From a virus, in the IMG/VR virus record IMGVR_UViG_3300021138_000007, positions 48,112 to 112,111 of that record: a stretch of 64,000 nt of DNA; one strand, 5' to 3'. Below the pieces are notes generated by a model that saw only the letters and a list, made by a program, of their open reading frames with translations, did not search any database and had not been told where the DNA came from. This document shows, piece after piece, positions 1-64,000 of the stretch. The position numbers and the translations under genes were made by a program. Each line of letters starts with the position of its first letter. The first letter of the stretch is position 1.

Positions 1-1505
1 GCATCATAAAATTTAACATTGATATCCGAGAAAGAAACTAATGCATCAATGTTTATAATGCGCTCTGGTACTGCATGTTGTCCTGCGGCATAAGTGTTTA
101 ATGCTTTGCGCAGTTTATCCATGTTTTCAGCAGGTAAAGTAAATCCAGCAGCAAAAGCGTGACCGCCACAAACAACGGAACCATCATCGCGCTTTAAAAA
201 ACAATCCCAAACTTCAGGTGATTGTAAAGCTTGAAGAATATTGAATGTTTTAACACTACGACAGCTTCCTTTAGCTAATCCAGTCTCTTCATCAATAGAA
301 CAAACTAAAGCTGGACGAGAAAATTTTTCTGCAAGCTTTCCAGCAACCAATCCAATTAGTCCAGGATGCCAACCTTTAGCTCCAACTACAATAATGTATT
401 CATTATCTAAATCATAAGTTTTTTCAACTAAAGCAATAGCTTCGGCAGTAACTTGTTCTTGCTGACTTTGGCGTCTTCTGTTTGCTGTATCTAATTGTAA
501 TGCCTTAGCTTTTGCTCTACCCTCATTAGTTTCAATTAATAAATCAAGAGCAACTCCAGCGTCATCTAAACGCCCTATCGCGTTGATACGAGGTCCTAAT
601 TGAAAACCAATATTCATAGTCGAAACGCCCTTTTGAACGTCTGCAACTTTAAGTAATTCTTGAATACCTGGTTTACTGGTATTTGAAAGAGCTTGACATC
701 CTAAATGAACTAAAACACGATTTTCGTCCAACATTGGAGCCACGTCAGCTACAGTGCCGAGTGCTACATATTCTATTAAATCATGGAAAAGTTCTTTGAC
801 ATTAAGTCCTCTTCTTTGCCCTAGCGCCATCATAACTTTAAAAGCAATACCAACTCCAGCTAAATCATCAAATGGATATCGTTGAAAATCTTCTGTGGCA
901 TATTCTGCAAAATGTTCACCAGGATATTTAGGATCATCTCTATTAGGATTTACCACACCAATACAGTCAGGTATTTTGCCATCTATAGTAGGATGGTGGT
1001 GATCTGTAATAATCAAATCTAATCCATGTTTTTTAGCATATTCTGCCGCTTCAAAAGCAACAATTCCGCAGTCAACGCTCATAAGCAAATCTGCGCCAGC
1101 TTCTAATGCTTTTTCAACGCTTTTAACCTTAATATCATAACCGTCTTTGATTCTATGAGGAGCGTGATATGCAAAATTTGCACCGAGTTTTCTTAACGCT
1201 GTTACGACAACACTGGTTGCTGTAACACCATCTACGTCATAGTCACCCCAGACAAAAATCTTTTCATTATTATCTAAAGCTTTCTCAAGTCTATTAATAA
1301 CTGGTTTAATATCTGGCAATAACCAAGGATTATGTAACTTTGACATAGTTAATTTGACAAAATCATTATAATCCTCAACTGTACGTATATTTCTATTAAT
1401 GTAGACTTTAGCGGCTGACAATGGTATACGTAAATCATCAGCTAAATCTGCCGCTTCATCTCTTGATATTTTTTTAAGATTCCAAATTGTTTTTATTTCT
1501 TGCAT
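1..1505 (-). CDS. recJ: RecJ-type single-strand DNA 5'-3' exonuclease (C-terminus cut by window edge)
   Basis: Reading leftwards from ATG at 1505 gives 501 codons without a stop. The DHH phosphoesterase signature is visible: a GDYDVDGVTAT segment around residue 95, then TDHHHP around residue 165. A later CGGHAFAAGF segment near residue 465 is the DHHA1 GGH motif. Family role: Mn-dependent 5'-3' digestion of ssDNA in recombination and repair. Here it would work with the RecA and Mre11/Rad50-like proteins encoded nearby. The start lies 4 nt outside the next gene's stop, fitting one leftward operon. The OB-fold C-terminus lies beyond base 1. Assignment is secure; only the missing end is uncertain. 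Confidence 0.93.
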   Translation of the reverse strand, partial: MQEIKTIWNLKKISRDEAADLADDLRIPLSAAKVYINRNIRTVEDYNDFVKLTMSKLHNPWLLPDIKPVINRLEKALDNNEKIFVWGDYDVDGVTATSVVVTALRKLGANFAYHAPHRIKDGYDIKVKSVEKALEAGADLLMSVDCGIVAFEAAEYAKKHGLDLIITDHHHPTIDGKIPDCIGVVNPNRDDPKYPGEHFAEYATEDFQRYPFDDLAGVGIAFKVMMALGQRRGLNVKELFHDLIEYVALGTVADVAPMLDENRVLVHLGCQALSNTSKPGIQELLKVADVQKGVSTMNIGFQLGPRINAIGRLDDAGVALDLLIETNEGRAKAKALQLDTANRRRQSQQEQVTAEAIALVEKTYDLDNEYIIVVGAKGWHPGLIGLVAGKLAEKFSRPALVCSIDEETGLAKGSCRSVKTFNILQALQSPEVWDCFLKRDDGSVVCGGHAFAAGFTLPAENMDKLRKALNTYAAGQHAVPERIINIDALVSFSDINVKFYD

Positions 1506-1508
1506 TTA

Positions 1509-1943
1509 TTATTCCTTATCAGGCAAGTAAATATACTCAATACCTGATGTTTTTAATATTTCAAAACTGTAATCGTTTTCAATAGGAGTTAAACTGATTA
1601 CTTTTATGACTCCTGCTCCAGCAATTATTCTCGCGCATGTATGGCATGGGCGATGTGTGGTATAAATAACAGAATCTATTGTACTAACACCCGCTCTAGC
1701 CGCTTGAATAATTAAATTTTGTTCTGCGTGTATAGTTCGAATACATCGTCCAGTTTCTTCCTCAATAAGACAACCTGCGTCTACGCAATGAGGATGACCA
1801 GGAGGAGAACCATTGTATCCAGTTGCTAAAATTCTGCAATCTTTAACAAGAAGTGCTCCTACTTTTCGAGAAGAACACGTTGCTCTTGACGCAATATGTT
1901 TAGCACATTGCATAAAATAATCATCCCAAGATAATCTATCCAT
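1509..1943 (-). CDS. dCMP deaminase (zinc-dependent deoxycytidylate deaminase)
   Basis: 144 aa starting MDRLSWDDYF. It carries the cytidine/deoxycytidylate deaminase zinc site: HAEQN in mid-protein and PCHTCAR later, plus CSSRKVGA near the N-terminus as in T4-type dCMP deaminases. It converts dCMP to dUMP for dTTP supply. A longer frame reaches 1967, but ATG at 1943 is preceded by GAGGA five bases upstream, so this start is chosen; it overlaps the upstream gene by 8 nt. The same GAGGAAGACA-ATG site recurs before the gene starting at 36621. Its place in the replication operon suits a nucleotide-supply role. Confidence 0.9.
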   Translation of the reverse strand: MDRLSWDDYFMQCAKHIASRATCSSRKVGALLVKDCRILATGYNGSPPGHPHCVDAGCLIEEETGRCIRTIHAEQNLIIQAARAGVSTIDSVIYTTHRPCHTCARIIAGAGVIKVISLTPIENDYSFEILKTSGIEYIYLPDKE

Positions 1944-2262
1944 TGTCTTCCTCGTCTGATAAATCATTTATGTATTTTACTAAACCGTTAATTTCAGCAT
2001 CACTCACAGGTGGTTTTAATGTTTCAAAATCAAATTTTGCGAAGTAAAAGGGGATATTTATTGACTTTACTTCTGCGTACCAAGATTCAAATGATTCATC
2101 GGAAGGATAAACAGTTAATTCTTTTTTTCTCACATCAAATGTTAATGTTAAAACAAAATATGTCCATCCCAAACAATCATAAAACTCATAATATCCAACT
2201 AACCAATTTCCATCTCCCTCTTTCCCAGAGGGAGGCGTTTTAGTCCAAGTTAAATCCATCAT
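1936..2262 (-). CDS. hypothetical protein, 108 aa
   Basis: Not recognised. The protein has tandem Met codons at its start, an aromatic-rich central stretch (GYYEFYDCLGWTYF) and a short acidic C-terminus. The start overlaps the primase stop (ATGATG over TGA) and the end overlaps the dCMP deaminase start, so it is translated within the replication operon. No catalytic motif or membrane segment is visible. Confidence 0.7.
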   Translation of the reverse strand: MMDLTWTKTPPSGKEGDGNWLVGYYEFYDCLGWTYFVLTLTFDVRKKELTVYPSDESFESWYAEVKSINIPFYFAKFDFETLKPPVSDAEINGLVKYINDLSDEEDNG

Positions 2263-3050
2263 GCCACCTTAATTTTTAATTCCTCTGTATTGTCAACAAT
2301 CATTTGTTCAATACCCAATCTTAATTGTTTACTGCCATATTTCAAAACAAATTCATCTGGATCATATCCTTTAGGCAAATACACCACATGCAATTTCAAA
2401 TCGGCTTCTTCGATGATAGGTTTTGATCTTATTACAGCCTGTTCACCCGCATCATCTGCATCTAACATTAAAACAACATGATCACAATAGCGCTTAATTA
2501 AAGCCACATGATATTGAGATAATGCTGTGCCACAAATTGCGGCAGTATTACCCATATTTTTAGATGAAAGCACCAATGCGTCTAAGTATCCTTCTACTAG
2601 ATTGATATAATTACGTTTTCGAATTATTTCTTTACCTTCATATAGATTAAAAAGATGTCTTTGTTTAGGATATGGTTCATTAATCCATTTGCCTTTATTC
2701 CATTTATCAATTTTGTCTTTTGCTTGTGCTGGTTCATGTCCGAATGCATCCCATAAAGCATTATGTGTTAATTCTTGCATAGCTTCATACTTTCTGCCAG
2801 CAAATGCGATAATTGTTCCGTGTACATCTCTAATAGGCACTATAATACGTCCTTTTAATAAGGGGAACCAATGTCTTGAATAAGGAGGGCAAAAACCCAT
2901 TCTTCCTTGTTCAATTAATTCTTTTTTGATTCCGCGTTCATTAACGTATTCTAATGCTTTTTCATTGCTCAACAATTCTCTGGAGAATTGTTGAGATATT
3001 TGTTCTCCAGTTAATAGAGTAGGAGAAGCTTTAGGATCAATAACAGTCAT
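2259..3050 (-). CDS. dnaG: DNA primase catalytic subunit (DnaG RNA-polymerase/TOPRIM domains, no zinc finger)
   Basis: About 263 aa. The N-terminal half resembles the DnaG catalytic core (GRIIVPIRDVHG, then FAGRKY). TOPRIM follows: LVEGYLDAL near residue 150 with the catalytic Glu, GTALSQ, and LDADDAG near residue 195 with the metal-binding Asp residues. The protein would synthesise RNA primers for the DnaE polymerase. The CHC2 zinc-binding domain normally at the N-terminus is absent and is encoded by the gene at 11127-11840. A TTG codon allows a start at 3068, but ATG at 3050 sits exactly 6 nt after a GATAAT -10 box, so a leaderless start is preferred. Confidence 0.85.
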   Translation of the reverse strand: MTVIDPKASPTLLTGEQISQQFSRELLSNEKALEYVNERGIKKELIEQGRMGFCPPYSRHWFPLLKGRIIVPIRDVHGTIIAFAGRKYEAMQELTHNALWDAFGHEPAQAKDKIDKWNKGKWINEPYPKQRHLFNLYEGKEIIRKRNYINLVEGYLDALVLSSKNMGNTAAICGTALSQYHVALIKRYCDHVVLMLDADDAGEQAVIRSKPIIEEADLKLHVVYLPKGYDPDEFVLKYGSKQLRLGIEQMIVDNTEELKIKVA

Positions 3051-3066
3051 ATATGTATTATCGTGC
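3051..3066 (-). promoter_or_regulatory. promoter -10 (CACGATAAT) of the primase gene
   Basis: On the minus strand GCACGATAAT lies at 3066-3057 and ATG follows after 6 nt, predicting a leaderless or near-leaderless transcript. Similar CACGATAAT or AACGATAAT boxes occur at 5602-5611, 9866-9875, 15900-15909 (minus) and before 29160 (plus). Confidence 0.5.
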
Positions 3067-3076
3067 AATTATTATC

Positions 3077-3112
3077 AAAAAAGATGTCTATTTTTCAATA
3101 AACATCTTTTTT
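3077..3112 (-). terminator. intrinsic terminator of the recA transcript
   Basis: 11-bp stem (AAAAAAGATGT with ACATCTTTTTT), 14-nt loop, 3' T run on the minus strand, 23 bases past the recA stop and just upstream of the primase promoter. Confidence 0.7.
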
Positions 3113-3134
3113 GAAAGACTATTTGAAAAGTATT

Positions 3135-4433
3135 TTACTCTTCATCTTCATCTTCGATTTCTTGTTGATCTTGTTCTTCTTGATACTGCATAATCACTTC
3201 GTCTGGAATTTCATATTCATCATCCACTTCTGGAGTATAAATCTTTTCAGAAGGATTATTCAAAGCATTATTAATGGCATCGACTGCCATTGGAGTAAGC
3301 TTAAGCCTATTGCAAATCCATTCAAACGCTGTATCAGCTTTAACTCCCCTTGGCATTTTCAAAGGAGCAGGTTCTTTCTGCAACATTTCAATAAATTCAA
3401 TAGCATCCTTAGATTCAAGAACTTCTCCAGTATCATCGTTAACATACTTAAATACTTTGCGAGTTTCTTTAATAAATTCTTTAGGTTTGCTATTTTTAGC
3501 TTTAAACATAAATTCATCAATAGGATTAGATTCTGCCTTACCAAACATAATAGGAAATTCGCACTTCAGACCTGGAGTGCCATATCTTGTTTTCATAACA
3601 AGCAGTTTTGACTTTCCACCAATGACTTCTTCTTTACCTTCATCATTTTTTCTCACAATTAAGCCTTCTTTGCCACCAATTTTATTGATCCAAAGTCTCA
3701 TGTGCGTAAAGTAATTAATAGAATTACCGCCAGAACTACCTAATTGGAATGTTCCTTTTTGCTTACCAGAACTAATATATAGCTGATTGATATAAACACA
3801 AATCGTCCCAGCTTTAGCGCATTCAGCAACTAAACGACTAGACAAACGTTTCATGAATCTTGCGTGAATACCAATAGTTTGAGCATCGCCCAATGTTTTT
3901 ACATATTCTTCTGATGGAATTAATGCTGTGATAGAGTCTACTACAACAACATCATATAAACCACTAGATACAACAAATTTAATCATTTCACCATATTGCT
4001 CTGCTGTAGCAATATTTTCAAATAGTGTGAAAAGATTAGGATCATAGATTTTTACGCCCAAACTTTCTGCGCGTGGAGGATAAAATGAGTTTTCAATATT
4101 AAAAAAGCAAGCTCGTTTTCCTTCTGCATTTGCTTGTGCCATTAATTTATAGGCAAGATAAGTTTTACCCGACTGAGATTCTCCACAAAACTCAATAAGT
4201 GTGCCTTTAGGAATGCCCATGCCTTCACCAAGTACAGCATCTACTTCCATTTGTCCTGTAGATAAGAATTCAACTGGGATATATCCACCGCCCATCTTTA
4301 AACAATTTTTATCTATGTTTAAAGATTTCATCTTTGCTTCCATGTTTTTTACAAAATCAAGGAATTGCGATTGGCTTGTATCTTTATCTGCCTTGGGTTT
4401 TTCTGATTTTTTACCTTTATCGTCTTTTGCCAT
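3135..4433 (-). CDS. recA: RecA/UvsX-type recombinase
   Basis: 432 aa. Walker A GESQSGKT lies near residue 83 and the Walker B-type strand VVVVDSITALIP near residue 158. GTFQLGSSGGNSINYF resembles the RecA L2/DNA-binding region. The C-terminus is strongly acidic, ending EDEDEE, as in many RecA proteins. It would form the ATP-dependent strand-exchange filament. An upstream in-frame GTG exists at 4442, but ATG at 4433 has AGGTG six bases before it and is chosen. At 432 residues it is longer than bacterial RecA (about 350), with a lysine-rich N-terminal extension and the acidic tail. Confidence 0.92.
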   Translation of the reverse strand: MAKDDKGKKSEKPKADKDTSQSQFLDFVKNMEAKMKSLNIDKNCLKMGGGYIPVEFLSTGQMEVDAVLGEGMGIPKGTLIEFCGESQSGKTYLAYKLMAQANAEGKRACFFNIENSFYPPRAESLGVKIYDPNLFTLFENIATAEQYGEMIKFVVSSGLYDVVVVDSITALIPSEEYVKTLGDAQTIGIHARFMKRLSSRLVAECAKAGTICVYINQLYISSGKQKGTFQLGSSGGNSINYFTHMRLWINKIGGKEGLIVRKNDEGKEEVIGGKSKLLVMKTRYGTPGLKCEFPIMFGKAESNPIDEFMFKAKNSKPKEFIKETRKVFKYVNDDTGEVLESKDAIEFIEMLQKEPAPLKMPRGVKADTAFEWICNRLKLTPMAVDAINNALNNPSEKIYTPEVDDEYEIPDEVIMQYQEEQDQQEIEDEDEE

Positions 4434-4458
4434 TATATTCACCTAAATTTAGAATGTT

Positions 4459-4490
4459 AAAAGTATAGCCAGAATTCTGGCTATACTTTT
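4459..4490 (-). terminator. hairpin terminator after the ssDNA-binding protein gene
   Basis: Perfect 14-bp stem AAAAGTATAGCCAG / CTGGCTATACTTTT with an AATT loop. It begins 10 bases after the stop codon and could act in both directions. Confidence 0.7.
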
Positions 4491-4499
4491 GTTTAGAGA

Positions 4500-5504
4500 T
4501 TAACCCCAGACTTCATCTTCTTCACTGCTTTCTTCGCTGAAAGGATTAGACTCCTCTGCTACTGTCGCAGTTTTAGCTTTAGCCTTTGCAGGCTTAGATG
4601 CTACTGGTGCTACGGTGGATTCGCTATCTTCGTCTTCGTCAGCATTAGCAGTAATAGTCATTTCATGTGACTTTGTGCTTTCTTCTGTGGTTCGGATTGG
4701 TGCGAACTTATAGATGCGCGATAATGGGTATCCATAGGTGTAGAAATCTTCCCAATCTGGGAATGGAGTATCTGCGAGATTGTACTCTGCGTCTTTACGA
4801 AGTTTAGCATCTTCTGCTTTTTCAGCAAGATATTCGCTTCGCTTTTCTTCCAATTCTTCTGGCTTAGGCTCATTGATTTTTCGGAACATCTCAATTTCTT
4901 CATCTGTTAATCGAGTTTTCTTGTTCTTAATATTTACTTCATACTCAACCTTGCCGATCTTTTTGTCATTGTACTTAGCAATGATTTCAATTTCATGTGC
5001 ATATCGTCCGCCCATAAATGTGATAAGCTTATCGCTATCATCATACTTTTCCTTAACATTTTCGCGGTGGTTGGCAAGCTCTGCCTTGGTAATTTCTTTA
5101 AAAATAGAACTACCCTTCTTGAGAATCTTAGGTACAGAAGTACCGTCAGGAAGTCTTAAAAGACAATTTTGAGCGTACTGAGGATTAGGTCGATAACCCA
5201 ATGCATACCAAGGACATTCGTCCTTGTTCTTTAAACCAACACGAGTGAGCGACTTATTAAGCTCTGCATCTGGGAAAGGAACAGCGGTTGGAGTTGTTTT
5301 GCCATCTTTATTAGGATCGGGCAATTCTTGAAGATTGTTATATTCAACAAAATCAATAGGAAAACCAACAAGGCGAATCGTAACTTCTTTAGTTTCTCCC
5401 TTGCCTACTTTAAGATCAAGTAGAGAATCTTTGAGAGATGTGCGATTGTTGTTTGAATTAGTTCGTTCTTGAACTGATTTGGGTGTAACTGTACGTATTG
5501 ACAT
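4500..5504 (-). CDS. probable single-stranded DNA-binding protein
   Basis: 334 aa, lying next to recA. It has a mixed-charge core with a PWYALGYRPNPQY segment and CLLRLPDG, then a long low-complexity region (AKAKTATV) ending in an acidic, aromatic tail (SSEEDEVWG). An acidic C-terminal tail with a terminal hydrophobic residue is typical of ssDNA-binding proteins such as T4 gp32 and bacterial SSB. No OB-fold can be proved by eye. AGGAG precedes the ATG by 7 nt. The roughly 90-nt leader starts at a CACGATAAT promoter. Role inferred from tail, size and neighbours. Confidence 0.6.
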   Translation of the reverse strand: MSIRTVTPKSVQERTNSNNNRTSLKDSLLDLKVGKGETKEVTIRLVGFPIDFVEYNNLQELPDPNKDGKTTPTAVPFPDAELNKSLTRVGLKNKDECPWYALGYRPNPQYAQNCLLRLPDGTSVPKILKKGSSIFKEITKAELANHRENVKEKYDDSDKLITFMGGRYAHEIEIIAKYNDKKIGKVEYEVNIKNKKTRLTDEEIEMFRKINEPKPEELEEKRSEYLAEKAEDAKLRKDAEYNLADTPFPDWEDFYTYGYPLSRIYKFAPIRTTEESTKSHEMTITANADEDEDSESTVAPVASKPAKAKAKTATVAEESNPFSEESSEEDEVWG

Positions 5505-5601
5505 ATATTTCTCCTTTGAGTCAGTAATTGATTATAACGCTATCTGATTTTTGGAATCAATTGATTCTACAGACTTTGCATTTTTCGATTACTCTGGACT
5601 A

Positions 5602-5611
5602 ATTATCGTGC
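5602..5611 (-). promoter_or_regulatory. promoter -10 upstream of the ssDNA-binding protein gene
   Basis: GCACGATAAT on the minus strand about 97 bases before the ATG. A second possible -10 (GTTATAAT) lies nearer the gene. The leader ends with an AGGAG site. Confidence 0.4.
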
Positions 5612-5667
5612 TTTTTTCTAAATTTCATTACTGATTTTTAGAATATGTGAATTTTTTACTTCACATT

Positions 5668-5718
5668 ATTATTTTCTACAAATGAATAGTTTTATCCTTT
5701 ACATTTGTAGAAAATAAT
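5668..5718. terminator. 17-bp inverted repeat, likely terminator of the gene at 5752
   Basis: Perfect ATTATTTTCTACAAATG / CATTTGTAGAAAATAAT with a 17-nt spacer. A smaller ATGGAAA/TTTCCAT hairpin at 5729-5745 lies between it and the stop at 5752. The rest of the 247-base gap (5505-5751) holds the promoter of the gene to the left and no ORF. Confidence 0.5.
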
Positions 5719-5751
5719 TAATATTATTATGGAAATATTTTCCATAAATTG

Positions 5752-6525
5752 TTAAACTAAATTACGAGTTTTGATTTTTATTTCGGGTTTTTTATTAAAA
5801 CCAACAGATTTATTTCTGTTAAATCCAACATCGACATATTTATCATCTTTTGACTTTTCGTATTCATCATCTAACATACGATTATAAGATACTGCATTTC
5901 CAATATTAACATCATTATTGTTAATTTTTGCTATATTATGTCTTTCATACATCAGACTTTTCATATTTTCAGATGCAAAAGTTAAGCTGGATTTACATTC
6001 AATTAAATACTTTAATTGCGCTTTTGCATTTGTTGCTAACGCAAGCCATGTAAATACCATAAATGAAGCATTTGCATCTTTATCACCCTTTGTTCCAGTA
6101 TAAAGTTTATGGGCCATTTCTTTAAGCGATTTATGTGCTTCATTTAAGAATTCACTTCTTCTATATGCAATATCAATCAATGTAGTTAATCGGAAATTAT
6201 ATGCTATCAATCTTGAATAAGTTTCAGCAATGTCTTCATATTCTGTATTAACTTCACTTGGAATTGAAAAATCCCAAGAAGAAATCTCAGCTTCAATTTG
6301 ATCTCTCTCAAATGTGGGCATCATTTCATATATATTTTGACACATTTTAACACATTCTACATATTCTTCTTTTGTTATGCCTTTTAATCTATTTTTGGCT
6401 TCTGATGTAAAATCATATGTACTGCCATATAAATCTAATGGCTCTATTTCAATTTTAGGCTCTTCAAGAATGTCTTGAGATTGATCAATCTCAAGACATT
6501 CTTCTTCTAATTCTTCATCTAACAT
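5752..6525 (-). CDS. hypothetical protein co-transcribed with the polymerase, 257 aa
   Basis: Not recognised. The N-terminus is very acidic (EELEEECLEIDQ) and the middle is mostly helical. ATG follows the polymerase stop directly (TAA-ATG) with GGAG 8 nt upstream, so the two are translated together. Its C-terminal end (KIKTRNLV) resembles the polymerase C-terminal end (PRINTRNFF), which suggests both bind the same partner, for example a clamp. The function is otherwise unknown. Confidence 0.75.
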   Translation of the reverse strand: MLDEELEEECLEIDQSQDILEEPKIEIEPLDLYGSTYDFTSEAKNRLKGITKEEYVECVKMCQNIYEMMPTFERDQIEAEISSWDFSIPSEVNTEYEDIAETYSRLIAYNFRLTTLIDIAYRRSEFLNEAHKSLKEMAHKLYTGTKGDKDANASFMVFTWLALATNAKAQLKYLIECKSSLTFASENMKSLMYERHNIAKINNNDVNIGNAVSYNRMLDDEYEKSKDDKYVDVGFNRNKSVGFNKKPEIKIKTRNLV

Positions 6526-9500
6526 TTATTCATCTCCAAAGAAATTACGTGTATTGATACGAGGTTTGGTTTTCTTCACAATTGGATTGCGAATACTTGT
6601 GCGCTCATTTTTAGACGCAATACTATCTAAATCATCAGAATCATTAATTAAAGAATCTGTGGATTTGTATTTCATATTGGCTTGTTTTTTAAGGCGTTTT
6701 TCTTCTTCTCCGCGAATATGAACTAATTCGTCCCAAATTTCCATAAAAACTTCTGTTTCAGTTGTTTTCGATGCTTCAGGGAAACAATCTAAAGCTCCAC
6801 CAATAAATAATGATTCAACTGTTCCTCTATTTGGCCTTGCAACCCAACAAAGTTGTTTGAGCGATTCATAAGGTTGATTAGCAATAATAGTTTCTGCCAT
6901 ACTACCAACACCCTTAATTGATGTTAGGGGCATAAGAATGTCACCATGTTTATTAACGGTTGTTTGCATACCAGATTCATTAACATTTGGATTCAAAACA
7001 TTGATCCGCTCCGTTTTACATTCTTTTTCATAAATAGCCTTCTTTGTTTCATCATTCTGATCTGTCTGCAAACATGCTGCCATCCATTCCGAAGGATAGT
7101 AATATCTCAGCCATGCAGTCCAATAAGAAAGAATCGCATAAGCACAAGCATGTGATCTATTAAAAGCATAACCACTAAATTTTTCCATTAATTGAAGCAA
7201 ATTATTCACAACTTGCGCATCTACTCCACGAGCAATAGCTTTTTCTCTAAATAATTTGGTGATCTTATCAAAAAGCACAGGGTCTTTCTTTGACACAGCC
7301 TTTCTTAGTTTATCTGTTTCATCCCAGTCAAATCCTGCAAGATCACGAGCTAAAAACATAGCTTGCTCCTGATATACCATGATGCCATAGGTAACTTCAA
7401 GATGTTTTTTAATGATAGGATGATCATATTTAATAGCATCAGGATTTTTCTTACCAAGAGCATAATCTGGGATGTAAGCCATAGGGCCAGGACGATAAAG
7501 CGCGGCAACTGCAATTAAGTCTTCAGTATTAGAAGCATTAACATCTTGTAATGCTTTTTGCATTCCGCCTGAAGCAAATTGGAATACAGTTGATGTTTTA
7601 CCTGTGGCATAAATATTTTTGAACACTTTAGGGTCTTCAAGAGGAATATCTGCGGGATCAATATCTTTACCGTGACGTTTTTTAATTAATTCCAAAGCAT
7701 ATGACAATGTGTGTAAAGTCGAAAGCCCTAAATAGTCGTATTTTACAGCACCAACACGTTCTACACTTTTCATATCGTAGCCTGAACATAAAGTGCCTTT
7801 AGAGTTTTCGATAGGTACATGATTACATAATGAATCATTAGCAATTAAAATACCACCAGCATGAACACCTAAATTGGAAATGGTTCCAACAAGTTTACGT
7901 GCAATTGCAATTTCTTCTGGATATTGACGTGCCCAAGATGCAAATTCAGGACTTTCCTGTAAAGCGTCGTCTAATGTTGTGCCAGGTCTGCCAGGAATGG
8001 TCTTACTGACAACTTGAGCCATTTGGTGTGTTTTGTCTTTCCATTTGGCATTAAACTTTTCTGATGTCTTTAAAACGCCAATAACAGCGGCTTTAGCACC
8101 ATAAGTGCCCCAGGTACCAATATTCTTTACTTTATCCTGTCCAAAATAAGAAGAGGCCCATGCAAATGCTTCACTTCTACGAGAATCGTCAATGTCCGTA
8201 TCTACGTCAGGAAGAGTCGCAACTTTCTTGACTTTTAATCCACTTTCTGGCTTTTCATCTGTAATACCAAGAAAATATGCAATCCATGAATTAGATTCAT
8301 TCTTTTGCTTAGTGATTCCAGAGTTTGAAAGATGATTCATGTATGTAGCTAAACCTTGATTCTCTAAAACCCAAATTTCTTTATGAATTGCAGGCATATG
8401 AGATTCATATTCAGGATCATTTGATTTCTCTTTAACAATTTCTTTGAGTCGCCTAACAGCTTCACTTTGATCTTCTTTGCCCTTCTGTTCTTGATATTCT
8501 TTTACAGGCATCACGCTAAAATCAATTTTATATTGTTCGCCACGCCCAGGATTTAAAAATCTTTCAAACATCAAGTTCCATCGAATGGGATCAACAGAGC
8601 AAACTTCTAATAGATAATTTAATAAACTACCCACTCCACTGCCACGAATGCCATAACGAATATTAGATTTCTTCATAAAGCATACCATTTCGTATTCAAT
8701 TAAGAAGTAGTCCACAACACCCATGTTACAAACGGTTTCCCATTCATACTTCATTCGTTTGATGTATGTCGAATTTTTATCTAAACCCAATCTCTTTAAA
8801 CCATTAAATGCCAAATAAGCGAGATAAGCTTCATTTGGTTTATAATACTTAAGATTTCTTTGCCACCATGCTCGAAAATCTTCATCATTCATAGGAACAT
8901 AAGCAGAAGGCAACAAATGAGGCACATCGAGTTTCATAAAATCCTCAACTCGATCTGTTAAGTTTAAAGTATTATCCAATGAATATGGCACACTAGAAAA
9001 AATATTTTCCATTTCATTTCTGGTTTTCAAATGAAAGTTATGTGTTCCATACGCTTCTTTCTTGCCATTTTTCTTGCCAGCGATTCTATCTTGTGATAAA
9101 TCACGCATTTGGATTAGAACATCATGAATCTGCCAATCCTTTTGTTCCAAATAATGAACATCATTCGATGCAACCACTGGGATATCATATTTTTTACCCA
9201 ATTCTAAAAGTTTAGGCAAGTTATGTTCTTGTTCTGGAATGCCGTGATTTTGTATTTCGATATAGTATCTATCTCCAAAAACATCTAAAAATCGTTCTGC
9301 TACTGATTCTGCCTTCTTTTCTCCGTGTCGCAATAGAGCTTGATTTAATTCACTTGCAAGACAACCTGAAAGAGCAATAATGCCTTCATTATGTTCCTCA
9401 ATAACTTTCCAATCAACACGAGGATCATAGTAGTATCCAACTTCGGCACCAATAGAGGCAATATTCAAAAGATTACGATAACCCTTCTCATTCATTGCCA

Positions 9501-9813
9501 ATAGAGTTAAGTGATTGTGTTTAGGTCTTCCAACTGTGCCATCTTCTCTTTCTGCATGTTCTTTGAATGTCATATCAGGACAAGTGTATACTTCACAACC
9601 GATAATAGGTTTAATGGGGTCAGTTGCACCATCGTCTGCACGACAGGCTTCTACGAATTCAACTACTCCGCCCATTCGACCATGATCTGTAATGGCAGAA
9701 GCAATAAAACCTTCAGCCCTGGCTTTTTTAGCATAGTTCTTAGGGGAAGGCAAAGCATCTTGCACACTATAATGAGTGTGCGCATGTAAATGTACAAATT
9801 CTTGTTTACACAT
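6526..9813 (-). CDS. dnaE: DNA polymerase III alpha-type replicative polymerase (DnaE, PHP domain)
   Basis: About 1095 aa. The N-terminal PHP domain shows HLHAHTH at residues 8-14 and TDHG. Family C catalytic motifs follow: GIRGSGVGSLLNY, FERFLNPGRG near residue 420, PDVDTDID near 533 with the catalytic Asp residues, HAGGILIA near 650, ALYRPGP near 770, YQEQ and FNRSHA. Roughly 105 residues separate FLNPGRG from PDVDTDID, which are nearly adjacent in bacterial DnaE, so there is an insertion in the palm. No 3'-5' exonuclease domain is seen. A GTG at 9828 is possible, but ATG 9813 has GGAG 9 nt upstream. It is the replicative polymerase of the phage. Confidence 0.95.
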   Translation of the reverse strand: MCKQEFVHLHAHTHYSVQDALPSPKNYAKKARAEGFIASAITDHGRMGGVVEFVEACRADDGATDPIKPIIGCEVYTCPDMTFKEHAEREDGTVGRPKHNHLTLLAMNEKGYRNLLNIASIGAEVGYYYDPRVDWKVIEEHNEGIIALSGCLASELNQALLRHGEKKAESVAERFLDVFGDRYYIEIQNHGIPEQEHNLPKLLELGKKYDIPVVASNDVHYLEQKDWQIHDVLIQMRDLSQDRIAGKKNGKKEAYGTHNFHLKTRNEMENIFSSVPYSLDNTLNLTDRVEDFMKLDVPHLLPSAYVPMNDEDFRAWWQRNLKYYKPNEAYLAYLAFNGLKRLGLDKNSTYIKRMKYEWETVCNMGVVDYFLIEYEMVCFMKKSNIRYGIRGSGVGSLLNYLLEVCSVDPIRWNLMFERFLNPGRGEQYKIDFSVMPVKEYQEQKGKEDQSEAVRRLKEIVKEKSNDPEYESHMPAIHKEIWVLENQGLATYMNHLSNSGITKQKNESNSWIAYFLGITDEKPESGLKVKKVATLPDVDTDIDDSRRSEAFAWASSYFGQDKVKNIGTWGTYGAKAAVIGVLKTSEKFNAKWKDKTHQMAQVVSKTIPGRPGTTLDDALQESPEFASWARQYPEEIAIARKLVGTISNLGVHAGGILIANDSLCNHVPIENSKGTLCSGYDMKSVERVGAVKYDYLGLSTLHTLSYALELIKKRHGKDIDPADIPLEDPKVFKNIYATGKTSTVFQFASGGMQKALQDVNASNTEDLIAVAALYRPGPMAYIPDYALGKKNPDAIKYDHPIIKKHLEVTYGIMVYQEQAMFLARDLAGFDWDETDKLRKAVSKKDPVLFDKITKLFREKAIARGVDAQVVNNLLQLMEKFSGYAFNRSHACAYAILSYWTAWLRYYYPSEWMAACLQTDQNDETKKAIYEKECKTERINVLNPNVNESGMQTTVNKHGDILMPLTSIKGVGSMAETIIANQPYESLKQLCWVARPNRGTVESLFIGGALDCFPEASKTTETEVFMEIWDELVHIRGEEEKRLKKQANMKYKSTDSLINDSDDLDSIASKNERTSIRNPIVKKTKPRINTRNFFGDE

Positions 9814-9865
9814 ATTATTATTCTCCACAGACGCCGTTGTTAGCGGTCATACATCTGTCTTAATT

Positions 9866-9875
9866 ATTATCGTTC
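9866..9875 (-). promoter_or_regulatory. promoter -10 for the polymerase transcript
   Basis: GAACGATAAT on the minus strand overlaps the stop of the upstream gene (9867). The predicted roughly 45-nt leader contains ACAGA/TCTGT and CCG/CGG pairings before the GGAG site of dnaE. Confidence 0.4.
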
Positions 9876-10841
9876 TATTTTTCTCTTTTTTATGGAATTC
9901 TGGACAATATTTGTAGTATGCATATTTCTCCATATTCTGGCTTTAAAATCATGTCTTTGATTGCTAATACAATATGGTGATAGCATTTTTCCATTTAATA
10001 TTTTCTTAGAATCCAAGTTGTAAATTTTATCTGTAAATTGTTTTGCATTAATCAAGTCATATGATTTCATATCTTTAGGTCTATGTTTTAATGGCAATCT
10101 TTGAAATTCTGGGAAAATATATGTATTGCCTAATTGTTCAACAATACCCCAATTTTCATTTACTGGCACAATTCTAGCTCCAGTGCCAAAGCATTTTAAT
10201 TCGTCAAATTGCTTTGAAATTTGTTGGTATGCTTTATGTTCTGATTTTAATTTCCAATTTTCATATTTATGTAAATGATCACAAGTTGCCAATGCTGTTT
10301 TGACAGTTCTTATGCTTAAGCCAGTCCATTCGGCGATTGAAGCCGCAGTTACTGGACGACGATCTTTAAATCGTGCCGCTATTAACCCCACTAAAAGATA
10401 TTTGATGTTAGTGCTATTTGGATGTATTTCAGTGTATGGATCATTCCAAACATATTTTAAAGGTATAGAAAATGGTTCTATACGAGGCATTGTTGGATTT
10501 AAATATTTCACTACATTTTTTACGCCTATTAATGAACAGATTTTTTGTCCATTTTTTCCACCTGGTTTATTCCAATATTTGCCAGCACCATCTTGTATTA
10601 TTTGATAAGCATATTTTTCAGTAATACCTAAAACATAGGTCAAAATTTCCAGCATTGCCTTTAAATTGAACATGCCATTTCCTCTGTGGTTAATGCCCGA
10701 AGAGTTTGCTTCTTTTATTTGATCTAAAGACCTTAAAACTGTCCAGCACGAATACAAATCATGTTCTTTTTTTAATAAAGCTGCTGCTGCTAATTCGGGA
10801 TAAAATACAATTTGGCATTCAGATAGTTGATTATTTTTCAA
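9867..10841 (-). CDS. putative DNA-binding protein with winged-helix-like segment
   Basis: 324 aa, basic. A helix-turn-helix-like segment (PVTAASIAEWTGLSIRTVKT) lies near residues 178-198, typical of winged-helix replication or transcription proteins. Around it are segments rich in aromatic and basic residues and a very basic C-terminus (KKRKIER). The start is TTG at 10841, overlapping the upstream stop as TTGA, with AGGAGG 10 nt before it. Position between the primase/helicase genes and dnaE suggests an origin-binding or regulatory role; that is inference. Confidence 0.6.
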   Translation of the reverse strand: MKNNQLSECQIVFYPELAAAALLKKEHDLYSCWTVLRSLDQIKEANSSGINHRGNGMFNLKAMLEILTYVLGITEKYAYQIIQDGAGKYWNKPGGKNGQKICSLIGVKNVVKYLNPTMPRIEPFSIPLKYVWNDPYTEIHPNSTNIKYLLVGLIAARFKDRRPVTAASIAEWTGLSIRTVKTALATCDHLHKYENWKLKSEHKAYQQISKQFDELKCFGTGARIVPVNENWGIVEQLGNTYIFPEFQRLPLKHRPKDMKSYDLINAKQFTDKIYNLDSKKILNGKMLSPYCISNQRHDFKARIWRNMHTTNIVQNSIKKRKIER

Positions 10842-11155
10842 TTATTATTTTCCTCCTGCAAAGAAAGCCAAACATTAGCCATTCGTTCTAATTCCTTTTC
10901 AGCGCCTGATATAAGTAAATAAGCCAATGCTTCGCCTTCTGATAAATTTTGAGCCGCACTGACCATTTTTTGTGCCATAGCTACTCTTCCAGCAAATGGG
11001 GCTAAAACAGTTAAACTTAATCCTATTTTATCAGGTGGTTGTAAAGATAGTTCGCGTAATTCTTCTGCTAATTTACCGACTTTATTATTGTCATTTTTGG
11101 ATTGTTGTGATTTAGAAGTTTTTTCTTTAACAACTACTGGTTTCGATTTCATCAT
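10838..11155 (-). CDS. hypothetical protein, 105 aa
   Basis: Not recognised. The N-terminus is lysine/serine-rich and the C-terminal two thirds are helical and alanine-rich (GEALAYLLISGAEKELERMA). GAGG lies 9 nt before the tandem ATGATG. It overlaps the zinc-finger primase gene by 29 nt and the next gene by 4 nt, so it belongs to the replication operon. Confidence 0.65.
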   Translation of the reverse strand: MMKSKPVVVKEKTSKSQQSKNDNNKVGKLAEELRELSLQPPDKIGLSLTVLAPFAGRVAMAQKMVSAAQNLSEGEALAYLLISGAEKELERMANVWLSLQEENNN

Positions 11156-11840
11156 TTTTATGTTCCTCTTTATATCTTTTCAGATGTTCACGAATAGTTG
11201 TACCGATTTCTTTCCAAATTTTATTAAGTTCTTTATGATTTTCATTCATCATTGCATCGTCAATGCGAGAATAGATTTCATCAACAATTGCAATTTCTTC
11301 TGGATCATAATTAACTTTTCTTTCAAAATCTTTAAGTCTTTGCGCTGTTGAACGTAAATACTCTACTTCACTAATTGCACCTGGTAAATCAGTTTCTCCA
11401 CTTCTATATTTTAATTGTTCGTCAAACAAACTTTCTATTTGACGAACAATTCTTCCACGGTTTGCATCATCATCAAGATTTAATTCAAAGTTGGTGATTT
11501 CAGCAAGTTTAATAACTGCTTCAAAAAAAGATAATCCTTCTACAGCTCGAATGAAATTTAATATATTCCCCTTTTGACCACATCCAAAACAATTGTATCT
11601 TCCTTCTTCTGGATTAACTCCGAAAGAAGGAGTACTATCTCTATGATTTGGCATAGGGCAATTGCTAGAATACCAGCCATTTGAACCTGGCATAAGTAAT
11701 AAATCATATTCATTAACTAAAATATCAACAATGTTTGCTGATGCAAGTAATTCTTGAATTAAATGATCAGAAACTTGATTTAGTTTTTTACGATTTATTT
11801 TTTCTTCGCCTAAAATTTCTTTAACAGTTAATTTTTTCAT
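11127..11840 (-). CDS. primase zinc-binding subunit (CHC2-type zinc finger)
   Basis: 237 aa. NCPMPNHRDSTPSFGV followed by CFGCGQKGN (residues about 60-88) is the CHC2 zinc ribbon of DnaG primases, with the following FIRAVEGLSFFEAVIKLAEI typical of that domain. The C-terminal 120 residues are helical and unlike DnaG catalytic domains. In DnaG this domain recognises the template start site. Here it is encoded apart from the catalytic TOPRIM protein (2259-3050). The gene directly follows the helicase gene, so it may bind DnaB. Confidence is high for the zinc domain, moderate for pairing with the separate subunit. Confidence 0.85.
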   Translation of the reverse strand: MKKLTVKEILGEEKINRKKLNQVSDHLIQELLASANIVDILVNEYDLLLMPGSNGWYSSNCPMPNHRDSTPSFGVNPEEGRYNCFGCGQKGNILNFIRAVEGLSFFEAVIKLAEITNFELNLDDDANRGRIVRQIESLFDEQLKYRSGETDLPGAISEVEYLRSTAQRLKDFERKVNYDPEEIAIVDEIYSRIDDAMMNENHKELNKIWKEIGTTIREHLKRYKEEHKNDEIETSSC

Positions 11841-11843
11841 AAA

Positions 11844-13376
11844 TTATGTCCAATTATCTTCATCTATTTCATTGATTTCATCGTCGCTTGGTAAATGTAA
11901 TATCAAGTCGTCCATCGAAGTGTCTTCTTCCACAGTATTATGAACTTTTTTAACTCTGTTGTCACTTGAACTTGACGAAGTTGCTGATTCTCTGCGCAAA
12001 TGTTCTGGCTGATCTTCTTCTGGAATGGGATATATTCTATTATAAACTGGATCAACCCTTGCCGCGAAAGGATCAAACATCGCATCACGCATCTTAACAG
12101 GATGATAAATATTTCTACCAAACTGCTTGTCAGGTTCTACTCCAATTACAAAGTGAGCAAGGTGAATTAATCTTTGATCTCCAGATGCCGCATCTTGGAA
12201 AAATCCAGATGCTTTACCGTTTTCTTTACGTTGTCTGCTTTCTTTAATTGCTTCTCGGTTTACCTGTTGTGCAGTTAAGAACGGAATTTGATATCTTTTA
12301 GCTAACGCAAAAAGTTTTTCAACAGCATCGCCCTGTTTTTCCCAAGGTTTTGCGTCTCTTCTTGAAGTGCGTGTTGTCATATTCCCAATATAGTCAACAA
12401 CTACCATATCTGGCATGCCTTTAGTCGCAATTAATTCTTTAATTCTAGAATCAATATATTCAGGAGTTGGGTCTTCCATATTGACATCGTATTCAAAATA
12501 GGGAGAAGTATCATTACACATTTTCTCTATCATATTAATGATACGATAATCATCTTTGGGTGTTGATTTTAAATCACGATATGGAACTTCATACATTAAA
12601 GACAAATGTCTTAATAAACAAAGCCAAAGCGACATTTCAAATGAAAAATAAAGTATCTTTTTGCCATATACTTGATTGGCATACAATGCCCAGTTTAACA
12701 TTTGAATACTTTTACCACCAGAAGAAGGGGCCAAAAGAACAATAAGTTGCCCTGGCATCCAACCTAAAGTCACATCATCAATTTGGGGCAATCCGCAAGG
12801 AATACCTCTAAATTTATCTGGATGATTGGCTCTTTTCTCGAATTCCTCTTTAAAGTAAGGAGCGGCTTCAGAAATATCTAAACTCTGTTTGTCAACAATA
12901 AATTCGCTTTTCATATCTCGAATAGTTTCAAGACGTTCTTGGCACATTGATAAACACTCTTCTATACCTTTATCAATCAAATATTCATGAGCATCTTTGA
13001 ACATTTCATTCATTAATTTCATGCAATATCTATCTTTCAACTGTGTTATAATTTCATACAAATCATTTTCATCGACATCAATTTCTTCTAATTTTGCCCA
13101 AAGTGTGATATATTTACCACGACTTTTATCTTTAACTTGTTCTTCAATTAATCTGTTTTCTAAAACCAATTGAGTCATCAATGATCCGCCAGATTTCTCA
13201 TAATAATCTCGCAATAATCCAAATAATTTTGAATGATGACTAACTTTTGAACCCTCTTGAACAAATTGAAAATGGTCCGCTGTAATATTACAAGCAAGCA
13301 TTCTATCAACAGCTTTAGCGCTAGTTGTCAAATGTCGCAATGCAATTAGTTCTAATTCTTCTTGATCTAATTTCAT
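11844..13376 (-). CDS. dnaB: replicative DNA helicase, DnaB family
   Basis: 510 aa. The N-terminal helical domain covers residues 1 to about 170. The RecA-like motor follows: GLPQIDDVTLGWMPGQLIVL, Walker A APSSGGKS near residue 215, FSFEMS (motif H1a), and Walker B MVVVDYIGNM near 322. A typical DnaB sequence TAQQVNREA and a Q-loop region (AASGDQRLIHLA) follow. The tail is acidic. AGAGGA sits 5 nt before ATG. A hairpin (13388-13420) lies just before the ribosome site. It unwinds the fork for the DnaE polymerase; the loader is the next gene upstream. Confidence 0.93.
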   Translation of the reverse strand: MKLDQEELELIALRHLTTSAKAVDRMLACNITADHFQFVQEGSKVSHHSKLFGLLRDYYEKSGGSLMTQLVLENRLIEEQVKDKSRGKYITLWAKLEEIDVDENDLYEIITQLKDRYCMKLMNEMFKDAHEYLIDKGIEECLSMCQERLETIRDMKSEFIVDKQSLDISEAAPYFKEEFEKRANHPDKFRGIPCGLPQIDDVTLGWMPGQLIVLLAPSSGGKSIQMLNWALYANQVYGKKILYFSFEMSLWLCLLRHLSLMYEVPYRDLKSTPKDDYRIINMIEKMCNDTSPYFEYDVNMEDPTPEYIDSRIKELIATKGMPDMVVVDYIGNMTTRTSRRDAKPWEKQGDAVEKLFALAKRYQIPFLTAQQVNREAIKESRQRKENGKASGFFQDAASGDQRLIHLAHFVIGVEPDKQFGRNIYHPVKMRDAMFDPFAARVDPVYNRIYPIPEEDQPEHLRRESATSSSSSDNRVKKVHNTVEEDTSMDDLILHLPSDDEINEIDEDNWT

Positions 13377-13387
13377 ATTAATCCTCT

Positions 13388-13420
13388 ACTCGGTTTGTTA
13401 ATTTTTAGCAGATAAACCGA
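13388..13420. promoter_or_regulatory. hairpin in the dnaB leader
   Basis: CTCGGTTT pairs with AAACCGAG around a 17-nt loop, ending 11 bases before the dnaB start. It separates the loader and helicase genes and could attenuate transcription or influence translation. Confidence 0.4.
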
Positions 13421-13426
13421 GATTTT

Positions 13427-14212
13427 TTATTTTTTAGGTGTTGGTAATTCAATTCGGAATAATTCGTTATTGTAATAATTATCCCAAACTGGACCAGATT
13501 TCAGTTTGACATTATAATCTGAAGTAATAATCATAGGCTTATTTGCTTTCTCTCTCGCCGCGATTAATGAGTCTAACTGAAATAGGAAATGTTTTTGTTC
13601 TAATCCATAATCATGTAATCCATCAATAATGATTAAATCTAAATAAGTAAAATCTTCAATGAGACTTTTCTGTTCTTCTCTGCTATCAAAATTAATTAGA
13701 TTTCTAACAATATCAACATTCCAATCATAATATCTGACAGTCATGCCTAATTCAACGGCATGTTTCGCCACAATAGCGGCCAACATAGTTTTACCACTAT
13801 TATTGCCCCCAACGAGTAATAATGATCGTAACTTAATTCTAAAATTCAATTCATTATTGACTATTGTTAAAAATTCTCCATCAACAACTTTCTCAAGATT
13901 CTTGATGTAAAATTGCATAATCATTTTAACTTTTTTCTTTATGGGTTTTGATACGCCCAAATCGTCTCCAAAAGCATCTTGGTTTAAATTCCAATGTTCT
14001 TTGAGATTTAAGTGCCAAAATGATTTTGGTATAGATGCTTCTTCATAAGCGTGATATAATTCTTTTTTCTTTTGACATACACACGTATTTGCTTCTTTAT
14101 TGTCATTTAATAAATAACCTTTATCTTTGCAAATATCACATTTATGAAGGTTCTCAGAAGCATCAAACATTGAAATAAATTCCAATTCTTGTTCGGTTAA
14201 ATTTTCTTTCAT
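13427..14212 (-). CDS. helicase loader, DnaC/DnaI-type AAA+ ATPase
   Basis: 261 aa. A zinc-binding segment near the N-terminus (CDICKDKGY then CVCQKKK) is followed by the ATPase: Walker A GGNNSGKT near residue 133 and Walker B LIIIDGLHD near 191. A sensor-like MIITSDYN follows. This layout matches DnaI/DnaC loaders that place DnaB on ssDNA, and it lies directly upstream of dnaB. Its ATG overlaps the upstream stop (ATGA). Confidence 0.87.
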   Translation of the reverse strand: MKENLTEQELEFISMFDASENLHKCDICKDKGYLLNDNKEANTCVCQKKKELYHAYEEASIPKSFWHLNLKEHWNLNQDAFGDDLGVSKPIKKKVKMIMQFYIKNLEKVVDGEFLTIVNNELNFRIKLRSLLLVGGNNSGKTMLAAIVAKHAVELGMTVRYYDWNVDIVRNLINFDSREEQKSLIEDFTYLDLIIIDGLHDYGLEQKHFLFQLDSLIAAREKANKPMIITSDYNVKLKSGPVWDNYYNNELFRIELPTPKK

Positions 14213-15894
14213 AATTCTTCTTCGTCCTCAATTTTATCTATATTAGCCATAATTTGCTTCTTGTCTTTAGCTGTTTGCTGAATAATCGGCTCAATTATTC
14301 GCGGAATAGAAGCATTTCTCGCACGTTGCTCTGCCCAATTTCTAAGCTCATCAATATTTTCTTTCATCATCACAGCAATGGGTATTGTGGAAAGCAAAGC
14401 ATGCTCTATATCTATAGTGGTCAGATTACGCTTCGATTCACTAAAACTTTTATATAATGCTGAAACAATTGATGCTTCAATTTCAGCACCAGTATATCCC
14501 GAACTCTTTCTTGCCAAACGATGAACATCAAAATCTTCAGGATTCCGATTCATCTTTGATAAATGTATCCTAAAAATATCTTTACGATCTTCTTCCGAGG
14601 GCAAGTCAACAAAAAATATCTCATCAAACCTACCCTTTCTTAGTAATTCGGGTGGTAATTGTGAAACATTATTCGCAGTTGCCACAACATATACTGGAGA
14701 TGTTTTTTCTTGCATCCAGGTTAAGATAGTGGCAAAAACACGGGAAGTGGTGCCACCATCCGTTTGATTAGATGACGCTATGCCAGATAAAGCTTTATCA
14801 ATTTCGTCAGCCCATAAAATACAAGGAGCAATAGATTCTGCAACTTTAATAACTGAACGAATATTTTCTTCTGATTGCCCAACATAACTTCCTAAAACTT
14901 TACCCATATCTAATCGCAATAAAGGTAAATTATAAGCGGACGCTATCGCTTTTGCACACAGACTTTTGCCGCCACCCTGAATACCAATCATCAATAAACC
15001 TTTGGGATTTGCTGGTAATCCGTATTCAACTGCTTCTCGTGTAAATGCATCTTTGCGCTCATTAAGCCATTTTTTAAGCTCTTGTAAACCACCAACACTA
15101 TTTAAATCAGTATCAACATCAATCCACTCAATTACGCCACTTTTGCGAATAACATCACGTTTTTTAGAGGCAATTGTTTTTGGGTCCATGCATGGTTGCG
15201 TTAGCATCATATAAGTTGTAATATATTCAACCTCTGTGAGCGTTAAACCCAGAAATGCACGTATGATTTCATCCATTTCATAAGAATCATATTTTGTTTT
15301 AAAATTTGCCGCAAGCTCTTTATGTTTTTCAGCATGATTGAGCATATTGGAGATTTTATCCTCAATATGCTCTTTCTCAGGCAAAGGCCAATCAATAACA
15401 GACGCAATTTTTTCTAATTCTGGAGGAAGAAAAAGATTAGTGCCAAGAAATACAATCGTCTTATGTTGGCCTTTGTTTAATTCACAAAAATTTCTAATCT
15501 GCCTAATGATTGTATGTTCAATATTATTTGGATTTCCATAATATCCAATATACTTATGAAAGTCTTTTAAAACTAAAATTAAATAACTGCCATTAGATGA
15601 TGTTTTTTGTGTTTGAAACCAAGTTATAACATTTGCAGCATCATAAAAATCGTTTCCTAAATCAAAGCTTGGATCATCACAAGACAATCCCGTGGCAACA
15701 TCCCATTGAATAATAGTCCAATTTCTAGATTTACCTTGAGAATTTGGACGAATAGCAATCTCTTTCATAGTTTGAAGAATTCTTTCTTCTTCATGGCTGA
15801 TGATCGAAATTAAAGGTCTATTGGAACGAACTTGCCAATCAAATTCGCGCATCGCTTGGCGATGACGAGTTATCGTTTTATTTTCTGATGTCAT
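14209..15894 (-). CDS. Ycf46-like AAA+ ATPase
   Basis: 561 aa. The N-terminal 270 residues are a degenerate ATPase-like region. The C-terminal AAA+ module has GLLMIGIQGGGKSLCAKAIA (Walker A about residues 302-309), LDMGKVLGSYVGQSEENI, WADEID (Walker B about 358) and LPPELLRKGRFDE (sensor and Arg-finger region). The wording is close to the Ycf46 family of cyanobacteria and plastids and more distantly to FtsH/proteasomal ATPases. No protease domain is present. Its role in phage is unknown; linkage to the helicase loader suggests a replication or remodelling job. GATAAT lies 5 nt before ATG. Confidence 0.8.
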   Translation of the reverse strand: MTSENKTITRHRQAMREFDWQVRSNRPLISIISHEEERILQTMKEIAIRPNSQGKSRNWTIIQWDVATGLSCDDPSFDLGNDFYDAANVITWFQTQKTSSNGSYLILVLKDFHKYIGYYGNPNNIEHTIIRQIRNFCELNKGQHKTIVFLGTNLFLPPELEKIASVIDWPLPEKEHIEDKISNMLNHAEKHKELAANFKTKYDSYEMDEIIRAFLGLTLTEVEYITTYMMLTQPCMDPKTIASKKRDVIRKSGVIEWIDVDTDLNSVGGLQELKKWLNERKDAFTREAVEYGLPANPKGLLMIGIQGGGKSLCAKAIASAYNLPLLRLDMGKVLGSYVGQSEENIRSVIKVAESIAPCILWADEIDKALSGIASSNQTDGGTTSRVFATILTWMQEKTSPVYVVATANNVSQLPPELLRKGRFDEIFFVDLPSEEDRKDIFRIHLSKMNRNPEDFDVHRLARKSSGYTGAEIEASIVSALYKSFSESKRNLTTIDIEHALLSTIPIAVMMKENIDELRNWAEQRARNASIPRIIEPIIQQTAKDKKQIMANIDKIEDEEEL

Positions 15895-15910
15895 GTTTTA
15901 TTATCGTGCG

Positions 15911-16699
15911 TTATCTGCGTCTTTTTGGTGATTGTTTTTTCTTTAGTGGTGTGGTCGCCCCATAATCTGATAAACCATAATACCAATTCATAAAATCACT
16001 ACCTTTAGTTAAATCAATTTGAGAAGTTGCAGGATCAATAGATATGATTCTTTGTCCACCATAATATTTATTTCTAGCAGCGTCAGCATATTTTATGGCA
16101 TTAGCAAATTGATTTGCTAAATGAGCGCCATTATTAATGTTTTTTAGTATCCATTCATAATATTCATTGAGCGTTTTGCCATTGCCAACTTTTGATATTA
16201 AATATTCGGGTAAACTATTATAATCAATTATAACACCCGCTTGATCTGAGGATTCATTTTGATTAATTTGATTTTGCCATTTTTGCAAATTTTCCGATGT
16301 TTGTTTTTCAATTAATGCATCTTGATCGGTATTTACATATGAAGTTTTATCCTCAGTTAAAGGATAATCTTTAATGTTTTCCTGTCGATTACTGTTTAAA
16401 TAATCCCATAGTTGTTTATATGTTGAATTTTGATTGTTACCAAGCCATGTATATTGAGCAGCATAATCTTTGCTTAGCCGATTGATTGCATCCACAGGAG
16501 ACATATTAGAATAGCCCTGTGTATTATAAACATTAATAATATATTGCAATTGCTGATTTAAATCATTTGTCTGAATTTGTGTTTGATTATTAGAATTATT
16601 ATTAGGTACATTGGTATTTTCAGCAGGATATTGAGATGGCTGATTTTGAGTCATCTGTTGTGAAACTGGACCATATTGTTGTGAAAATTTATACCACAT
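15911..16699 (-). CDS. hypothetical MWY-tagged protein, Asn/Gln-rich
   Basis: 262 aa from ATG 16699 (MWYKFSQQYG). A longer frame to 16783 exists but overlaps the upstream gene and lacks a site; GAGG lies 12 nt before the chosen ATG. Residues 15-55 are Gln/Asn/Pro-rich and probably disordered. The rest is helical and aromatic-rich, with a very basic end (KKKQSPKRRR). It shares its first residues with the genes starting at 17448, 33593, 40446 and 41194. No function recognised; a virion or injected protein is one possibility. Confidence 0.65.
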   Translation of the reverse strand: MWYKFSQQYGPVSQQMTQNQPSQYPAENTNVPNNNSNNQTQIQTNDLNQQLQYIINVYNTQGYSNMSPVDAINRLSKDYAAQYTWLGNNQNSTYKQLWDYLNSNRQENIKDYPLTEDKTSYVNTDQDALIEKQTSENLQKWQNQINQNESSDQAGVIIDYNSLPEYLISKVGNGKTLNEYYEWILKNINNGAHLANQFANAIKYADAARNKYYGGQRIISIDPATSQIDLTKGSDFMNWYYGLSDYGATTPLKKKQSPKRRR

Positions 16700-16734
16700 A
16701 TTTAATGTATTCCTCAATTTATATTGAATCTCCT

Positions 16735-17448
16735 TTAAATAGGAGTGAATTCTTCTATGAGCTGTTTGTATTGGGGACTCCAAACACGATCACGAAAAGA
16801 TAACATAACTTTGCGTAATTCAGACCAGCAATGCCAAAATTCTTTAGCATATTCCTTGCAAATTTCGCGTTCTTGTTCTACGGATTTATTTAAAGCGCTT
16901 TCATATTCATGGTATCTTGGGTTTCTTGAATTCCATATAGGAGCATTAGGCAAATCATATTGTTTCCAATGCTGCGTGAAATCATCATCTCTTACCATGC
17001 TATTAATAGCATTTTCGTCCAACTCTTTTAATCTTTGATCAATTTCTTGGATTTTATTAATGTATTTCTCAATATCAATATCCTTGTAAAACATATGTTC
17101 ATACAAATACATAAAAGTAGGCATACCTTTTTTAATTGATTGTAATCTTAGTATTTGGCAAGCAAAAGCTATGCCTTGATAATGATCTAATGCTTGCCCT
17201 TCATAATAATGAAAATCGCCCTCTGATCTGGGGTTATTAACGTCTATTTGAGTAATATTATCATCATAATCATCTGGTACAGGAGCGTTAACTTTAATGG
17301 CTTTAAAACCCCGAGATGATAAATCTAATTCTTTGCCAGTAGAAAGTGCGTCCATAATATCATGGACGGCATCATCTATTCTTACTTCTTTATTTAATTC
17401 GTTTAAATCATAAGAATCATTCGCAATTTTAATTACTCTATACCACAT
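16735..17448 (-). CDS. hypothetical MWY-tagged protein, 237 aa
   Basis: Starts MWYRVIKIANDSYDLNE. Not recognised. It is rich in Asp, Glu and aromatic residues and has a helical C-terminal half with many Glu/Lys. The start context (ATTAAAT-ATGTGGTATA) matches that of the following gene. No clear Shine-Dalgarno is seen; TATATT lies 4 nt upstream. Confidence 0.6.
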   Translation of the reverse strand: MWYRVIKIANDSYDLNELNKEVRIDDAVHDIMDALSTGKELDLSSRGFKAIKVNAPVPDDYDDNITQIDVNNPRSEGDFHYYEGQALDHYQGIAFACQILRLQSIKKGMPTFMYLYEHMFYKDIDIEKYINKIQEIDQRLKELDENAINSMVRDDDFTQHWKQYDLPNAPIWNSRNPRYHEYESALNKSVEQEREICKEYAKEFWHCWSELRKVMLSFRDRVWSPQYKQLIEEFTPI

Positions 17449-17462
17449 ATTTAATATATTGA

Positions 17463-17509
17463 ATATGACAAAACAAAAATCCTTTAAGGGGATTTCAGTT
17501 TGTCATATT
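17463..17509 (-). terminator. hairpin at the end of the gene at 17484
   Basis: ATGACAAA at 17463-17470 pairs with TTTGTCAT near 17501-17508, with an internal region around AAATCC/GGATTT. The stem includes the stop region of the gene at 17484. Confidence 0.45.
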
Positions 17510-18338
17510 GTGAAAGAGATTTACCTTTATAATCTTCGTCTCTCCACCAATTTTCATGATGAAAACGAGAAACATAAGTTTCAAATCGGTTGCGCCAATC
17601 TAATAGCACAAAATCTTCTGGATACGGAGATAAAATGATCGATTTATTAATCATTTCAGTAAATCTTTGTCTTTCTACCGAATTTCCCTTTGACAAAGTG
17701 TCAAGAAATTTTTCAATACCCGCTACAATAGCTGGCTCTTTCATACCCTGCACATTTACAAAATACGAAGCAGCGACAGGAATACCAAATCGTAAGAAAA
17801 TTTCTTTTGCTTTACCTTCTTTATTGGCCTCTTCAATCTCTTTTAAGATATCTTCTTCGCAATAAGAACGATCAACTTCGTCTTTCTCAACTTTGGGCAA
17901 TACTACATCTTGATAAAAGTAATTAACATATCTATTAATGTCTTGAATCGTAAAATGACCTTCTTTTTTTATAATATCTGAACGTCTCTTAAATGACCAA
18001 TCTACAAATTTTTTGGTCCATTCTTTTTTCTCTAACCCTGTAGAAGTAAAAAACTTGAAAATTTCTTTAAAAGTTGTCATATCTGAACGATACATAACGC
18101 GATAATTGCCATTTGTTTCTTCTTGATATTTTTGAGCAAAATATTCCACAAACACTTTCGGCGTCCATTGCTTGATATTATCAGGGAATACCTTATTCCT
18201 GTCAGAAATAATCTCGCCCAAGGTGAGTTCGTTTTTCTTCTTTTTAAAAGGATTTGATAATTCTCCCTGTGCAGGAATGGATGTTTTCATTATGTTTTTA
18301 ATTATTGTTTTTGATTGATCTTCTTTAGTTTGTCTCAT
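17484..18338 (-). CDS. hypothetical protein, 284 aa
   Basis: Not recognised. Basic N-terminus, then an aromatic- and charge-rich body (VFVEYFAQKYQEET, WTKKFVDWSFKRR). TTG at 18350 would extend it, but ATG 18338 has GAAGAAGAAA just upstream and is chosen. It overlaps the Rad50 C-terminal-half gene by 14 nt, so it is translated with the recombination operon. Confidence 0.65.
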   Translation of the reverse strand: MRQTKEDQSKTIIKNIMKTSIPAQGELSNPFKKKKNELTLGEIISDRNKVFPDNIKQWTPKVFVEYFAQKYQEETNGNYRVMYRSDMTTFKEIFKFFTSTGLEKKEWTKKFVDWSFKRRSDIIKKEGHFTIQDINRYVNYFYQDVVLPKVEKDEVDRSYCEEDILKEIEEANKEGKAKEIFLRFGIPVAASYFVNVQGMKEPAIVAGIEKFLDTLSKGNSVERQRFTEMINKSIILSPYPEDFVLLDWRNRFETYVSRFHHENWWRDEDYKGKSLSQYDKLKSP

Positions 18339-19098
18339 TTTCTTCTTCAATAGATTCTATGTCATACTCATAATCATAATCGACAATAGAATGTTCTTCC
18401 ATTTTATTCTTTAATTCTTCGTAAGTTATGTTTTCAACGTCAGCAATCCCATTCTCTTTTTTAACATAAATTATGTTATCAGCAATTTGCCCAAATACTT
18501 CAGCCTTATGTGTGGCGAAAATAATCTGTCTACCAGTTTCATCAGCTATGTATCTCAAAAATTGGGCAATTTTCTCCAATTTAGAGTCATTGCTGATACT
18601 CTTATATGCCTCATCTAAAAGCAATGGGCCTTCATAGCCTTGCCACTCCAAGGCGGCAATACGCAATGCGAATGAAACAGTTTCAATAACACCGCCACCA
18701 CGCTCACCAAATAAACCTGTTGCAAATTCTTTACCTTTAAAATCGCTTACAACCTGTATATCCATATTGAAACCAGTTGATTTACCAGCAGCGCGTTTTT
18801 CATCATAAGTATTGAATTTTAATTTATAATCTGAACCATAAACAATTTTCAAAGCACTTGTTCCCATTGATTCAATAGCATCAATGGCTTGTTTGCGGCG
18901 CTCAAAAATTTCTGATTGTAAAAAGTTTTTAGCCTTTTCGTTAAGAATTTGTTCTTCTTTATATTTGGACACTAAAGCTTTTTCTTCTTCCAGACTTTTT
19001 TCAAGCTGTTCTTTTGCACCCTGGCGTTTAGCTAATTGACTAGAACAATTAGCTAAATCATTTTTTATATTTTCCCAACTTGTTAATACTTCTGTCAT
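18325..19098 (-). CDS. Rad50/SbcC C-terminal half (ABC ATPase with second coiled coil)
   Basis: 257 aa. The first 90 residues are a coiled coil (QLEKSLEEEKALVSKYKEE). The ATPase lobe has an ABC signature-like GERGGGVIETVS near residue 129, Walker B LLLDEAYKS near 155, and IIFATHKAEV as the H-loop. There is no Walker A; that is in the separate gene 21074-22258. Together they would make one Rad50-type ATPase for the Mre11-like nuclease (20116-21087). Acidic tail. Split form of T4 gp46/SbcC. Confidence 0.82.
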   Translation of the reverse strand: MTEVLTSWENIKNDLANCSSQLAKRQGAKEQLEKSLEEEKALVSKYKEEQILNEKAKNFLQSEIFERRKQAIDAIESMGTSALKIVYGSDYKLKFNTYDEKRAAGKSTGFNMDIQVVSDFKGKEFATGLFGERGGGVIETVSFALRIAALEWQGYEGPLLLDEAYKSISNDSKLEKIAQFLRYIADETGRQIIFATHKAEVFGQIADNIIYVKKENGIADVENITYEELKNKMEEHSIVDYDYEYDIESIEEENETN

Positions 19099-19106
19099 AA
19101 TCTCAC

Positions 19107-19844
19107 TTAAATTATTGCTTTTACTCTTTTAATATTTTGCATATTATGAAACATACAACCGAACTTAGATTTAGCTATAATGCACGATTTTTCGGTTTCA
19201 GGATCATAACCGCCAGTTAATACCCAATCTGATCTAATAGGCATAATTCCAGTGAGTTCTGATGATGGAATCGAATAAACCATTGTCTGCTTAATGCCAT
19301 TATTTAAAGGACATAAATTGTATTCTGTAAAACTATCGTTTAATTTATGATTTAAATATTTATTGCAAATAATTGATTTAGTCAAATCAGAAACTAAATG
19401 ATCTTTTAATTGTTTTTTATCTGAAATAACTGGACAATCAGCAATTGCAGAATCTAATCCAAAAGTTAAAATACGATTCTCGTATTTTAAAATTGCCTGA
19501 AACATATATTTGATTTGCTTATAAATTTGTTGTTCTTTCATTTCTGGATCAAAATCAAAGTTTCTTGTAATAATATGTTCTGGACAACCAACAGAAATAT
19601 TTGTATTACTTACAAAACCTTTGGCATATTTACTTCCTGGCTGCAACATTGATACTTTTCTGGACGAATCAAGACAATATACGGAATGAGCCAGAGGAGT
19701 AAGAAAATCAGTAGACAATAACTTTCTCAAATATGATTCCTTAAGCAATGGTTCCAACTCTTTATTTGCTTTTGATAAAGCTCGACTCATTTCCTCATCA
19801 AATTCAGGAAATACTGCCAGTGTCATATGACCTTGTATTCTCAT
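19107..19844 (-). CDS. hypothetical protein in the Mre11/Rad50 operon, 245 aa
   Basis: Not recognised. It has several Cys (VGCPEHI, ADCPVIS, NLCPL, FGCMFHN), but spacing does not form a clear zinc ribbon. Strong GGGAGG lies 6 nt before ATG; the start overlaps the stop of the small coiled-coil gene (TAATG). It lies between the two Rad50 halves, so an accessory role in end processing is possible. Confidence 0.65.
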   Translation of the reverse strand: MRIQGHMTLAVFPEFDEEMSRALSKANKELEPLLKESYLRKLLSTDFLTPLAHSVYCLDSSRKVSMLQPGSKYAKGFVSNTNISVGCPEHIITRNFDFDPEMKEQQIYKQIKYMFQAILKYENRILTFGLDSAIADCPVISDKKQLKDHLVSDLTKSIICNKYLNHKLNDSFTEYNLCPLNNGIKQTMVYSIPSSELTGIMPIRSDWVLTGGYDPETEKSCIIAKSKFGCMFHNMQNIKRVKAII

Positions 19845-20107
19845 TACTTTCCTCCCATTAAAGATGCTAATCTTGGTTTTAATTTTTCCATTGATTCTTG
19901 CATTTCTAAAGCAATATCATTTATTTTTTGTTCCAATTCTTTAGGGACACAATCAAAATTGTCTTTGATTTCATTTGTTAATTCATCATATTGTGGTTTA
20001 AGCTCATTAAGTTGTTTTTCCAAAATGGTTACTTCTGTTTTAGCTTGATTTCTTAGTTCTTGTAATTTTTTAAAATCTTCTTGAATTTCTTCTAAATTTA
20101 TTTCCAT
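19844..20107 (-). CDS. small coiled-coil protein, 87 aa
   Basis: Nearly the whole protein has heptad-like Leu/Ile spacing with Glu/Lys (QAKTEVTILEKQLNELKPQ). AGAGGATCAC precedes ATG. Between the nuclease gene and the Rad50 C-half it may bridge or lengthen the split coiled coil; this is inference. Confidence 0.65.
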   Translation of the reverse strand: MEINLEEIQEDFKKLQELRNQAKTEVTILEKQLNELKPQYDELTNEIKDNFDCVPKELEQKINDIALEMQESMEKLKPRLASLMGGK

Positions 20108-20115
20108 GTGATCCT

Positions 20116-21087
20116 CTATTTGTTATCATTAACTTCTTTTAAAGCTGTAATAGCTTTATCAATAACTTTTGTATCAATTGATTTAATAGTTCCAGCTTTT
20201 CTTAGATTTTCATATTTGTCGCCAGTGCTATTAATTATGGCGATTTGAGACACCTGTTTCAAAAATTGTCTTTTATCTGTTTGAATGTCTTTTTTGTTTT
20301 GTATTTGACTTACTTTAAATATCTCTTTTGCTGGCAGGGCTGATTTTAATGCGATATATTTATAGTCAACTTTTGTTGCATCTAAATTATGATCCATTAA
20401 CAATACTTTAATGTCACGAGACATATTTTCTTTTGTAGCAGCATTTCTACCAACATTACCAGGATTAATAAACAATTTACCATCTTTGCGTTTTTGTTCC
20501 ATAGGCATATGCACATGACCAGCAATAACTACATTTGTTCCTTTGCCCAAAGGAACATCTTCAAACATGATAAATTTGCCAAATATTTTTTGTGTCACAA
20601 TACTTGCATGTGCTACCCAAATCGGATATTGCTTTTTTTGAAACAATCCTTTTGAAATATTTTCTTCTATATGAGGTTCAAAATGAGCGAACCCAATTCC
20701 ATATTGAGAAACAGCATCCACTTTTTCAAGATAACCAGCAATTAAAAGACTGCCTAAAGTTGACTCATGAAGCCTCTGAGGATCGTGTTTAATATCATGA
20801 TTGCCAACACAAACGTATTTATCGAACAACCACTTGTCGCCATTTGGTTGTTCTTTTAATACTTGCATAATTTTATTGCGGCAACTGCCTCCAACCTCAA
20901 TTCGGTTGAAAATATCACCCAGGAATACAATATAATCGCAATTATTATCTCTTGCAATTTCTAAACATTCAAGTAATTCCGCAACTGTGGCGTTTTCATA
21001 ATTATCATTTCTTGATGGCAAATTGGCAGAATCACAATGATTGTCCCCAATATATAAACCCCTAAACGTTTTTTTATTTAATGCCAC
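20116..21087 (-). CDS. sbcD: Mre11/SbcD-type nuclease (calcineurin-like metallophosphoesterase)
   Basis: 323 aa. Metal-binding motifs in order: GDNHCD (about residues 13-18), FLGDIFNR (about 56), VCVGNHDI (about 97), VAHAS (about 158), AGHVHMP (about 186). This matches the SbcD/Mre11/T4 gp47 family, the nuclease partner of Rad50-type ATPases in double-strand end processing. The start is GTG with GGAGG 6 nt before it, and it overlaps the Rad50 N-half stop. Confidence 0.9.
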   Translation of the reverse strand: MALNKKTFRGLYIGDNHCDSANLPSRNDNYENATVAELLECLEIARDNNCDYIVFLGDIFNRIEVGGSCRNKIMQVLKEQPNGDKWLFDKYVCVGNHDIKHDPQRLHESTLGSLLIAGYLEKVDAVSQYGIGFAHFEPHIEENISKGLFQKKQYPIWVAHASIVTQKIFGKFIMFEDVPLGKGTNVVIAGHVHMPMEQKRKDGKLFINPGNVGRNAATKENMSRDIKVLLMDHNLDATKVDYKYIALKSALPAKEIFKVSQIQNKKDIQTDKRQFLKQVSQIAIINSTGDKYENLRKAGTIKSIDTKVIDKAITALKEVNDNK

Positions 21088-22258
21088 AATTATCCTCCAT
21101 CAATGGCCGATCACATTTATCGCACCATAAATTGTTTTTCTTCATATGTTTTTTAAGTTTTTCTAGTTCTTTGTCACAATCTTGTAATTTGCTTGTCCAT
21201 ACTTTAATTTCCGATTGATATTTATCTTGTTTTTGATTTAATTTATTCAGTTTAGACACAAGTTCTTGGGCTAAATCACATTTACTATTTAATTCATCGA
21301 GTCTAGAAAATATCTCTGTATTTTCATCATTGAAAAAAATCTTGATATTTTTCAATTTCTTTACTTGAGATTCTCTTTGGGATTCAAATAATTTGTATTT
21401 ATTCAATAAGCTATTTGCTAAACTTATTTTTGTATTTAACTTTTCCAGTTCATCAAATTCATTGGAATAACTCATTATTAACTTTGCTCTATCTATTTGT
21501 GATTTTAAACTTCTGGCTTGTTGCATTAACTGATTTTTCTTAAACAATAAATTATTTCCAAGATTTAACAAATCCCCCAAATCATCAATTTCTTTAGCAT
21601 CTAGCTTTAACTGAGCAAGTCTTTTTAATTTAATGGGAACGTCATTATACTCTTCCAACGACTGCTCAATCCTTTGTACTCTTGCCTCAGATGATTTCGC
21701 TTCTTTAGCGGCAGAATTCGCAGATGATTGTAAATTCTTAACAGCCTCTTCGTAATCACTAATTCCCGTTAAATCTGAAAGAACACGAGGAATTTCTGTG
21801 CTTGTCAAAGACACAATGAACAAATTTCCCATTTGTTCTGCATATGATACAGGACCATGAGAATCAATAATTGGTGGATTACCCAATGCTTCTAATGCCT
21901 CTTTGGGCAAAGAACTACCTATTTTCTCGCATACGCGCTCTTCACCATCAGGATAAGTTATATGAACAATATTTCGATCACCTTTAATGCGATGCACAAC
22001 ATGATTATCAGAAAACCATAAAGCTACACGAGCTTCTTTCTCTCCACAATGAATAAATGAATTATTCTTTGGTTGATTGTGAAGCGCGAAATTTAAGCCT
22101 CTCAATAAAGCTGATTTACCCACATCAGACGATCCCGTAATAATGTTAATCCCTGGAGTGAACGTTACCGTCGTATCTTTATGATCTTGAAAATTCTCAA
22201 TATGAGCTTTCTTAATGTAACGCTTTGTTTTAATAGTTCCATCTGTGCTGTCAGACAT
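21074..22258 (-). CDS. Rad50/SbcC N-terminal half (Walker A, coiled coil, zinc hook)
   Basis: 394 aa. AHIENFQDHKDTTVTFTPGINIITG is the Rad50 N-terminal strand; Walker A GSSDVGKS lies at about residues 41-48. A long coiled coil follows from about 170. Near the end CDKC (about 379-382) matches the CxxC zinc hook of Rad50. The gene stops a dozen residues later, so the frame ends at the hook. The second coiled coil, signature and Walker B are in 18325-19098. GAGG lies 4 nt before ATG. Confidence 0.85.
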   Translation of the reverse strand: MSDSTDGTIKTKRYIKKAHIENFQDHKDTTVTFTPGINIITGSSDVGKSALLRGLNFALHNQPKNNSFIHCGEKEARVALWFSDNHVVHRIKGDRNIVHITYPDGEERVCEKIGSSLPKEALEALGNPPIIDSHGPVSYAEQMGNLFIVSLTSTEIPRVLSDLTGISDYEEAVKNLQSSANSAAKEAKSSEARVQRIEQSLEEYNDVPIKLKRLAQLKLDAKEIDDLGDLLNLGNNLLFKKNQLMQQARSLKSQIDRAKLIMSYSNEFDELEKLNTKISLANSLLNKYKLFESQRESQVKKLKNIKIFFNDENTEIFSRLDELNSKCDLAQELVSKLNKLNQKQDKYQSEIKVWTSKLQDCDKELEKLKKHMKKNNLWCDKCDRPLMEDNCGIK

Positions 22259-22268
22259 AATACCTCAT

Positions 22269-22793
22269 CTATATTGCTTCTTCTAAAGATAAAGAAAAAA
22301 CAATTCCTGCAAAAAAGTTGTTTAAAGCATTTTCACGCTTAATGTTTTCAATACTATTATTGTGCAAAGTATCATAGATTTGTATATATTTTATTGAAAA
22401 TTCGTGAAGCAAAGTAATTGCGGCTGTTACAACACAATCACAATGATTGCTTGCAGGCACGTAAATTCGGTTACATCTGGGACATTCAATTTTCCTAATA
22501 TCTAAAACAGGACTCGCCCGTAGAGTCGAATAATCTCTTGGAAAATGCTCATTCGTTTTTAAATGAACAAAAAAGCATTGATGCATTGTGCTATATGAAG
22601 CATATTTAACTTTTCCTACAATTAAATCATTATAAAAAATATCAACTAACTCAGGCTTGTATTTCAATAAATTTTCTTGACTAACAACATATCCATCATG
22701 ACTAATATAATTAGAGATAAATAAAGGAATTTTTTTACTATTGTCATTGAGAGATATAATACTTCCTGTTTTGTATGTAAAATCAGCATTCAT
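22269..22793 (-). CDS. hypothetical protein with zinc-ribbon-like motif, 174 aa
   Basis: Starts MNADFTYKTG. CPRCNRIYVPASNHCDC in the middle looks like a zinc-binding site. A longer frame to 22913 exists, but the chosen ATG is 7 nt after TATAAT, which predicts a leaderless transcript and lies in a 37-base divergent promoter gap. Function unknown. Confidence 0.6.
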   Translation of the reverse strand: MNADFTYKTGSIISLNDNSKKIPLFISNYISHDGYVVSQENLLKYKPELVDIFYNDLIVGKVKYASYSTMHQCFFVHLKTNEHFPRDYSTLRASPVLDIRKIECPRCNRIYVPASNHCDCVVTAAITLLHEFSIKYIQIYDTLHNNSIENIKRENALNNFFAGIVFSLSLEEAI

Positions 22794-22833
22794 AAAAAGG
22801 ATTATAGGCTGTAAATATAGAAATTTTCCAATG

Positions 22834-23019
22834 ATGGTACAAATTAAATTAGACAGGGATATGTTAGTTGAAGAATTGTATAGCCTACGTGCTTTGATTC
22901 CAACAGAAATCAATGAAGCTAATACAAAACTTATGGATATTATTCTTTTGGTTCAAAATGCTCCAGTGGATACAAATCAAGCATCATACCCTAGAATAAA
23001 CGGCAGAAGAAGAGGCTAA
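22834..23019 (+). CDS. hypothetical small protein, 61 aa
   Basis: MVQIKLDRDMLVEELYSL... a helical, acidic-basic mix with a basic end (NGRRRG). The frame is open from 22741, but upstream codons lie inside the divergent gene; ATG 22831 or 22834 is more likely. It directly precedes the next gene by 3 nt. Not recognised. Confidence 0.5.
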   Translation: MVQIKLDRDMLVEELYSLRALIPTEINEANTKLMDIILLVQNAPVDTNQASYPRINGRRRG

Positions 23020-23022
23020 AAA

Positions 23023-23412
23023 TTGAACGAATTTCAAACAGCTATAAAACTTGCTCATCATTTAGATGCAACGGGGAATTACCATCTCGCTGATGAAATT
23101 GATCACATTTTGATAAAATATGCGCAAAATGCCATTTTACCTGGCAATAATCAAACATATGATCAACAAATTAATCAAATTAACCAAAATTTAGTAACAA
23201 TGGATAGAAACTATAGCAATATGTTTAATTTGTTCAAATTACAACTTAATAGAATTATTCAGCAAATGAATAATACACCAGGAGCGTCTCCGTCAACAGC
23301 AACTTCGGCAGGAGCACCTTCGGCAACTGAATCACAACCAGTAAATAATCCTACAAACAATCCAAATATTAATGTTCCTTCTGGTGGAACTGTTAATATC
23401 AATACTTTATAG
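23023..23412 (+). CDS. hypothetical protein with LDxxGxxxxAD helix motif, 129 aa
   Basis: TTG start with AGAGG 7 nt upstream. The N-terminus has AHHLDATGNYHLADEIDHIL followed by KYAQ, similar in pattern to the protein at 32698. The remainder is Asn/Gln- and Pro/Thr/Ser-rich and probably disordered. Stop overlaps the next GTG. Function unknown; possibly a virion-associated protein. Confidence 0.6.
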   Translation: MNEFQTAIKLAHHLDATGNYHLADEIDHILIKYAQNAILPGNNQTYDQQINQINQNLVTMDRNYSNMFNLFKLQLNRIIQQMNNTPGASPSTATSAGAPSATESQPVNNPTNNPNINVPSGGTVNINTL

Positions 23413-23711
23413 TGAATGGTATGAAATTAAAAGAACTCAAATCTATACAGGAAAAAGCTTTAATCAATGAAGCAACTATCGCAGATGTTATTATGATCGT
23501 AAGCGAACATTTTGTTTCGTCTAGTGAACATAATAAAAAAACTAATGCGTTGCTTGAAAAGATTTTAGATAATCAAAACAAATTGTTATCTAAAATTGAA
23601 ACATTGGAAACATATGTACTTTCGCCAATTTATCAAGGGATTTTCGAAGAAGAGGAAGAAGAAATTCCTTCCTCTTCTTCGGAGGAAAATGAAGAGGAAG
23701 AGGAAGATTAA
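23412..23711 (+). CDS. small coiled-coil protein with acidic tail, 99 aa
   Basis: Helical body (KALINEATIADVIMIVSEHF) and a very acidic C-terminus (EEEEEIPSSSSEENEEEEED). The start is GTG overlapping the upstream stop, or ATG at 23421. It ends convergent with the next gene, overlapping it by 4 nt. Unknown function. Confidence 0.6.
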   Translation: MNGMKLKELKSIQEKALINEATIADVIMIVSEHFVSSSEHNKKTNALLEKILDNQNKLLSKIETLETYVLSPIYQGIFEEEEEEIPSSSSEENEEEEED

Positions 23712-24520
23712 AATTTCTTTCTAACTCTGATAGGAGGAAGCAAAATTTCTGAACTCTTTTGGGTAAACTTTTGCTTGTTTGCAGTGGCCTGTAAATCAGC
23801 TAAATTTAAATCAATACGAAACTTCTTGTCTGTAGCCAAACAACAATAAATGCCGTCACCGACAGGATATACATCAGAAGTATTAGTGAAAGGAGAAAGT
23901 ATTTCCCACTCTCCATTATCTAAAGCCACAATGGTTCCAAAAGGCAATGTACTTCGAGTATTAGTCTCTACAACAGCATCGCCAGATAATGTATCATAAT
24001 CTTTACTGATCATTCCTAAACGACGTTTTCCTTCAATACTTAAATCTTCGTTTTCAATATCGTCTAACATATCAATATCGTCCATAATCAAAGTGCGCTC
24101 TTGAATGTTACCATTTTTATCTTTAGTTAAAACTTTAGCAACATTATCCCCATTGTCTGAAACGCTATTGGCATTTAATTCCTTAAATAAAGCATCTGTA
24201 ATTGCGTTATGTTGTTTAATCTGCTCGTCATTTAAAACAGGCTCAACAGTTTTCACATGATTTAATTCTCCATAAAGAACTAATGCTCTCATTGCCATAG
24301 AAGCAAAATCTGCCTGTGCGTCTTCTTTAACAGCATTAATGCAAGCCTGAGCAATTCTTGCCGCTGCCAATAAACCGCCAGTAGGCATAACTCCCACTTG
24401 ATCCATAAAATGCTTCTTTAAAGCATTTAAAACAATTTGCTCTTCATTACTTAATCCAGAAGTTTGAATCTTTGATTCAAATAATGCCTGTCCACGTTGC
24501 TGATTGTAATCTAATGTCAT
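23708..24520 (-). CDS. hypothetical protein, 270 aa
   Basis: Not recognised. The N-terminal half is helical and alanine-rich (GGLLAAARIAQACINAV), the middle acidic (DDIDMLDDIENEDLS), and the C-terminal 70 residues look beta-rich with a basic end (RVRKKF). GGAG, within an inverted repeat, lies 10 nt before ATG. Divergent from the gene at 24590. Confidence 0.65.
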   Translation of the reverse strand: MTLDYNQQRGQALFESKIQTSGLSNEEQIVLNALKKHFMDQVGVMPTGGLLAAARIAQACINAVKEDAQADFASMAMRALVLYGELNHVKTVEPVLNDEQIKQHNAITDALFKELNANSVSDNGDNVAKVLTKDKNGNIQERTLIMDDIDMLDDIENEDLSIEGKRRLGMISKDYDTLSGDAVVETNTRSTLPFGTIVALDNGEWEILSPFTNTSDVYPVGDGIYCCLATDKKFRIDLNLADLQATANKQKFTQKSSEILLPPIRVRKKF

Positions 24521-24530
24521 TTTTGTTTTT

Positions 24531-24578
24531 CTCCATTAATAATGTTAATTTATACAAAATTTGCCATTATTAATGGAG
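24531..24578. repeat. 14-bp inverted repeat spanning a divergent promoter, each arm holding a GGAG site
   Basis: CTCCATTAATAATG (24531-24544) and CATTATTAATGGAG (24565-24578) are perfect reverse complements with a 20-nt centre. The left arm supplies GGAG to the minus gene at 24520, the right arm to the plus gene at 24590. It could be an operator. Confidence 0.6.
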
Positions 24579-24589
24579 AGGTGATGTGT

Positions 24590-25174
24590 ATGAGTAGGAA
24601 TCCAGCGTATAATGCGTTTTTAAATAAAGTAAATGAAACAATTGTCAATGAGGCTGAAAATAACTTTTTTGGAAAAGTTCCGAAACAAAACGTAATTCAA
24701 GATGGAACAGCTATTACAAAAGCTATGCTTATTACTTATGAAGCTAAAGACACAGATTACGCCAGTAATGGTAAACCTATGGGTAATTTGAGACTATCAG
24801 AAAAAATGGGAATTGCACCCTGGAAAGCTGTATTACTTAGAATGAGTGATAAATTAAGCAGAATCGAAAGCTTTATTCAAAGAGGCGAATATTCTGTTGA
24901 AGATGAAAAAGTCACAGATACACTTATTGACTTTGCAAACTATGCATTGCTAGGAAGATGTTTATTTGATGAATATTTTGAAGATCAAAAAACAAACAAT
25001 GTTTTAGATGCTCAAACAAATTGGCTCAGTTTGTCATATCTGTGTGTGAAATCAAAACTACTTTATGAATATAACAAAAATGAAGAATATGAAACAATAA
25101 AGTGGAGCCAAAATAATTGGGAACAAGTTAAATATTACTTTGAACTTCTTTGTGAATTCGCAAGAAGCGTATAA
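24590..25174 (+). CDS. hypothetical protein, 194 aa
   Basis: Starts MSRNPAYNAFLNKV. In-frame starts at 24542 and 24584 are less likely because GGAGAGG is 8 nt before 24590. Helical, with LSRIESFIQRGEYSVEDEKVTDTLIDFANYAL resembling the small nucleotide-modification-like phage proteins that act on helices, but no confident family. A hairpin follows. Unknown. Confidence 0.6.
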   Translation: MSRNPAYNAFLNKVNETIVNEAENNFFGKVPKQNVIQDGTAITKAMLITYEAKDTDYASNGKPMGNLRLSEKMGIAPWKAVLLRMSDKLSRIESFIQRGEYSVEDEKVTDTLIDFANYALLGRCLFDEYFEDQKTNNVLDAQTNWLSLSYLCVKSKLLYEYNKNEEYETIKWSQNNWEQVKYYFELLCEFARSV

Positions 25175-25205
25175 CGGAATCATTAATACTATCCTTTGTA
25201 GGAAT

Positions 25206-25245
25206 TTAAGCTATTATGGAAGAATATTCTTTTATAATAGCTTAA
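25206..25245 (+). terminator. hairpin after the gene at 24590
   Basis: TTAAGCTATTAT pairs with ATAATAGCTTAA; the loop contains a smaller palindrome AAGAATATTCTT. AGAGG of the next gene follows shortly. Confidence 0.55.
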
Positions 25246-25263
25246 GCTTAAATAGAGGATAAT

Positions 25264-26127
25264 ATGCCCATTTTACCACCAGAACTTATATCGACTTGGT
25301 ATATTATGTATGATACCAGTACAGGTAATCCTACATATAGACTATTAGAAAATTGGTCTGAATCACAATCACAATCTGTTACGCCTAAACCGCTCTTGCA
25401 AGGTGATATAGGTACGCATGTAATGGATATTGGAGGGATTAAATATACAACAACAATTAATTCTCCTGTTGTGATTGTGGAAACTAATGGAGGAACAGAT
25501 ATTACATCTGTTTTTGATTTATTATTAACTAGCTTTAATGTTATTTTTGATCCAACATTACAAAGCGATCCAAATCTTACTTATATTCTTAAATCAGCCG
25601 CCATAAACATAAGACAAGAAGGCGTTACTGTGGACTTAACATATTGGTCTAGCCAACCAGGAGCATTTCAACCAGCTTACATTAGCCCATTTGATTTTAT
25701 CGCAAGAACAGCTAGATTTTATGATACTACCTTCGTGGTTAATGATTCAGACGTCACTGGTAATTATCAAATTATAACTGGCTCAATCAATATTGATGTG
25801 AATTTATCTGAAAATTATTTTATTAATACAGGTTCACAATTGCCTTATTTTGGTATACAGGGTTACACTGTTAAAGGTAATGTGGATATATTGGCGACAC
25901 CTATCACCAATACCTCTAATAATATCTTTGATAGGTTTTTTGTTACAGCACAAAGTCCTGGTATATTAAATACAATTAATGCCAATACATCATTAAAAAT
26001 TGGCAACGTACAATTAAATTTAGGGCAAACTAGCGTAGTCAATAATTCAAGTATTAAAATGTCACCTAATCAACCAACTACAGTGAAATTAGAATTCAAC
26101 TCTTATGTTAGATATACATCTGTATAA
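25264..26127 (+). CDS. beta-rich protein, possible virion (tail tube-like) protein
   Basis: 287 aa with few charged residues, many Thr/Asn/Ile/Val, and alternating strand-like segments (GSINIDVNLSENYFINTG, QGYTVKGNVDILATP). No enzyme motif, signal peptide or membrane segment. Such composition is common in phage tail-tube and other virion proteins, but no family is identified. GAGG lies 5 nt before ATG. Its last bases carry the promoter for the RusA-like gene. Confidence 0.5.
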   Translation: MPILPPELISTWYIMYDTSTGNPTYRLLENWSESQSQSVTPKPLLQGDIGTHVMDIGGIKYTTTINSPVVIVETNGGTDITSVFDLLLTSFNVIFDPTLQSDPNLTYILKSAAINIRQEGVTVDLTYWSSQPGAFQPAYISPFDFIARTARFYDTTFVVNDSDVTGNYQIITGSINIDVNLSENYFINTGSQLPYFGIQGYTVKGNVDILATPITNTSNNIFDRFFVTAQSPGILNTINANTSLKIGNVQLNLGQTSVVNNSSIKMSPNQPTTVKLEFNSYVRYTSV

Positions 26128-26137
26128 TTGTTGTACT

Positions 26138-26725
26138 ATGCCTAAAAAGACAAAGAAAACTAAACCAAAAGCTCCCACTGTTAAAAAAGCTTTTGTGTTT
26201 CACACAGTGACACCAGAAGAAAACTTACCAGATGGATCATTGCTTCTGAAATTTACCATTCCTGGAAGACCAGCAACTAAAAAAACACACCAAAGAATTG
26301 TTAGACTTGGTGGTTTTAATCGCATACTTCCCTCTATACAATATGAAAAATATGAAAAAGAATGCAAAAAATACTGTGAAGATGTTTGGAAGAAAATAGG
26401 TAAACCACCTATGGATTTTGGAGTTTCAGTATGTATAAAAATTGCTGTTGATACTTGGGTGCTGGGAGATGTAACTGGATATCAACAAGCAATAGGAGAT
26501 ATTCTTGAAAAACATGGAGTCATAGCAGATGATATGTGGATTCATTGGACAGATGAAGATACTCATACGATGTTGGAACCAGATAAAGTCAATCCAAGAG
26601 TTGAAATTACTATCAGAAGATTTAGACATCCTAAAGAAAATTATAGAATTCAACAAGAAAATGACGAAAATAGAAAAATAGCTAAAAGATTAGCCAAAAA
26701 TAAGGATCAAGATGGCACAACTTAA
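26138..26725 (+). CDS. RusA-like Holliday junction resolvase
   Basis: 195 aa. After a Lys-rich N-terminus, GRPATKKTHQR and a central block GDVTGYQQAIGDILEKHGVIADD (about residues 110-132) match the RusA layout of Asp residues in D-x-(T/N)-x7-D and a later DD. RusA resolves four-way junctions as a dimer, fitting the RecA/Rad50 set. The frame is open from 26105, but ATG 26138 lies 9 nt after TATAAT. Basic C-terminus. Confidence 0.7.
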   Translation: MPKKTKKTKPKAPTVKKAFVFHTVTPEENLPDGSLLLKFTIPGRPATKKTHQRIVRLGGFNRILPSIQYEKYEKECKKYCEDVWKKIGKPPMDFGVSVCIKIAVDTWVLGDVTGYQQAIGDILEKHGVIADDMWIHWTDEDTHTMLEPDKVNPRVEITIRRFRHPKENYRIQQENDENRKIAKRLAKNKDQDGTT

Positions 26726-27041
26726 AACAATTAATATTATTGATATCAAAGGCTTGAACGATGATGAAATTATAGAAGTCGCTCAAAATTTAGAAGATGA
26801 TGATCCAAGTACACTTTACTTTTTAGTATCATTTGAACTTCAATTTTCTCTAGAAGAACAAGATAATAAAACATTGCTGACGCTTGAAATCAAAGACGCA
26901 GAACAAAGCGATTTTGAAAATTTCGTCTACAATTTGGCGTATGTACCTGATTATTATGATGATTTGATCATTAAAGTCATTAATGCGGATCAATATAATA
27001 CCGATAAACTCGAAGGATTTACAATCAAAGAAGAAAAATGA
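26712..27041 (+). CDS. hypothetical acidic protein, 109 aa
   Basis: Not recognised. Very acidic (NLEDDDPSTLYFLVSFELQF) with predicted beta segments. It overlaps the RusA-like gene by 14 nt, so probably translationally coupled. Confidence 0.6.
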   Translation: MAQLKTINIIDIKGLNDDEIIEVAQNLEDDDPSTLYFLVSFELQFSLEEQDNKTLLTLEIKDAEQSDFENFVYNLAYVPDYYDDLIIKVINADQYNTDKLEGFTIKEEK

Positions 27042-27048
27042 TAGATGT

Positions 27049-27318
27049 ATGGTAGAAATTTTTACATTCGAGCAATTTTCAGATGATAAAATCAAATTAA
27101 TGTGGAATACCCTTTATAATCTCTACATTATTAAAGACAAACCTGTGGGGTGGAAATTAACTCCTCCATTCCTTGATTCTCTTTGTGTGTTGCTTAATGT
27201 TCCAACAGAACCTACATATAATTTAATTTTGAAAGAAAAATTTTTGGGTGTAGGAATTGATATAACAACTAAACAACCTTGCTTGATTGGAGAAAATGGT
27301 TTTTTTGTTCTATATTAA
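27049..27318 (+). CDS. hypothetical protein, 89 aa
   Basis: Starts MVEIFTFEQFSDDK at 27049, 7 bases after the previous stop. The frame upstream overlaps the previous gene and is not used. No motif recognised. Ends just before a strong terminator. Confidence 0.55.
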   Translation: MVEIFTFEQFSDDKIKLMWNTLYNLYIIKDKPVGWKLTPPFLDSLCVLLNVPTEPTYNLILKEKFLGVGIDITTKQPCLIGENGFFVLY

Positions 27319-27323
27319 TATTT

Positions 27324-27378
27324 AAAAATTCCTTCATAATCCCAAGCTTTTTAGGCTTGGGATTATGAAGGAATTTTT
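27324..27378. terminator. bidirectional terminator, 24-bp stem
   Basis: Left arm 27324-27347 and right arm 27355-27378 are perfect complements, 7-nt loop, with A-run before and T-run after. It separates the converging genes ending at 27318 and 27391. Confidence 0.85.
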
Positions 27379-27390
27379 ATTTCAACAATA

Positions 27391-27951
27391 CTAAACGTTT
27401 TCACTACTTAATTTCTTTGTAATAGGATTATATATAATAATGTGCTTGTTCTTTTTACGAGCATACTCTACACAATTATAAGTTCCACCCTTGGGATTTC
27501 CATCAAATACAGCTAACAAAGTATCTGATTGATCCACCATATAATGGTTTCGCGCATGTAACCAACCAACAACACTGCGATCATGATTGTAAACAGCAGC
27601 ATCCTCGGCATCTAAAAGCTCATCTAAACTATATACACGCTTTTCACTCACAACATAAATAGTATCAGAATTTTGAGCAATATTTACCCAATTATTTACA
27701 TGCCTGTCTGTCCATGATTTCTTTGTTTGACCAATAAAAGGCACAGCGGCAACCAAATTAATGTCATCCCGAAACTGCTTTTCTTCTACTAAAATTTTAC
27801 CAGCAATCTGATCTACGCCAATCGCCATACCAGTGTAAAAAGTTCGATAATCTTTATTAAGTGAAGAACGTATCAAACGACGCAATGCTTCCTCAACCAA
27901 TAAATCTTTCCCATAAAGATTGCGATGACCTGTAAATGCGAGAGTTTTCAT
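27391..27951 (-). CDS. SLOG-fold protein, YpsA/DUF1273 family
   Basis: 186 aa. FTGHRNLYG at the N-terminus, YTGMAIGVDQIAG, WLHARNHYMVDQSD and GNPKGGTYNCVEYA match the DUF1273/YpsA family. SLOG domains bind or process nucleotide-derived ligands and recur in defence and antiphage signalling systems; the exact ligand is unknown. Neighbours include Fic and nuclease genes. Confidence 0.75.
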   Translation of the reverse strand: MKTLAFTGHRNLYGKDLLVEEALRRLIRSSLNKDYRTFYTGMAIGVDQIAGKILVEEKQFRDDINLVAAVPFIGQTKKSWTDRHVNNWVNIAQNSDTIYVVSEKRVYSLDELLDAEDAAVYNHDRSVVGWLHARNHYMVDQSDTLLAVFDGNPKGGTYNCVEYARKKNKHIIIYNPITKKLSSENV

Positions 27952-28105
27952 AAAAACTTCTACGCTCTTTATTCTTCTAAAATTGTTATTTTCAAATACA
28001 TTTTTAGAAAAAACTGCCTATAATTAAATGTTCATGAAAAAATTGTATAAACATTTATATACGAAACCCTTTCGTGAATAAATTGAAATGAGGTATATAC
28101 CAAAA

Positions 28106-28459
28106 ATGATTCCACAAGATATTCTCAACGACATGGATTCTGATACTCTTCCAGAAACTACAGTGACTGCGCAGCCTGTAATTAGCGATGAAGATTATCA
28201 GAGACTTGCTGTTCTCCGTAATACAATTATCGCTCTTAAAGCCGATAAATCAGATATCGCTGATGCTATCGAAGCCCGTAAACTTGCGCTACAGGAAGCC
28301 GAAGATGCATTGCTGTCTGTGAAAACACAGATTGAAGAAAATGCTAAAAAGCTTCAGGAAACGCTCGATGAAGTCATCGGGCCACTTGGTCTTGAAGGAC
28401 AATTCCAAATTGCAGATGACTCCCCGCACTACGTAACTCCTATGTCTGCTCAACAGTAA
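28106..28459 (+). CDS. small coiled-coil protein, 117 aa
   Basis: Starts MIPQDILNDMDSD. The middle is a coiled coil (AIEARKLALQEAEDALLSVK). TATATA lies 6 nt before ATG 28106, so this leaderless start is preferred over 28088. Codon usage is somewhat GC-richer than neighbours. Function unknown. Confidence 0.6.
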   Translation: MIPQDILNDMDSDTLPETTVTAQPVISDEDYQRLAVLRNTIIALKADKSDIADAIEARKLALQEAEDALLSVKTQIEENAKKLQETLDEVIGPLGLEGQFQIADDSPHYVTPMSAQQ

Positions 28460-28471
28460 GAAAATTCTTAC

Positions 28472-28513
28472 AAATTAAAATAGCATCATAGAGATATGAT
28501 GCTATTTTAATTT
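28472..28513 (+). terminator. 18-bp hairpin terminator
   Basis: AAATTAAAATAGCATCAT / ATGATGCTATTTTAATTT, 6-nt loop. The promoter of the Fic gene starts directly after it. Confidence 0.75.
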
Positions 28514-28530
28514 AAGGTATACTAAAAATT

Positions 28531-29142
28531 ATGAACTTCGATTTATCATTATTTATTAGAGAAAGTAATTTAATTGATCCACAACCTGATCAAAACGGTG
28601 GAGTCATTCCTGGCGCATTGCCAGGTGATCTACTTTATGATAATCAGAAAAATGCGTGGGATTATATAGAATCAATTAAAAATGATAAACAATGGACAAA
28701 AGATGTACCACTGAATATACATCGCCTACTTACAAAAGATGTGCCATTTTTTGAATATAATAACTTTTCAGGAAAATATCGCACTTATAATGTAACAGTA
28801 GGAGGTCACGCATGCCCTGCTTTTTATACCGTTCCAGGATTAATGGAAGATATATTAATACCGAAAATTAATCAACTCTTTAAAGGAGTGGAAATAGGAA
28901 AAATTGATAAAGATGTCGCCGCATGGTGGGTACATAACTGTTTTGAATGCATTCACCCATTCGTAGATGGAAATGGAAGAACAGGAAGATTAATGCTTAA
29001 TGCTTTTCTTTTAGCCAATCAAGGCGAACCCGAAATCGTGTACTTTAATAAAAGATTCGAGTACTATAATAAAATACAAACATTTAGAAATGAAAGATTT
29101 GGAGATATTCTTAATGAATACTATGAAAAATTTGTATCCTAA
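28531..29142 (+). CDS. fic: Fic-domain protein (AMPylation-type enzyme)
   Basis: 203 aa. The Fic motif HPFVDGNGRTGR (about residues 141-152) is intact, with the catalytic His and phosphate-binding loop. Fic proteins usually transfer AMP, or other nucleotide or phosphate groups, to target proteins. The target is unknown; modification of host proteins is the obvious guess in a phage. No classical inhibitory (S/T)xxxE(G/N) helix was spotted with confidence. TATACT lies 7 nt before ATG, so the mRNA is likely leaderless. Confidence 0.85.
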   Translation: MNFDLSLFIRESNLIDPQPDQNGGVIPGALPGDLLYDNQKNAWDYIESIKNDKQWTKDVPLNIHRLLTKDVPFFEYNNFSGKYRTYNVTVGGHACPAFYTVPGLMEDILIPKINQLFKGVEIGKIDKDVAAWWVHNCFECIHPFVDGNGRTGRLMLNAFLLANQGEPEIVYFNKRFEYYNKIQTFRNERFGDILNEYYEKFVS

Positions 29143-29159
29143 AGAACGATAATAAATAT

Positions 29160-29846
29160 ATGAAAACTTATACTATTAGCCCCAGTGACTTAACATTCCT
29201 TTGGAAATCAAAAAGATGCTTTTATCTTAAATATGCACTTAATATCCAAAGACCAAGAATGCCCTTTCCACAAATATTTAATGAAATTGATGCATTAATG
29301 AAAGCAGAATTTAAAGATAAAAATCTTAATGACTTACATCCAAGTCTTCCAAAAGCAAAAGTATTAGATTTAAGTGAATGGGTGGAGAGTGTACCTTTTG
29401 CTGTTCCAGAATATGATATGCAAATTGTTATTAGAGGCAAAGTTGATACTGTTATTCAATTTGAAGATAATACATATGGCATTGTTGATAATAAAACTGC
29501 AAAAGTAGATAAACTTGAAGACTATAAATTAGCCATGAATGCATATGCATTTGCAACAGAACATTCAGCGGAAAAAGAAAAATATGGTAAAAAAGATTTA
29601 TCTATATCGCCAATTAGTAAATTGGGTTTGATTGTATATGAACCAAATCTTTTCACACTAGAACAAGAAGGCAATCTAAAAGGATCAATTCATTGGGTGG
29701 AAATAGAAAAAAATACAGATGCATTTCTTAAATTTTTAGGAAAAAGAGTTGCACCACTTCTTGCACAAAAAGAAGTACCCGCACCAGAAGAAAATGATGA
29801 ATGGTATAAATATGTAGAAAACTTTTACGTATCAACAGAGGAATAA
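29160..29846 (+). CDS. PD-(D/E)XK nuclease, Cas4/RecB-like
   Basis: 228 aa. N-terminal ISPSDLTFLWKSKRCFYLKYAL resembles the start of Cas4/AddB-type nuclease domains. The catalytic core shows VRGKVD-like IRGKVDTVIQF, then YGIVDNKTAK (D...xxK) and a downstream Q/Y-type DYKLAMNAYAFA helix (about residues 110-135). No Cys cluster for an iron-sulfur centre is evident. Family enzymes degrade DNA ends. GATAAT is 6 nt before ATG. Confidence 0.75.
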   Translation: MKTYTISPSDLTFLWKSKRCFYLKYALNIQRPRMPFPQIFNEIDALMKAEFKDKNLNDLHPSLPKAKVLDLSEWVESVPFAVPEYDMQIVIRGKVDTVIQFEDNTYGIVDNKTAKVDKLEDYKLAMNAYAFATEHSAEKEKYGKKDLSISPISKLGLIVYEPNLFTLEQEGNLKGSIHWVEIEKNTDAFLKFLGKRVAPLLAQKEVPAPEENDEWYKYVENFYVSTEE

Positions 29847-29848
29847 AT

Positions 29849-30124
29849 ATGAAAATTATGCAATTCCAATTGTTTAAAGAATTAACAAAAAATTGGTATG
29901 AATATCCCAAAAATGTTAGAAGAAAACAACTGCTATATTTATTAAAACCTAAAACATATTTTGATGTTCTGCGCTTAACAATAACAAGAAAAGCAAAATA
30001 TCAACTATTTGATCCTTTTTTATGCTATGATATAATTAAAACAGGAATGTATGGACAAACATATAGCGCAGACATACATGTTGCACCAATGATACCGTGT
30101 ATTAAAAATAATGATGATAAATAA
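29849..30124 (+). CDS. hypothetical basic protein, 91 aa
   Basis: Not recognised. Basic and aromatic (NVRRKQLLYLLKPKTYF, TRKAKYQLFDPFLCYD). It sits 2 bases after the nuclease stop and overlaps the next gene by 14 nt, so the three may form one operon. Confidence 0.55.
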   Translation: MKIMQFQLFKELTKNWYEYPKNVRRKQLLYLLKPKTYFDVLRLTITRKAKYQLFDPFLCYDIIKTGMYGQTYSADIHVAPMIPCIKNNDDK

Positions 30125-30719
30125 AGATTTAATTGAAGTTAATTTGAAATATGATATCTACGATTACAAAAATGCTTTAAACATATTGCAAAAAAATTAT
30201 GCCAAAGAGTATAATGAAATAATCGAATGTTTAAAATTGATCGTAATATCGAAAGATGATATTGTTGAGAATGGAGGTAATCAATCTAATATTGCAAAAA
30301 ATATTAAATCAATATTTAAAAATAAATATTGGAAAGATGAATGTCAAATATCTGCAAAAATTAGCGATCATGATATATACACTTCACATCATATAGATTT
30401 GTTTAAAAATAATATTGCTATAGAAGTGGAATGGAATAATAAAGATACTTTTTTCGACAGAGATATTCTAAACAATAACAAACTCTATAACAAAGAGAAA
30501 ATTTCACTGGCTGTAATTATTACAAGGAGCGATGATTTACAAGAAGTTTTTAATATACTAAATAAAGGAACTTCGTATGGAAGTTCCACTACACATATAG
30601 GTAAAATTAAAAACAAATTACTAGGAACAGAATGCCCAACAATTGTATTTGGCATAAAGCCAGAATTGATTTCTGAACAGCAATTTGAAAAACAAAAATC
30701 TCTCTTCGATTATTTTTAA
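30111..30719 (+). CDS. BglII/BstYI-like type II restriction endonuclease homologue
   Basis: 202 aa, close to BstYI (about 203) and BglII (about 223). The block HIDLFKNNIAIEVEWNNKD followed by TFFDRD (about residues 95-118) matches the BglII-family active-site region with the metal-binding Asp and Glu. It is followed by AVIITRSDDLQEVF, also typical. Those enzymes cut RGATCY/AGATCT. No DNA methylase gene was found in the window, and no RGATCY site was seen in it, which suggests that the phage avoids the site. Possible roles: host DNA degradation or exclusion of other phages. Confidence 0.72.
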   Translation: MMINKDLIEVNLKYDIYDYKNALNILQKNYAKEYNEIIECLKLIVISKDDIVENGGNQSNIAKNIKSIFKNKYWKDECQISAKISDHDIYTSHHIDLFKNNIAIEVEWNNKDTFFDRDILNNNKLYNKEKISLAVIITRSDDLQEVFNILNKGTSYGSSTTHIGKIKNKLLGTECPTIVFGIKPELISEQQFEKQKSLFDYF

Positions 30720-30735
30720 TAATAAAAGAATAACT

Positions 30736-31338
30736 ATGAAAAAACAAGAACTAGATCAAATAATTAAAAGAAGAGGAATTCTATCAGAAGGACAAATTGA
30801 AGAACAATTTCCTAGAAGAAGATTCTCTCCCTCTATATCAAGAGATGTGTACTATGGAGCAAATGTTCCAGTGCAAGTCCTGTCAAGATGGGTGATGGGA
30901 TTAACTACGCATGATTCACCGTATATCGTAATCTCTATCACCGATCCTGGACAAAATCAATCACCAGACGAACAAGATCATGCGAAAATTCCTCAATCTC
31001 CAAATCTTAAAGCTATTCTCCCAGTATCATTCTATGATACGAATATAGATTATGAAAATGAAGAAAAAACTTATCCATGTATCAATGATCAACAAGCTGC
31101 AAGAATTGCTAAATTCTTGATGCAACATATAGTAAATAATAAACAAACTCCTATTGTGGTTTGTCATTGTGAAGCTGGTATTTCAAGAAGTTCTGGACTC
31201 GCGGCGGCGATAGTTAAATTCTTTGATGATGATAATGATGGGATGTGGATTTCTAATCATTTTTATCCCAATATGACGGTATTTATTAAAGTGTTTAATG
31301 CTCTTCAAAATGAATACATTAATTCGAAAAAGAAATAA
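30736..31338 (+). CDS. Cys-based (dual-specificity-like) protein phosphatase
   Basis: 200 aa. VVCHCEAGISRSSGLAAAI (about residues 140-158) carries the HCx5R phosphatase loop, followed by helix. The general acid Asp is not certain. The frame is open from 30685, but the ATG at 30736 avoids overlap. Such enzymes remove phosphate from proteins or, less often, RNA or lipids. The neighbouring hairpin overlaps the next promoter. Confidence 0.75.
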   Translation: MKKQELDQIIKRRGILSEGQIEEQFPRRRFSPSISRDVYYGANVPVQVLSRWVMGLTTHDSPYIVISITDPGQNQSPDEQDHAKIPQSPNLKAILPVSFYDTNIDYENEEKTYPCINDQQAARIAKFLMQHIVNNKQTPIVVCHCEAGISRSSGLAAAIVKFFDDDNDGMWISNHFYPNMTVFIKVFNALQNEYINSKKK

Positions 31339-31340
31339 AT

Positions 31341-31378
31341 TCTCATAAGGTTAAATTGTATAATTTAATCTTATGAGA
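31341..31378 (+). promoter_or_regulatory. hairpin terminator with the ugd promoter in its loop
   Basis: TCTCATAAGGTTAAAT pairs with ATTTAATCTTATGAGA (one G-T). TATAAT at 31359-31364 lies across the loop, and the right arm contains the ugd ATG (31373). Read-through RNA would hide the start codon, while RNA from this promoter would not fold that way. Confidence 0.6.
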
Positions 31379-32662
31379 ATAGGTGTGATTGGAACAGGAT
31401 ATGTCGGACTTGTACATGCGGCTGTAATGGCTGAAATTGGACATGAAGTTCTTTGCGCTGATATTGATTTTGATAAAATAAATCAGCTTAGAAAAGGCGA
31501 ATGCCCTATCTATGAACCAGGACTTCATGAACTTCTTGTTGCACATACAAAAAATGATAGGATATTCTATACTAGTGATATTCTACAATGTGCTAAATAT
31601 GCAGATATTATCTTTATATGTGTTGGAACTCCCCCAAATAAAGACGGATCACCAAATCTTTCCTTTGTGCAAGATGTAGCACAAACAATAGCTAAAGCAA
31701 TTGATAAATATAAAATCATTGTTAATAAATCTACTGTTCCAGTGGGTACTGCTAAATTAGTCTCTAATATCATAAAACAACATCAAATTACTCCAGCGCC
31801 ATTTGATGTTGTAAGTAATCCAGAATTCCTTCGAGAAGGTAACGCCGTCAAAGACGCCTTCAATGGAGATAGAATCGTTATAGGAAGCAATTCATGGAAA
31901 GCATCAGATGAAATGATGCAACTCTATGCTCAACTTAATACACGAATACTTATTACTGATACTGAAAGCGCCGAAATGATCAAATATGCCGCTAATGCAT
32001 TTCTTGCACTTAAAATAAGCTTTATTAACTCTGTGGCAGATATATGCGAACAAACTGGAGCGAATGTAGAAGAAGTAGCAAGAGGTATTGGAAGCGATTC
32101 TAGAATTGGATCACAATTTCTTAAAGCAGGACTTGGATATGGAGGATCATGTTTTGGTAAAGATGTAGACGCATTTATTCATCTGGCAGATCAATATGAT
32201 ATCGATTTTAATATCCTTAAAGCAACTAAATTAGTAAATCAAAATCGAACTGCTAAATTTATTGAAAGAATTAGAGAACAACTTTCTTCATTAAATGATA
32301 GAAATATTGCAGTACTAGGATTGTCTTTTAAACCAAATACTGATGATATGAGAGATGCTAAATCTATTCCTTTAATTAAACAATTAATTCAAGAAGGAGC
32401 ATTTGTAAAAGCATACGATCCTGTTGCGATTCCACAAGCCAGAAAACTAATCCCAAATATTACATACGCTAAAGATGCATATGATGCATGTGAAACAGCA
32501 GACGCTGTGATTATATGTACTGAATGGGATGAATTTAAACAACTTGAATGGGAATATATAGCTAATAATATGCGTGACCCAATTATGTTTGATGGAAGGA
32601 ATATGTTTGAAAAAGAAGAAATAGAAAAATTAGGGTGGAGCTATTTTAGTATAGGAAGATAA
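31373..32662 (+). CDS. ugd: UDP-glucose 6-dehydrogenase
   Basis: 429 aa, normal length. N-terminal Rossmann GTGYVG (residues 7-12), VGTPP, SNPEFLREG, AEMIKYAANAFLA and GYGGSCFGKD (catalytic Cys about 261) are all present, as is LSFKPNTDDMRDAKS in the C-terminal domain. It oxidises UDP-glucose to UDP-glucuronate with 2 NAD+. In a phage it may alter host surface polysaccharide or feed a sugar modification; a glycosyltransferase-like gene lies at 39537. Confidence 0.95.
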   Translation: MRIGVIGTGYVGLVHAAVMAEIGHEVLCADIDFDKINQLRKGECPIYEPGLHELLVAHTKNDRIFYTSDILQCAKYADIIFICVGTPPNKDGSPNLSFVQDVAQTIAKAIDKYKIIVNKSTVPVGTAKLVSNIIKQHQITPAPFDVVSNPEFLREGNAVKDAFNGDRIVIGSNSWKASDEMMQLYAQLNTRILITDTESAEMIKYAANAFLALKISFINSVADICEQTGANVEEVARGIGSDSRIGSQFLKAGLGYGGSCFGKDVDAFIHLADQYDIDFNILKATKLVNQNRTAKFIERIREQLSSLNDRNIAVLGLSFKPNTDDMRDAKSIPLIKQLIQEGAFVKAYDPVAIPQARKLIPNITYAKDAYDACETADAVIICTEWDEFKQLEWEYIANNMRDPIMFDGRNMFEKEEIEKLGWSYFSIGR

Positions 32663-32693
32663 AGCTCCAATAAAGAATATAAATACAGGAGCT
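32663..32693 (+). promoter_or_regulatory. inverted repeat covering the ribosome site of the next gene
   Basis: AGCTCC (32663-32668) can pair with GGAGCT (32688-32693), which is the Shine-Dalgarno of the gene starting at 32698. Possible translation control. Confidence 0.35.
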
Positions 32694-32697
32694 TAAA

Positions 32698-33198
32698 ATG
32701 AGTCAACAAACAACAGTAAAAATAGCAGAAGTCCTTGGGCAAATGAATGGAGTAATTAACTCTATGGAAGAACAAGGATTATTCGAAGAAGCAAATGCTT
32801 TGAATAAAGTATTTCATAAAATTGCTTGCGATAATTGTCAATGCGGAACTGAAGAATCCACAAATATGACACAACAATTTAGTAATGAAATGTCTAATCA
32901 AGACGAACCAGATTTTGAAGTCGAAATGGCACATAATCAACTTAGCACAGCGAAAAGAGCAATTCAACAATTACAAGAAACACTTGGTGTTCATGAAAAA
33001 AATCTTCCTGCCTGGGTGCAGTCTAAACTTACAACTGCTGTTGATTATTTAGATACTATTAGCGATTATATGAAAAGCGATAAAGATGGCGTAGAAATGG
33101 AAGATAATGAAGCCGTTCCTATGAAAGCTAAATCATTCAATATGACTGTAGATTCACCTAAAACATCTGCCCCTGCATTCAAGATCACAGTTGAATAA
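32698..33198 (+). CDS. hypothetical protein with helix motif shared with 23023, 166 aa
   Basis: The N-terminus INSMEEQGLFEEANALNKVF then HKIA resembles LDATGNYHLADEIDHIL in the protein at 23023. CDNCQCG follows and could bind metal. The middle is helical, with an acidic segment and a hydrophobic C-terminus. AGGAG lies 6 nt before ATG. Unknown function. Confidence 0.6.
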   Translation: MSQQTTVKIAEVLGQMNGVINSMEEQGLFEEANALNKVFHKIACDNCQCGTEESTNMTQQFSNEMSNQDEPDFEVEMAHNQLSTAKRAIQQLQETLGVHEKNLPAWVQSKLTTAVDYLDTISDYMKSDKDGVEMEDNEAVPMKAKSFNMTVDSPKTSAPAFKITVE

Positions 33199-33199
33199 C

Positions 33200-33239
33200 T
33201 TTTAAGAAGAAATAGGAAATTTCCTATTTCTTCTTAAAA
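33200..33239. terminator. perfect 40-bp palindrome, bidirectional terminator
   Basis: TTTTAAGAAGAAATAGGAAA followed immediately by its complement. It begins right after the plus-strand stop (33198) and contains the stop of the minus gene at 33224. Confidence 0.75.
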
Positions 33240-33541
33240 AATCCCTTCTTACTCTCTAATTCTAAAATCTTAGCCTCTAATTGATCATTCTTGGCAAGTA
33301 ATTTTGCAACTTTATCCTTTAATTCAATCACTTCCTCAGGATCATCACTTGCGTCATCACTAATAGTCCAAATATTGCTATGATTATTAGGGCATTGAAA
33401 ATTCTTTCCATCAGTCCTGCGGCGACGATAAAAATCTTTTGTAACACCAAATTTAATGCAACATGTTGCACATGTTATTGGAATTAAATCATCATCGTCA
33501 AATTGATTTAAATATTCTTGAGTTGCTTTGCTTAATCTCAT
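33224..33541 (-). CDS. zinc-finger and coiled-coil protein, 105 aa
   Basis: CATCCIKF and CPNNHSN provide a CxxC...CxxxH arrangement around residues 25-52. From about 65 on it is coiled coil (DKVAKLLAKNDQLEAKILELE) with a basic end. Possibly nucleic-acid binding. Function unknown. Confidence 0.6.
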   Translation of the reverse strand: MRLSKATQEYLNQFDDDDLIPITCATCCIKFGVTKDFYRRRRTDGKNFQCPNNHSNIWTISDDASDDPEEVIELKDKVAKLLAKNDQLEAKILELESKKGFFKKK

Positions 33542-33592
33542 ATGTTTTTCTCTTTAAAGGTATGTTTAATTGTAAAATGTAATTATTGTATT

Positions 33593-34039
33593 ATGTGGTA
33601 TAGGAATAAGCATAAATATAGAATTTCTCATGATTTAAATGAAGTTGATAGAATTGCGGACATTGTAAGTAAAATGAATCCATATACTCCTCAACAACAC
33701 TTTGATCTTTTGACAAAACCATTGCCGCAAATATCTGAATCTGCTTCCGTAGAAGAAAGACTTAAACATATTGCTGATAATAACTTTATCAGGATATATA
33801 ATAGTATTCATCCTCAAATTTATATTTTCCCAAGTGAATCAGTAGGCAAATGGAGATATTTTTTATATGATCCCAAACATCTTAAAAGAATAATGAATGA
33901 AGATTATTATGAAACACTTACCACGCCTTTTAATCTAGATTATCCATTAGAAGAAGTTTATAGCTGGTGTCATAAACAATATCCAACAGCATTAATTGAT
34001 CATTTTGATTCGGAAGAAGAAGCTATTCAAGACTCATAA
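33593..34039 (+). CDS. hypothetical MWY-tagged protein, 148 aa
   Basis: Starts MWYRNKHKYRISHDLNE. The frame is open from 33542 but has no better start signal there; ATG 33593 restores the MWYR tag shared with other proteins. Aromatic-rich, acidic tail. Ends in a 17-nt convergent overlap with the next gene. Not recognised. Confidence 0.55.
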   Translation: MWYRNKHKYRISHDLNEVDRIADIVSKMNPYTPQQHFDLLTKPLPQISESASVEERLKHIADNNFIRIYNSIHPQIYIFPSESVGKWRYFLYDPKHLKRIMNEDYYETLTTPFNLDYPLEEVYSWCHKQYPTALIDHFDSEEEAIQDS

Positions 34040-34433
34040 GTTTTTTGCTTAATTCAATATTCAATTTATTAGGAAATTTTAACTTTAAATTTTGTAAAAA
34101 ACTTCGTTTACTAGGCTGTCGAAAATAAATATAAATATTATATTTGTCTTTGTCTTCTTGAGGAATCTTTAAACCTATAACTGTAGAGTCTGAATATACT
34201 AATTCACAATCTTTACCAAATTGTTTATAAATATGATCATCTACAATAATGCTAAAGTCTCCATAATAAGATGGCCCACTCAATATTCGTGTTTGAGGAT
34301 GATAGGGAACAAATTTAATATCTACATAAACTACATTCCCAACACCATACCCGCCATGATATATCCACAAATATTTATCATGATTAACATTCATTAATGT
34401 TAAAATTTTGTTCAAAGCTTTATCTATTTTCAT
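34023..34433 (-). CDS. hypothetical protein, 136 aa
   Basis: Not recognised. Basic, many Tyr (YLWIYHGGYGVGNVVYVDIK), likely a mixed alpha/beta domain. Start abuts the exonuclease gene stop (shared base 34433). Confidence 0.6.
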   Translation of the reverse strand: MKIDKALNKILTLMNVNHDKYLWIYHGGYGVGNVVYVDIKFVPYHPQTRILSGPSYYGDFSIIVDDHIYKQFGKDCELVYSDSTVIGLKIPQEDKDKYNIYIYFRQPSKRSFLQNLKLKFPNKLNIELSKKLMSLE

Positions 34434-34942
34434 TAGCTTCCTCGATAAAGAATGCCCTGAATGTATTCATATTTACCTTTGCATTCACGAGCGTCTGCAA
34501 GAGCATCATGCTTATTTCCTGTAGTTGGCAAAATGAACTTTTCAATACCTTCTTGCTTACGCCATTGCTGAATGTCACGCACAAACATAGGCCAAGTCTT
34601 CGGTAAATCAAGCATTTTGCCATATAATTGACATAACACCACCCAATCATATGAAGCATAATCTGCCCAGAATTCAGGATTTTTCCCGACAAATTCAATA
34701 ATGTCTTTCGCTATCTGTTTTCTGGTCTTCCAAACAGGAGAGTCCTCTTGCGGTAAATGACAAATGACATTGTCTTGTAGCCATTTATCTTTAAGAATAC
34801 GATCCCAATCTGCGTCAATAACACAAGCGTAATATTCTCTGTTATCTTCACTAACAATCGCAATTGAAATTAATTCAATTGTTTTACCATCTTCTAAAAA
34901 TTCTGTATCAAAAAAGTATTTAATCTTCTTGCTCCTCTTCAT
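34433..34942 (-). CDS. 3'-5' exoribonuclease, Rv2179c/RNase AS-like (DEDD fold)
   Basis: 169 aa. KYFFDTEFLEDGKTIELISI (DxE motif, residues 11-15) then DYASYDWVVL (third Asp, about 92) and HDALADAR (about 146-153; HxxxD) give a complete DEDDh active site. The wording fits the Rv2179c/RNase AS family, which trims RNA 3' ends. It overlaps the previous gene by 23 nt. Confidence 0.8.
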   Translation of the reverse strand: MKRSKKIKYFFDTEFLEDGKTIELISIAIVSEDNREYYACVIDADWDRILKDKWLQDNVICHLPQEDSPVWKTRKQIAKDIIEFVGKNPEFWADYASYDWVVLCQLYGKMLDLPKTWPMFVRDIQQWRKQEGIEKFILPTTGNKHDALADARECKGKYEYIQGILYRGS

Positions 34943-35285
34943 CTGTGTCTTTTGTATTTGCTAATAAATCCTCATAAGTTTTAATTGCATTCTCAATAGT
35001 GGCAATTTGATTCTTAATCTGGTCAATATTAAAATCACCTTCATCAGCCTTCACGTTATCATAACGCACTACTGATTCTACTAAAGTTAATTCTAACTTG
35101 GAGAAATATAACATTTCATTTAAAAATTGTAACTTTAAATTAATGCCACCGCGATTTGAATCATACATGGCTTTCACCCTGCCATATTCAACACCAGCAT
35201 AAATAACTAAATTAATAGCCTGTTTAGATGTTAACTGAACAGGATATTTGACTTCTTCTGCATATAATTCTTCAATGTTTTTCAT
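34920..35285 (-). CDS. hypothetical protein, 121 aa
   Basis: Not recognised. Helical with an acidic tail (KDTDEEEQED). AAGGG lies 5 nt before ATG. Overlaps the exonuclease gene, so likely co-translated. Confidence 0.6.
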   Translation of the reverse strand: MKNIEELYAEEVKYPVQLTSKQAINLVIYAGVEYGRVKAMYDSNRGGINLKLQFLNEMLYFSKLELTLVESVVRYDNVKADEGDFNIDQIKNQIATIENAIKTYEDLLANTKDTDEEEQED

Positions 35286-35304
35286 TTTTTACCCTTAATA
35301 TATA

Positions 35305-35418
35305 CTACGTGAATTCATCAATAATGTTAGCATCCCTAATGCCTCGATATGTCCCATACATCAAAGCAATTATAGTGATCATTATATATGTGAAACTAAA
35401 TACTAATTCAAGCGCCAT
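35305..35418 (-). CDS. small membrane protein, 37 aa
   Basis: MALELVFSFTYIMITIIALMYG gives one clear transmembrane helix; the short tail is charged. Found in a 158-base gap that has no other gene. There is no clear ribosome site, so confidence is limited. Confidence 0.35.
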   Translation of the reverse strand: MALELVFSFTYIMITIIALMYGTYRGIRDANIIDEFT

Positions 35419-35443
35419 TGCTTTATTTTTTATTGAAATTCAA

Positions 35444-36091
35444 CTACCATTCAGAATGAATTTCAATAAAACTCCAAATATTTATTAACTTTTTATACAT
35501 CATGATTTCCAGTGTATTACAATTAGCACTGGAAATTTCCACAATTACAAAATGACCTTCTTCTGTAACTTTACGACCAACAGATGAAACTCTGACATGC
35601 AATGGATTAATGTTTAAAGTTATATTCTCTTTCTTAGCTTCAGAAATAACATCCTCTAAAGCTTTTTCGGCATCTTCGCGCAAATATTGAAATAATTGTT
35701 CATCATTTAATTTCACGCCATCACGATAATGAATTCCTTTAGCAGATTCTTCTAATTCGAATTGCTTCATATCAAGCTTTCGCATTTCATTAATAGAAAT
35801 ACCTTCATACCAATCGCTCCCGTATAAATCTTGAAGATATTTATCATAATCAGCAATGCTTTTTGGAGAATCTACTAAATCAGAATTAGGAGAAGCATCT
35901 AATTCTATTTCATAACTACCCGCTTCATAATATCCATCGATGTCATTATATCTTCCATGTTCATTTAAATACCATTTTCTTACCGTTCTTGTAGGACGTG
36001 TAGCTACAGCGTCGGCTTTTTCTTTACTGGAATAAACGCCGAGAATTGTAGTGGATTCTATATCATTAATATAAGCAATATGTAATTTCAT
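35444..36091 (-). CDS. hypothetical protein, 215 aa
   Basis: Not recognised. N-terminal 75 residues rich in Tyr/Asp (YNDIDGYYEAGSYEIELD), then helical. Overlaps the upstream gene by 4 nt. Confidence 0.6.
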   Translation of the reverse strand: MKLHIAYINDIESTTILGVYSSKEKADAVATRPTRTVRKWYLNEHGRYNDIDGYYEAGSYEIELDASPNSDLVDSPKSIADYDKYLQDLYGSDWYEGISINEMRKLDMKQFELEESAKGIHYRDGVKLNDEQLFQYLREDAEKALEDVISEAKKENITLNINPLHVRVSSVGRKVTEEGHFVIVEISSANCNTLEIMMYKKLINIWSFIEIHSEW

Positions 36092-36621
36092 TTTATATCA
36101 TAATCGATCAAACGATCTATATTTATTCTTATTATAGCAAATCTTTCTTCAAAATCTCCTACGATAATATCACCAAAATCGTTATCAAAAAACTTCCAAC
36201 CATTTGAAGTTTTTTCAAATGATAAACTGTTAATTTTATATTCATTTAAAATGTGCTTAATATGCTCTAAAAATGAATTAACGTAGTCTTGTGATATATT
36301 TAGTATCACTGCCCCAAATTCAGTAAATTCCCTATAATTTCCGTGCTTTGGACGTGTGTTTTTAAGCCAACACTGTGTTACATAAAAGTATCTATGTTCT
36401 TCAGCACTAACATAGTCTAAATAATCCCTGATTGTATCTTTCCCAGTCTGTCGTAAATATACATTGCTTTTTTCAATTTGATAAGAATGTAATAAATCTA
36501 CTTTAGGATAAGTTTCAAATGATTGTAGACATATTTCTTGAAAACCAACTAAATCTAAACCACTAATCAAAGTATTAATTAATGATCTTTTGTGTTTTTC
36601 TCTTTTGGTGTCAAAACTCAT
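36088..36621 (-). CDS. hypothetical protein, 177 aa
   Basis: Starts MSFDTKREKHKRS at 36621 with GAGGAAGACA immediately upstream, the same site as the dCMP deaminase gene; the frame upstream is only a TTG. Not recognised; mixed alpha/beta with many aromatics. Confidence 0.6.
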   Translation of the reverse strand: MSFDTKREKHKRSLINTLISGLDLVGFQEICLQSFETYPKVDLLHSYQIEKSNVYLRQTGKDTIRDYLDYVSAEEHRYFYVTQCWLKNTRPKHGNYREFTEFGAVILNISQDYVNSFLEHIKHILNEYKINSLSFEKTSNGWKFFDNDFGDIIVGDFEERFAIIRINIDRLIDYDIK

Positions 36622-36979
36622 TGTCTTCCTCAATAATTACTTCAGGCGATTCAACATTAAATTCAGCTCTCCAACGATTGAATGCCTCTAATACATCTGG
36701 AGCTAAATAAACTACTTCTATAGAACGACGCAATTCTGTAATGCCATCACGAGCTATTCGACGCAACTGAACGACTCCAACAAATCCAGATGTCTTCAAC
36801 TCTTTTAGATATTCTACTTCAATATTATCAGCCTCATCTTTAACATCATATAAAGCTAATAATTCCCATCCAGATTCATCTTTAAAATTTGGTTCACGCT
36901 TATCTAAACGTGTGTCTTCAAATTCAATACGTAATTCTTTTTTACGCATTTGTATCATTTTCATTTGTTTCTCTGTCAT
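36611..36979 (-). CDS. hypothetical protein, 122 aa
   Basis: Not recognised. Very charged; basic N-terminus (KMIQMRKKELRIEF) and acidic C-terminus (EVIIEEDNEF). Overlaps both neighbours by a few bases. Confidence 0.6.
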   Translation of the reverse strand: MTEKQMKMIQMRKKELRIEFEDTRLDKREPNFKDESGWELLALYDVKDEADNIEVEYLKELKTSGFVGVVQLRRIARDGITELRRSIEVVYLAPDVLEAFNRWRAEFNVESPEVIIEEDNEF

Positions 36980-37947
36980 AATGTATATACTTCCTTATTG
37001 GCATTTTCAAAACAATTTATTTCTACTTGAATTTGATTTAAAGTTCCAACAGTTTTGCTACACATAGATTGTAATATTGATAATACTTGTTTATTTTGCT
37101 GAAGTAATATATCAGTATCATCAATTAAATTATATGCACTTTGAATTTCTTGTATCGAATTTGTCGCGCCGTAAATTACATTGAGTTTTTGAGCCATAGA
37201 TTCAATAGGTGCAATTATATCAATGGCTTCTTGTTTTTGTATGAGTAGTTTATTTTGTTGCTCTTTTAATTTCACAATACAATCATTCGCTGTTTCAATG
37301 CGAGATAATGTCAATATAGACATTTCATCTTCTTGCACTTCAACTGAATGTTGCAAACTACTGACAATATCATGAAGTTTATTTATATGTTTTGAAATTT
37401 TATTGTAACTTTCATCAATTGTTTTTATTAAATCATGGCTTTTTTGTATAGGTTCATTTGTTAAATAATCAATAACTTTTTTAATTATATTTGCATCATA
37501 TGCATTAAAATCTAAAATATTATTTTCTAATTTAAATTCCTTTTCATATTTATGCTTTTTAATACTGTAATATATTGAACTTATGAATCCATACCTATGA
37601 TAAAAAATAGGAGGAAAATATTTCGAATCTTGGTATGCATTTAGTACCATACCAATGAACATACCCGTTAATACAAAGCCAATAATCAAATTAACAACAA
37701 AATGACCTAGATAATCTGGAAAAGTCACGGGATTATCAACAATATGATAATGATGCGCAATATACCAAGAAATTCCAGTCATCCAAATTATAATATCTCC
37801 AAATACACCGATTTGAAAAGCTTCATTTGCAACAACTATTTTATCGTGCATTGAATTTTCTTGTTTTTTTGATAAAATTTCGCATGCAATAGCCTCTTTA
37901 TATAAAGTCTCAATATCTATATCAGTATTCATTTCTAAAGTATTCAT
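36976..37947 (-). CDS. membrane-anchored coiled-coil protein (paralogue 1), 323 aa
   Basis: Two hydrophobic segments at about residues 46-66 (FGDIIIWMTGISWYIAHHY) and 85-108 (FVVNLIIGFVLTGMFIGMVL), then a long coiled coil to the end. It shares its layout and a segment with the next gene: YDANIIKKVIDYL...PIQKSHDLIKTIDES versus YDPEVIDTVSKYL...PIQEADNLISSIDES. Function unknown; holin/spanin is unlikely given size, and a membrane-linked scaffold is possible. Confidence 0.65.
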   Translation of the reverse strand: MNTLEMNTDIDIETLYKEAIACEILSKKQENSMHDKIVVANEAFQIGVFGDIIIWMTGISWYIAHHYHIVDNPVTFPDYLGHFVVNLIIGFVLTGMFIGMVLNAYQDSKYFPPIFYHRYGFISSIYYSIKKHKYEKEFKLENNILDFNAYDANIIKKVIDYLTNEPIQKSHDLIKTIDESYNKISKHINKLHDIVSSLQHSVEVQEDEMSILTLSRIETANDCIVKLKEQQNKLLIQKQEAIDIIAPIESMAQKLNVIYGATNSIQEIQSAYNLIDDTDILLQQNKQVLSILQSMCSKTVGTLNQIQVEINCFENANKEVYTL

Positions 37948-38966
37948 GATATTTTTTCAATCTCCAATTGAGCGCCAACATAACAGTCTAAATCCCTGCG
38001 GATATTATTAATACGAGACATAGTATGATTACATATTGCGTTAATGCTATCAATCGCGGCACAATTTTGAGCAATAAGAACTTTATTGTCATCGACAACA
38101 TTCATCATTATATTAATCTCATTTATCATATTTGTAACAGTGCTAAGAGCATTTAGACGATCCGCCATCTTCTTTAATGGCTCAATAGCATTATTAACTT
38201 CATTTTTCTGATTTTTAAATATAACCAACTGATCTTTAAGCTTTTGAGAACACAATTGAGCCATATCAATCCGATTTTGAGTTAATTCACTAATTGCATC
38301 TTTATTGTTATCAAAAGTTAAGCGAACTTTCATATTTTTAACTAATTGATCAATCTTGGATATTTGATTGTCTGTTGATCGAATTGATTCATCAATTGAT
38401 GAAATTAAATTATCAGCTTCTTGGATGGGGAATTTTAATAAATATTTAGATACAGTATCAATAACTTCAGGATCATATATATTTATTTCCTGAGTCGTAT
38501 TAGGTATTTCGATATTTTGCTTTTTGATAATTAAAGATACAATTAAAGACATAATACCATGCACTCGATAATCATACGACAAATGACCAGGAGTATATCT
38601 ACCTAAAGCAATATTGTCTAAAACAAGAATGGAAAATAAAGTTGTAAATATAGCACCTTCTCCAGCCAGACAATATGCCCACCAACCGAATAATCCAAAG
38701 TAAAAATTAACTGCGGCAAAAATTGTAATAGCATTATAAGAAAATAGATCAAGACTATTAAATATACCAAAAATAGCTTTCCATATCTTTTGCGAATTGT
38801 CTAGTTTATTTTTCCATTTATTAATTTGTTTGATTCTACTATCATATGTATCAATTTCCTCATTTTTAAACTGGGACTCTTCTGACTTTGCTTTTTTATA
38901 TAAAGCAATAATATCAGATTCAACAAGATAGTTGGTAAAATCAATTTGCTCTAATGCTAAACTCAT
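37944..38966 (-). CDS. membrane-anchored coiled-coil protein (paralogue 2), 340 aa
   Basis: Hydrophobic segments at about residues 78-96 (AITIFAAVNFYFGLFGWWAY) and 100-118, then a region IYDPEVIDTVSKYLLKFPIQ and a long coiled coil. Paralogous to the gene at 36976, overlapping it by 4 nt, which suggests a hetero-oligomer. Not recognised as a known family. Confidence 0.65.
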   Translation of the reverse strand: MSLALEQIDFTNYLVESDIIALYKKAKSEESQFKNEEIDTYDSRIKQINKWKNKLDNSQKIWKAIFGIFNSLDLFSYNAITIFAAVNFYFGLFGWWAYCLAGEGAIFTTLFSILVLDNIALGRYTPGHLSYDYRVHGIMSLIVSLIIKKQNIEIPNTTQEINIYDPEVIDTVSKYLLKFPIQEADNLISSIDESIRSTDNQISKIDQLVKNMKVRLTFDNNKDAISELTQNRIDMAQLCSQKLKDQLVIFKNQKNEVNNAIEPLKKMADRLNALSTVTNMINEINIMMNVVDDNKVLIAQNCAAIDSINAICNHTMSRINNIRRDLDCYVGAQLEIEKIS

Positions 38967-39412
38967 TTTAATAATTCCCTGACATTGCTCAATTTATTTA
39001 ATTCTTGCCCACTCAATGTCACATATCCATTATCGGATGTTTTGCTGCGCAATACATTAAAAAAACTAATGTTATCATCATATTTACCACATCGCTTGAG
39101 ATAACGCTTATAAATTGAATTTCCAAATTTATTTTTAGAATGAACCCTGGAAAGAATATCCGACGATGTGACAGCAGGAACACCAAATAACTTTAAATAT
39201 TTCCGCCAACCATTAATGCGATCTATTTCAAGATTTATAAGATGAGCAAATTCACGACGTAAAATATTATCGTTCTTTACAGATAATTCACGAACGAGAC
39301 TGTCAACAAATACCTTGCGCACACGATAAAAACTATCATGGGACAAATTATTGCCGTTCATCAACAAACCCTCAACCACTAAATTGTCTGACAAAATTTC
39401 GTTTTCTAACAT
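38963..39412 (-). CDS. hypothetical protein, 149 aa
   Basis: Starts MLENEILSDNLVVEG. A TTG-initiated extension to 39478 is possible beneath -10-like TATACT and TATAAT boxes at 39480-39500. Basic, helical, not recognised. Overlaps paralogue 2 by 4 nt. Confidence 0.5.
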   Translation of the reverse strand: MLENEILSDNLVVEGLLMNGNNLSHDSFYRVRKVFVDSLVRELSVKNDNILRREFAHLINLEIDRINGWRKYLKLFGVPAVTSSDILSRVHSKNKFGNSIYKRYLKRCGKYDDNISFFNVLRSKTSDNGYVTLSGQELNKLSNVRELLK

Positions 39413-39509
39413 AACACTTTCTACGATCTTTTTGAATAAAAAGTTTTTCCTGAAAATTGCACACGAATAAATAGGCAATTATATACTGTTAGTATAGAAA
39501 AAGAACTTT

Positions 39510-39545
39510 GTTAAATAATGAGAGAAAAATCTCTCATTATTTAAC
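39510..39545 (-). terminator. 15-bp hairpin terminator
   Basis: GTTAAATAATGAGAG / CTCTCATTATTTAAC, 6-nt A-rich loop; includes the stop region of the glycosyltransferase-like gene. Confidence 0.65.
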
Positions 39546-40367
39546 ATAATTGAAACAATAATATCTTAATGTACTTCGTAATAAATCATTATAGTCACGA
39601 TATACTGGATGTAACCAATAAGGATGCATCCTTTGAATATTATCTAAATCATTTATGTTTAAATAAGGACGATAACGAACATAATTACTACTAGATGAAA
39701 TTAATTGATAACCCTCTAACGCTATTATTGTTGGAAAAATAAACTCAATGGCAACACACATGTCATCTATTAAATCTAAAAATTCAACTAAATTTGTTTT
39801 ATCACAAAATGAAATTAAACTTCTAATAGCTTTTCTACTGTAACTTGTACTTGGAAAAAAACATAAATAAAATGAATTACTGTCAATTTCATCTAAAGAA
39901 TAATATTTACTTAAAAATTCAATGAGATGATAACGGTTTTTGAACATATTGTGATCTTTTAACCAATCTTCATTATATTCAAATATCCTGAAACAATTCC
40001 CATATATTCCCCAATAAGGATAAAATTGTACTGCGGAACGTATGTGATCAATATATCCAGAACGTAATAATAATTGATCTGAATCTATAAATGTGATAAT
40101 GTCGTAATCAAAATTTAATTCACAATAACGCATGCAATCTAAAACATAATTATGAACATTTGCCCATTCTTGATGTGTAGAATTGGGATAGAATACTATA
40201 CGAGAATGATAACTTAATAACTCATCCCTGTGAAACTCTAAAAATTGATCATAACTACCGTCATATATCAATATGATAGAACTATTGTCAAAATATGATA
40301 TGTTTTTTAACATATCAATAACACAATCTAAACACTCGTGAAAAGAAATGACGTAAATGTGATCCAT
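39537..40367 (-). CDS. putative glycosyltransferase (GT-A type)
   Basis: 276 aa. A predicted N-terminal Rossmann-like start (YVISFHECLDCVIDML) and the block DIITFIDSDQLLL (about residues 90-102), whose DxD is typical of metal-dependent GT-A glycosyltransferases. The C-terminus is aromatic-rich with HPVYRDY. The acceptor is unknown; UDP-glucose dehydrogenase at 31373 could supply a sugar nucleotide. Alternative: an unrelated alpha/beta protein with a chance DSD. Confidence 0.5.
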   Translation of the reverse strand: MDHIYVISFHECLDCVIDMLKNISYFDNSSIILIYDGSYDQFLEFHRDELLSYHSRIVFYPNSTHQEWANVHNYVLDCMRYCELNFDYDIITFIDSDQLLLRSGYIDHIRSAVQFYPYWGIYGNCFRIFEYNEDWLKDHNMFKNRYHLIEFLSKYYSLDEIDSNSFYLCFFPSTSYSRKAIRSLISFCDKTNLVEFLDLIDDMCVAIEFIFPTIIALEGYQLISSSSNYVRYRPYLNINDLDNIQRMHPYWLHPVYRDYNDLLRSTLRYYCFNYVK

Positions 40368-40445
40368 AATATCTTTATACGATTTTGCGATAACTTTATC
40401 TTGTCATAAAAAGGATTCAATAACAGTAAGTTGAAAATAATTAAT

Positions 40446-41156
40446 ATGTGGTATAGATTCGCAATGATAAGAACTGCAAATGAATATTGGTTCTATGATA
40501 ATAATGTCGAATATGCAGACGGAGATGTCGGTGATAAAGATCATGAAATGATCGCTGAAGATTATATACTAAACCAATTTATACCATATGAAAGATTGCC
40601 AGAATTTAATGATGAATATGGACTTACTCAAGAAAAATTAGAAACCTCTGCTGCCAGAAATTATAATTTCATTGAATATTTAACAAATAAATATCAACTG
40701 CCTGAACAAGAAATAATCGATAATATCTATGAATATAATTATATCAATTGGCTCTTGACTGGAGATGATACTTTGCAAACTCCACAAAGTAAAGAATTAT
40801 TTTCAGCACTATACGATCCAAGAAAATATGCCTTGGAAAAATTAGGATGGATACGTGTCCGAGGAAATAATATACAAACACAAAATTTAGATCAAAATCA
40901 TTTAGATGAAATCATAAATGGTTTGCAAGAAATTTATGGCGAAGATTATGATGAAGGATTTGATGAGAAAATTAATAATAAAAAATTTACAATCGAAGTA
41001 TTAGGTAATAGAAAAACACTACATGATGTTCCATACTGGGAAATTGCTGATGGAAGCGTAAGAAAAAGATTACAAGAAAAAGTTGAAGACTATCTACCAA
41101 CTAATAGATTTAATCCGTATTCGAATACTCCTGGATATAAATATACAGGAGGATAA
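40446..41156 (+). CDS. hypothetical MWY-tagged protein, 236 aa
   Basis: Starts MWYRFAMIRTANEYWFYD. The frame is open from 40431. Acidic and Tyr/Asn-rich, helical segments, ends with NPYSNTPGYKYTGG. Not recognised. Followed at 41194 by another MWY-tagged protein. Confidence 0.6.
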   Translation: MWYRFAMIRTANEYWFYDNNVEYADGDVGDKDHEMIAEDYILNQFIPYERLPEFNDEYGLTQEKLETSAARNYNFIEYLTNKYQLPEQEIIDNIYEYNYINWLLTGDDTLQTPQSKELFSALYDPRKYALEKLGWIRVRGNNIQTQNLDQNHLDEIINGLQEIYGEDYDEGFDEKINNKKFTIEVLGNRKTLHDVPYWEIADGSVRKRLQEKVEDYLPTNRFNPYSNTPGYKYTGG

Positions 41157-41193
41157 TTATTAATGTATCTGAAACTTTTAAAAGGAAAAGAAA

Positions 41194-41598
41194 ATGTGGT
41201 ATAAATTTGCACAAGAAATAATAAATGAACCACTAAACACCATAGAGGAAAATAAACAAAATCCAGAAGATTTTGCAAACTATCTGGCAAATAAATATAA
41301 TGCAGCCATTCGATTGTATTTAACAAATAGAAATGATCTGAAATTAGACCATTTAGTCGTTCCTAAAGAACTAAGAAAACAAGGTATAGGATCATCAATT
41401 ATGCGCGAAATAATAGACTATGCAGATAAAAATCAATATAGACTAATACTTACAACAGCCTCAAAAGATCAATACTTTGGCACTACATCATCTGGAAGAT
41501 TGAAAAAGTTCTATAAACAATTTGGACTTAAAGAAAATAAAGGAAAAGATTATTCTATCTCGGAAAATATGTTCAGATTACCAGCCAAATGTAAATAA
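41194..41598 (+). CDS. GNAT-family acetyltransferase with MWY tag
   Basis: 134 aa starting MWYKFAQEII. The core HLVVPKELRKQGIGSSIMREIIDYA (about residues 50-75) is the acetyl-CoA pyrophosphate-binding motif A (Q/R-x-x-G-x-G/A), followed by LILTTASKDQYFGTTSSGRLKKFY. The first 35 residues are an extra leader. Target unknown. AGGA lies 7 nt before ATG. Confidence 0.8.
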   Translation: MWYKFAQEIINEPLNTIEENKQNPEDFANYLANKYNAAIRLYLTNRNDLKLDHLVVPKELRKQGIGSSIMREIIDYADKNQYRLILTTASKDQYFGTTSSGRLKKFYKQFGLKENKGKDYSISENMFRLPAKCK

Positions 41599-42038
41599 AA
41601 ACAAACATATTTAACTAATTATATATTACTCCAGGGAGTCAAACGAAATCCAAAAACAAAAAAATCTAATAGCCCCCCATACCAATATTATATTCTGCTA
41701 CCTCGGAGTCCCTAAGCATTAGGTACCATATCACAAAAATTTAACTCCCCCCCCCCATACCAATCCTATTTTTAAAAACATATTTCTAAAGAACATAAAA
41801 AAGTTTTCTAAAAAATCCTAGCGATTGGAAATGCCACTTCGATTTTTTGGCGGGGGCAGGAAACACCCTTCCTTATGGAACCAAAATAATTGACTACCCC
41901 TGGGGGTAGTATAGGAATAGTAGCATAGTAGCAATAGTAGCCATGTGGCATATACTATTATGTGGCATTAACATCTTATGGCATAAAACAGTACCCTATT
42001 TCTAGGGTACTGTTCTTAGTACCTTGCGGGGTACTGTA
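41599..42038. other. non-coding junction between the core and the cassette region
   Basis: No supported gene in 440 bases. It holds a 14-bp direct repeat CCCCCCATACCAAT (41673-41686 and 41751-41764), the second extended to a run of ten C; a CTACCCC/GGGGTAG hairpin near 41895; ATAGTAGCA-like short tandem words near 41920-41940; and the terminator at 41989-42012. Composition changes sharply here. Confidence 0.6.
41989..42012 (-). terminator. terminator of the gene at 42039
   Basis: CAGTACCCTA / TAGGGTACTG with a 4-nt loop, followed on the minus strand by TTTTATG. Confidence 0.7.
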
Positions 42039-42524
42039 CTAGCTGAATCGTACTACGTTCTCCACCTTGAAGATGTTGAACATTGCCTGACCTACTTCTG
42101 CTTTTGCTTCCTTTTCGGCACTATAGTCAGTGTCCTTGGCGTCTTCCGCCAACAAGTAATCGCGGATGTCATCCTTTTGTACTTCTACTCCGCCAAGAGT
42201 CCAAGTACTCGGCAATGGTCGAACAGGCAGTACTGCCAAGTACCATTGAGTACCCTTCCTCCAGAACTCGACACCGTTTACTACTTGGACTTCTTCCACC
42301 CAAGGTTGTCGTTCTGGCGCTTCGCGTGTGCCTTCTGCTACGGCTTCCCGTACCGCTTTGGCGTTGGCATAAACGGCCTTAACATGGAATTGCATGGCAC
42401 CGATTTTGCGGATTTCTGGACCGTCATAGGATTTCTTAACCTTAGCGGGTCTGTCAGTATGAACCGTAGTAATAGCGCCACCGCGAAGGCCACCGAGAAT
42501 GTCGATAATTGCTTCCTTAGTCAT
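42039..42524 (-). CDS. 161-aa cassette protein, family A copy 1
   Basis: Paralogue of 42843-43328 and 47427-47909; shared pattern: D/TRP-ALVKKSY/GPEIRK, VYANAKAVREAV, WVEEV, FWRK..QWYL, WTLGG..V...DI.DYLLA.DA, and a final VENV. GC content is clearly higher than in its neighbours. AAGGAG lies 7 nt before ATG. No known family; function unknown. It faces left while copy 2 faces right, with a repeat in each orientation in between. Confidence 0.75.
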   Translation of the reverse strand: MTKEAIIDILGGLRGGAITTVHTDRPAKVKKSYDGPEIRKIGAMQFHVKAVYANAKAVREAVAEGTREAPERQPWVEEVQVVNGVEFWRKGTQWYLAVLPVRPLPSTWTLGGVEVQKDDIRDYLLAEDAKDTDYSAEKEAKAEVGQAMFNIFKVENVVRFS

Positions 42525-42628
42525 TTCTTAACTCCTTCGGTCCTGCCCCTCTTGGCTGAACCACACATAGTATACCTGATATGGTCAAGCCCTTCGCAAG
42601 CGTTGCTGAATTTATCGCAATATCACGT

Positions 42629-42658
42629 TTTATTTTACATCTTAAAAAACAAGGAGCG
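42629..42658 (-). repeat. cassette boundary repeat (reverse), copy 1
   Basis: TTTATTTTACATCTTAAAA then ...GGAGCG; upstream of the minus gene at 42524. Diverged at the G/C-rich end. Confidence 0.6.
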
Positions 42659-42722
42659 TATGCTATTTATGCAACATAATATTATAATATAAAATAGTTA
42701 ATATAAATAATTATGCAAAAAA

Positions 42723-42755
42723 CGTCCCATTATGAATTTTAAGACGTAAAATAAA
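42723..42755 (+). repeat. cassette boundary repeat (forward), copy 2
   Basis: Near-consensus: CGTCCCATTATGA followed by ATTTTAAGACGTAAAATAAA. Extended by TTGCTGATTTTTGAGCAA, as in copies at 44118, 45260, 46231 and 54104. Confidence 0.85.
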
Positions 42756-42842
42756 TTGCTGATTTTTGAGCAATCAAATGCGTTGTCTCTATAGGGTATA
42801 ATATATGTGTAGTTTACCCTAGAGGGTAGGGGTTAAAATAAC

Positions 42843-43328
42843 ATGACATTAGAAGCGATTATTGAAACACTGGATAAAAAGCGACGTGGTACAATTAGCA
42901 CTGTATATTTGGACAGACCTGCACTTGTAAGAAGTAAATATCATGGTCCTGAAATTCGCAAAAAATCAGGAGTGCAGTTTTTGGCAAAAGTCGATTACTC
43001 AGACACAAATACAGTACGCCAAGCGGTTAAGAATGGCATTCGTCCTACGCCTCAAACACCGTCTTGGGTGGAAGAAGTTGTAATGCAAAAAGGTATTACA
43101 TTCTGGCGCAAAAAAGATCAATGGTACCTAGTTATGGTGCCAATCAAACCACTCAAAGTAACATGGACTCTTGACGGTAATACAGTACCAAAAGAATCAA
43201 TCCATGATTTTCTTCTTGCCGATGATGCAAAAGAAAGTAACTTCCAAGCAGAAAAATCAGATCGTGCAGAAAAAGGACATTCTGTTTATATTGTTGCTAA
43301 ATTAGAAAACATCTCAAAAATGATTTAA
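42843..43328 (+). CDS. 161-aa cassette protein, family A copy 2
   Basis: Aligned along its length with copy 1 (for example TWTLDGNTV against TWTLGGVEV and FWRKKDQWYL against FWRKGTQWYL), but more AT-rich. The leader carries TATAAT near 42800 and a TACCCT/AGGGTA hairpin before an AGGGG site. Function unknown. Confidence 0.75.
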   Translation: MTLEAIIETLDKKRRGTISTVYLDRPALVRSKYHGPEIRKKSGVQFLAKVDYSDTNTVRQAVKNGIRPTPQTPSWVEEVVMQKGITFWRKKDQWYLVMVPIKPLKVTWTLDGNTVPKESIHDFLLADDAKESNFQAEKSDRAEKGHSVYIVAKLENISKMI

Positions 43329-43346
43329 TCGAAACAGCGACTCCCA

Positions 43347-43372
43347 AAATCCAGTACTAAATACTGGATTTT
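43347..43372 (+). terminator. hairpin terminator
   Basis: AAATCCAGTA / TACTGGATTT, 5-nt loop, T-rich tail running into the boundary repeat. Confidence 0.7.
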
Positions 43373-43401
43373 ATTTTTGTCTTAAAATTCATGGAAGGAC
43401 G
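43369..43401 (-). repeat. cassette boundary repeat (reverse), copy 3
   Basis: TTTTATTTTTGTCTTAAAATTC... ending AAGGACG; overlaps the terminator tail of the gene to its left. Confidence 0.75.
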
Positions 43402-43495
43402 ATTTTTGTTACTCTCTAACAATAAGATTTATTGCTAAATTCATAGCAATAAATATCGTTCCCTCTAACGTGTGATTGGGTATAATAAATACATT

Positions 43496-43738
43496 GTGCT
43501 GAGGACGCAGGGAAGTTATAAGTTTGCTGACACAAAAGAAACAGCAGAGTTTTGGGGATTCCTGCCTTTCTCTTACTGTTGTCAGGCTATTAGAGACAAT
43601 GTTATAATTCACGAAGCACGATATGAAATTTTTTGTCGTTCTCTAAATGATTTTGTAGCTATTGTTAAGATATGGAATGCTTTAGGAGAAATCAAGACAA
43701 AATACAGTACGATTCAATGGAGATATACGATTTGTTAG
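43496..43738 (+). CDS. hypothetical small cassette protein, 80 aa
   Basis: Sequence KFADTKETAEFWGFLPFSYCCQAIRDN, not recognised. TATAAT (43481-43486) is followed by AAATAC, then ATT, then GTG at 43496; either GTG or the ATT at 43493 may initiate. Its upstream words and its 3' region match those of 45003-45146 although the proteins differ. Confidence 0.55.
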   Translation: MLRTQGSYKFADTKETAEFWGFLPFSYCCQAIRDNVIIHEARYEIFCRSLNDFVAIVKIWNALGEIKTKYSTIQWRYTIC

Positions 43739-43830
43739 AGTGTTACTCTAACTCACTTCTTGCGATGGCATAGTATCGCAAGAAGTGAGTTAACTCCAAC
43801 CCCTCAAACAAGCCCGTTGAAAAACGGGCC
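43734..43830 (+). other. structured 3' RNA block, copy 1
   Basis: GTTAGAGT-gtt-ACTCTAAC, then a 15-bp stem (ACTCACTTCTTGCGA at 43751-43765 with TCGCAAGAAGTGAGT at 43776-43790) with loop TGGCATAGTA, then a GCCCGTT-GAAA-AACGGGC terminator with CTTTATT. Copy 2 lies at 45156-45247 and shows compensatory stem changes. Confidence 0.75.
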
Positions 43831-43844
43831 TTTATTGAAATAAG

Positions 43845-43877
43845 AGTCTTATCGTAATTTTTAAGACTCTAAAGAAA
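43845..43877 (+). repeat. cassette boundary repeat (forward, diverged), copy 4
   Basis: GAGTCTTATCG...TTTTTAAGACTCTAAAG; the ends AGAGTCTTA/TAAGACTCT can pair. The most diverged copy. Confidence 0.45.
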
Positions 43878-43924
43878 ATTCGAAAAATTATTCGAAAAAT
43901 GCTCGATTTTTGTTTAGACCGTGG

Positions 43925-43930
43925 TATACT
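43925..43930 (+). promoter_or_regulatory. promoter -10 of the ncRNA at 43937
   Basis: GTGGTATACT; start predicted at G 43937, 7 nt downstream. Confidence 0.6.
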
Positions 43931-43936
43931 TATTAA

Positions 43937-44098
43937 GTCAACGATAAAGGTTGACATCGTTCAAAAGTCCATCTTAGGATGGCATTCGTCAACACAACAT
44001 ACGGGAAGCGCGTCCCGTAACGTGATCAACAGCTAGGTGCGAAAAAGGGCCTCACCTTGAGTCTTCTGTCAAAAGCAGAAGGAGGCCCTTTTTCTTTT
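43937..44098 (+). ncRNA. structured non-coding RNA candidate, about 160 nt
   Basis: No ORF with a plausible start. Stems: GTCAAC (43937-43942)/GTTGAC (43950-43955), with an alternative AACGAT/ATCGTT; CCATC/GATGG; ACGGGA/TCCCGT; and a strong terminator AAAGGGCCTC/GAGGCCCTTT with inner CTTCTG/CAGAAG and a T-rich tail. Two further GTCAAC-like words allow a switch between folds. Not recognised as a known RNA family. Confidence 0.7.
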
Positions 44099-44117
44099 GC
44101 ATTTTTATATAAATAAA

Positions 44118-44150
44118 CGTCCCATCATGAATTTTAAGACGTAAAATAAA
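44118..44150 (+). repeat. cassette boundary repeat (forward), copy 5
   Basis: Matches consensus CGTCCCATCATGA + ATTTTAAGACGTAAAATAAA, followed by TTGCTGATTTTT. Confidence 0.9.
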
Positions 44151-44193
44151 TTGCTGATTTTTCCGCTTGCTATAAAAATAGCAATAAAAACAC

Positions 44194-44252
44194 TTGACTT
44201 TTTAGTGTTTAGTAGTATACTAGGCTATCGCTGAGGCGAGGGAGTAAAACAG
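44194..44252 (+). promoter_or_regulatory. promoter and leader of the gene at 44253
   Basis: TTGACT (44194-44199), 16-nt spacer, TATACT (44216-44221), then a leader with TCGC/GCGA hairpin and GGGAG 8 nt before ATG. Nearly the same promoter occurs at 46307-46334. Confidence 0.75.
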
Positions 44253-44828
44253 ATGTTTATGAAACGCGACAAGTCCGACGATTTACAGAATGCCGCTTGT
44301 AATATCTTTGGATACAATGGTACTAAATTGAAAGCTGAGTTGGCTAAGGACAATATCGTTCAGTTGACTGACATGTATTGGCATGGTGGTACTAAAAGTT
44401 TCTATGCCATTATTGAATTGGCAACGATGAATTCAGTACCTTTGCCAAGTTTTCATCCTATGTTTGACGGTCAAGTACTTCCTGATAAGGTGGAACTTAA
44501 ACCAGGATACGTACTGGTTCGCCATATTAAATTCTGCGGAAGTGATTTAGGACTTGAGTTTATCGTTCATGCTGACGACTGGAAGAATTACGAACTTCCA
44601 GTACCCACCGAACTGAATAGGGATCAAAAGGTAGTACTTCTTTGTACTAAGTGCTATATTTCAAGTTATAGGCGCGAAGAAGCCAAAAGGTACGGTATTA
44701 AGGATTTTGACGCGATTAAGTCAGAGTTAATCGCTAAAGGACTTTTGTCCAAAATCGGAGCACTCACCGTAGAAGGTAAAAATGTTGCCAGTACTTTAGG
44801 CGACATCTATTCCTACTCTAAAAGATAA
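44253..44828 (+). CDS. hypothetical cassette protein, 191 aa
   Basis: Not recognised. CSSD-free; has LLCTKCYISSYRREEAKRYG with a CxxC that is too short for a zinc site alone. GTAC tetranucleotides are frequent. Shine-Dalgarno-led, unlike most neighbours. Confidence 0.7.
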   Translation: MFMKRDKSDDLQNAACNIFGYNGTKLKAELAKDNIVQLTDMYWHGGTKSFYAIIELATMNSVPLPSFHPMFDGQVLPDKVELKPGYVLVRHIKFCGSDLGLEFIVHADDWKNYELPVPTELNRDQKVVLLCTKCYISSYRREEAKRYGIKDFDAIKSELIAKGLLSKIGALTVEGKNVASTLGDIYSYSKR

Positions 44829-44833
44829 GTACT

Positions 44834-44872
44834 AAAATAAAAGGGAAGGATATTCATCTTCCCTTTTATTTT
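44834..44872 (+). terminator. hairpin terminator
   Basis: AAAATAAAAGGGAAG / CTTCCCTTTTATTTT; the right arm overlaps the repeat's TTTTATTTT. Confidence 0.75.
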
Positions 44873-44897
44873 ACGTCTTAAAATCTATGACGGGACG
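44865..44897 (-). repeat. cassette boundary repeat (reverse), copy 6
   Basis: TTTATTTTACGTCTTAAAA then ...GACGGGACG, close to consensus. Confidence 0.9.
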
Positions 44898-45002
44898 ATT
44901 ATTGTAATAAAATTAAAAAAGTATTTTCACTATGGGATTTATTGTTATTATAAAAACAACTTTTATTATACTCTTAAACGTGTTTGAGGGTATAATAAAT
45001 AC

Positions 45003-45146
45003 ATGACGAATGAGGAGTTAGTAACAGAACTTCTGAAACTTAATCCTAAAGCAAAAATCAAGATTTTATCTTTGGATAGCATTGATAATCATGATTTGGT
45101 TAAGATTTATGGAGAACAAGATGTTATTATATTCGATCATCAATAA
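45003..45146 (+). CDS. hypothetical small cassette protein, 47 aa
   Basis: MTNEELVTELLKLNPKAKIK...; a short domain like those that follow DNA/RNA helicase or regulator N-termini, not identified. TATAAT then exactly 6 nt to ATG. The flanks match those of 43496-43738. Confidence 0.65.
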   Translation: MTNEELVTELLKLNPKAKIKILSLDSIDNHDLVKIYGEQDVIIFDHQ

Positions 45147-45155
45147 AAACGATTT

Positions 45156-45247
45156 GTTAGAGTAACACTCTAACGCACATCTTGTGATTGGCATAGTAGT
45201 CACAAGTTAACTCCAACCCTCAAACAAGCCCGTTGAAAACGGGCCTT
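45156..45247 (+). other. structured 3' RNA block, copy 2
   Basis: GTTAGAGT-aac-ACTCTAAC, then CTTGTGA (45181-45187) paired with TCACAAG (45200-45206) around a loop containing GGCATAGTA, then GCCCGT-TGAAAA-CGGGC terminator. Relative to copy 1 the stem changed C-G to T-A on both sides, keeping pairing. Confidence 0.75.
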
Positions 45248-45259
45248 TATTGCATTTAG

Positions 45260-45293
45260 AGTCCCGTCATGAATTTTAAGACGTAAAATAAAT
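45260..45293 (+). repeat. cassette boundary repeat (forward), copy 7
   Basis: AGTCCCGTCATGA + ATTTTAAGACGTAAAATAAA, followed by TTGCTGATTTTTGA. Confidence 0.9.
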
Positions 45294-45414
45294 TGCTGAT
45301 TTTTGAACAAGTTATTGATACTTGAAAATTGCTCGATTTCCAACAAGAAAATACGTTTACCCTATATGGTAAACTATATGCGTCTGTGCCATGAGGGGCC
45401 AACAGGGAGTTAAA

Positions 45415-46167
45415 ATGCAAGTTTTAGATATTAACCTTTCGTCAACGATTAACCAGTTTGTAGAATTTGGTGAGGTTGCTATGGAGTCCGTAGAAACCGC
45501 CGTAAAGCGGTTTGCTGGGTTGAATCTGTACTTGAAGGTATCCAACTACTCTGAAGGCGGATACGACGACGAAACAGGCAGGGAGTGGCCTTCAGGGTGG
45601 AACTCTGAAACAGCTCCGTATGACGTTAAAAACGTAGTATGGCACTGTCTTGGATTGTCCCATATGGACACTGATGCTTTTCGAGAGGAGTTCGAGTCGT
45701 GGGCTACCGCGACTGAACAGGAGTTTCTTGCGTCTGCCATCCGATGTATAGCCTATGACGATGAGAACATTCAGGCTGAATTCTTGACCCCTGAACAGTT
45801 TCAGGAACAGGAACAAGCTGAATTCGTTCGACGTATGAACCTTGAGCGAGATCGGTACGAACCTATCGCTTGTCGGTTCGCTCACAAGCATGGAGTTAAA
45901 TTTGGTACTCCCGAATTTATGTCCAAGTTGGCAGATGCTTTAAGTACTGCCGAAGAAGATGAGCAGGAACGAAGGCATGGCATGAGGGAGGACGGTTTGT
46001 GCTGTACTGGGTACGGTTTTGGTAGCGCGGCTGTAAACGAATGGTACGATTCGTACAATACTCGTTTACCTGAACTCGTCGAACTTGAGGGACTTATGGA
46101 ATGGATTCAAGAATTCCAACCGCTTTTGTATTCTGTTTGGGAGTCCAGTAGACTACAAACAGCATAG
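45415..46167 (+). CDS. hypothetical cassette protein, 250 aa
   Basis: Starts MQVLDINLSSTINQF with AGGGAG upstream; the frame from 45391 is the leader. Acidic, Glu/Trp/Tyr-rich, GC-richer and GTAC-rich. The leader has a GTTTACC/GGTAAAC palindrome overlapping the promoter. No family recognised. Confidence 0.7.
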   Translation: MQVLDINLSSTINQFVEFGEVAMESVETAVKRFAGLNLYLKVSNYSEGGYDDETGREWPSGWNSETAPYDVKNVVWHCLGLSHMDTDAFREEFESWATATEQEFLASAIRCIAYDDENIQAEFLTPEQFQEQEQAEFVRRMNLERDRYEPIACRFAHKHGVKFGTPEFMSKLADALSTAEEDEQERRHGMREDGLCCTGYGFGSAAVNEWYDSYNTRLPELVELEGLMEWIQEFQPLLYSVWESSRLQTA

Positions 46168-46178
46168 TCTAAAGTACT

Positions 46179-46212
46179 CAATAACTAGGAATGTAAAAAT
46201 TCCTAGTTATTG
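46179..46212 (+). terminator. hairpin terminator
   Basis: CAATAACTAGGAAT / ATTCCTAGTTATTG, 6-nt A-rich loop. Confidence 0.7.
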
Positions 46213-46230
46213 TTAATATATTAAAAAAAG

Positions 46231-46263
46231 TGTCCCGTTATGAATTTTAAGACGTAAAATAAA
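46231..46263 (+). repeat. cassette boundary repeat (forward), copy 8
   Basis: TGTCCCGTTATGA + ATTTTAAGACGTAAAATAAA, followed by TTGCTGATTTTTGAG. Confidence 0.9.
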
Positions 46264-46306
46264 TTGCTGATTTTTGAGTAAGCTGTAAAGATAGCAATAA
46301 AAGCAC

Positions 46307-46370
46307 TTGACTTTTTAGAGAATAGTAGTATACTAAGTTATCGCTTTGAGGGCGATATGGAGTAATGAAA
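46307..46370 (+). promoter_or_regulatory. promoter and leader of the gene at 46371
   Basis: TTGACT, 16 nt, TATACT (46329-46334), then a TATCGC/GCGATA hairpin and GGAG 8 nt before ATG. Sister of the promoter at 44194. Confidence 0.75.
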
Positions 46371-46811
46371 ATGTTTGATCGTTTAACAGAAACCGCGCTG
46401 GTGCCTTTCACTAATGATGAACTGAATCTTCTTTTGGATCGTCACTATGGAGTCGAAAGGAGTGACGACGACGGCAAGTCGATTATCACTGATATTTGGG
46501 ATGCTGTAGCCCCTTATACAGACGTATATGCAACACTGACACACTATCACATGACGGATTGGGAACCCGCTGAGGGTGGCTGTGGCATTTGGAAGGCAGT
46601 GGAGCAAAAAGCATGGCGCGTCGATGGCACTGTTACAGAAGACGATCTGGATGCCATTAGGGACGCAATCTTGTCTTCTCTAACAGACGTGCGAACCAAC
46701 GAGCAAGGTGAAATCGTAGGGTACTCAAACGACGGCGAAAAAGGTTCGTTTTCTGTTTACTTCACCGTCGGACGACCTTACGCACATATCCCCTATTTCG
46801 GATACTGCTAA
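46371..46811 (+). CDS. hypothetical cassette protein, 146 aa
   Basis: MFDRLTETALVPFTNDELN; acidic, not recognised. ATG 46365 also possible but only 2 nt from GGAG. Promoter and leader duplicate those of 44253. Confidence 0.65.
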   Translation: MFDRLTETALVPFTNDELNLLLDRHYGVERSDDDGKSIITDIWDAVAPYTDVYATLTHYHMTDWEPAEGGCGIWKAVEQKAWRVDGTVTEDDLDAIRDAILSSLTDVRTNEQGEIVGYSNDGEKGSFSVYFTVGRPYAHIPYFGYC

Positions 46812-46814
46812 GAG

Positions 46815-46848
46815 TTAAAAGCAAGGGAAGTAATTTCCTTGCTTTTAA
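46815..46848 (+). terminator. hairpin terminator
   Basis: TTAAAAGCAAGG / CCTTGCTTTTAA, 10-nt loop. Confidence 0.65.
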
Positions 46849-46876
46849 TTTGTGTCTTAAAATTCATGACGGGACG
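46843..46876 (-). repeat. cassette boundary repeat (reverse), copy 9
   Basis: AATTTGTGTCTTAAAATTC + ATGACGGGACG. Confidence 0.85.
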
Positions 46877-47064
46877 CTTTTTGTAAAAAAGTTAAAATTA
46901 ATTATTTTTAACCATTATAATTTATTGTTATTTAAAATAGTAATAAAACGTTGTTTTATATCAATAATGGTATGATTTGTCGATTCATTCTCTAAATGAT
47001 TATTTTGCCTATATTTTAGCAATAAATCGTGGATATTATTTAGAGAGTGTGATATAATAAAGAC

Positions 47065-47205
47065 ATGAAAAAGTTTATTCTTCATTGGAAAGACGGAAAG
47101 AAAGAAGAAGTGACTGGCAATGATATTGCTAGTGCCTTTAGCAATGCGGGATATTCTCAAGGCGCGATTAGAGCCTTGGATTATTACGAAGAAGTCAAGA
47201 ACTAA
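47065..47205 (+). CDS. hypothetical small cassette protein, 46 aa
   Basis: MKKFILHWKDGKKEEVTGND...AGYSQGAIRALDYY. TATAAT then 6 nt to ATG. A short WxDG...GxxI...AGY...ALDYY pattern that looks like a stand-alone small domain; function unknown. Confidence 0.65.
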   Translation: MKKFILHWKDGKKEEVTGNDIASAFSNAGYSQGAIRALDYYEEVKN

Positions 47206-47261
47206 TATGAACTAAAAATAACATTTAGAGATAGATGTTATTTTTATTATAATGCATTTAG

Positions 47262-47295
47262 AGTCCCGTCATGAATTTTAAGATGTAAAATAAAA
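47262..47295 (+). repeat. cassette boundary repeat (forward), copy 10
   Basis: AGTCCCGTCATGA + ATTTTAAGATGTAAAATAAA (one change). Confidence 0.85.
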
Positions 47296-47426
47296 TTAAA
47301 GATATTGCTTAAATTTTAGCTCGATTTATTACTACTCGAAAATTGCTCGAAAAATGTTCGAAAACACTCGATTTTTGCCAGCATATACGGTATTATATAA
47401 GAACATAAGGATACGGAGAACAGTAA

Positions 47427-47909
47427 ATGACTACAACTGAAATCGCTACCGCACTTGAATCCAAACCGAAGGGTTCCATTTTTACTCTGGTTGTTACACG
47501 CGCAGGCAAGGTGCGAAAGTCTTATGACGGTAAACCTATCACCAAGACTTCGATCATGCAGGGAATGACAAACGTCAACTATGCTGATCGTAAACCAGTA
47601 CGTGAAGCCGTCGCCAACGAGGAAAGGGATGCTCCCGAACTTCCATCCCATATTGAGGATACCTTTATGGTATCTAAGACACGATTCTGGAAGGGTAAGA
47701 ACGGTAAGGAGTATTTTCCTGTCTGTCTGACTGGTAATAAGCCGCAAGCACAATGGTACTTGGATGGTGAACCAGTGGACTTGGATACCATTAAGGATCA
47801 TCTTTTGGCTTCCGAGTACGCCGAACGAAAGGACAAGGAAACCACTGAGGACAAAGGTCAGGCCCTTTTCATCGGTGTCGAAGTTTCCAACGTAACGGAA
47901 GTACGATAA
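47427..47909 (+). CDS. 160-aa cassette protein, family A copy 3
   Basis: Third member of the family at 42039 and 42843 (KVRKSYDGKPITK, YADRKPVREAV, FWKGKNGKEYF, QWYLDGEPV, IKDHLLASEYA). GGAG lies 8 nt before ATG. GTAC-rich. Unknown function. Confidence 0.75.
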   Translation: MTTTEIATALESKPKGSIFTLVVTRAGKVRKSYDGKPITKTSIMQGMTNVNYADRKPVREAVANEERDAPELPSHIEDTFMVSKTRFWKGKNGKEYFPVCLTGNKPQAQWYLDGEPVDLDTIKDHLLASEYAERKDKETTEDKGQALFIGVEVSNVTEVR

Positions 47910-47916
47910 ACTTCTG

Positions 47917-47956
47917 AAATTAAAAGTAGGAAAAGCAATTTTCCTACTTTTAATTT
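47917..47956 (+). terminator. 18-bp hairpin terminator
   Basis: AAATTAAAAGTAGGAAAA, GCAA loop, perfect complement. Confidence 0.75.
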
Positions 47957-47981
47957 GTGTCTTAAAATTCATGACGGGACG
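47949..47981 (-). repeat. cassette boundary repeat (reverse), copy 11
   Basis: TTTAATTTGTGTCTTAAAATTC... + GACGGGACG; overlaps the terminator. Confidence 0.85.
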
Positions 47982-48034
47982 ATTATTTCAAAAATATTGT
48001 GTAAAATTATGCCTGATTATGGTATACTAACTGT

Positions 48035-48250
48035 ATGCCTACGAAGCGATATGATCGAACATGGTCGCAAATTTGCAATAAAGAAGGTAGCGTTTTAATT
48101 TATACTGAAGTTTTATGGTCCTCAAAATTCGGATCATCTTTTGTTACAATGAAGCGCGAACTTTACGAACAATTCGTGAAATCCAAAGAAAAGTATTTCT
48201 CAATTTTCATGAAAAAGAATAACATTACTAGCGTGATGTTAAAAGCCTGA
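48035..48250 (+). CDS. hypothetical cassette protein, 71 aa
   Basis: Basic, Lys-rich. Extended -10 ATGGTATACT ends 6 nt before ATG. Not recognised. Confidence 0.6.
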   Translation: MPTKRYDRTWSQICNKEGSVLIYTEVLWSSKFGSSFVTMKRELYEQFVKSKEKYFSIFMKKNNITSVMLKA

Positions 48251-48264
48251 GGTAAAATTAGAAC

Positions 48265-48657
48265 ATGGCTGCAAAGAATGAATGGACCTTAAAAACATGG
48301 GACTGCGATAATAGCGGAAATAAATGCTGGGTTAAGAAATTTGGCAAAGGAGAAGTTAGTGTTGGTGTTGGAACATTTCTTTTAGTCAACTTTTCTTATG
48401 GTCCTAATTCCGATCATTCTATGTCAGGCACTCGCTGGCATTATGGCACAACCATTTCAGAACAAGATATGATGAACTGGATTGACGAAAACGAAGGAAA
48501 ACATAAATCAATGCCAGTCGATCCAAAACTTTACAAAGATTGGTTTGATTCATGTTCAAAAGAAGTGCAAGATGCACTTTTGGCAGTTGGACAACCCTGG
48601 CATCAATTGTGTCTGAATGATCATAATCGAAAACTGGGAAATTTGAGGTATACTTAG
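48265..48657 (+). CDS. hypothetical cassette protein, 130 aa
   Basis: MAAKNEWTLKTWDCDNSG; aromatic-rich, mixed charge. TAAAAT 6 nt before ATG, 14 bases after the previous stop. Not recognised. Confidence 0.6.
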   Translation: MAAKNEWTLKTWDCDNSGNKCWVKKFGKGEVSVGVGTFLLVNFSYGPNSDHSMSGTRWHYGTTISEQDMMNWIDENEGKHKSMPVDPKLYKDWFDSCSKEVQDALLAVGQPWHQLCLNDHNRKLGNLRYT

Positions 48658-48660
48658 AGC

Positions 48661-48984
48661 ATGGCTAAGAAACCAAAAATCGTAGTCGATACGCCTTATC
48701 TAAATAGTTGGGCACATCAAGAAAAACTCAATCAGCAAGCCATTGAAGATGAAAAGAAATTGCCATTTCGACAAATGATTGAAGCTAGGAAAAAGCGACT
48801 AGCGAAAGAGATTGAAAGTGCCAAGAATTGCAATATCATCTTTAAAAATGAAAATATTGCATGGTATATGAGACTTTTCTACTGTGATAGAGAAACAGCA
48901 AGAAAAGAACTTGGTTATAGTCCTCCTCTTGCAACTGTATCTTTTGAAGAATATCGCAATTGTCCTTTCCGTGGAGGAGGATAG
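48661..48984 (+). CDS. hypothetical cassette protein, 107 aa
   Basis: Basic helical protein (MIEARKKRLAKEIESAK). TATACT, located at the end of the previous gene, ends 6 nt before ATG. Not recognised. Confidence 0.6.
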   Translation: MAKKPKIVVDTPYLNSWAHQEKLNQQAIEDEKKLPFRQMIEARKKRLAKEIESAKNCNIIFKNENIAWYMRLFYCDRETARKELGYSPPLATVSFEEYRNCPFRGGG

Positions 48985-48999
48985 GGCTTCGGCCCTTTT
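48983..48999 (+). terminator. TTCG-tetraloop terminator
   Basis: AGGGC-TTCG-GCCCTTTT just before the stop-adjacent repeat. The same hairpin is reused at 50187, 55728, 58204 and, with a TTTG loop, 59362. Confidence 0.8.
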
Positions 49000-49029
49000 A
49001 TTTTGTGTCTTAAAATCTATGGACGGACG
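48996..49029 (-). repeat. cassette boundary repeat (reverse), copy 12
   Basis: TTTTATTTTGTGTCTTAAAA... + GGACGGACG. Confidence 0.9.
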
Positions 49030-49054
49030 ATTATTGTAAGTTTATATATAACTC

Positions 49055-49257
49055 GATGTCCTGTATACACACTGGTATACAGGACATCAGCATTTGTTAA
49101 ATAACTAGGGAGTGAGTCTAGTCATTTAACTACTCGGCCCAATGCCAAGGCCCCGTCAAGGTCGGACTGTTTTTTATTCTACACTTTAAAGATTATGTTA
49201 TCGCTTCATATGTGTTTTAAGTTCCTCCCGCCAGCGCCGTCTCTAAATCACACTGAC
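49055..49257 (-). ncRNA. non-coding RNA candidate on the minus strand, about 200 nt
   Basis: Promoter TTGACT (49292-49287), 17-nt spacer, TATTAT (49269-49264), start predicted at G 49257. No ORF longer than a few codons. Hairpins: GTTAAAT..CTAG / CTAG..ATTTAAC, and a final perfect 14-bp hairpin GATGTCCTGTATAC (49055-49068 with 49075-49088) acting as terminator. Lies in the 380-base gap 49022-49402 that has no gene. Confidence 0.6.
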
Positions 49258-49331
49258 TCTTATATAATACCTTAACTGTGTATCGAAGTCAAGCATTTTA
49301 GAAAAATATTTTACATTTAAATTAAAATAAG

Positions 49332-49365
49332 CGTCTCGTCATCTTTTTTAAGGCATAAAGTAAAA
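49332..49365 (+). repeat. cassette boundary repeat (forward), copy 13
   Basis: CGTCTCGTCATC...TTTTTTAAGGCATAAAGTAAAA, diverged at both ends. Confidence 0.65.
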
Positions 49366-49389
49366 AGCTCTAGTCTTTTTACTTTATGC
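49353..49389 (-). terminator. 15-bp hairpin terminator of the gene at 49403
   Basis: GCATAAAGTAAAAAG / CTTTTTACTTTATGC, 7-nt loop; one arm lies inside the repeat. Confidence 0.7.
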
Positions 49390-49402
49390 AAGAATGATTC
49401 AC

Positions 49403-49768
49403 TTATGGATATACATAGTATTCCACTTTCACTTCACCAGATTGCAACATACTTACCATAGCAATTCCCCCAAGCCAGCCATATCCTTTCTCATTATAGC
49501 CAACATGAATGCTTGTATTGTCGATGCCAATTCCCTTGAACCATTCACAAATTTGTTTGGCTTTCTCAATGGCTTTTTCAGGAGAATTGAATTTATTCAA
49601 ATATCCTGCACCGCCAAAATAAGAATTATTCACAAGTAAACTTGTATCCACTGTTTTATTGTCTTTGTCGTCTTTTGGCGTGCTAAGACTATCCGCCAAA
49701 GGATAATCAGGCATATTCTCAATTTCTTCACGACGCTTCCAAAAATCGTTAGACTTAAAAACGCTCAT
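49403..49768 (-). CDS. hypothetical cassette protein, 121 aa
   Basis: MSVFKSNDFWKRREEI; the frame reaches 49786, but that codon is part of the -10 box (TGTGGTATACT), and ATG 49768 follows it by 6 nt. Two Gly-rich C-terminal segments (YGWLGGIAM). Not recognised. Confidence 0.65.
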   Translation of the reverse strand: MSVFKSNDFWKRREEIENMPDYPLADSLSTPKDDKDNKTVDTSLLVNNSYFGGAGYLNKFNSPEKAIEKAKQICEWFKGIGIDNTSIHVGYNEKGYGWLGGIAMVSMLQSGEVKVEYYVYP

Positions 49769-49820
49769 ATACGTAGTATACCACATAATTTATAAAAATA
49801 AACAACTATTTTGAAATAAT

Positions 49821-49853
49821 CGTCCCCTCATAAATTTTAAGACGTAAAATAAA
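49821..49853 (+). repeat. cassette boundary repeat (forward), copy 14
   Basis: CGTCCCCTCATAA + ATTTTAAGACGTAAAATAAA, between divergent promoters. Confidence 0.9.
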
Positions 49854-49894
49854 TCATTGACTTTCTAAGATCATGATGGTATACTATTTAAGCT

Positions 49895-50188
49895 ATGCAA
49901 ACAATCAACACCACTTTCGGTGAAGCTCGAATCGAAACTACCAAATACCAGCTTGGCGGTTTGGCTGTTTTTCTGATCGACAATCATAACGGGGAGCCTA
50001 TCGCAACTCTATCTACGTGTATTCCTGATCATGTTCACAAACTTGAAGAAGGTGAATTCTTCGTCAAGAATTGGTCAGAAAATGAAACTTTGGCACAAGA
50101 AGCATTTGAATCAGGGTTATTCATTGACACTGGCAAGAGTGCAGCCACTGGATATGTTGTTGCACCAGTCTGGAAATTCAAAGATTAA
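49895..50188 (+). CDS. hypothetical cassette protein, 97 aa
   Basis: MQTINTTFGEARIET; not recognised. TATACT 9 nt before ATG. Confidence 0.65.
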   Translation: MQTINTTFGEARIETTKYQLGGLAVFLIDNHNGEPIATLSTCIPDHVHKLEEGEFFVKNWSENETLAQEAFESGLFIDTGKSAATGYVVAPVWKFKD

Positions 50189-50202
50189 GGGCTTCGGCCC
50201 TT
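50187..50202 (+). terminator. TTCG-tetraloop terminator
   Basis: AAGGGC-TTCG-GCCCTT with T tail. Confidence 0.8.
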
Positions 50203-50234
50203 TTATTTTGTATCTTAAAATCTATGGACGGACG
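50201..50234 (-). repeat. cassette boundary repeat (reverse), copy 15
   Basis: TTTTATTTTGTATCTTAAAA... + GGACGGACG. Confidence 0.85.
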
Positions 50235-50306
50235 GTTATTATAATTTTTTTGAATTTTTATAAAATCATTGACTTCGATTATCATAAGGGGTATAATAAT
50301 TCTGTT

Positions 50307-50645
50307 ATGGAAATTTCAAAGCTCGAAAAGCCAAGTGTCGTCATTGCCAACGGGGTTGCCTATCTCGGAAAGGTTGTCGAAAAGGACAACAAAATCACAA
50401 TCGAAAACGCCTTTCCCCTTGGAACTCCAAAGGAAATCAAAGCCAATGACCTCATGGACTATATGGAAACTGCCTACAGTGAAAAGCTCACAAAGCTGAC
50501 TGTCGGCGGAACAAGCTCATGGACGTGCGTCGAACTTGATGAGGATTTGAGCATTTCTTGGGATGTCGCCAAGCTCAATCTAACTCGCGCTATCAAGCTC
50601 GGCCCCATCACTTGCGTTATTGACGCTTTCAACAAAATGCGATAA
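50307..50645 (+). CDS. hypothetical cassette protein, 112 aa
   Basis: MEISKLEKPSVVIANG; likely beta-rich; not recognised. The frame is open from 50031, but TATAAT ends 9 nt before ATG 50307. Confidence 0.65.
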   Translation: MEISKLEKPSVVIANGVAYLGKVVEKDNKITIENAFPLGTPKEIKANDLMDYMETAYSEKLTKLTVGGTSSWTCVELDEDLSISWDVAKLNLTRAIKLGPITCVIDAFNKMR

Positions 50646-50654
50646 AGGAGCAAC

Positions 50655-51152
50655 ATGAGAATTTTCTTTCCAGAAGAAAATTCTGTTACTGAGGGTACTA
50701 AGTCCTCAGTAACAGAAACTCAATCAAAACCCGCAAAAGCTCAAAATTCTTTCGAACTTGAAACAAAGTTGAAGGAAGTTGAATTTGAATTGAAGAAATG
50801 TCAGCAATCACTTAGGGATACTGAGCGTCGTTTGCAGGACGCAAAGCGCAATAATGTCAATATCTTTGAGACTGAAGTTAAAAATGTCAGGCTCATTGGT
50901 AGTGATAGCGACGGTGATCGTACCGAATGGTGCGCTAAAATGTTCCTTCACGAATCTGGTCATACCTTCTTTGTTCTTACAGAAGATGATGAGGAATGCG
51001 ATCTGTTGAATGAAGCAGTTGAAATTCTTGAGGGTGAAGAGGAGATCAAAATCCAAGGTGAAGCAATCGTTTTCTCTCCTAATTTAGCACGTAGATACGT
51101 TGTTGAATACGTGAGCGGATACGATGACGGTATTTGGCAACGATGTTATTGA
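50655..51152 (+). CDS. coiled-coil cassette protein, 165 aa
   Basis: GGAG CAAC ATG. N-terminal repeated peptide SVTEGTKSSVTETQ, then coiled coil (VEFELKKCQQSLRDTERRLQ), then a beta-rich part that may bind a partner. A 14-bp hairpin lies within codons 9-21 (50681-50717). Probably co-transcribed with 50307. Confidence 0.65.
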   Translation: MRIFFPEENSVTEGTKSSVTETQSKPAKAQNSFELETKLKEVEFELKKCQQSLRDTERRLQDAKRNNVNIFETEVKNVRLIGSDSDGDRTEWCAKMFLHESGHTFFVLTEDDEECDLLNEAVEILEGEEEIKIQGEAIVFSPNLARRYVVEYVSGYDDGIWQRCY

Positions 51153-51155
51153 TTT

Positions 51156-51192
51156 GTAATAGATTGGAAAAAGGACTTTTCCAATCTATTAC
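51156..51192 (+). terminator. 16-bp hairpin terminator
   Basis: GTAATAGATTGGAAAA / TTTTCCAATCTATTAC, 5-nt loop. Confidence 0.75.
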
Positions 51193-51194
51193 AG

Positions 51195-51224
51195 TTGACA
51201 ATTTTGTTTTTTGTTGGATATAAT
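51195..51224 (+). promoter_or_regulatory. strong promoter of the ncRNA at 51231
   Basis: Consensus TTGACA (51195-51200), 18-nt spacer, TATAAT (51219-51224), start at G 51231. Confidence 0.85.
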
Positions 51225-51230
51225 ATAAAT

Positions 51231-51310
51231 GTAGCCAGTTGAAGTTCTTTACTCACCTGCTGGAAGACTCAACGTGAAAGAACGCAGGTAATCTTTCAGC
51301 TACATTTTTA
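51231..51310 (+). ncRNA. small structured RNA, about 75-80 nt, candidate pseudoknot
   Basis: Begins and ends with pairing GTAGC (51231-51235)/GCTAC (51299-51303), then ATTTTTATTTT. Inside, GTTCTTT (51244-51250)/AAAGAAC (51277-51283) and ACCTGC (51255-51260)/GCAGGT (51284-51289) interleave as an H-type pseudoknot; alternative pairings GTTGA/TCAAC and TGAAAG/CTTTCA exist. No ORF. Not a known family to me. Confidence 0.75.
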
Positions 51311-51339
51311 TTTTGTATCTTAAAATCTATGGACGGACG
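51306..51339 (-). repeat. cassette boundary repeat (reverse), copy 16
   Basis: TTTTATTTTGTATCTTAAAA... + GGACGGACG, immediately after the ncRNA. Confidence 0.85.
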
Positions 51340-51352
51340 CTTTTTGTCATTT

Positions 51353-51388
51353 AATAGCTAAAGGAGAATTTCTTCTCCTTTAGCTATT
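51353..51388. terminator. 16-bp hairpin, terminator of the minus genes
   Basis: AATAGCTAAAGGAGAA / TTCTCCTTTAGCTATT, 4-nt loop. Confidence 0.7.
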
Positions 51389-51545
51389 ATTCTAAATCAG
51401 TAGGATTGATTTTGTTTCTTTCTGATTTAGAAGTTCTTTGATGTTTTGGACTTCCGTAAATAGCCGCATTCCCTGCCCAACGAAATTTGGTACACATAGA
51501 ACAGCGGATTTGACGCCGTGTTTTCTTTGACTTAAAGTGAGCCAT
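51387..51545 (-). CDS. small basic CxxC protein, 52 aa
   Basis: MAHFKSKKTRRQIRCSMCTKF..., very basic, one CxxC; possibly nucleic-acid binding. It overlaps the upstream gene by 14 nt and is probably translated by coupling to it. Confidence 0.6.
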   Translation of the reverse strand: MAHFKSKKTRRQIRCSMCTKFRWAGNAAIYGSPKHQRTSKSERNKINPTDLE

Positions 51546-51729
51546 CTTGAAGTCGCCTCATAGTTTCTCTTTCCTCATTATGGATAGATGAACGATCTTG
51601 TCTGTCTTTGCGTTTATGAACGCCCGTTCCTGCCTTTGATTGAGGAGTAGAATGAAAGAATCCGTCGAGATGATGCTTAGTTACATCTTTGGATGACATC
51701 GTGAATCGTCGCTTAGATTTGTTGCCCAT
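51532..51729 (-). CDS. small basic protein, 65 aa
   Basis: MGNKSKRRFTMSSKDV; Lys/Arg-rich. Promoter TATAAT near 51757 and GGAG 8 nt before ATG; about 22-nt leader. First gene of a two-gene unit with 51387. Confidence 0.6.
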   Translation of the reverse strand: MGNKSKRRFTMSSKDVTKHHLDGFFHSTPQSKAGTGVHKRKDRQDRSSIHNEERETMRRLQDGSL

Positions 51730-51780
51730 TTTTATGACTCCAATAAAGACATTATACCATACTTCAGCGCGAAATGTAAC

Positions 51781-51815
51781 TTTTATTTTTACATCTTAAA
51801 ATAAACGATGAGACG
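51781..51815 (-). repeat. cassette boundary repeat (reverse), copy 17
   Basis: TTTTATTTTTACATCTTAAAA... + GAGACG; moderately diverged. Confidence 0.75.
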
Positions 51816-51858
51816 CTTGTTACAATAAACTCGAAAAAACTCGATTTTTATATTGTAA

Positions 51859-52059
51859 TTAATTTTCCTTTTCTTCGATAAAGATATTATTATCTTTCAT
51901 ATAATTCACTGTTCCTACAAGTGACATACGTGGTTTGAAAGAATTACGAATGAAGCCAATAGCCTCATTTGGATTTACGAAAGGATATGGCTCACCTTCG
52001 GCATTCAGCATATATTTGGTCTTGTGAGTTTTTGGACTCACGGAAGCAAGATAAAACAT
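51859..52059 (-). CDS. hypothetical cassette protein, 66 aa
   Basis: MFYLASVSPKTHKTKYML; ATG 52059 lies 9 nt after TATGAT; the longer frame to 52098 runs through that box. Not recognised. Confidence 0.55.
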   Translation of the reverse strand: MFYLASVSPKTHKTKYMLNAEGEPYPFVNPNEAIGFIRNSFKPRMSLVGTVNYMKDNNIFIEEKEN

Positions 52060-52138
52060 GATACATATATCATACCCGAAAGTAAATAAATGATACATGA
52101 TATTCTTGTGATTTTAAACGCAAAAATTAAACAACAAA

Positions 52139-52171
52139 CGTCTGACCATAAATTTTAAGATGGTAAATAAA
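52139..52171 (+). repeat. cassette boundary repeat (forward), copy 18
   Basis: CGTCTGACCATAA + ATTTTAAGATGGTAAATAAA, diverged. Confidence 0.75.
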
Positions 52172-52196
52172 ATGTGATATATGGTATACTGTAATC

Positions 52197-52463
52197 GTGG
52201 AAAATAATTTAGGGTTCGTTGGATATAGTGATCGCGGATATCCTATTTATGAACTTGATTGTCGAGCGCGTTGTTTCAAATGCAATGAACTTTTAGTAAA
52301 TACTGGTCATGATCGTTTCACAGGTCATAGAGGCGGATATTGCTGCAATTGTCATATGACTACAAGTTATGATCTTCCAGAGGAACGATTGCACTTTATT
52401 TACAATGAGATGATGGGACATCAGCAGGGATATCGCCATGAATCAACAACAGTAGTGGAGTAA
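52197..52463 (+). CDS. zinc-ribbon cassette protein, 88 aa
   Basis: CFKCNELL and CCNCHMTT (two CxxC pairs, 26 residues apart) form a probable zinc ribbon. GTG start, 6 nt after TATACT, so leaderless. Followed by 52468 four bases later. Confidence 0.7.
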   Translation: MENNLGFVGYSDRGYPIYELDCRARCFKCNELLVNTGHDRFTGHRGGYCCNCHMTTSYDLPEERLHFIYNEMMGHQQGYRHESTTVVE

Positions 52464-52467
52464 AAAC

Positions 52468-53319
52468 ATGAATGATCCAAAAGTAGTAGCAGAAGTTTTA
52501 TCAAAACTCGTGTTGTTTCCAGTATTTGTTTCCATGTCTTTTAAAAATACATCAAAAATTCAAAGATGTAAAATGAAAGATAATGTCTTATATGACAATG
52601 CTGGGAATATGTATTTTCCTACTCAAATGGATGGTAGTATTACTCCTCCATTTGGGACTTTTATTCATAAATATGGCAAAATCAGACAATATGAAGATGG
52701 TGATTATTATGCTTATTGTGGCACCGTAAAGCATGATATCACTCTTGAAAAATTGGAACAGTGGCAGAAAAAACCATTAAGAAAGTCATATGGTTCTGGG
52801 AAGTTTGGGAAAGAAATGTACGAAAGGGATGTCACTGCTTGGAAACTTACAACATTCAATAGCGTTGGGTGGAAAGAGTTTATCGAATTATTTCCAACGG
52901 AATATCCTGGATTTACTGTTTTGAAACAAATCGGCAATGAATCTTTTGTTCCCAAAGCAAAGGAAATCTATTTAGATAGATATGATTTTAATATCTATTA
53001 CAATGAATGGCCGCAAAGAGAAACGATTTTTGAATTTAGCGCCCATTATCCATTAAGTAATTATATGGATAAAATTGTCATGGATAATTGGGAACGACAG
53101 TACTGTCCTTGGTTTAACATGAAATGGGAATTTCAACATTTTGTTGACGAAATGTCATCAGAATTTATGAATACACATTTCTACAATAAAAATAATTGGA
53201 CATTTCATGATGGGGAACAGCATCGTGAATACGCAGTTTCCAAACCTGCAATGATTGAACTCCTGAATGCAGAAATTGTAAGAATCTGGAATCTGTACGA
53301 AGATAAGAAATACTATTAG
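52468..53319 (+). CDS. hypothetical cassette protein, 283 aa
   Basis: Tyr/Trp/Phe-rich, mixed charge, not recognised. GGAG 7 nt before ATG, second gene of the unit with 52197. Largest protein of this subregion apart from ArdC. Confidence 0.65.
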   Translation: MNDPKVVAEVLSKLVLFPVFVSMSFKNTSKIQRCKMKDNVLYDNAGNMYFPTQMDGSITPPFGTFIHKYGKIRQYEDGDYYAYCGTVKHDITLEKLEQWQKKPLRKSYGSGKFGKEMYERDVTAWKLTTFNSVGWKEFIELFPTEYPGFTVLKQIGNESFVPKAKEIYLDRYDFNIYYNEWPQRETIFEFSAHYPLSNYMDKIVMDNWERQYCPWFNMKWEFQHFVDEMSSEFMNTHFYNKNNWTFHDGEQHREYAVSKPAMIELLNAEIVRIWNLYEDKKYY

Positions 53320-53353
53320 TATAAGGGGAAATTTTCCCCTTATACTAATAGTA
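53311..53353 (+). terminator. 21-bp hairpin terminator
   Basis: TACTATTAGTATAAGGGG... pairs with its full complement, one unpaired base at the centre; starts inside the last codons. Confidence 0.8.
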
Positions 53354-53363
53354 TTGAATTAAG

Positions 53364-53396
53364 CGTCTAATCATAAATTTTAAGATACAAAATAAA
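53364..53396 (+). repeat. cassette boundary repeat (forward), copy 19
   Basis: CGTCTAATCATAA + ATTTTAAGATACAAAATAAA. Confidence 0.75.
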
Positions 53397-53430
53397 ATGT
53401 GGTATGTGGTATACTGAGTGTGGAGTAAAC

Positions 53431-54054
53431 ATGAATACTACTGCTCGTGTCTTAACATCTTCTCGCGGCAAGACAGTTACAACAGAATTGACTGATGAAC
53501 AGGCTTATGTGATCTGTAAAACGCTTAAAGGCGAGTTTATTGAAAGCATTACAAAGCGTCCATTCGTTCGCTTGACGCCCGATCAAATCGTTTGGCTACA
53601 TATCTACGCTCAACCAAAGCCAGAGCCACAAAAAGTCAAAATCACTGACAACTTTTCAAACATTATTGCACTATTTAATAGTGCAGTAAATTCCAAGTTG
53701 CTTAGACCTAAAATTCGCTTGTCAGTAAACGGATTTAACATCAAAATCAGCATGGCTTCTAAACATAGCAAGAATGCTGGTTATGTCTATGTGACAAGTG
53801 GCGTTACTGGGGCCGTAAATGACTATTACGGCAAGATTAGTCCCGAAGGTGAGTTCTACCCTGGAAAGAACTGTTTCGACGGTTTATATGCGTTTTTAGA
53901 GCGGTTTAGCGCATATCCTGCGGAAGTGGCGGCGGAATATGGTAAACGCACTGGAAGATGCTGTTTTTGCGAACATGAGTTGACTGATGATCGCTCAGTC
54001 AAAGTAGGCTATGGGCCTATCTGCGGTAGACATTATGGCTTGCCTTGGAATTAA
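53431..54054 (+). CDS. DUF6011-domain protein, 207 aa
   Basis: The C-terminus GRCCFCEHELTD...SVKVGYGPICGRHYGLPW (about residues 175-207) matches the DUF6011 zinc-binding domain found in phages and mobile elements. The N-terminal part is not recognised. The ORF runs from 53404 through the -10 box; GGAG 5 nt before ATG 53431 marks the real start. Confidence 0.75.
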   Translation: MNTTARVLTSSRGKTVTTELTDEQAYVICKTLKGEFIESITKRPFVRLTPDQIVWLHIYAQPKPEPQKVKITDNFSNIIALFNSAVNSKLLRPKIRLSVNGFNIKISMASKHSKNAGYVYVTSGVTGAVNDYYGKISPEGEFYPGKNCFDGLYAFLERFSAYPAEVAAEYGKRTGRCCFCEHELTDDRSVKVGYGPICGRHYGLPWN

Positions 54055-54092
54055 TTAAAATGGCAGTAAGAAATTGCTGCTATTTTAATTAA
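54051..54092 (+). terminator. hairpin terminator
   Basis: TTAATTAAAATGGCAG / CTGCTATTTTAATTAA (one G-T), 10-nt loop. Confidence 0.65.
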
Positions 54093-54103
54093 ACAACAAT
54101 AAT

Positions 54104-54136
54104 CGTCGCGCCATAGATTTTAAGACGTAAAATAAA
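54104..54136 (+). repeat. cassette boundary repeat (forward), copy 20
   Basis: CGTCGCGCCATAG + ATTTTAAGACGTAAAATAAA, followed by TTGCTGATTTTTAAGCAA. Confidence 0.85.
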
Positions 54137-54210
54137 TTGCTGATTTTTAAGCAATAAATAAGCGTAGATTCTTTCGTATATATGGGTATACTCTTGATCA
54201 CGAGGTTGAA

Positions 54211-55101
54211 ATGAAGAGTTCCAAACCAAATAGTTATGATCTTATCACTGATCGCATGATCCAAGCGTTAGAAAATGGCACTTGTCCTTGGCGCAAACCT
54301 TGGTCCGCTTGCGGTAATGCCATCAACGCGGTATCAGGAAAGCGGTATCGTGGTGTAAACGTCTTTATGCTTGCTTTTAACGATTATGCTGACCCCCGTT
54401 GGTTGACGTATAAGCAGGCGCAAGAATTGGGCGGTAACGTCAAGACGGGCGAAAAGGGTACTTATATCTACTTTTATAAGTGGGTACAAAAGCCCGATGC
54501 AAATGACCCTAGTAAGGTGGCAACGTATCCTTTATTCCAAAGGTTCGTAGTATTCAACGTCTCACAATGCGAAAATCTGAAGCTGAAACCACTGGAAGTT
54601 AAGGACGATAACGAACCATTGGTAAAGGCCGAAGCAATTATCGAGTACATGAGTAACAAGCCCGTTGTACGATTCGGCGGCAATAGAGCTTGTTACCATC
54701 CTACTACTGACGTAGTTTGTATGCCAACCTTGCAAAGTTTCGACAGTTCAGAAGAGTATTACAGTACGTTCTTTCATGAACTTGCTCACGCTACTGGACA
54801 TTCGTCACGTCTTAACCGTAAAGAAATTACAGAATCCAAGGTGACTTTTGGTGATTGTGACTACTCCAAAGAAGAACTTGTGGCAGAACTCACCGCCTCT
54901 ATGGTATGTTGCACTCTTGGAATTGACAATAATCAGTCATTCGAGAACTCAGCAAGTTACCTTCGTAATTGGCTTGGCGTACTAAAGAAAGATATGAAAA
55001 TCTTTGCAGAAGCCGCTGGTAAGGCACAAAAAGCCGCTGACTTCATTATGGGAGTATCTTTCGCTCAGGAACAAGACAGTACCGAAGAACTCGCGGCATA
55101 G
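54211..55101 (+). CDS. ardC: ArdC-type antirestriction protein (ssDNA-binding + zincin-like metallopeptidase)
   Basis: 296 aa. N-terminal ArdC domain (DRMIQALENGTCPWRKPWSA, then RYRGVNVFMLA, LGGNVKTGEKGTYIYFYKW) and a C-terminal zincin site HELAHATGH (about residues 189-197) followed by a downstream Glu (KEELVAEL). ArdC proteins protect incoming DNA against host restriction. GAGG 5 nt before ATG. GC and GTAC content higher than neighbours. Confidence 0.88.
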   Translation: MKSSKPNSYDLITDRMIQALENGTCPWRKPWSACGNAINAVSGKRYRGVNVFMLAFNDYADPRWLTYKQAQELGGNVKTGEKGTYIYFYKWVQKPDANDPSKVATYPLFQRFVVFNVSQCENLKLKPLEVKDDNEPLVKAEAIIEYMSNKPVVRFGGNRACYHPTTDVVCMPTLQSFDSSEEYYSTFFHELAHATGHSSRLNRKEITESKVTFGDCDYSKEELVAELTASMVCCTLGIDNNQSFENSASYLRNWLGVLKKDMKIFAEAAGKAQKAADFIMGVSFAQEQDSTEELAA

Positions 55102-55108
55102 GAATAAC

Positions 55109-55144
55109 ATTAAAAGTAAGGAAAGCAATTTCCTTACTTTTAAT
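55109..55144 (+). terminator. 16-bp hairpin terminator
   Basis: ATTAAAAGTAAGGAAA, GCAA loop, complement. Confidence 0.75.
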
Positions 55145-55170
55145 TTGCGTCTTAAAAAACATGGACGGAC
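55141..55170 (-). repeat. cassette boundary repeat (reverse), copy 21
   Basis: TAATTTGCGTCTTAAAAAAC... + GGACGGAC. Confidence 0.8.
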
Positions 55171-55262
55171 ATTTATTGTTATTATGTTTAATAATGATAA
55201 ATTGCTATCCAAAAAGCAATAAATAATAGCTCATATGTATCATGTAATGGTATACTATCTAT

Positions 55263-55514
55263 ATGCAGCTAACCCTCACGTACCGAGAAGCATTAAGTTT
55301 GATTGCAAGAGAACACTGTGTGCGTCCTGAAGATGTAAATATCATTGGATTAGGGTCTGATGATATTATTCAGGCTCTCAAAGATGATGACAAACTGAAT
55401 GCCATTAAACTCGCAAGATATAAGTATGGCATGGGTTTGAAAGATGCAAAAGAATTCGTTGAAAAGATCGGCACAACTGATCCTGACATTTTGGTGGTGG
55501 TGACAAACACATAA
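55263..55514 (+). CDS. L7/L12 C-terminal-domain-like protein, 83 aa
   Basis: DKLNAIKLARYKYGMGLKDAKEFVE (residues about 42-66) reads like the bacterial ribosomal protein L7/L12 CTD (KxxAIKxVRxxTGLGLKEAKxLV). The L7/L12 CTD recruits translation factors, so this might mimic or interfere with it. TATACT 6 nt before ATG. Identity by eye only. Confidence 0.6.
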   Translation: MQLTLTYREALSLIAREHCVRPEDVNIIGLGSDDIIQALKDDDKLNAIKLARYKYGMGLKDAKEFVEKIGTTDPDILVVVTNT

Positions 55515-55729
55515 TGTGGCAAGAAAGAATCAAAACACGTTTCGTTGAAGAATACGCCTATACTCGCAATAATGTTCTTTGCGGTAAAGTGAGGTCAAAT
55601 CCTTTCTTAATTCGTATTGTTGCAGAAGTTTATATCCCCAAGGATGGAGAACTTCAAGGCAAGACACTGACATTTCGTTGCAGTAAAATCGACGATGCAA
55701 AACACATTGTCGAAACATACTTCAAATAA
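55514..55729 (+). CDS. hypothetical cassette protein, 71 aa
   Basis: Start overlaps the previous stop by one base (TAATG). Beta-rich with a basic core (RSNPFLIRIVAEVYIPK). Not recognised. Confidence 0.65.
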   Translation: MWQERIKTRFVEEYAYTRNNVLCGKVRSNPFLIRIVAEVYIPKDGELQGKTLTFRCSKIDDAKHIVETYFK

Positions 55730-55743
55730 GGGCTTCGGCCCTT
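55728..55743 (+). terminator. TTCG-tetraloop terminator
   Basis: AAGGGC-TTCG-GCCCTT. Confidence 0.8.
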
Positions 55744-55775
55744 TTTATTTGCGTCTTAAAAAACATGAGAAGACC
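55742..55775 (-). repeat. cassette boundary repeat (reverse), copy 22
   Basis: TTTTTATTTGCGTCTTAAAA... + GAAGACC. Confidence 0.75.
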
Positions 55776-55789
55776 TTTATTTCAATATT

Positions 55790-55824
55790 AAAACAAAAAG
55801 CCTGTTTTGCAGGCTAGTTGTTTT
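55790..55824 (-). terminator. hairpin terminator of the minus gene at 55823
   Basis: AAAACAA..AGCCTG / CAGGCT..TTGTTTT, 5-nt loop. Confidence 0.65.
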
Positions 55825-56230
55825 AACTAAAGTTATCGTAATACATCAAATCATAAGTGCCAGGTCCATGCTTAATATCATGAGTTTCTTTACATCTCAT
55901 AAGTTGATTTGGCCCTAGATCGGCCCGATTCTTTTGAAGATATTCGTTTGTCAAAGGTTCAGTACGATTGAAACTTCTTTTAGTGATGATATTAATCATC
56001 TCTTGCGGGGTAATCTCGGCACCGTATTCGTCTAAAATTCCGTATTCAGGATTATTGAATTGTTCGATCCATTCTTCAAGAGTTTTGAAAACAGTAGCAC
56101 AAAGTAAAAAACACCAGCCAGCAGATGATTTGCCGATATGCACGTTTTTTACTTGTACTTCCAAGAATAAATCTGATTCTGGAAGATTTTCAGGTTGTTT
56201 TCTCCTGTAGAGATAATAGTTCGTACCCAT
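55823..56230 (-). CDS. hypothetical phage protein of the MGTNYY type, 135 aa
   Basis: Begins MGTNYYLYRR and has VHIGKSSAGWCFLL, a pattern seen in a recurrent small phage protein group. No function known. TATACT 6 nt before ATG. Confidence 0.65.
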   Translation of the reverse strand: MGTNYYLYRRKQPENLPESDLFLEVQVKNVHIGKSSAGWCFLLCATVFKTLEEWIEQFNNPEYGILDEYGAEITPQEMINIITKRSFNRTEPLTNEYLQKNRADLGPNQLMRCKETHDIKHGPGTYDLMYYDNFS

Positions 56231-56282
56231 ATATCTAGTATACCATAGATTTCGAAAATTAAATACATATTTTTAAAGTAAA

Positions 56283-56315
56283 TGTCTTCCCACGATTTTT
56301 AAGATACAAAATAAA
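56283..56315 (+). repeat. cassette boundary repeat (forward), copy 23
   Basis: TGTCTTCCCACGA + TTTTTAAGATACAAAATAAA; diverged. Confidence 0.7.
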
Positions 56316-56345
56316 AGTGTGAGAATTACTATTCCCACACTTTTA
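56313..56345 (-). terminator. hairpin terminator of the gene at 56351
   Basis: AAAGTGTG / CACACTTT with a mostly paired centre. Confidence 0.6.
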
Positions 56346-56350
56346 CTATT

Positions 56351-56752
56351 TCATCCAAAGATGATTTCGTCAAATACAGCAAATTGGATAATGCAGTCCG
56401 CAACTTCTGCATCCATATCTTCAAGAAAATTGATTGTCTTTTTCCATTCTGCGTACTTCTTGATGCCTTCTTTGAGTGAATCAAGTGTTAATGGAATATA
56501 GTTTTCATAATCATCCGTGCTGAACGGTTGTCCTGTTTCAGTATCGTACAATTCCCATCTGAATCCTTCAGGGCTATAGTATTCGTCGCTTGTGGGGTCG
56601 CTAGGTTGTGTTCCTTCAACCAATCTGGCTTCGGCACACCAATAGTCAATACCGCCTTCAAATGCCGTGCAAATGATTTCATTGATTTGCAGTTGCGTAA
56701 GAGGGCGATCAAGCGTGACCTGAATAGTGCAAATAACTTTTGTTTCTGGCAT
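56351..56752 (-). CDS. hypothetical cassette protein, 133 aa
   Basis: Acidic; GIDYWCAEARL and EYYSPEGFRWELYDTETG. Resembles small phage proteins of unknown role. TATACT 9 nt before ATG. Confidence 0.65.
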   Translation of the reverse strand: MPETKVICTIQVTLDRPLTQLQINEIICTAFEGGIDYWCAEARLVEGTQPSDPTSDEYYSPEGFRWELYDTETGQPFSTDDYENYIPLTLDSLKEGIKKYAEWKKTINFLEDMDAEVADCIIQFAVFDEIIFG

Positions 56753-56808
56753 AGCATCAATAGTATACCATAGATTTCGAAAAAATCAATAGCCCTCGAA
56801 AATAAAAG

Positions 56809-56841
56809 TGTCTCGCCATGATTTTTAAGACGTAAAATAAA
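56809..56841 (+). repeat. cassette boundary repeat (forward), copy 24
   Basis: TGTCTCGCCATGA + TTTTTAAGACGTAAAATAAA, close to consensus. Confidence 0.85.
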
Positions 56842-56875
56842 TTCGAAAAAACTTCGATTTTTGAAAAATGTGTGG

Positions 56876-56881
56876 TATAAT
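56876..56881 (+). promoter_or_regulatory. promoter -10 of the ncRNA at 56888
   Basis: TGTGGTATAAT, extended -10; start predicted at G 56888. Confidence 0.6.
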
Positions 56882-56887
56882 ATTTGC

Positions 56888-57057
56888 GTTGAGTGGTAAA
56901 GATAGTTCGAAATGTCTTGCCCGTTGAAGTACAAGACGCATCAACTAGCCAGAGAAGCGGGTTCGATTCCCGTTATGGGCAATCTCATATAGCATTAAGT
57001 GGGTAATGCGCTGGTGAAAGTATAGAGAAATAAACGAATAGTTTTATTTCTCTATAC
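56888..57057 (+). ncRNA. non-coding RNA candidate with a tRNA-like T arm
   Basis: No ORF. GCGGG-TTCGATT-CCCGT (56957-56973) is a canonical T arm. TTGCCC (56917-56922) can pair with GGGCAA (56977-56982) like an acceptor, with GTTGA/TCAAC between them. The span is about 66 nt and lacks a D arm, so it is not a normal tRNA. A second hairpin GCATT/AATGC and a long final hairpin (57020-57056) follow. Function unknown. Confidence 0.65.
57020..57056 (+). terminator. 15-bp hairpin ending the ncRNA
   Basis: GTATAGAGAAATAAA / TTTATTTCTCTATAC. Confidence 0.65.
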
Positions 57058-57084
57058 GAATAAATTCTGAGGTATACTGTAATC

Positions 57085-57333
57085 ATGCTCAAAAACGACA
57101 GACCTTTTCTCACTGAATTGCGATCCATCTATAATGGAGCTTTAGCGGCTCATATCAATAAGATTAAAAGCCTAATGAAAGAGGCCGCAGCAGAAGGGGC
57201 AAATTACATTGTTTATAAAATGCCTTTGGGTCCAATGTCAAGCAAAATTCAAGTTCTTTTTCAAGCAGAAGAGGGGATTCGAGTTTCTGGAACTGACGAG
57301 GGCCTTTACATTACTTGGACTTGGGAAGATTAG
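57085..57333 (+). CDS. hypothetical cassette protein, 82 aa (paralogue of 62656)
   Basis: Aligns with the protein at 62656-62910 (LRSIYNGALAAHINKI against LCNLYHNAISTEFDRI; GLYITWTWE against TLFISWES). TATACT then 6 nt to ATG. Unknown function. Confidence 0.65.
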   Translation: MLKNDRPFLTELRSIYNGALAAHINKIKSLMKEAAAEGANYIVYKMPLGPMSSKIQVLFQAEEGIRVSGTDEGLYITWTWED

Positions 57334-57346
57334 GTATACTGTAATC

Positions 57347-57604
57347 ATGGCAAAAATTGAATACCTGCTCACTGCGTTAGATGATAAAGGTAATATTCTG
57401 GCGAGAAAAATTCATATTGGACAACAGAATGGCACTCAGCGCGGTATCCAAAGAGCTTTCGATAACGCACGTAAAAAATCAGTGCTTTTGTTGGATTCTG
57501 TTCCAAACGCCAAACGATGCGAAATGGAAAGAATTTTCAAAACAGATAACAATCAATACACGGATTCGTATGGTACAATTATCGAAGGATTCACATGGAA
57601 GTAA
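57347..57604 (+). CDS. hypothetical cassette protein, 85 aa
   Basis: MAKIEYLLTALDDKGN; basic, not recognised. TATACT at the previous gene's end, 6 nt before ATG. The frame is open further upstream but unused. Confidence 0.65.
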   Translation: MAKIEYLLTALDDKGNILARKIHIGQQNGTQRGIQRAFDNARKKSVLLLDSVPNAKRCEMERIFKTDNNQYTDSYGTIIEGFTWK

Positions 57605-57831
57605 AAATTCTTGATCAATTGTTTGAAATGCAATCTACTGAAAATGACGGCAGAGGCATTTCAGCAGTACGTGAATTAGTCAAAATACTGCGTAATCCAG
57701 ACCATACGCAAGAACAACTGAAAACCGCAGTTTACTGGGATTGGGATAAAATTGCAAATTATCCTGAGATTGCAAACTTCATCAAGAAAAACATCTATGA
57801 TGATTCGACAATGTATGTTCGTGAGGTATAA
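57595..57831 (+). CDS. hypothetical cassette protein, 78 aa
   Basis: Overlaps the previous gene by 10 nt; AAGGA 5 nt before ATG. Helical, not recognised. Confidence 0.6.
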   Translation: MEVKILDQLFEMQSTENDGRGISAVRELVKILRNPDHTQEQLKTAVYWDWDKIANYPEIANFIKKNIYDDSTMYVREV

Positions 57832-57839
57832 TTAAAGAG

Positions 57840-58205
57840 ATGAGCAGTTTCTATATTGATTTTCCCAAAAGCAAAGTGACATCGTACTTCGAGTCTATTG
57901 GTTTTGCACAAGTCTACTATCAGCCACACACTCCGATGGGTGGCGGCGGAAATACCATTGGTAAAGTGATATACGATGGTAATGATCACATTGTGCATAT
58001 CACCAACAACGCAGGCGAAGCCTATTCAGAATGGAATCTTGAGAAATTGGAGAATGAATGCGTTATCGAAATTGATATCAATGATAAAGCATTGCGATTC
58101 AAAAACAAAAACTACACTATCGAATTCGTTCCCAAAACTCTTGATCAAATCAAAAAATATTACAAGAGCGAATTCGGTGTGAACTGGCTGAAAACTGGAC
58201 GTTAA
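57840..58205 (+). CDS. hypothetical cassette protein, 121 aa
   Basis: Central GGGG (TPMGGGGNTIG). TATAAT 7 nt before ATG. Not recognised. Followed directly by a TTCG terminator. Confidence 0.65.
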   Translation: MSSFYIDFPKSKVTSYFESIGFAQVYYQPHTPMGGGGNTIGKVIYDGNDHIVHITNNAGEAYSEWNLEKLENECVIEIDINDKALRFKNKNYTIEFVPKTLDQIKKYYKSEFGVNWLKTGR

Positions 58206-58226
58206 AAAGGGCTTCGGCCCTTTTTT
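58204..58226 (+). terminator. TTCG-tetraloop terminator
   Basis: AAAAGGGC-TTCG-GCCCTTTTTT. Confidence 0.85.
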
Positions 58227-58256
58227 ATTTTACATCTTAAAATTCATGATGGGACG
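58223..58256 (-). repeat. cassette boundary repeat (reverse), copy 25
   Basis: TTTTATTTTACATCTTAAAA... + GATGGGACG. Confidence 0.85.
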
Positions 58257-58272
58257 ATTGTTGATACTTTAT

Positions 58273-58300
58273 GTTAAATGCCCTTTTCAGGGCATTTAAC
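58273..58300 (-). terminator. hairpin terminator of the gene at 58309
   Basis: GTTAAATGCCCT / AGGGCATTTAAC, 4-nt loop. Confidence 0.7.
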
Positions 58301-58308
58301 GTGGTATT

Positions 58309-58530
58309 TTAGACAAATACAGGTACGACTGTAGCGTATGTTGGTGGTAAGAATATTGCATCAGTCAATGCTTGCACTGAATCCTCATCCTCATCGCTCC
58401 AGTTCTCGCAACCCATATTGAGGAAAAACGCCATAGTTTCGGCCAAAACCTGAAATTGACGGGTGAGGTCAAACTTCAAGAGGGCATTAAAAGCCCAATC
58501 CAACTGTTCATAGAGTGATTTATTCGGCAT
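58309..58530 (-). CDS. hypothetical cassette protein, 73 aa
   Basis: Acidic centre (CENWSDEDEDSVQAL). TATACT 9 nt before ATG. Not recognised. Confidence 0.6.
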   Translation of the reverse strand: MPNKSLYEQLDWAFNALLKFDLTRQFQVLAETMAFFLNMGCENWSDEDEDSVQALTDAIFLPPTYATVVPVFV

Positions 58531-58569
58531 AGCATAGATAGTATAGCATAGTTTGACGAGAAAGTCAAA

Positions 58570-58602
58570 TTTATTTTACATCTTAAAATCTATGGCGGGA
58601 CC
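58570..58602 (-). repeat. cassette boundary repeat (reverse), copy 26
   Basis: TTTATTTTACATCTTAAAA... + GGCGGGACC, between divergent genes. Confidence 0.85.
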
Positions 58603-58675
58603 AGCTTTGCAATATTTTAAAAATTATATAAATAGTTGACTATTACTTGTGAGCGTCAGGTATACTTATTTTACT

Positions 58676-59359
58676 ATGCTAAAGACTTATGCCACTGCGA
58701 TGACTGGCAATTCTAAACTTGGCAGTGGGGTCGCAACGACATATAGGCCCGTCGGCAACGCAGGTACGTCTGAGGGGACGTGTGCTGGCAGTTGCGCCAT
58801 GCTGAATAATGGTTGTTATGCTCAAACCAATCCGTTTGTTGCAAAATGGCATAATACAGCAAAGTCCACCAATCATGATCTTGACGTTCTATTGCAAGAA
58901 GGAGCTAATTTAGTTCGTTTACATACTGCTGGCGACTTTTTTAAGTCTAACGGTAACGGCGGTTGGGAATTGGATTTAGATTATGTCATGGCAGTAATTC
59001 AGTTCTGTAAAGATAATCCCAAGATTACGGTGTGGACATATACTCACGATTTTAAGGAATTTATTAAGCATAATTTAACTTATGCTAAAAATGCTTTCCC
59101 TAGCAATTTTTATTTACTTGCGTCAGTAGATACGCTTGTAGATAAGTATATTGCCACAAGTCACGGGTTTAAGACTGCAAGAGTCATTATGACTGAAACT
59201 GATAAAGACCCAAGCGAAACATTTTGCCCGTATGATCTACAATCCTCACGCGGGATTAAACCTACTGTAAAATGTTCTACTTGTAAGTTGTGCTTTAACG
59301 ATAAACACAAAAAGGACATTGCATTTATCGCCAAATTGCCAAAAAAGTACAGAAAATAA
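58676..59359 (+). CDS. Gp88-like phage protein
   Basis: 227 aa. CAGSCAMLNNGCYAQTNPFV, LVRLHTAGDFFKS, DNPKITVWTYTHDF and a C-terminal CSTCKLCF match the pattern of the phage gene product 88 family (Cys-rich, RLHxxGDFF, YT). These Cys residues suggest an iron-sulfur or zinc site. Function not established. ATG 58676 follows TATACT by 9 nt; a TTGACT -35 lies 19 nt further up. Confidence 0.75.
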   Translation: MLKTYATAMTGNSKLGSGVATTYRPVGNAGTSEGTCAGSCAMLNNGCYAQTNPFVAKWHNTAKSTNHDLDVLLQEGANLVRLHTAGDFFKSNGNGGWELDLDYVMAVIQFCKDNPKITVWTYTHDFKEFIKHNLTYAKNAFPSNFYLLASVDTLVDKYIATSHGFKTARVIMTETDKDPSETFCPYDLQSSRGIKPTVKCSTCKLCFNDKHKKDIAFIAKLPKKYRK

Positions 59360-59361
59360 TC

Positions 59362-59377
59362 GGGCTTTGGCCCTTTT
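59362..59377 (+). terminator. TTTG-loop terminator
   Basis: GGGC-TTTG-GCCCTTTT, variant of the TTCG form. Confidence 0.75.
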
Positions 59378-59407
59378 ATTTTACGTCTTAAAATCTATGG
59401 GCGGACG
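59374..59407 (-). repeat. cassette boundary repeat (reverse), copy 27
   Basis: TTTTATTTTACGTCTTAAAA... + GGCGGACG. Confidence 0.9.
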
Positions 59408-59423
59408 ATTATTGCAAATTTAT

Positions 59424-59457
59424 AAAATATTGGGATATATTACTATCCCAATATTTT
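59424..59457 (-). terminator. hairpin terminator of the minus genes
   Basis: AAAATATTGGGATA / TATCCCAATATTTT, 6-nt loop. Confidence 0.7.
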
Positions 59458-59825
59458 TAGTTTCTGACAGCTTGTTTCAACTGGTAAACTTGATCTTCAA
59501 GATTAGCTTTTTCAGCTTTCAGTGTTTCATTTTCTGTTGAAAATTTCTTCATACTTGCCTCATATTGATCTTGATAAACAGAAGAATCTGGCTTGTATGC
59601 TTCAAGCCAAAGTTTGCTATTAAACAAAGTACACAAAGACATAAGTCCTGTAATACAAAGAGCGGCGATAGCAATAATTGCAGTATTTTCGTTCCAATTA
59701 CTGCCTTTAATCATCCAAAAGATGATAACTGCTAGAATTAACAAAGACACAAAACCTAAAACAAGATATGTGACTCCATGAATATGAGCGGCGTCTGATA
59801 ATGCGTGTAATGTTTTATCTGGCAT
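59457..59825 (-). CDS. small two-helix membrane protein with coiled coil, 122 aa
   Basis: Hydrophobic segments at about residues 18-39 (YLVLGFVSLLILAVIIFWMI) and 48-66 (AIIAIAALCITGLMSLCTLF), then a coiled coil. TATCAT 6 nt before ATG. Spanin/holin-like topology is conceivable but unproved. Confidence 0.65.
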   Translation of the reverse strand: MPDKTLHALSDAAHIHGVTYLVLGFVSLLILAVIIFWMIKGSNWNENTAIIAIAALCITGLMSLCTLFNSKLWLEAYKPDSSVYQDQYEASMKKFSTENETLKAEKANLEDQVYQLKQAVRN

Positions 59826-59846
59826 GACTGTATGATACTTTATGTG

Positions 59847-60032
59847 TCATTCTTTTGTCAATATATCTGGGTTCGAAAAAACTTCTATGCAGAATAAAAT
59901 AAATGCTGCTCCAAGCCAGGTGCTAAAATCAAATATGATATGTTTATCAAATAGAAGATTTATTGATAATATCAAACCATAAGGACAGACAATAAAACAA
60001 ATGATGTTGTAAATAATTGTTATTAATTTCAT
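59847..60032 (-). CDS. small membrane protein, 61 aa
   Basis: Two hydrophobic segments (IIYNIICFIVCPYGLILSI and FSTWLGAAFILFCIEVF). GATAAT 6 nt before ATG. Not recognised. Confidence 0.55.
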   Translation of the reverse strand: MKLITIIYNIICFIVCPYGLILSINLLFDKHIIFDFSTWLGAAFILFCIEVFSNPDILTKE

Positions 60033-60046
60033 ACTCGAATTATCGG

Positions 60047-60412
60047 CTAATGAAGAACGATTTTTACAATTCCTTGCATTGTGACACTCAAATTATTTAC
60101 AGTATTAGATACTCCATCTAAAAGATTGAGATCACTTTGTTCTTGTGCTGTTCGAATTTGTTTTGCGAAAAGTTCGAAAAAATTATACGCCAGACTCTCG
60201 AAATTTGTTTGCAGTTGAGTAAGTTTTTCAGAGTCAGTCATATTTGATGTATCCACGCCAGCGTTAAGATCATCAAGATTAAATTTATCATTTCTAGTTA
60301 AAGATAATTCGGTTCCAGAGTGCGACATGGTATAATTGATTGTCGCACTTCCGTCTGTGTTATCTGTGATATGATTAACAATATAACTGATAGATATAGA
60401 AAGATCAGGCAT
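60047..60412 (-). CDS. hypothetical cassette protein, 121 aa
   Basis: Thr/Ser/Asn-rich N-terminal half, helical C-terminal half (LQTNFESLAYNFFELFAKQ). TATAAA 5 nt before ATG. Not recognised. Confidence 0.6.
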   Translation of the reverse strand: MPDLSISISYIVNHITDNTDGSATINYTMSHSGTELSLTRNDKFNLDDLNAGVDTSNMTDSEKLTQLQTNFESLAYNFFELFAKQIRTAQEQSDLNLLDGVSNTVNNLSVTMQGIVKIVLH

Positions 60413-60432
60413 ATTGTTTTATACTCGAAAAA

Positions 60433-60654
60433 TTAAACTATTGCCTTTAGTTGTTTATCTATTTCGGCAATTTTATTTTCGAAAATCTGTTTACTCTTTG
60501 TGAGTGCTTCTTTATGTGTGAATATTTCATCTTCATTATAGATGAATCTATTATCACAAATATATCTTGCTTTATCACAAGATATGATTTTGTGTTTATG
60601 TATACTTCCGTTTTTACTAACGCTGTATACAATTTCATTAATCGAATATTTCAT
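60433..60654 (-). CDS. hypothetical cassette protein, 73 aa
   Basis: Basic, helical C-terminus (EALTKSKQIFENKIAEIDKQ). TACAAT 6 nt before ATG. Not recognised. Confidence 0.6.
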   Translation of the reverse strand: MKYSINEIVYSVSKNGSIHKHKIISCDKARYICDNRFIYNEDEIFTHKEALTKSKQIFENKIAEIDKQLKAIV

Positions 60655-60688
60655 GCTTATATTGTACCTCGAAAATTAATTATGGGAA

Positions 60689-60720
60689 TTTATTTTACAT
60701 CTTAAAATAAATGTTGGGAC
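60689..60720 (-). repeat. cassette boundary repeat (reverse), copy 28
   Basis: TTTATTTTACATCTTAAAA... + GTTGGGAC. Rightmost copy found; genes beyond 60.7 kb are packed without it. Confidence 0.85.
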
Positions 60721-60733
60721 CGTTTTTGTTATT

Positions 60734-60770
60734 TAATTTAATTAGGGAAAGAACTTCCCTAATTAAATTA
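60734..60770 (-). terminator. 16-bp hairpin terminator
   Basis: TAATTTAATTAGGGAA / TTCCCTAATTAAATTA, 5-nt loop; overlaps the stop of 60768. Confidence 0.7.
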
Positions 60771-61223
60771 CTTATTGTGTTTTCGACTATACACTTTAAT
60801 ACCTTTGTGTTCTTTAGGCGTATAGTAAGTCAGAGTTTCTTGACTGCCATAAAGAATAATGCCACAACATTGAATATTGAGATTAAACACAAAACAGGCG
60901 TCATTGTATTCTTTGATTCTTTTGACAATAAAATCGACTGTTGCTCCAGTGTGCATCAAATCATCAACAATCACATAGTTCTTGCATTTAATAGAAGATG
61001 CTTCAATCCCATAACTTGAATGAGATGAATCCCTCTCCTTTCTTACGAATAGAAGATTTTTATTCATCTTTTCTGCAACAATGGGAGCGATGAGTGCTCC
61101 AGACATTCCAGAGAAAGCAATCGTATCGCAATCAATTTGTTCGATCATTTTACAAACAAAATCGATTGTTTTCTTTCTTGCTGCTTTATCGAGTGCGGAT
61201 TGGAGATAACTTGTGTGAGCCAT
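60768..61223 (-). CDS. phosphoribosyltransferase-like protein
   Basis: 151 aa. NYVIVDDLMHTGATVDF (about residues 78-94) is the PRPP-binding motif of type I phosphoribosyltransferases; SGMSGALIAPIVAEKM and RKERDSSHSS fit the flexible-loop region. It may salvage a base or nucleoside for the phage or modify a signal; substrate unknown. TATACT 6 nt before ATG. Confidence 0.82.
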   Translation of the reverse strand: MAHTSYLQSALDKAARKKTIDFVCKMIEQIDCDTIAFSGMSGALIAPIVAEKMNKNLLFVRKERDSSHSSYGIEASSIKCKNYVIVDDLMHTGATVDFIVKRIKEYNDACFVFNLNIQCCGIILYGSQETLTYYTPKEHKGIKVYSRKHNK

Positions 61224-61259
61224 ACACGTAGTATACCCTATTAATTGGGCATTTTAGAG

Positions 61260-61580
61260 CTATACGAAATTGCCTGTTACATCGTTTTTATCGACATCAA
61301 CTGGATATACTGGGTGAATATTGAAAGATTCAATGTATTGAAAATCATCTTCTTCTCTTTGTGAGTCCTCGAAAAGTTCAACAGCCTTTTCCCATTCACG
61401 ATTTTCGAGCAATTCAAGAATATCAGGAATGTCGTCGCTATTTAAGCGTTGTGGATTTTCGCGCAGTTCTTCTTTAATTCCACGAATAACAATATCAATT
61501 GCTTTATCTAGTGAACTTGCCACCCAAATCGACGGACCATCTTCAAAATGGTATGTGACTACGTATAATGTTTGTTCCAT
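61260..61580 (-). CDS. hypothetical cassette protein, 106 aa
   Basis: Acidic (RLNSDDIPDILELLENREWE). TATACT 6 nt before ATG. Not recognised. Confidence 0.6.
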   Translation of the reverse strand: MEQTLYVVTYHFEDGPSIWVASSLDKAIDIVIRGIKEELRENPQRLNSDDIPDILELLENREWEKAVELFEDSQREEDDFQYIESFNIHPVYPVDVDKNDVTGNFV

Positions 61581-61596
61581 GATGCTAGTATACCTC

Positions 61597-61983
61597 TCAA
61601 ACTGTGTTGTAATTCGATCTTTTAATCATATTAATGATTCTTGTATAGATCATCGCACCTTTTGACAAGACATTAACTCCAGTAAGTTGTTCTTTTTCGA
61701 TTTCGTCATTAAGGTAGTTCATGCTTGATCCAGAGATTAGGAATACAGGAACATTAACCCCCATTGATCTTAGAGTCTTGATATAGCTAATGCCATTTTG
61801 TCTACCAATCCCGTAATCATAATCAGTGAAGACAAAATCAGGCTGAAAACCATTTTCGATTTCTCTTGTAGCTTGATCTGCAAATTCAAACCCACGAACG
61901 TCGGCATCAGGAAAAGCATCTTTAATGCATCTTACAGATGCATTGAGAATTTCAGTAGAATCATCGGAAATCAAAAAGTTCAT
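61597..61983 (-). CDS. response-regulator receiver-domain protein 1
   Basis: 128 aa, single receiver domain: ISDDS at residues 4-8 (acidic pair), FVFTDYDYG (phospho-acceptor Asp about 55), FLISGSS (Ser), LSKG (Lys about 110). No output domain. A phage-encoded single receiver could intercept host two-component signalling. TATACT 6 nt before ATG. Tandem paralogue at 62264. Confidence 0.78.
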   Translation of the reverse strand: MNFLISDDSTEILNASVRCIKDAFPDADVRGFEFADQATREIENGFQPDFVFTDYDYGIGRQNGISYIKTLRSMGVNVPVFLISGSSMNYLNDEIEKEQLTGVNVLSKGAMIYTRIINMIKRSNYNTV

Positions 61984-62030
61984 GTTGTTAGTATACCTTA
62001 ATTTCTTTATTGAGAATCATCTTCTTCTCA

Positions 62031-62267
62031 TTATTGCTCCTGCAAAATTTCATGCGGAAATGTTTCATCGAATTGCCATCCTAGATACATTCCATCATCG
62101 CAACATACAACTTTCGCAATGCCTAGAGTTTGAAGAGACACCGCAATTTTTGTCTCATCCTCATTGAGATTGTCAAATGAAGCAAGACACGTCCAATCAC
62201 CATCAGAAATACCGTTTTTAATTTTCTGATAAACTTCAAATTCTTTTGCGTTGAGAGCGATCTTCAT
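62031..62267 (-). CDS. hypothetical cassette protein, 78 aa
   Basis: MKIALNAKEFEVYQKIK; acidic, mixed. TATACT 6 nt before ATG. Lies between the two receiver genes. Not recognised. Confidence 0.6.
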   Translation of the reverse strand: MKIALNAKEFEVYQKIKNGISDGDWTCLASFDNLNEDETKIAVSLQTLGIAKVVCCDDGMYLGWQFDETFPHEILQEQ

Positions 62268-62659
62268 GCTGTTAGTATACCTTGATTATGGATGAAATCA
62301 ATTGCTTTTTTGAAATCACTCCAATCTTTTCGAACAACAACGACATCAGGTATATTAGGAAATTCTTGGCGTCTGATTGCATTCGAAATTTCATTAGAGA
62401 CTGATCCAATGATTAGAAAAGCGGGAGCAGTGATTCCTTTTGTTCGTAGAGTTTTGAGATAATCATCTCCATTGAGTTTTCCAAATGGGTATTTGTAGTC
62501 AGTCAAGATGACATCGGGTTGAAAACCATTTTCGATTTCTTGAATAGCCTGTTCTGTATATTGGCATCCTCGAATTTCAACGTCTTTGCAAGTTGTTTCA
62601 AGGTATTTGACGAGAGAGTTAAGGAAGCCTGCATAGCCAGCAGAAATCAAAATCTTCAT
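62264..62659 (-). CDS. response-regulator receiver-domain protein 2 (degenerate)
   Basis: 131 aa, paralogue of 61597 (QAIQEIENGFQPDVILTDYKY against QATREIENGFQPDFVFTDYDY). The acidic pair is lost (ISAGYA), while the acceptor Asp is kept, so normal phosphorylation is doubtful. ATG 62659 follows TATAAT by 6 nt; the frame to 62683 is leader. Confidence 0.72.
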   Translation of the reverse strand: MKILISAGYAGFLNSLVKYLETTCKDVEIRGCQYTEQAIQEIENGFQPDVILTDYKYPFGKLNGDDYLKTLRTKGITAPAFLIIGSVSNEISNAIRRQEFPNIPDVVVVRKDWSDFKKAIDFIHNQGILTA

Positions 62660-62910
62660 GATCTGATTATACCAGATTCCCATGAAATAAAGAGAGTATT
62701 AGAGCCTTTTAACCACATCATTTTAAGCCCTTGATCTTTGAGTTCTTCCATGACATAATCTGCATAATCTTTATTAGGAAGCTCGATTTTGATAGATAGT
62801 TTGCCCTCTGATGCGGCCTTTTCGCATCTTTCCACGATTCTGTCAAATTCTGTGGAAATTGCGTTATGATATAGATTACAAAGACGTTCGCCAAAAGTTC
62901 GTGCTATCAT
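62656..62910 (-). CDS. hypothetical cassette protein, 84 aa (paralogue of 57085)
   Basis: Shares order and residues with 57085-57333. TATAAT 6 nt before ATG. Unknown function. Confidence 0.62.
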   Translation of the reverse strand: MIARTFGERLCNLYHNAISTEFDRIVERCEKAASEGKLSIKIELPNKDYADYVMEELKDQGLKMMWLKGSNTLFISWESGIIRS

Positions 62911-62917
62911 TTTTTTA

Positions 62918-63151
62918 TTATACCTTGATCTTTAAGCTTTTAGCAAAGGAAATTAATCTCTTAGCTGAAAATAAATATTGATTTCCTCGCATAAAAAACG
63001 AATATGGCTCTATCAATTTTTCTAGATCGCCACGTTCTTTATTGATAGAACCCCACAAAGTCAAAGTAAAAATAGGCCCATCTTTGACAACAGTAACTTT
63101 TAATGCTTCTTCAATTTTAAGTGCTGCCAATTCGCTTTTACTTTGCTTCAT
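62918..63151 (-). CDS. hypothetical cassette protein, 77 aa
   Basis: Basic; LTLWGSINKERGDLEKLI. TAGAAT 6 nt before ATG. Not recognised. Confidence 0.58.
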   Translation of the reverse strand: MKQSKSELAALKIEEALKVTVVKDGPIFTLTLWGSINKERGDLEKLIEPYSFFMRGNQYLFSAKRLISFAKSLKIKV

Positions 63152-63155
63152 GTTT

Positions 63156-63407
63156 CTATTCTACCTCGCCAAAATAGATAGTAGGAGTTTTTCTATTGAG
63201 ATATGTTAAGATAACTCCATATTTCGTGTTGTCGAATCCGACATATTCCCAGTTGTTATGTTCTCCAGAATTCTCCACCAAATCTTCAATTCCAACATAG
63301 AAGCTTTTTCTTGATTTTCTGGCTAGATAATCTTGTGCTTGGTAACCATTTCCACTAATGCCGCCAACTTCGCGGTCAATAAGGACAAACCAAAGATTTC
63401 TTTCCAA
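63156..63407 (-). CDS. hypothetical cassette protein, 83 aa (start uncertain)
   Basis: LWFVLIDREVGGISGN... Tyr/Asn-rich, not recognised. The only in-frame start is TTG 63407. An ATG 6 nt after TATAAT (the usual position) is out of frame by two bases and would give only about 29 codons, so either TTG is used or the frame has shifted. Confidence 0.5.
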   Translation of the reverse strand: MERNLWFVLIDREVGGISGNGYQAQDYLARKSRKSFYVGIEDLVENSGEHNNWEYVGFDNTKYGVILTYLNRKTPTIYFGEVE

Positions 63408-63426
63408 GTCATGATTTCATTATACC

Positions 63427-63867
63427 TCAAACGACAAAGAGTTTTCCTTCTGAAATACCAGAAAATATTGCTGTTGGGTCTGACATGGATGTGATTTCCG
63501 AACCTTCTTTAGCAGTTCGCGTAATTTCATCTTCTGCCTTTAGTAACATAGCGTGTTTACTAGGCACACAACCAATCAAAATAGGACAATGTGTTTTGAT
63601 TGTTAGCCTTTTCAAATTTGGGTAATATAAAGAAATTCTGTGAAACAACATTCTTCTTTCTATAATGTTGAGCCAACGTTCAGGAAATGAAATGAGAATA
63701 TCATCAACTTTATTATCAACTCTTTTTTCTTTGAAGCAATTCTTCATAATTCCTAGGCCGAGATAGCTTTCATATTCAAAATCATCAGCAAGAAAATCTG
63801 GTCTACGCAGAATAATAACTTCCGCTTTTTCCAGTGAGCTAAAATAATCTCCAACATCGAATGACAT
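63427..63867 (-). CDS. hypothetical cassette protein, 146 aa
   Basis: MSFDVGDYFSSLEKAEVIIL; mixed alpha/beta, not recognised. TATAAT 6 nt before ATG. Confidence 0.62.
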   Translation of the reverse strand: MSFDVGDYFSSLEKAEVIILRRPDFLADDFEYESYLGLGIMKNCFKEKRVDNKVDDILISFPERWLNIIERRMLFHRISLYYPNLKRLTIKTHCPILIGCVPSKHAMLLKAEDEITRTAKEGSEITSMSDPTAIFSGISEGKLFVV

Positions 63868-63962
63868 GATCCTATTATACCACGATATTCGATTAGTGTC
63901 AAGGGTGAGAAAACTGTTCTTAAAAATCTAATGAATTCTAGAAATTCTTTATAAATTTCTTG

Positions 63963-64000
63963 TATAAAAAGAGTGTCAGCGAAAGCTGACTGTACATTGA
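63963..64000 (+). promoter_or_regulatory. promoter and 5' hairpin of a transcript leaving the window
   Basis: TATAAA (63963-63968), start predicted at G 63975, where GTCAGC-GAAA-GCTGAC forms a GNRA-loop hairpin. The gene or RNA lies beyond 64000. Confidence 0.5.

Follow-up and report, generated by a model that had tools for sequence, protein, structure and literature searches.

The window analysed here is a stretch of 64,000 nucleotides of viral DNA, part of a record of 112,111 bp (called G000 where it has to be told apart from related phages). Some 25 accessory gene units follow one another in it, and approximately one copy of a 40-bp element, CAATAATCGTCCCGTCATGAATTTTAAGACGTAAAATAAA, is present at each transcription-unit border. 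The array, the copies of the element and the genes discussed below are as follows (window positions; strand of the elements from the profile).

3135-4442, minus strand: gene for a UvsX-like recombinase, candidate enzyme of general recombination
42629-60728: accessory cassette array bounded by 28 elements
42629-42668, minus: element 1, at the array edge, 29.4 bits, its left half the weakest
42669-42715: geneless interval of 47 bp between elements 1 and 2, possibly an empty slot
42716-42755, plus: element 2, TTGCTGATTTTT subtype
42843-43328, plus: cassette gene, diverged paralogue (31% amino acid identity) of 47427-47909
43369-43408, minus: element 3
43838-43877, plus: element 4, divergent, 34.1 bits
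44111-44150, plus: element 5, TTGCTGATTTTT subtype
44865-44904, minus: element 6
45253-45292, plus: element 7, TTGCTGATTTTT subtype
46224-46263, plus: element 8, TTGCTGATTTTT subtype
46844-46883, minus: element 9
47255-47294, plus: element 10
47427-47909, plus: cassette gene; its homologue (57% amino acid identity) forms a cassette of its own in the array of G009
47949-47988, minus: element 11
48997-49036, minus: element 12
49325-49364, plus: element 13
49814-49853, plus: element 14
49895-50188, plus: cassette gene; homologue (34% amino acid identity) within the G008/G014 array
50202-50241, minus: element 15
51307-51346, minus: element 16
51783-51822, minus: element 17
52132-52171, plus: element 18
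53357-53396, plus: element 19
54097-54136, plus: element 20, TTGCTGATTTTT subtype
54211-55101, plus: ArdC-like cassette gene (ArdcN and MPTase-PolyVal), with homologues in the arrays of G009 and G012
55139-55178, minus: element 21
55743-55782, minus: element 22
56276-56315, plus: element 23
56802-56841, plus: element 24
58224-58263, minus: element 25
58570-58609, minus: element 26
58673-59359, plus: DUF7227/GP88-like cassette gene, with homologues in the arrays of G009 and G008
59375-59414, minus: element 27
60689-60728, minus: element 28, last copy

Sequence of the element and its confinement to the array

An iterated 40-column profile was used to scan the whole 112-kb record. Exactly 28 copies were found, all scoring at least 29 bits; the next best site of the record reached 8.5 bits and the best site across 20 Markov-shuffled genomes 6.3 bits. 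When up to 3 mismatches were allowed, the core TTTTAAGACGTAAAATAAA matched the window 26 times, as compared to 0.17 matches expected and a maximum of 1 in 100 shuffles. All 26 fall within 42,629-60,707, and a search of the entire 112,111-bp record returned the same 26, so that the other 48 kb had none. The count of 28, the positions and the absence of copies from the first 42 kb had been proposed in an earlier sequence-only reading and are correct: every copy lies at 42,629-60,728 and is intergenic (13 forward, 15 reverse), so that the element is neither spread at equal density over the genome nor found inside genes. The length of about 33 bp given in that reading was too short. In the 28-copy alignment conservation spans approximately columns 0-39 and fades toward CGTCCC, where A/T is mildly conserved, and the densely conserved blocks are GTC, CAT, TTTTAAGA and AAAATAAA. 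The TTGCTGATTTTT subtype comprises exactly the five copies named before and occurs nowhere else in the record; all 5 precede genes led by a Shine-Dalgarno-like sequence, which is a small sample. Degenerate patterns of the element searched against IMG/VR and GTDB gave one chance match only outside G000, and megablast of phage records gave nothing.

No supported pairing, stem-loop or palindrome was found in the 28-copy alignment. A CGTC/GACG stem is suggested by its look, but it shows no covariation. It could be imagined that the element is a MITE-like mobile element, or the remnant of one, which spread over intergenic sites and has no function. It is short, multi-copy, non-coding, intergenic and random in orientation. 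Repeats that colonise viral intergenic regions and are linked to genome plasticity are known from Pithovirus; these M1 and M2 repeats differ in being clustered, MITE-like palindromes of 100+ bp in eukaryotic giant viruses (PMC10664404). The alignment of the G000 element has no convincing terminal inverted repeats or covariation, each border has one copy and just a single pair of copies is adjacent without a gene between them, intergenic sites elsewhere in the genome do not have the element, and no transposase of the type searched was found. A MITE-like origin is very unlikely.

Position at the borders of transcription units

The strand of the genes switches 10 times in the array, each time at an element, whereas in the first 42 kb none of 10 switches coincides with one (Fisher p = 1e-5; genes called by hand). 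Not a single switch occurs inside any inter-element interval. The element lies in the space that separates the terminator of a unit from its neighbour's promoter, and is thus outside most expected transcripts. Its TAAA end faces a promoter in 15 copies and a terminator in 13 (p = 0.85, both gene strands included). Neighbouring copies are arranged forward-reverse in 7 pairs, reverse-forward in 7, forward-forward in 6 and reverse-reverse in 7. Composite cassettes with inverted flanking copies (forward...reverse) were considered and rejected, as the four arrangements are equally common. Hairpins mainly adjoin the terminator-facing copies: of the 13 copies whose TAAA end faces the 3' end of a transcription unit, 11 have a hairpin directly next to that end. 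The overlap with terminators that had been noticed earlier is thus real. On the other hand, the proposed rule that reverse copies go with terminators and forward copies with promoters fails on the 15 to 13 count; it had arisen because most genes are on the plus strand.

These data bear on whether the element is a directional expression signal of the flanking gene, such as a part of a promoter, an operator or an RNA-processing site. Copies do adjoin promoters or terminators, and the TAAA end supplies the U-tract of abutting hairpins. Repeated intergenic sequences beside many genes are known from other viruses: in cluster K mycobacteriophages the SAS/ESAS repeats go with translation starts (PMC3203893) and the intergenic repeats of halovirus HF2 are promoters in their native orientation (PMC8707807). 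In contrast to SAS/ESAS, 13 of the 28 copies in G000 have the TAAA end at a terminator and the element is not fixed upstream of starts. Outside the 40 bp, the 28-copy alignment shows no conserved promoter or -10 at a fixed spacing. As its orientation is random with respect to both transcription and the neighbouring copies, the element cannot be classed as a promoter, an operator or a signal for RNA processing of the ordinary kind. A site for a regulator and a signal for RNA processing had been among the earlier proposals; with a fixed polarity both are disfavoured for the same reason, and a directional expression signal is very improbable.

Comparable arrays in related phages

Comparable accessory arrays are present in five related lineages of phages, with records of up to 379 kb, and their boundary repeats differ and are specific to each lineage. 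The sister elements are palindromic, being perfect DNA dyads with conserved outer boxes, and their arms vary strongly among copies. This holds for the perfect set, since loose matching with G-T wobbles counted was swamped by chance matches (250 hits versus 127 in shuffles). The repeat of G012 is a PeSL-like terminator plus promoter in a single orientation, and the count for promoter polarity in G009 is 4 versus 10 (p = 0.18). Sequence homology could not be demonstrated between the G000 element and the element of any relative. Homology between the G000 and G009 elements appeared likely by eye (AATRATCGT...AAGNCNTAAAA) and was given up as column-permutation tests gave no support. The TTTTAAGAYRYAAA half resembles the B-side of the G016-type element (L245: TTTAAGATGTAAATTAAA), which is a lead only. 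No close relative of G000 was found in the collections searched (phage records, IMG/VR, GTDB), a search with a cassette protein revealed no further relatives, and DNA polymerase gave no host assignment, its relatives being scattered among genome bins.

An alternative role for the element is that of an insulator or anchor which works in either orientation. A protein of the phage or the host, bound at each copy, would separate the units by blocking read-through, silencing or the spread of supercoils, and recombination would be a by-product of the repetition. The presence of a copy at nearly every unit border irrespective of orientation, the dense sequence-specific conservation of the blocks among old, diverged cassettes, and the perfect dyads of the sister elements, typical of sites for dimeric proteins, all favour such a role. 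However, the element is missing at the 10 strand switches of the first 42 kb and hence is not a general border device, no protein that binds it was identified, and the arms of the sister palindromes are too variable for one sequence-specific protein to tolerate easily. An insulator is a tentative possibility, on the doubtful side.

The ArdC gene, the GP88-like gene and other cassette genes are common to the arrays of several phages, where their order and orientation differ. Where G000 and G009 have homologous cassettes, each bears the repeat of its own phage; the repeat is thus typical of the genome and not of the cassette. The earlier proposal of an accessory cassette array delimited by the element was borne out, with copies in the array only and about one per border. 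Copies of the element that flank cassettes with 31%-identical proteins are still alike. Passive linkers would have drifted, and therefore some selection or conversion is needed.

Rearrangement junctions and recombination enzymes

In the sister clade, which has close relatives, cassettes have been lost, joined or put in a new order precisely at the boundary elements. Among 48 non-collinear homology junctions, 31 are within 60 nt of an element, where about 8 would be expected (random 17%); junctions found in several contigs are not independent, and a conserved element also draws alignment ends. Two cases were resolved at base level. In L282, element 997 combines flanks of two L287 elements, the left one from element 6010 and the right one from element 3740. 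Element 2041 of G006 joins cassettes that are found in G016 at elements 4910 and 9686. As a close relative is absent from the collections, no junction was observed at the G000 element itself, and recombination there is inferred. Among the three functions proposed earlier for the element, a recombination site is the best supported, through the sister phages only; a dedicated site-specific recombinase was not found.

Tyrosine, serine and Y1 recombinases (PF00589, PF00239, PF01797) had no match in G000, a 112-kb fragment, or in the relatives of 300-379 kb, and positive controls matched. The PF00589 search covered 11 records including G000. In a search for endonuclease VII the control had no match, which makes that search uninformative. 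The element could nevertheless be the site of an unrecognised site-specific recombinase or sequence-specific nuclease, with integron-like capture of genes. The arrays do resemble integron cassette arrays in their genome-specific boundary repeats, and cassettes common to several phages bear the local repeat. Apart from the unmatched families, the lack of a single orientation of the sites relative to the genes argues against this, and we consider it unlikely.

Discussion

The explanation that we favour, with slightly better than an even chance, is that the element is a genome-specific linker which marks the borders of accessory units, and that general recombination there shuffles the units in this large tailed phage. 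The bordered units are transcription units of the accessory region, consisting of single genes or small operons, and one end of the element often doubles as the U-tract of an abutting terminator. Copies within one genome, or between co-infecting relatives, may recombine by general homologous recombination, for which the UvsX-like recombinase is a candidate enzyme in G000. Whole transcription units would then be removed, added or replaced undamaged, and the copies could be kept alike by selection for exchange or by gene conversion. What speaks against this explanation is that the sister elements are palindromic and could not be linked to the G000 element by homology, and that linkers which are merely passive would not have stayed alike.

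Similar arrangements are known. Promoter early stem-loops (PeSLs) of T4-like phages are multi-copy and intergenic, and genes are thought to be shuffled there (Arbiol 2010 and Comeau 2014, cited in PMC4503421). In the haloarchaeal myovirus HGTV-1 an inverted-repeat promoter motif is multi-copy in accessory regions, where genes are likewise thought to be shuffled (PMC3950731). The G000 element is also multi-copy, intergenic and in an accessory region. A PeSL combines a promoter and a stem-loop, whereas the G000 element has neither and is random in orientation. The polarity of PeSLs is fixed toward the next gene. Short conserved boundary sequences have been proposed for phage mosaicism (discussed in PMC3029335), and the likeness is in short homology at module borders serving general recombination. 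The difference is that G000 repeats one sequence 28 times per genome, bounding nearly every unit of the array.

Chromosomal integrons and superintegrons are cassette arrays with species-specific attC repeats. Mostly single-gene cassettes, a boundary repeat typical of the genome and cassettes common to several hosts are shared features. In contrast, no integrase, uniform site orientation or attC structure was found in G000, and its cassettes have their own promoters and terminators and lie on both strands. The palindromes of the sister phages, with their conserved outer boxes, are at most putative attC sites. It could be possible that a clade of very large phages keeps superintegron-like arrays without an integrase, each lineage with its own repeat, and that incoming cassettes gain the local repeat either as they are captured or by concerted evolution, the repeat being recognised by a dedicated phage function. 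We regard this as speculative and rather improbable.

Related large phages have clear, repeated borders in their accessory regions, and closely related sister contigs differ by deletions and rearrangements of cassettes precisely there, so that the old hypothesis of linkers can be tested base by base. The finding suggests a way in which such viruses might swap genes without an integrase. A further question that it poses is how the boundary repeats come to be wholly different in phages which have kept cassettes in common. Boundary repeats are a means of spotting accessory cassettes, such as anti-restriction genes and genes of unknown function, in large phages.

The boundary repeat and its confinement

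The sequence-only reading had described a 28-copy boundary repeat delimiting an array of accessory gene cassettes. Both the copy number and the span (window 42,629-60,728) were confirmed, as was a TTGCTGATTTTT subtype with five members. With up to 3 mismatches, the core of the element has 26 matches in the window against 0.17 expected, and no match was found in the rest of the 112-kb record. A profile built from these matches and iterated over the whole record converges on a 40-bp element with exactly 28 copies. The weakest accepted copy scores 29.4 bits, the next best site in the record 8.5 bits, and the best score across 20 Markov-shuffled genomes is 6.3 bits. The conserved blocks are GTC (columns 8-10), YCAT (14-17), TTTTAAGA (21-28) and AAAATAAA (32-39); outside them A/T is mildly conserved on the CGTCCC side, and on the other side conservation is slight past about column 50. 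Base pairing within the element was not supported. One of the 27 intervals between consecutive copies (copies 1-2, 47 bp) has no gene, and each of the remaining 26 is occupied by a single gene, by a small operon on one strand or by a putative structured RNA. With genes assigned manually from ORFs, all 10 strand switches at 42.5-60.8 kb fell at an element, and none of 10 did so in the first 42 kb of the window.

There are 13 forward and 15 reverse copies. The TAAA end lies on the promoter side in 15 and on the terminator side in 13 (p = 0.85), and adjacent pairs are forward-reverse (7), reverse-forward (7), forward-forward (6) and reverse-reverse (7). The element is thus indifferent to transcription direction. 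In 13 copies the TAAA end faces the 3' side of a unit; a hairpin adjoins it in 11 of these, with the element's own T-rich end serving as the U-tract. This accounts for the earlier impression that reverse copies overlap terminators.

Other features were observed in and near the array:
43925-44100 (+), no convincing ORF in this cassette; a structured RNA (z -3.0) lies between promoter-like GGTATACT and a strong terminator
49046-49290 (-), cassette lacking any ORF of at least 38 aa; strong minus-strand fold (z -5.1), with a promoter-like site TTGACT-17-TATTAT upstream
51195-51312 (+), perfect TTGACA-18-TATAAT, then an RNA of ~85 nt with a compact branched fold (z -2.5); its terminator extends into element 16
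55263-55514 (+), gene matching the ribosomal protein L7/L12 C-terminal domain (PF00542, 4.2e-06)
56878-56985 (+), tRNA-like 3' half, GGGTTCGATTCCC with TTGCCC/GGGCAA pairing; no tRNA call here by ARAGORN; a YrlA (Y RNA-like) match close by in Rfam falls below threshold (E = 0.27)
61597-61983 (-), outside the array; response-regulator receiver-like domain (PF00072, 1.3e-05, below cut-off)

Many cassette genes look leaderless, as TATACT ends a few nt 5' of the start codon (e.g. 48035, 49895, 55263, 55823-56230, 56351-56752); others have Shine-Dalgarno sequences.

Boundary repeats of related phages

Megablast of the phage (G000) against deposited phage records gave no match. The record probably represents a fragment of a large phage, since its DNA polymerase is 50-62% identical to those of IMG/VR contigs as long as 379 kb. 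The G000 element is absent from all of these relatives. A search of related records for over-represented intergenic words revealed an analogous accessory region in at least five lineages, each with its own repeat.

Accessory-region repeats in related phages
G009 (closest, 62%), 41-59 kb: ~22 copies of TAATGATCGTGNCRCAYAATCRYAGAAAGTCATAAA, both orientations
G004, 1-27 kb: palindromes GGGGTGRTAATATTAYCACCCC
G016 and relatives: palindromes AGGNNNGGTANNTACCNNNCCT, conserved flanks including TTTGACA
G008/G014: repeat GTCGGGGGGTTAACCCCCCGA
G012, 44.7-68 kb (L164-L165): ~48 terminator-plus-promoter copies in one direction, CCCCTCCAAAGGGG hairpin then TTTTCCAGGTTTAACA...TTATAATAGATATG, with a leaderless promoter

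G009 also has ~40 copies of one promoter-like motif at 1-60 kb (L109-L111), AAAAATCCCC then ATCGGATATATAA, mostly immediately 5' of start codons, and tandem 25-bp repeats (AGAAAGTCATAAAAAAGATCGTGAT) at L109:4669-4812 that consist of half of its boundary element.

The nearest known kind to the G000 element is the PeSLs of T4-like phages, named in PMC4503421. The G012 repeat, a terminator and promoter in a single direction, is PeSL-like, whereas the G000 element has neither the promoter nor the stem-loop that define PeSLs. HGTV-1 carries a motif similar to PeSLs (PMC3950731). The SAS/ESAS of cluster K (PMC3203893) and the HF2 intergenic repeats (PMC8707807) are directional, unlike the orientation-free G000 element. 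Mosaic junctions have been proposed to carry boundary sequences, yet these are said to be unidentifiable at most such junctions (PMC3029335). In the literature, incompletely covered, no description was found of boundary repeats that are genome-specific and orientation-free in the accessory arrays of large phages.

Exchange at boundary elements and sharing of cassettes

The G016-type sister phages are close enough for nucleotide alignment, and in them exchange at boundary elements was observed. Of the ends of homology blocks, 40% fall no more than 60 nt from an element, vs 17% of random positions. Among 48 distinct non-collinear junctions, 31 are this close (binomial p ~1e-13, with junctions not fully independent and conserved elements drawing alignment ends); many others recur near the array edge at a single homologous point, ~280-310 nt away from an element. 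At base level, element 997 of contig L282 combines two flanks from contig L287, the left one of element 6010 and the right one of element 3740; the two contigs, 93-95% identical there, thus differ by a deletion or insertion of ~2.3 kb running from element to element. Likewise, the cassettes linked by element 2041 of G006 are located in G016 at elements 4910 and 9686. In this clade the dyads remain perfect despite arms that differ between copies, which points to DNA-level constraint or template-switch correction.

Profiles of tyrosine recombinases, serine recombinases and Y1 transposases matched control genomes and gave no match in G000 or its 300-379 kb relatives. A UvsX-like recombinase gene is present in the window (3135-4442). 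Homologous recombination between repeated linkers is the simplest account. The G000 data themselves establish where the element sits, its confinement, its orientation and the sharing of cassettes, whereas exchange at boundary elements was seen in sister phages alone; the G000 element may act like theirs, with selection or gene conversion preserving its uniformity. The main rival is an orientation-independent insulator or anchor.

Cassettes are shared between arrays with different repeats. The G000 genes 47427-47909, 54211-55101 (ArdC-like) and 58673-59359 (GP88-like) are 57%, 45% and 48% identical to G009 58471-58947, 50602-49733 and 47709-47029, each between two neighbouring G009 elements. 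Their order differs between the two phages, and two of the three are inverted relative to the third. The G012 array also contains ArdC, and the G008 array contains homologues of 49895-50188 and of the GP88-like gene. The G000 paralogue of 47427-47909, at 42843-43328, shares only 31% identity with it, less than the G009 homologue does. Cassette lineages therefore seem to predate the present boundary repeats, and the boundary repeat would be a property of the genome and not of the cassette, as judged from identities rather than a tree.
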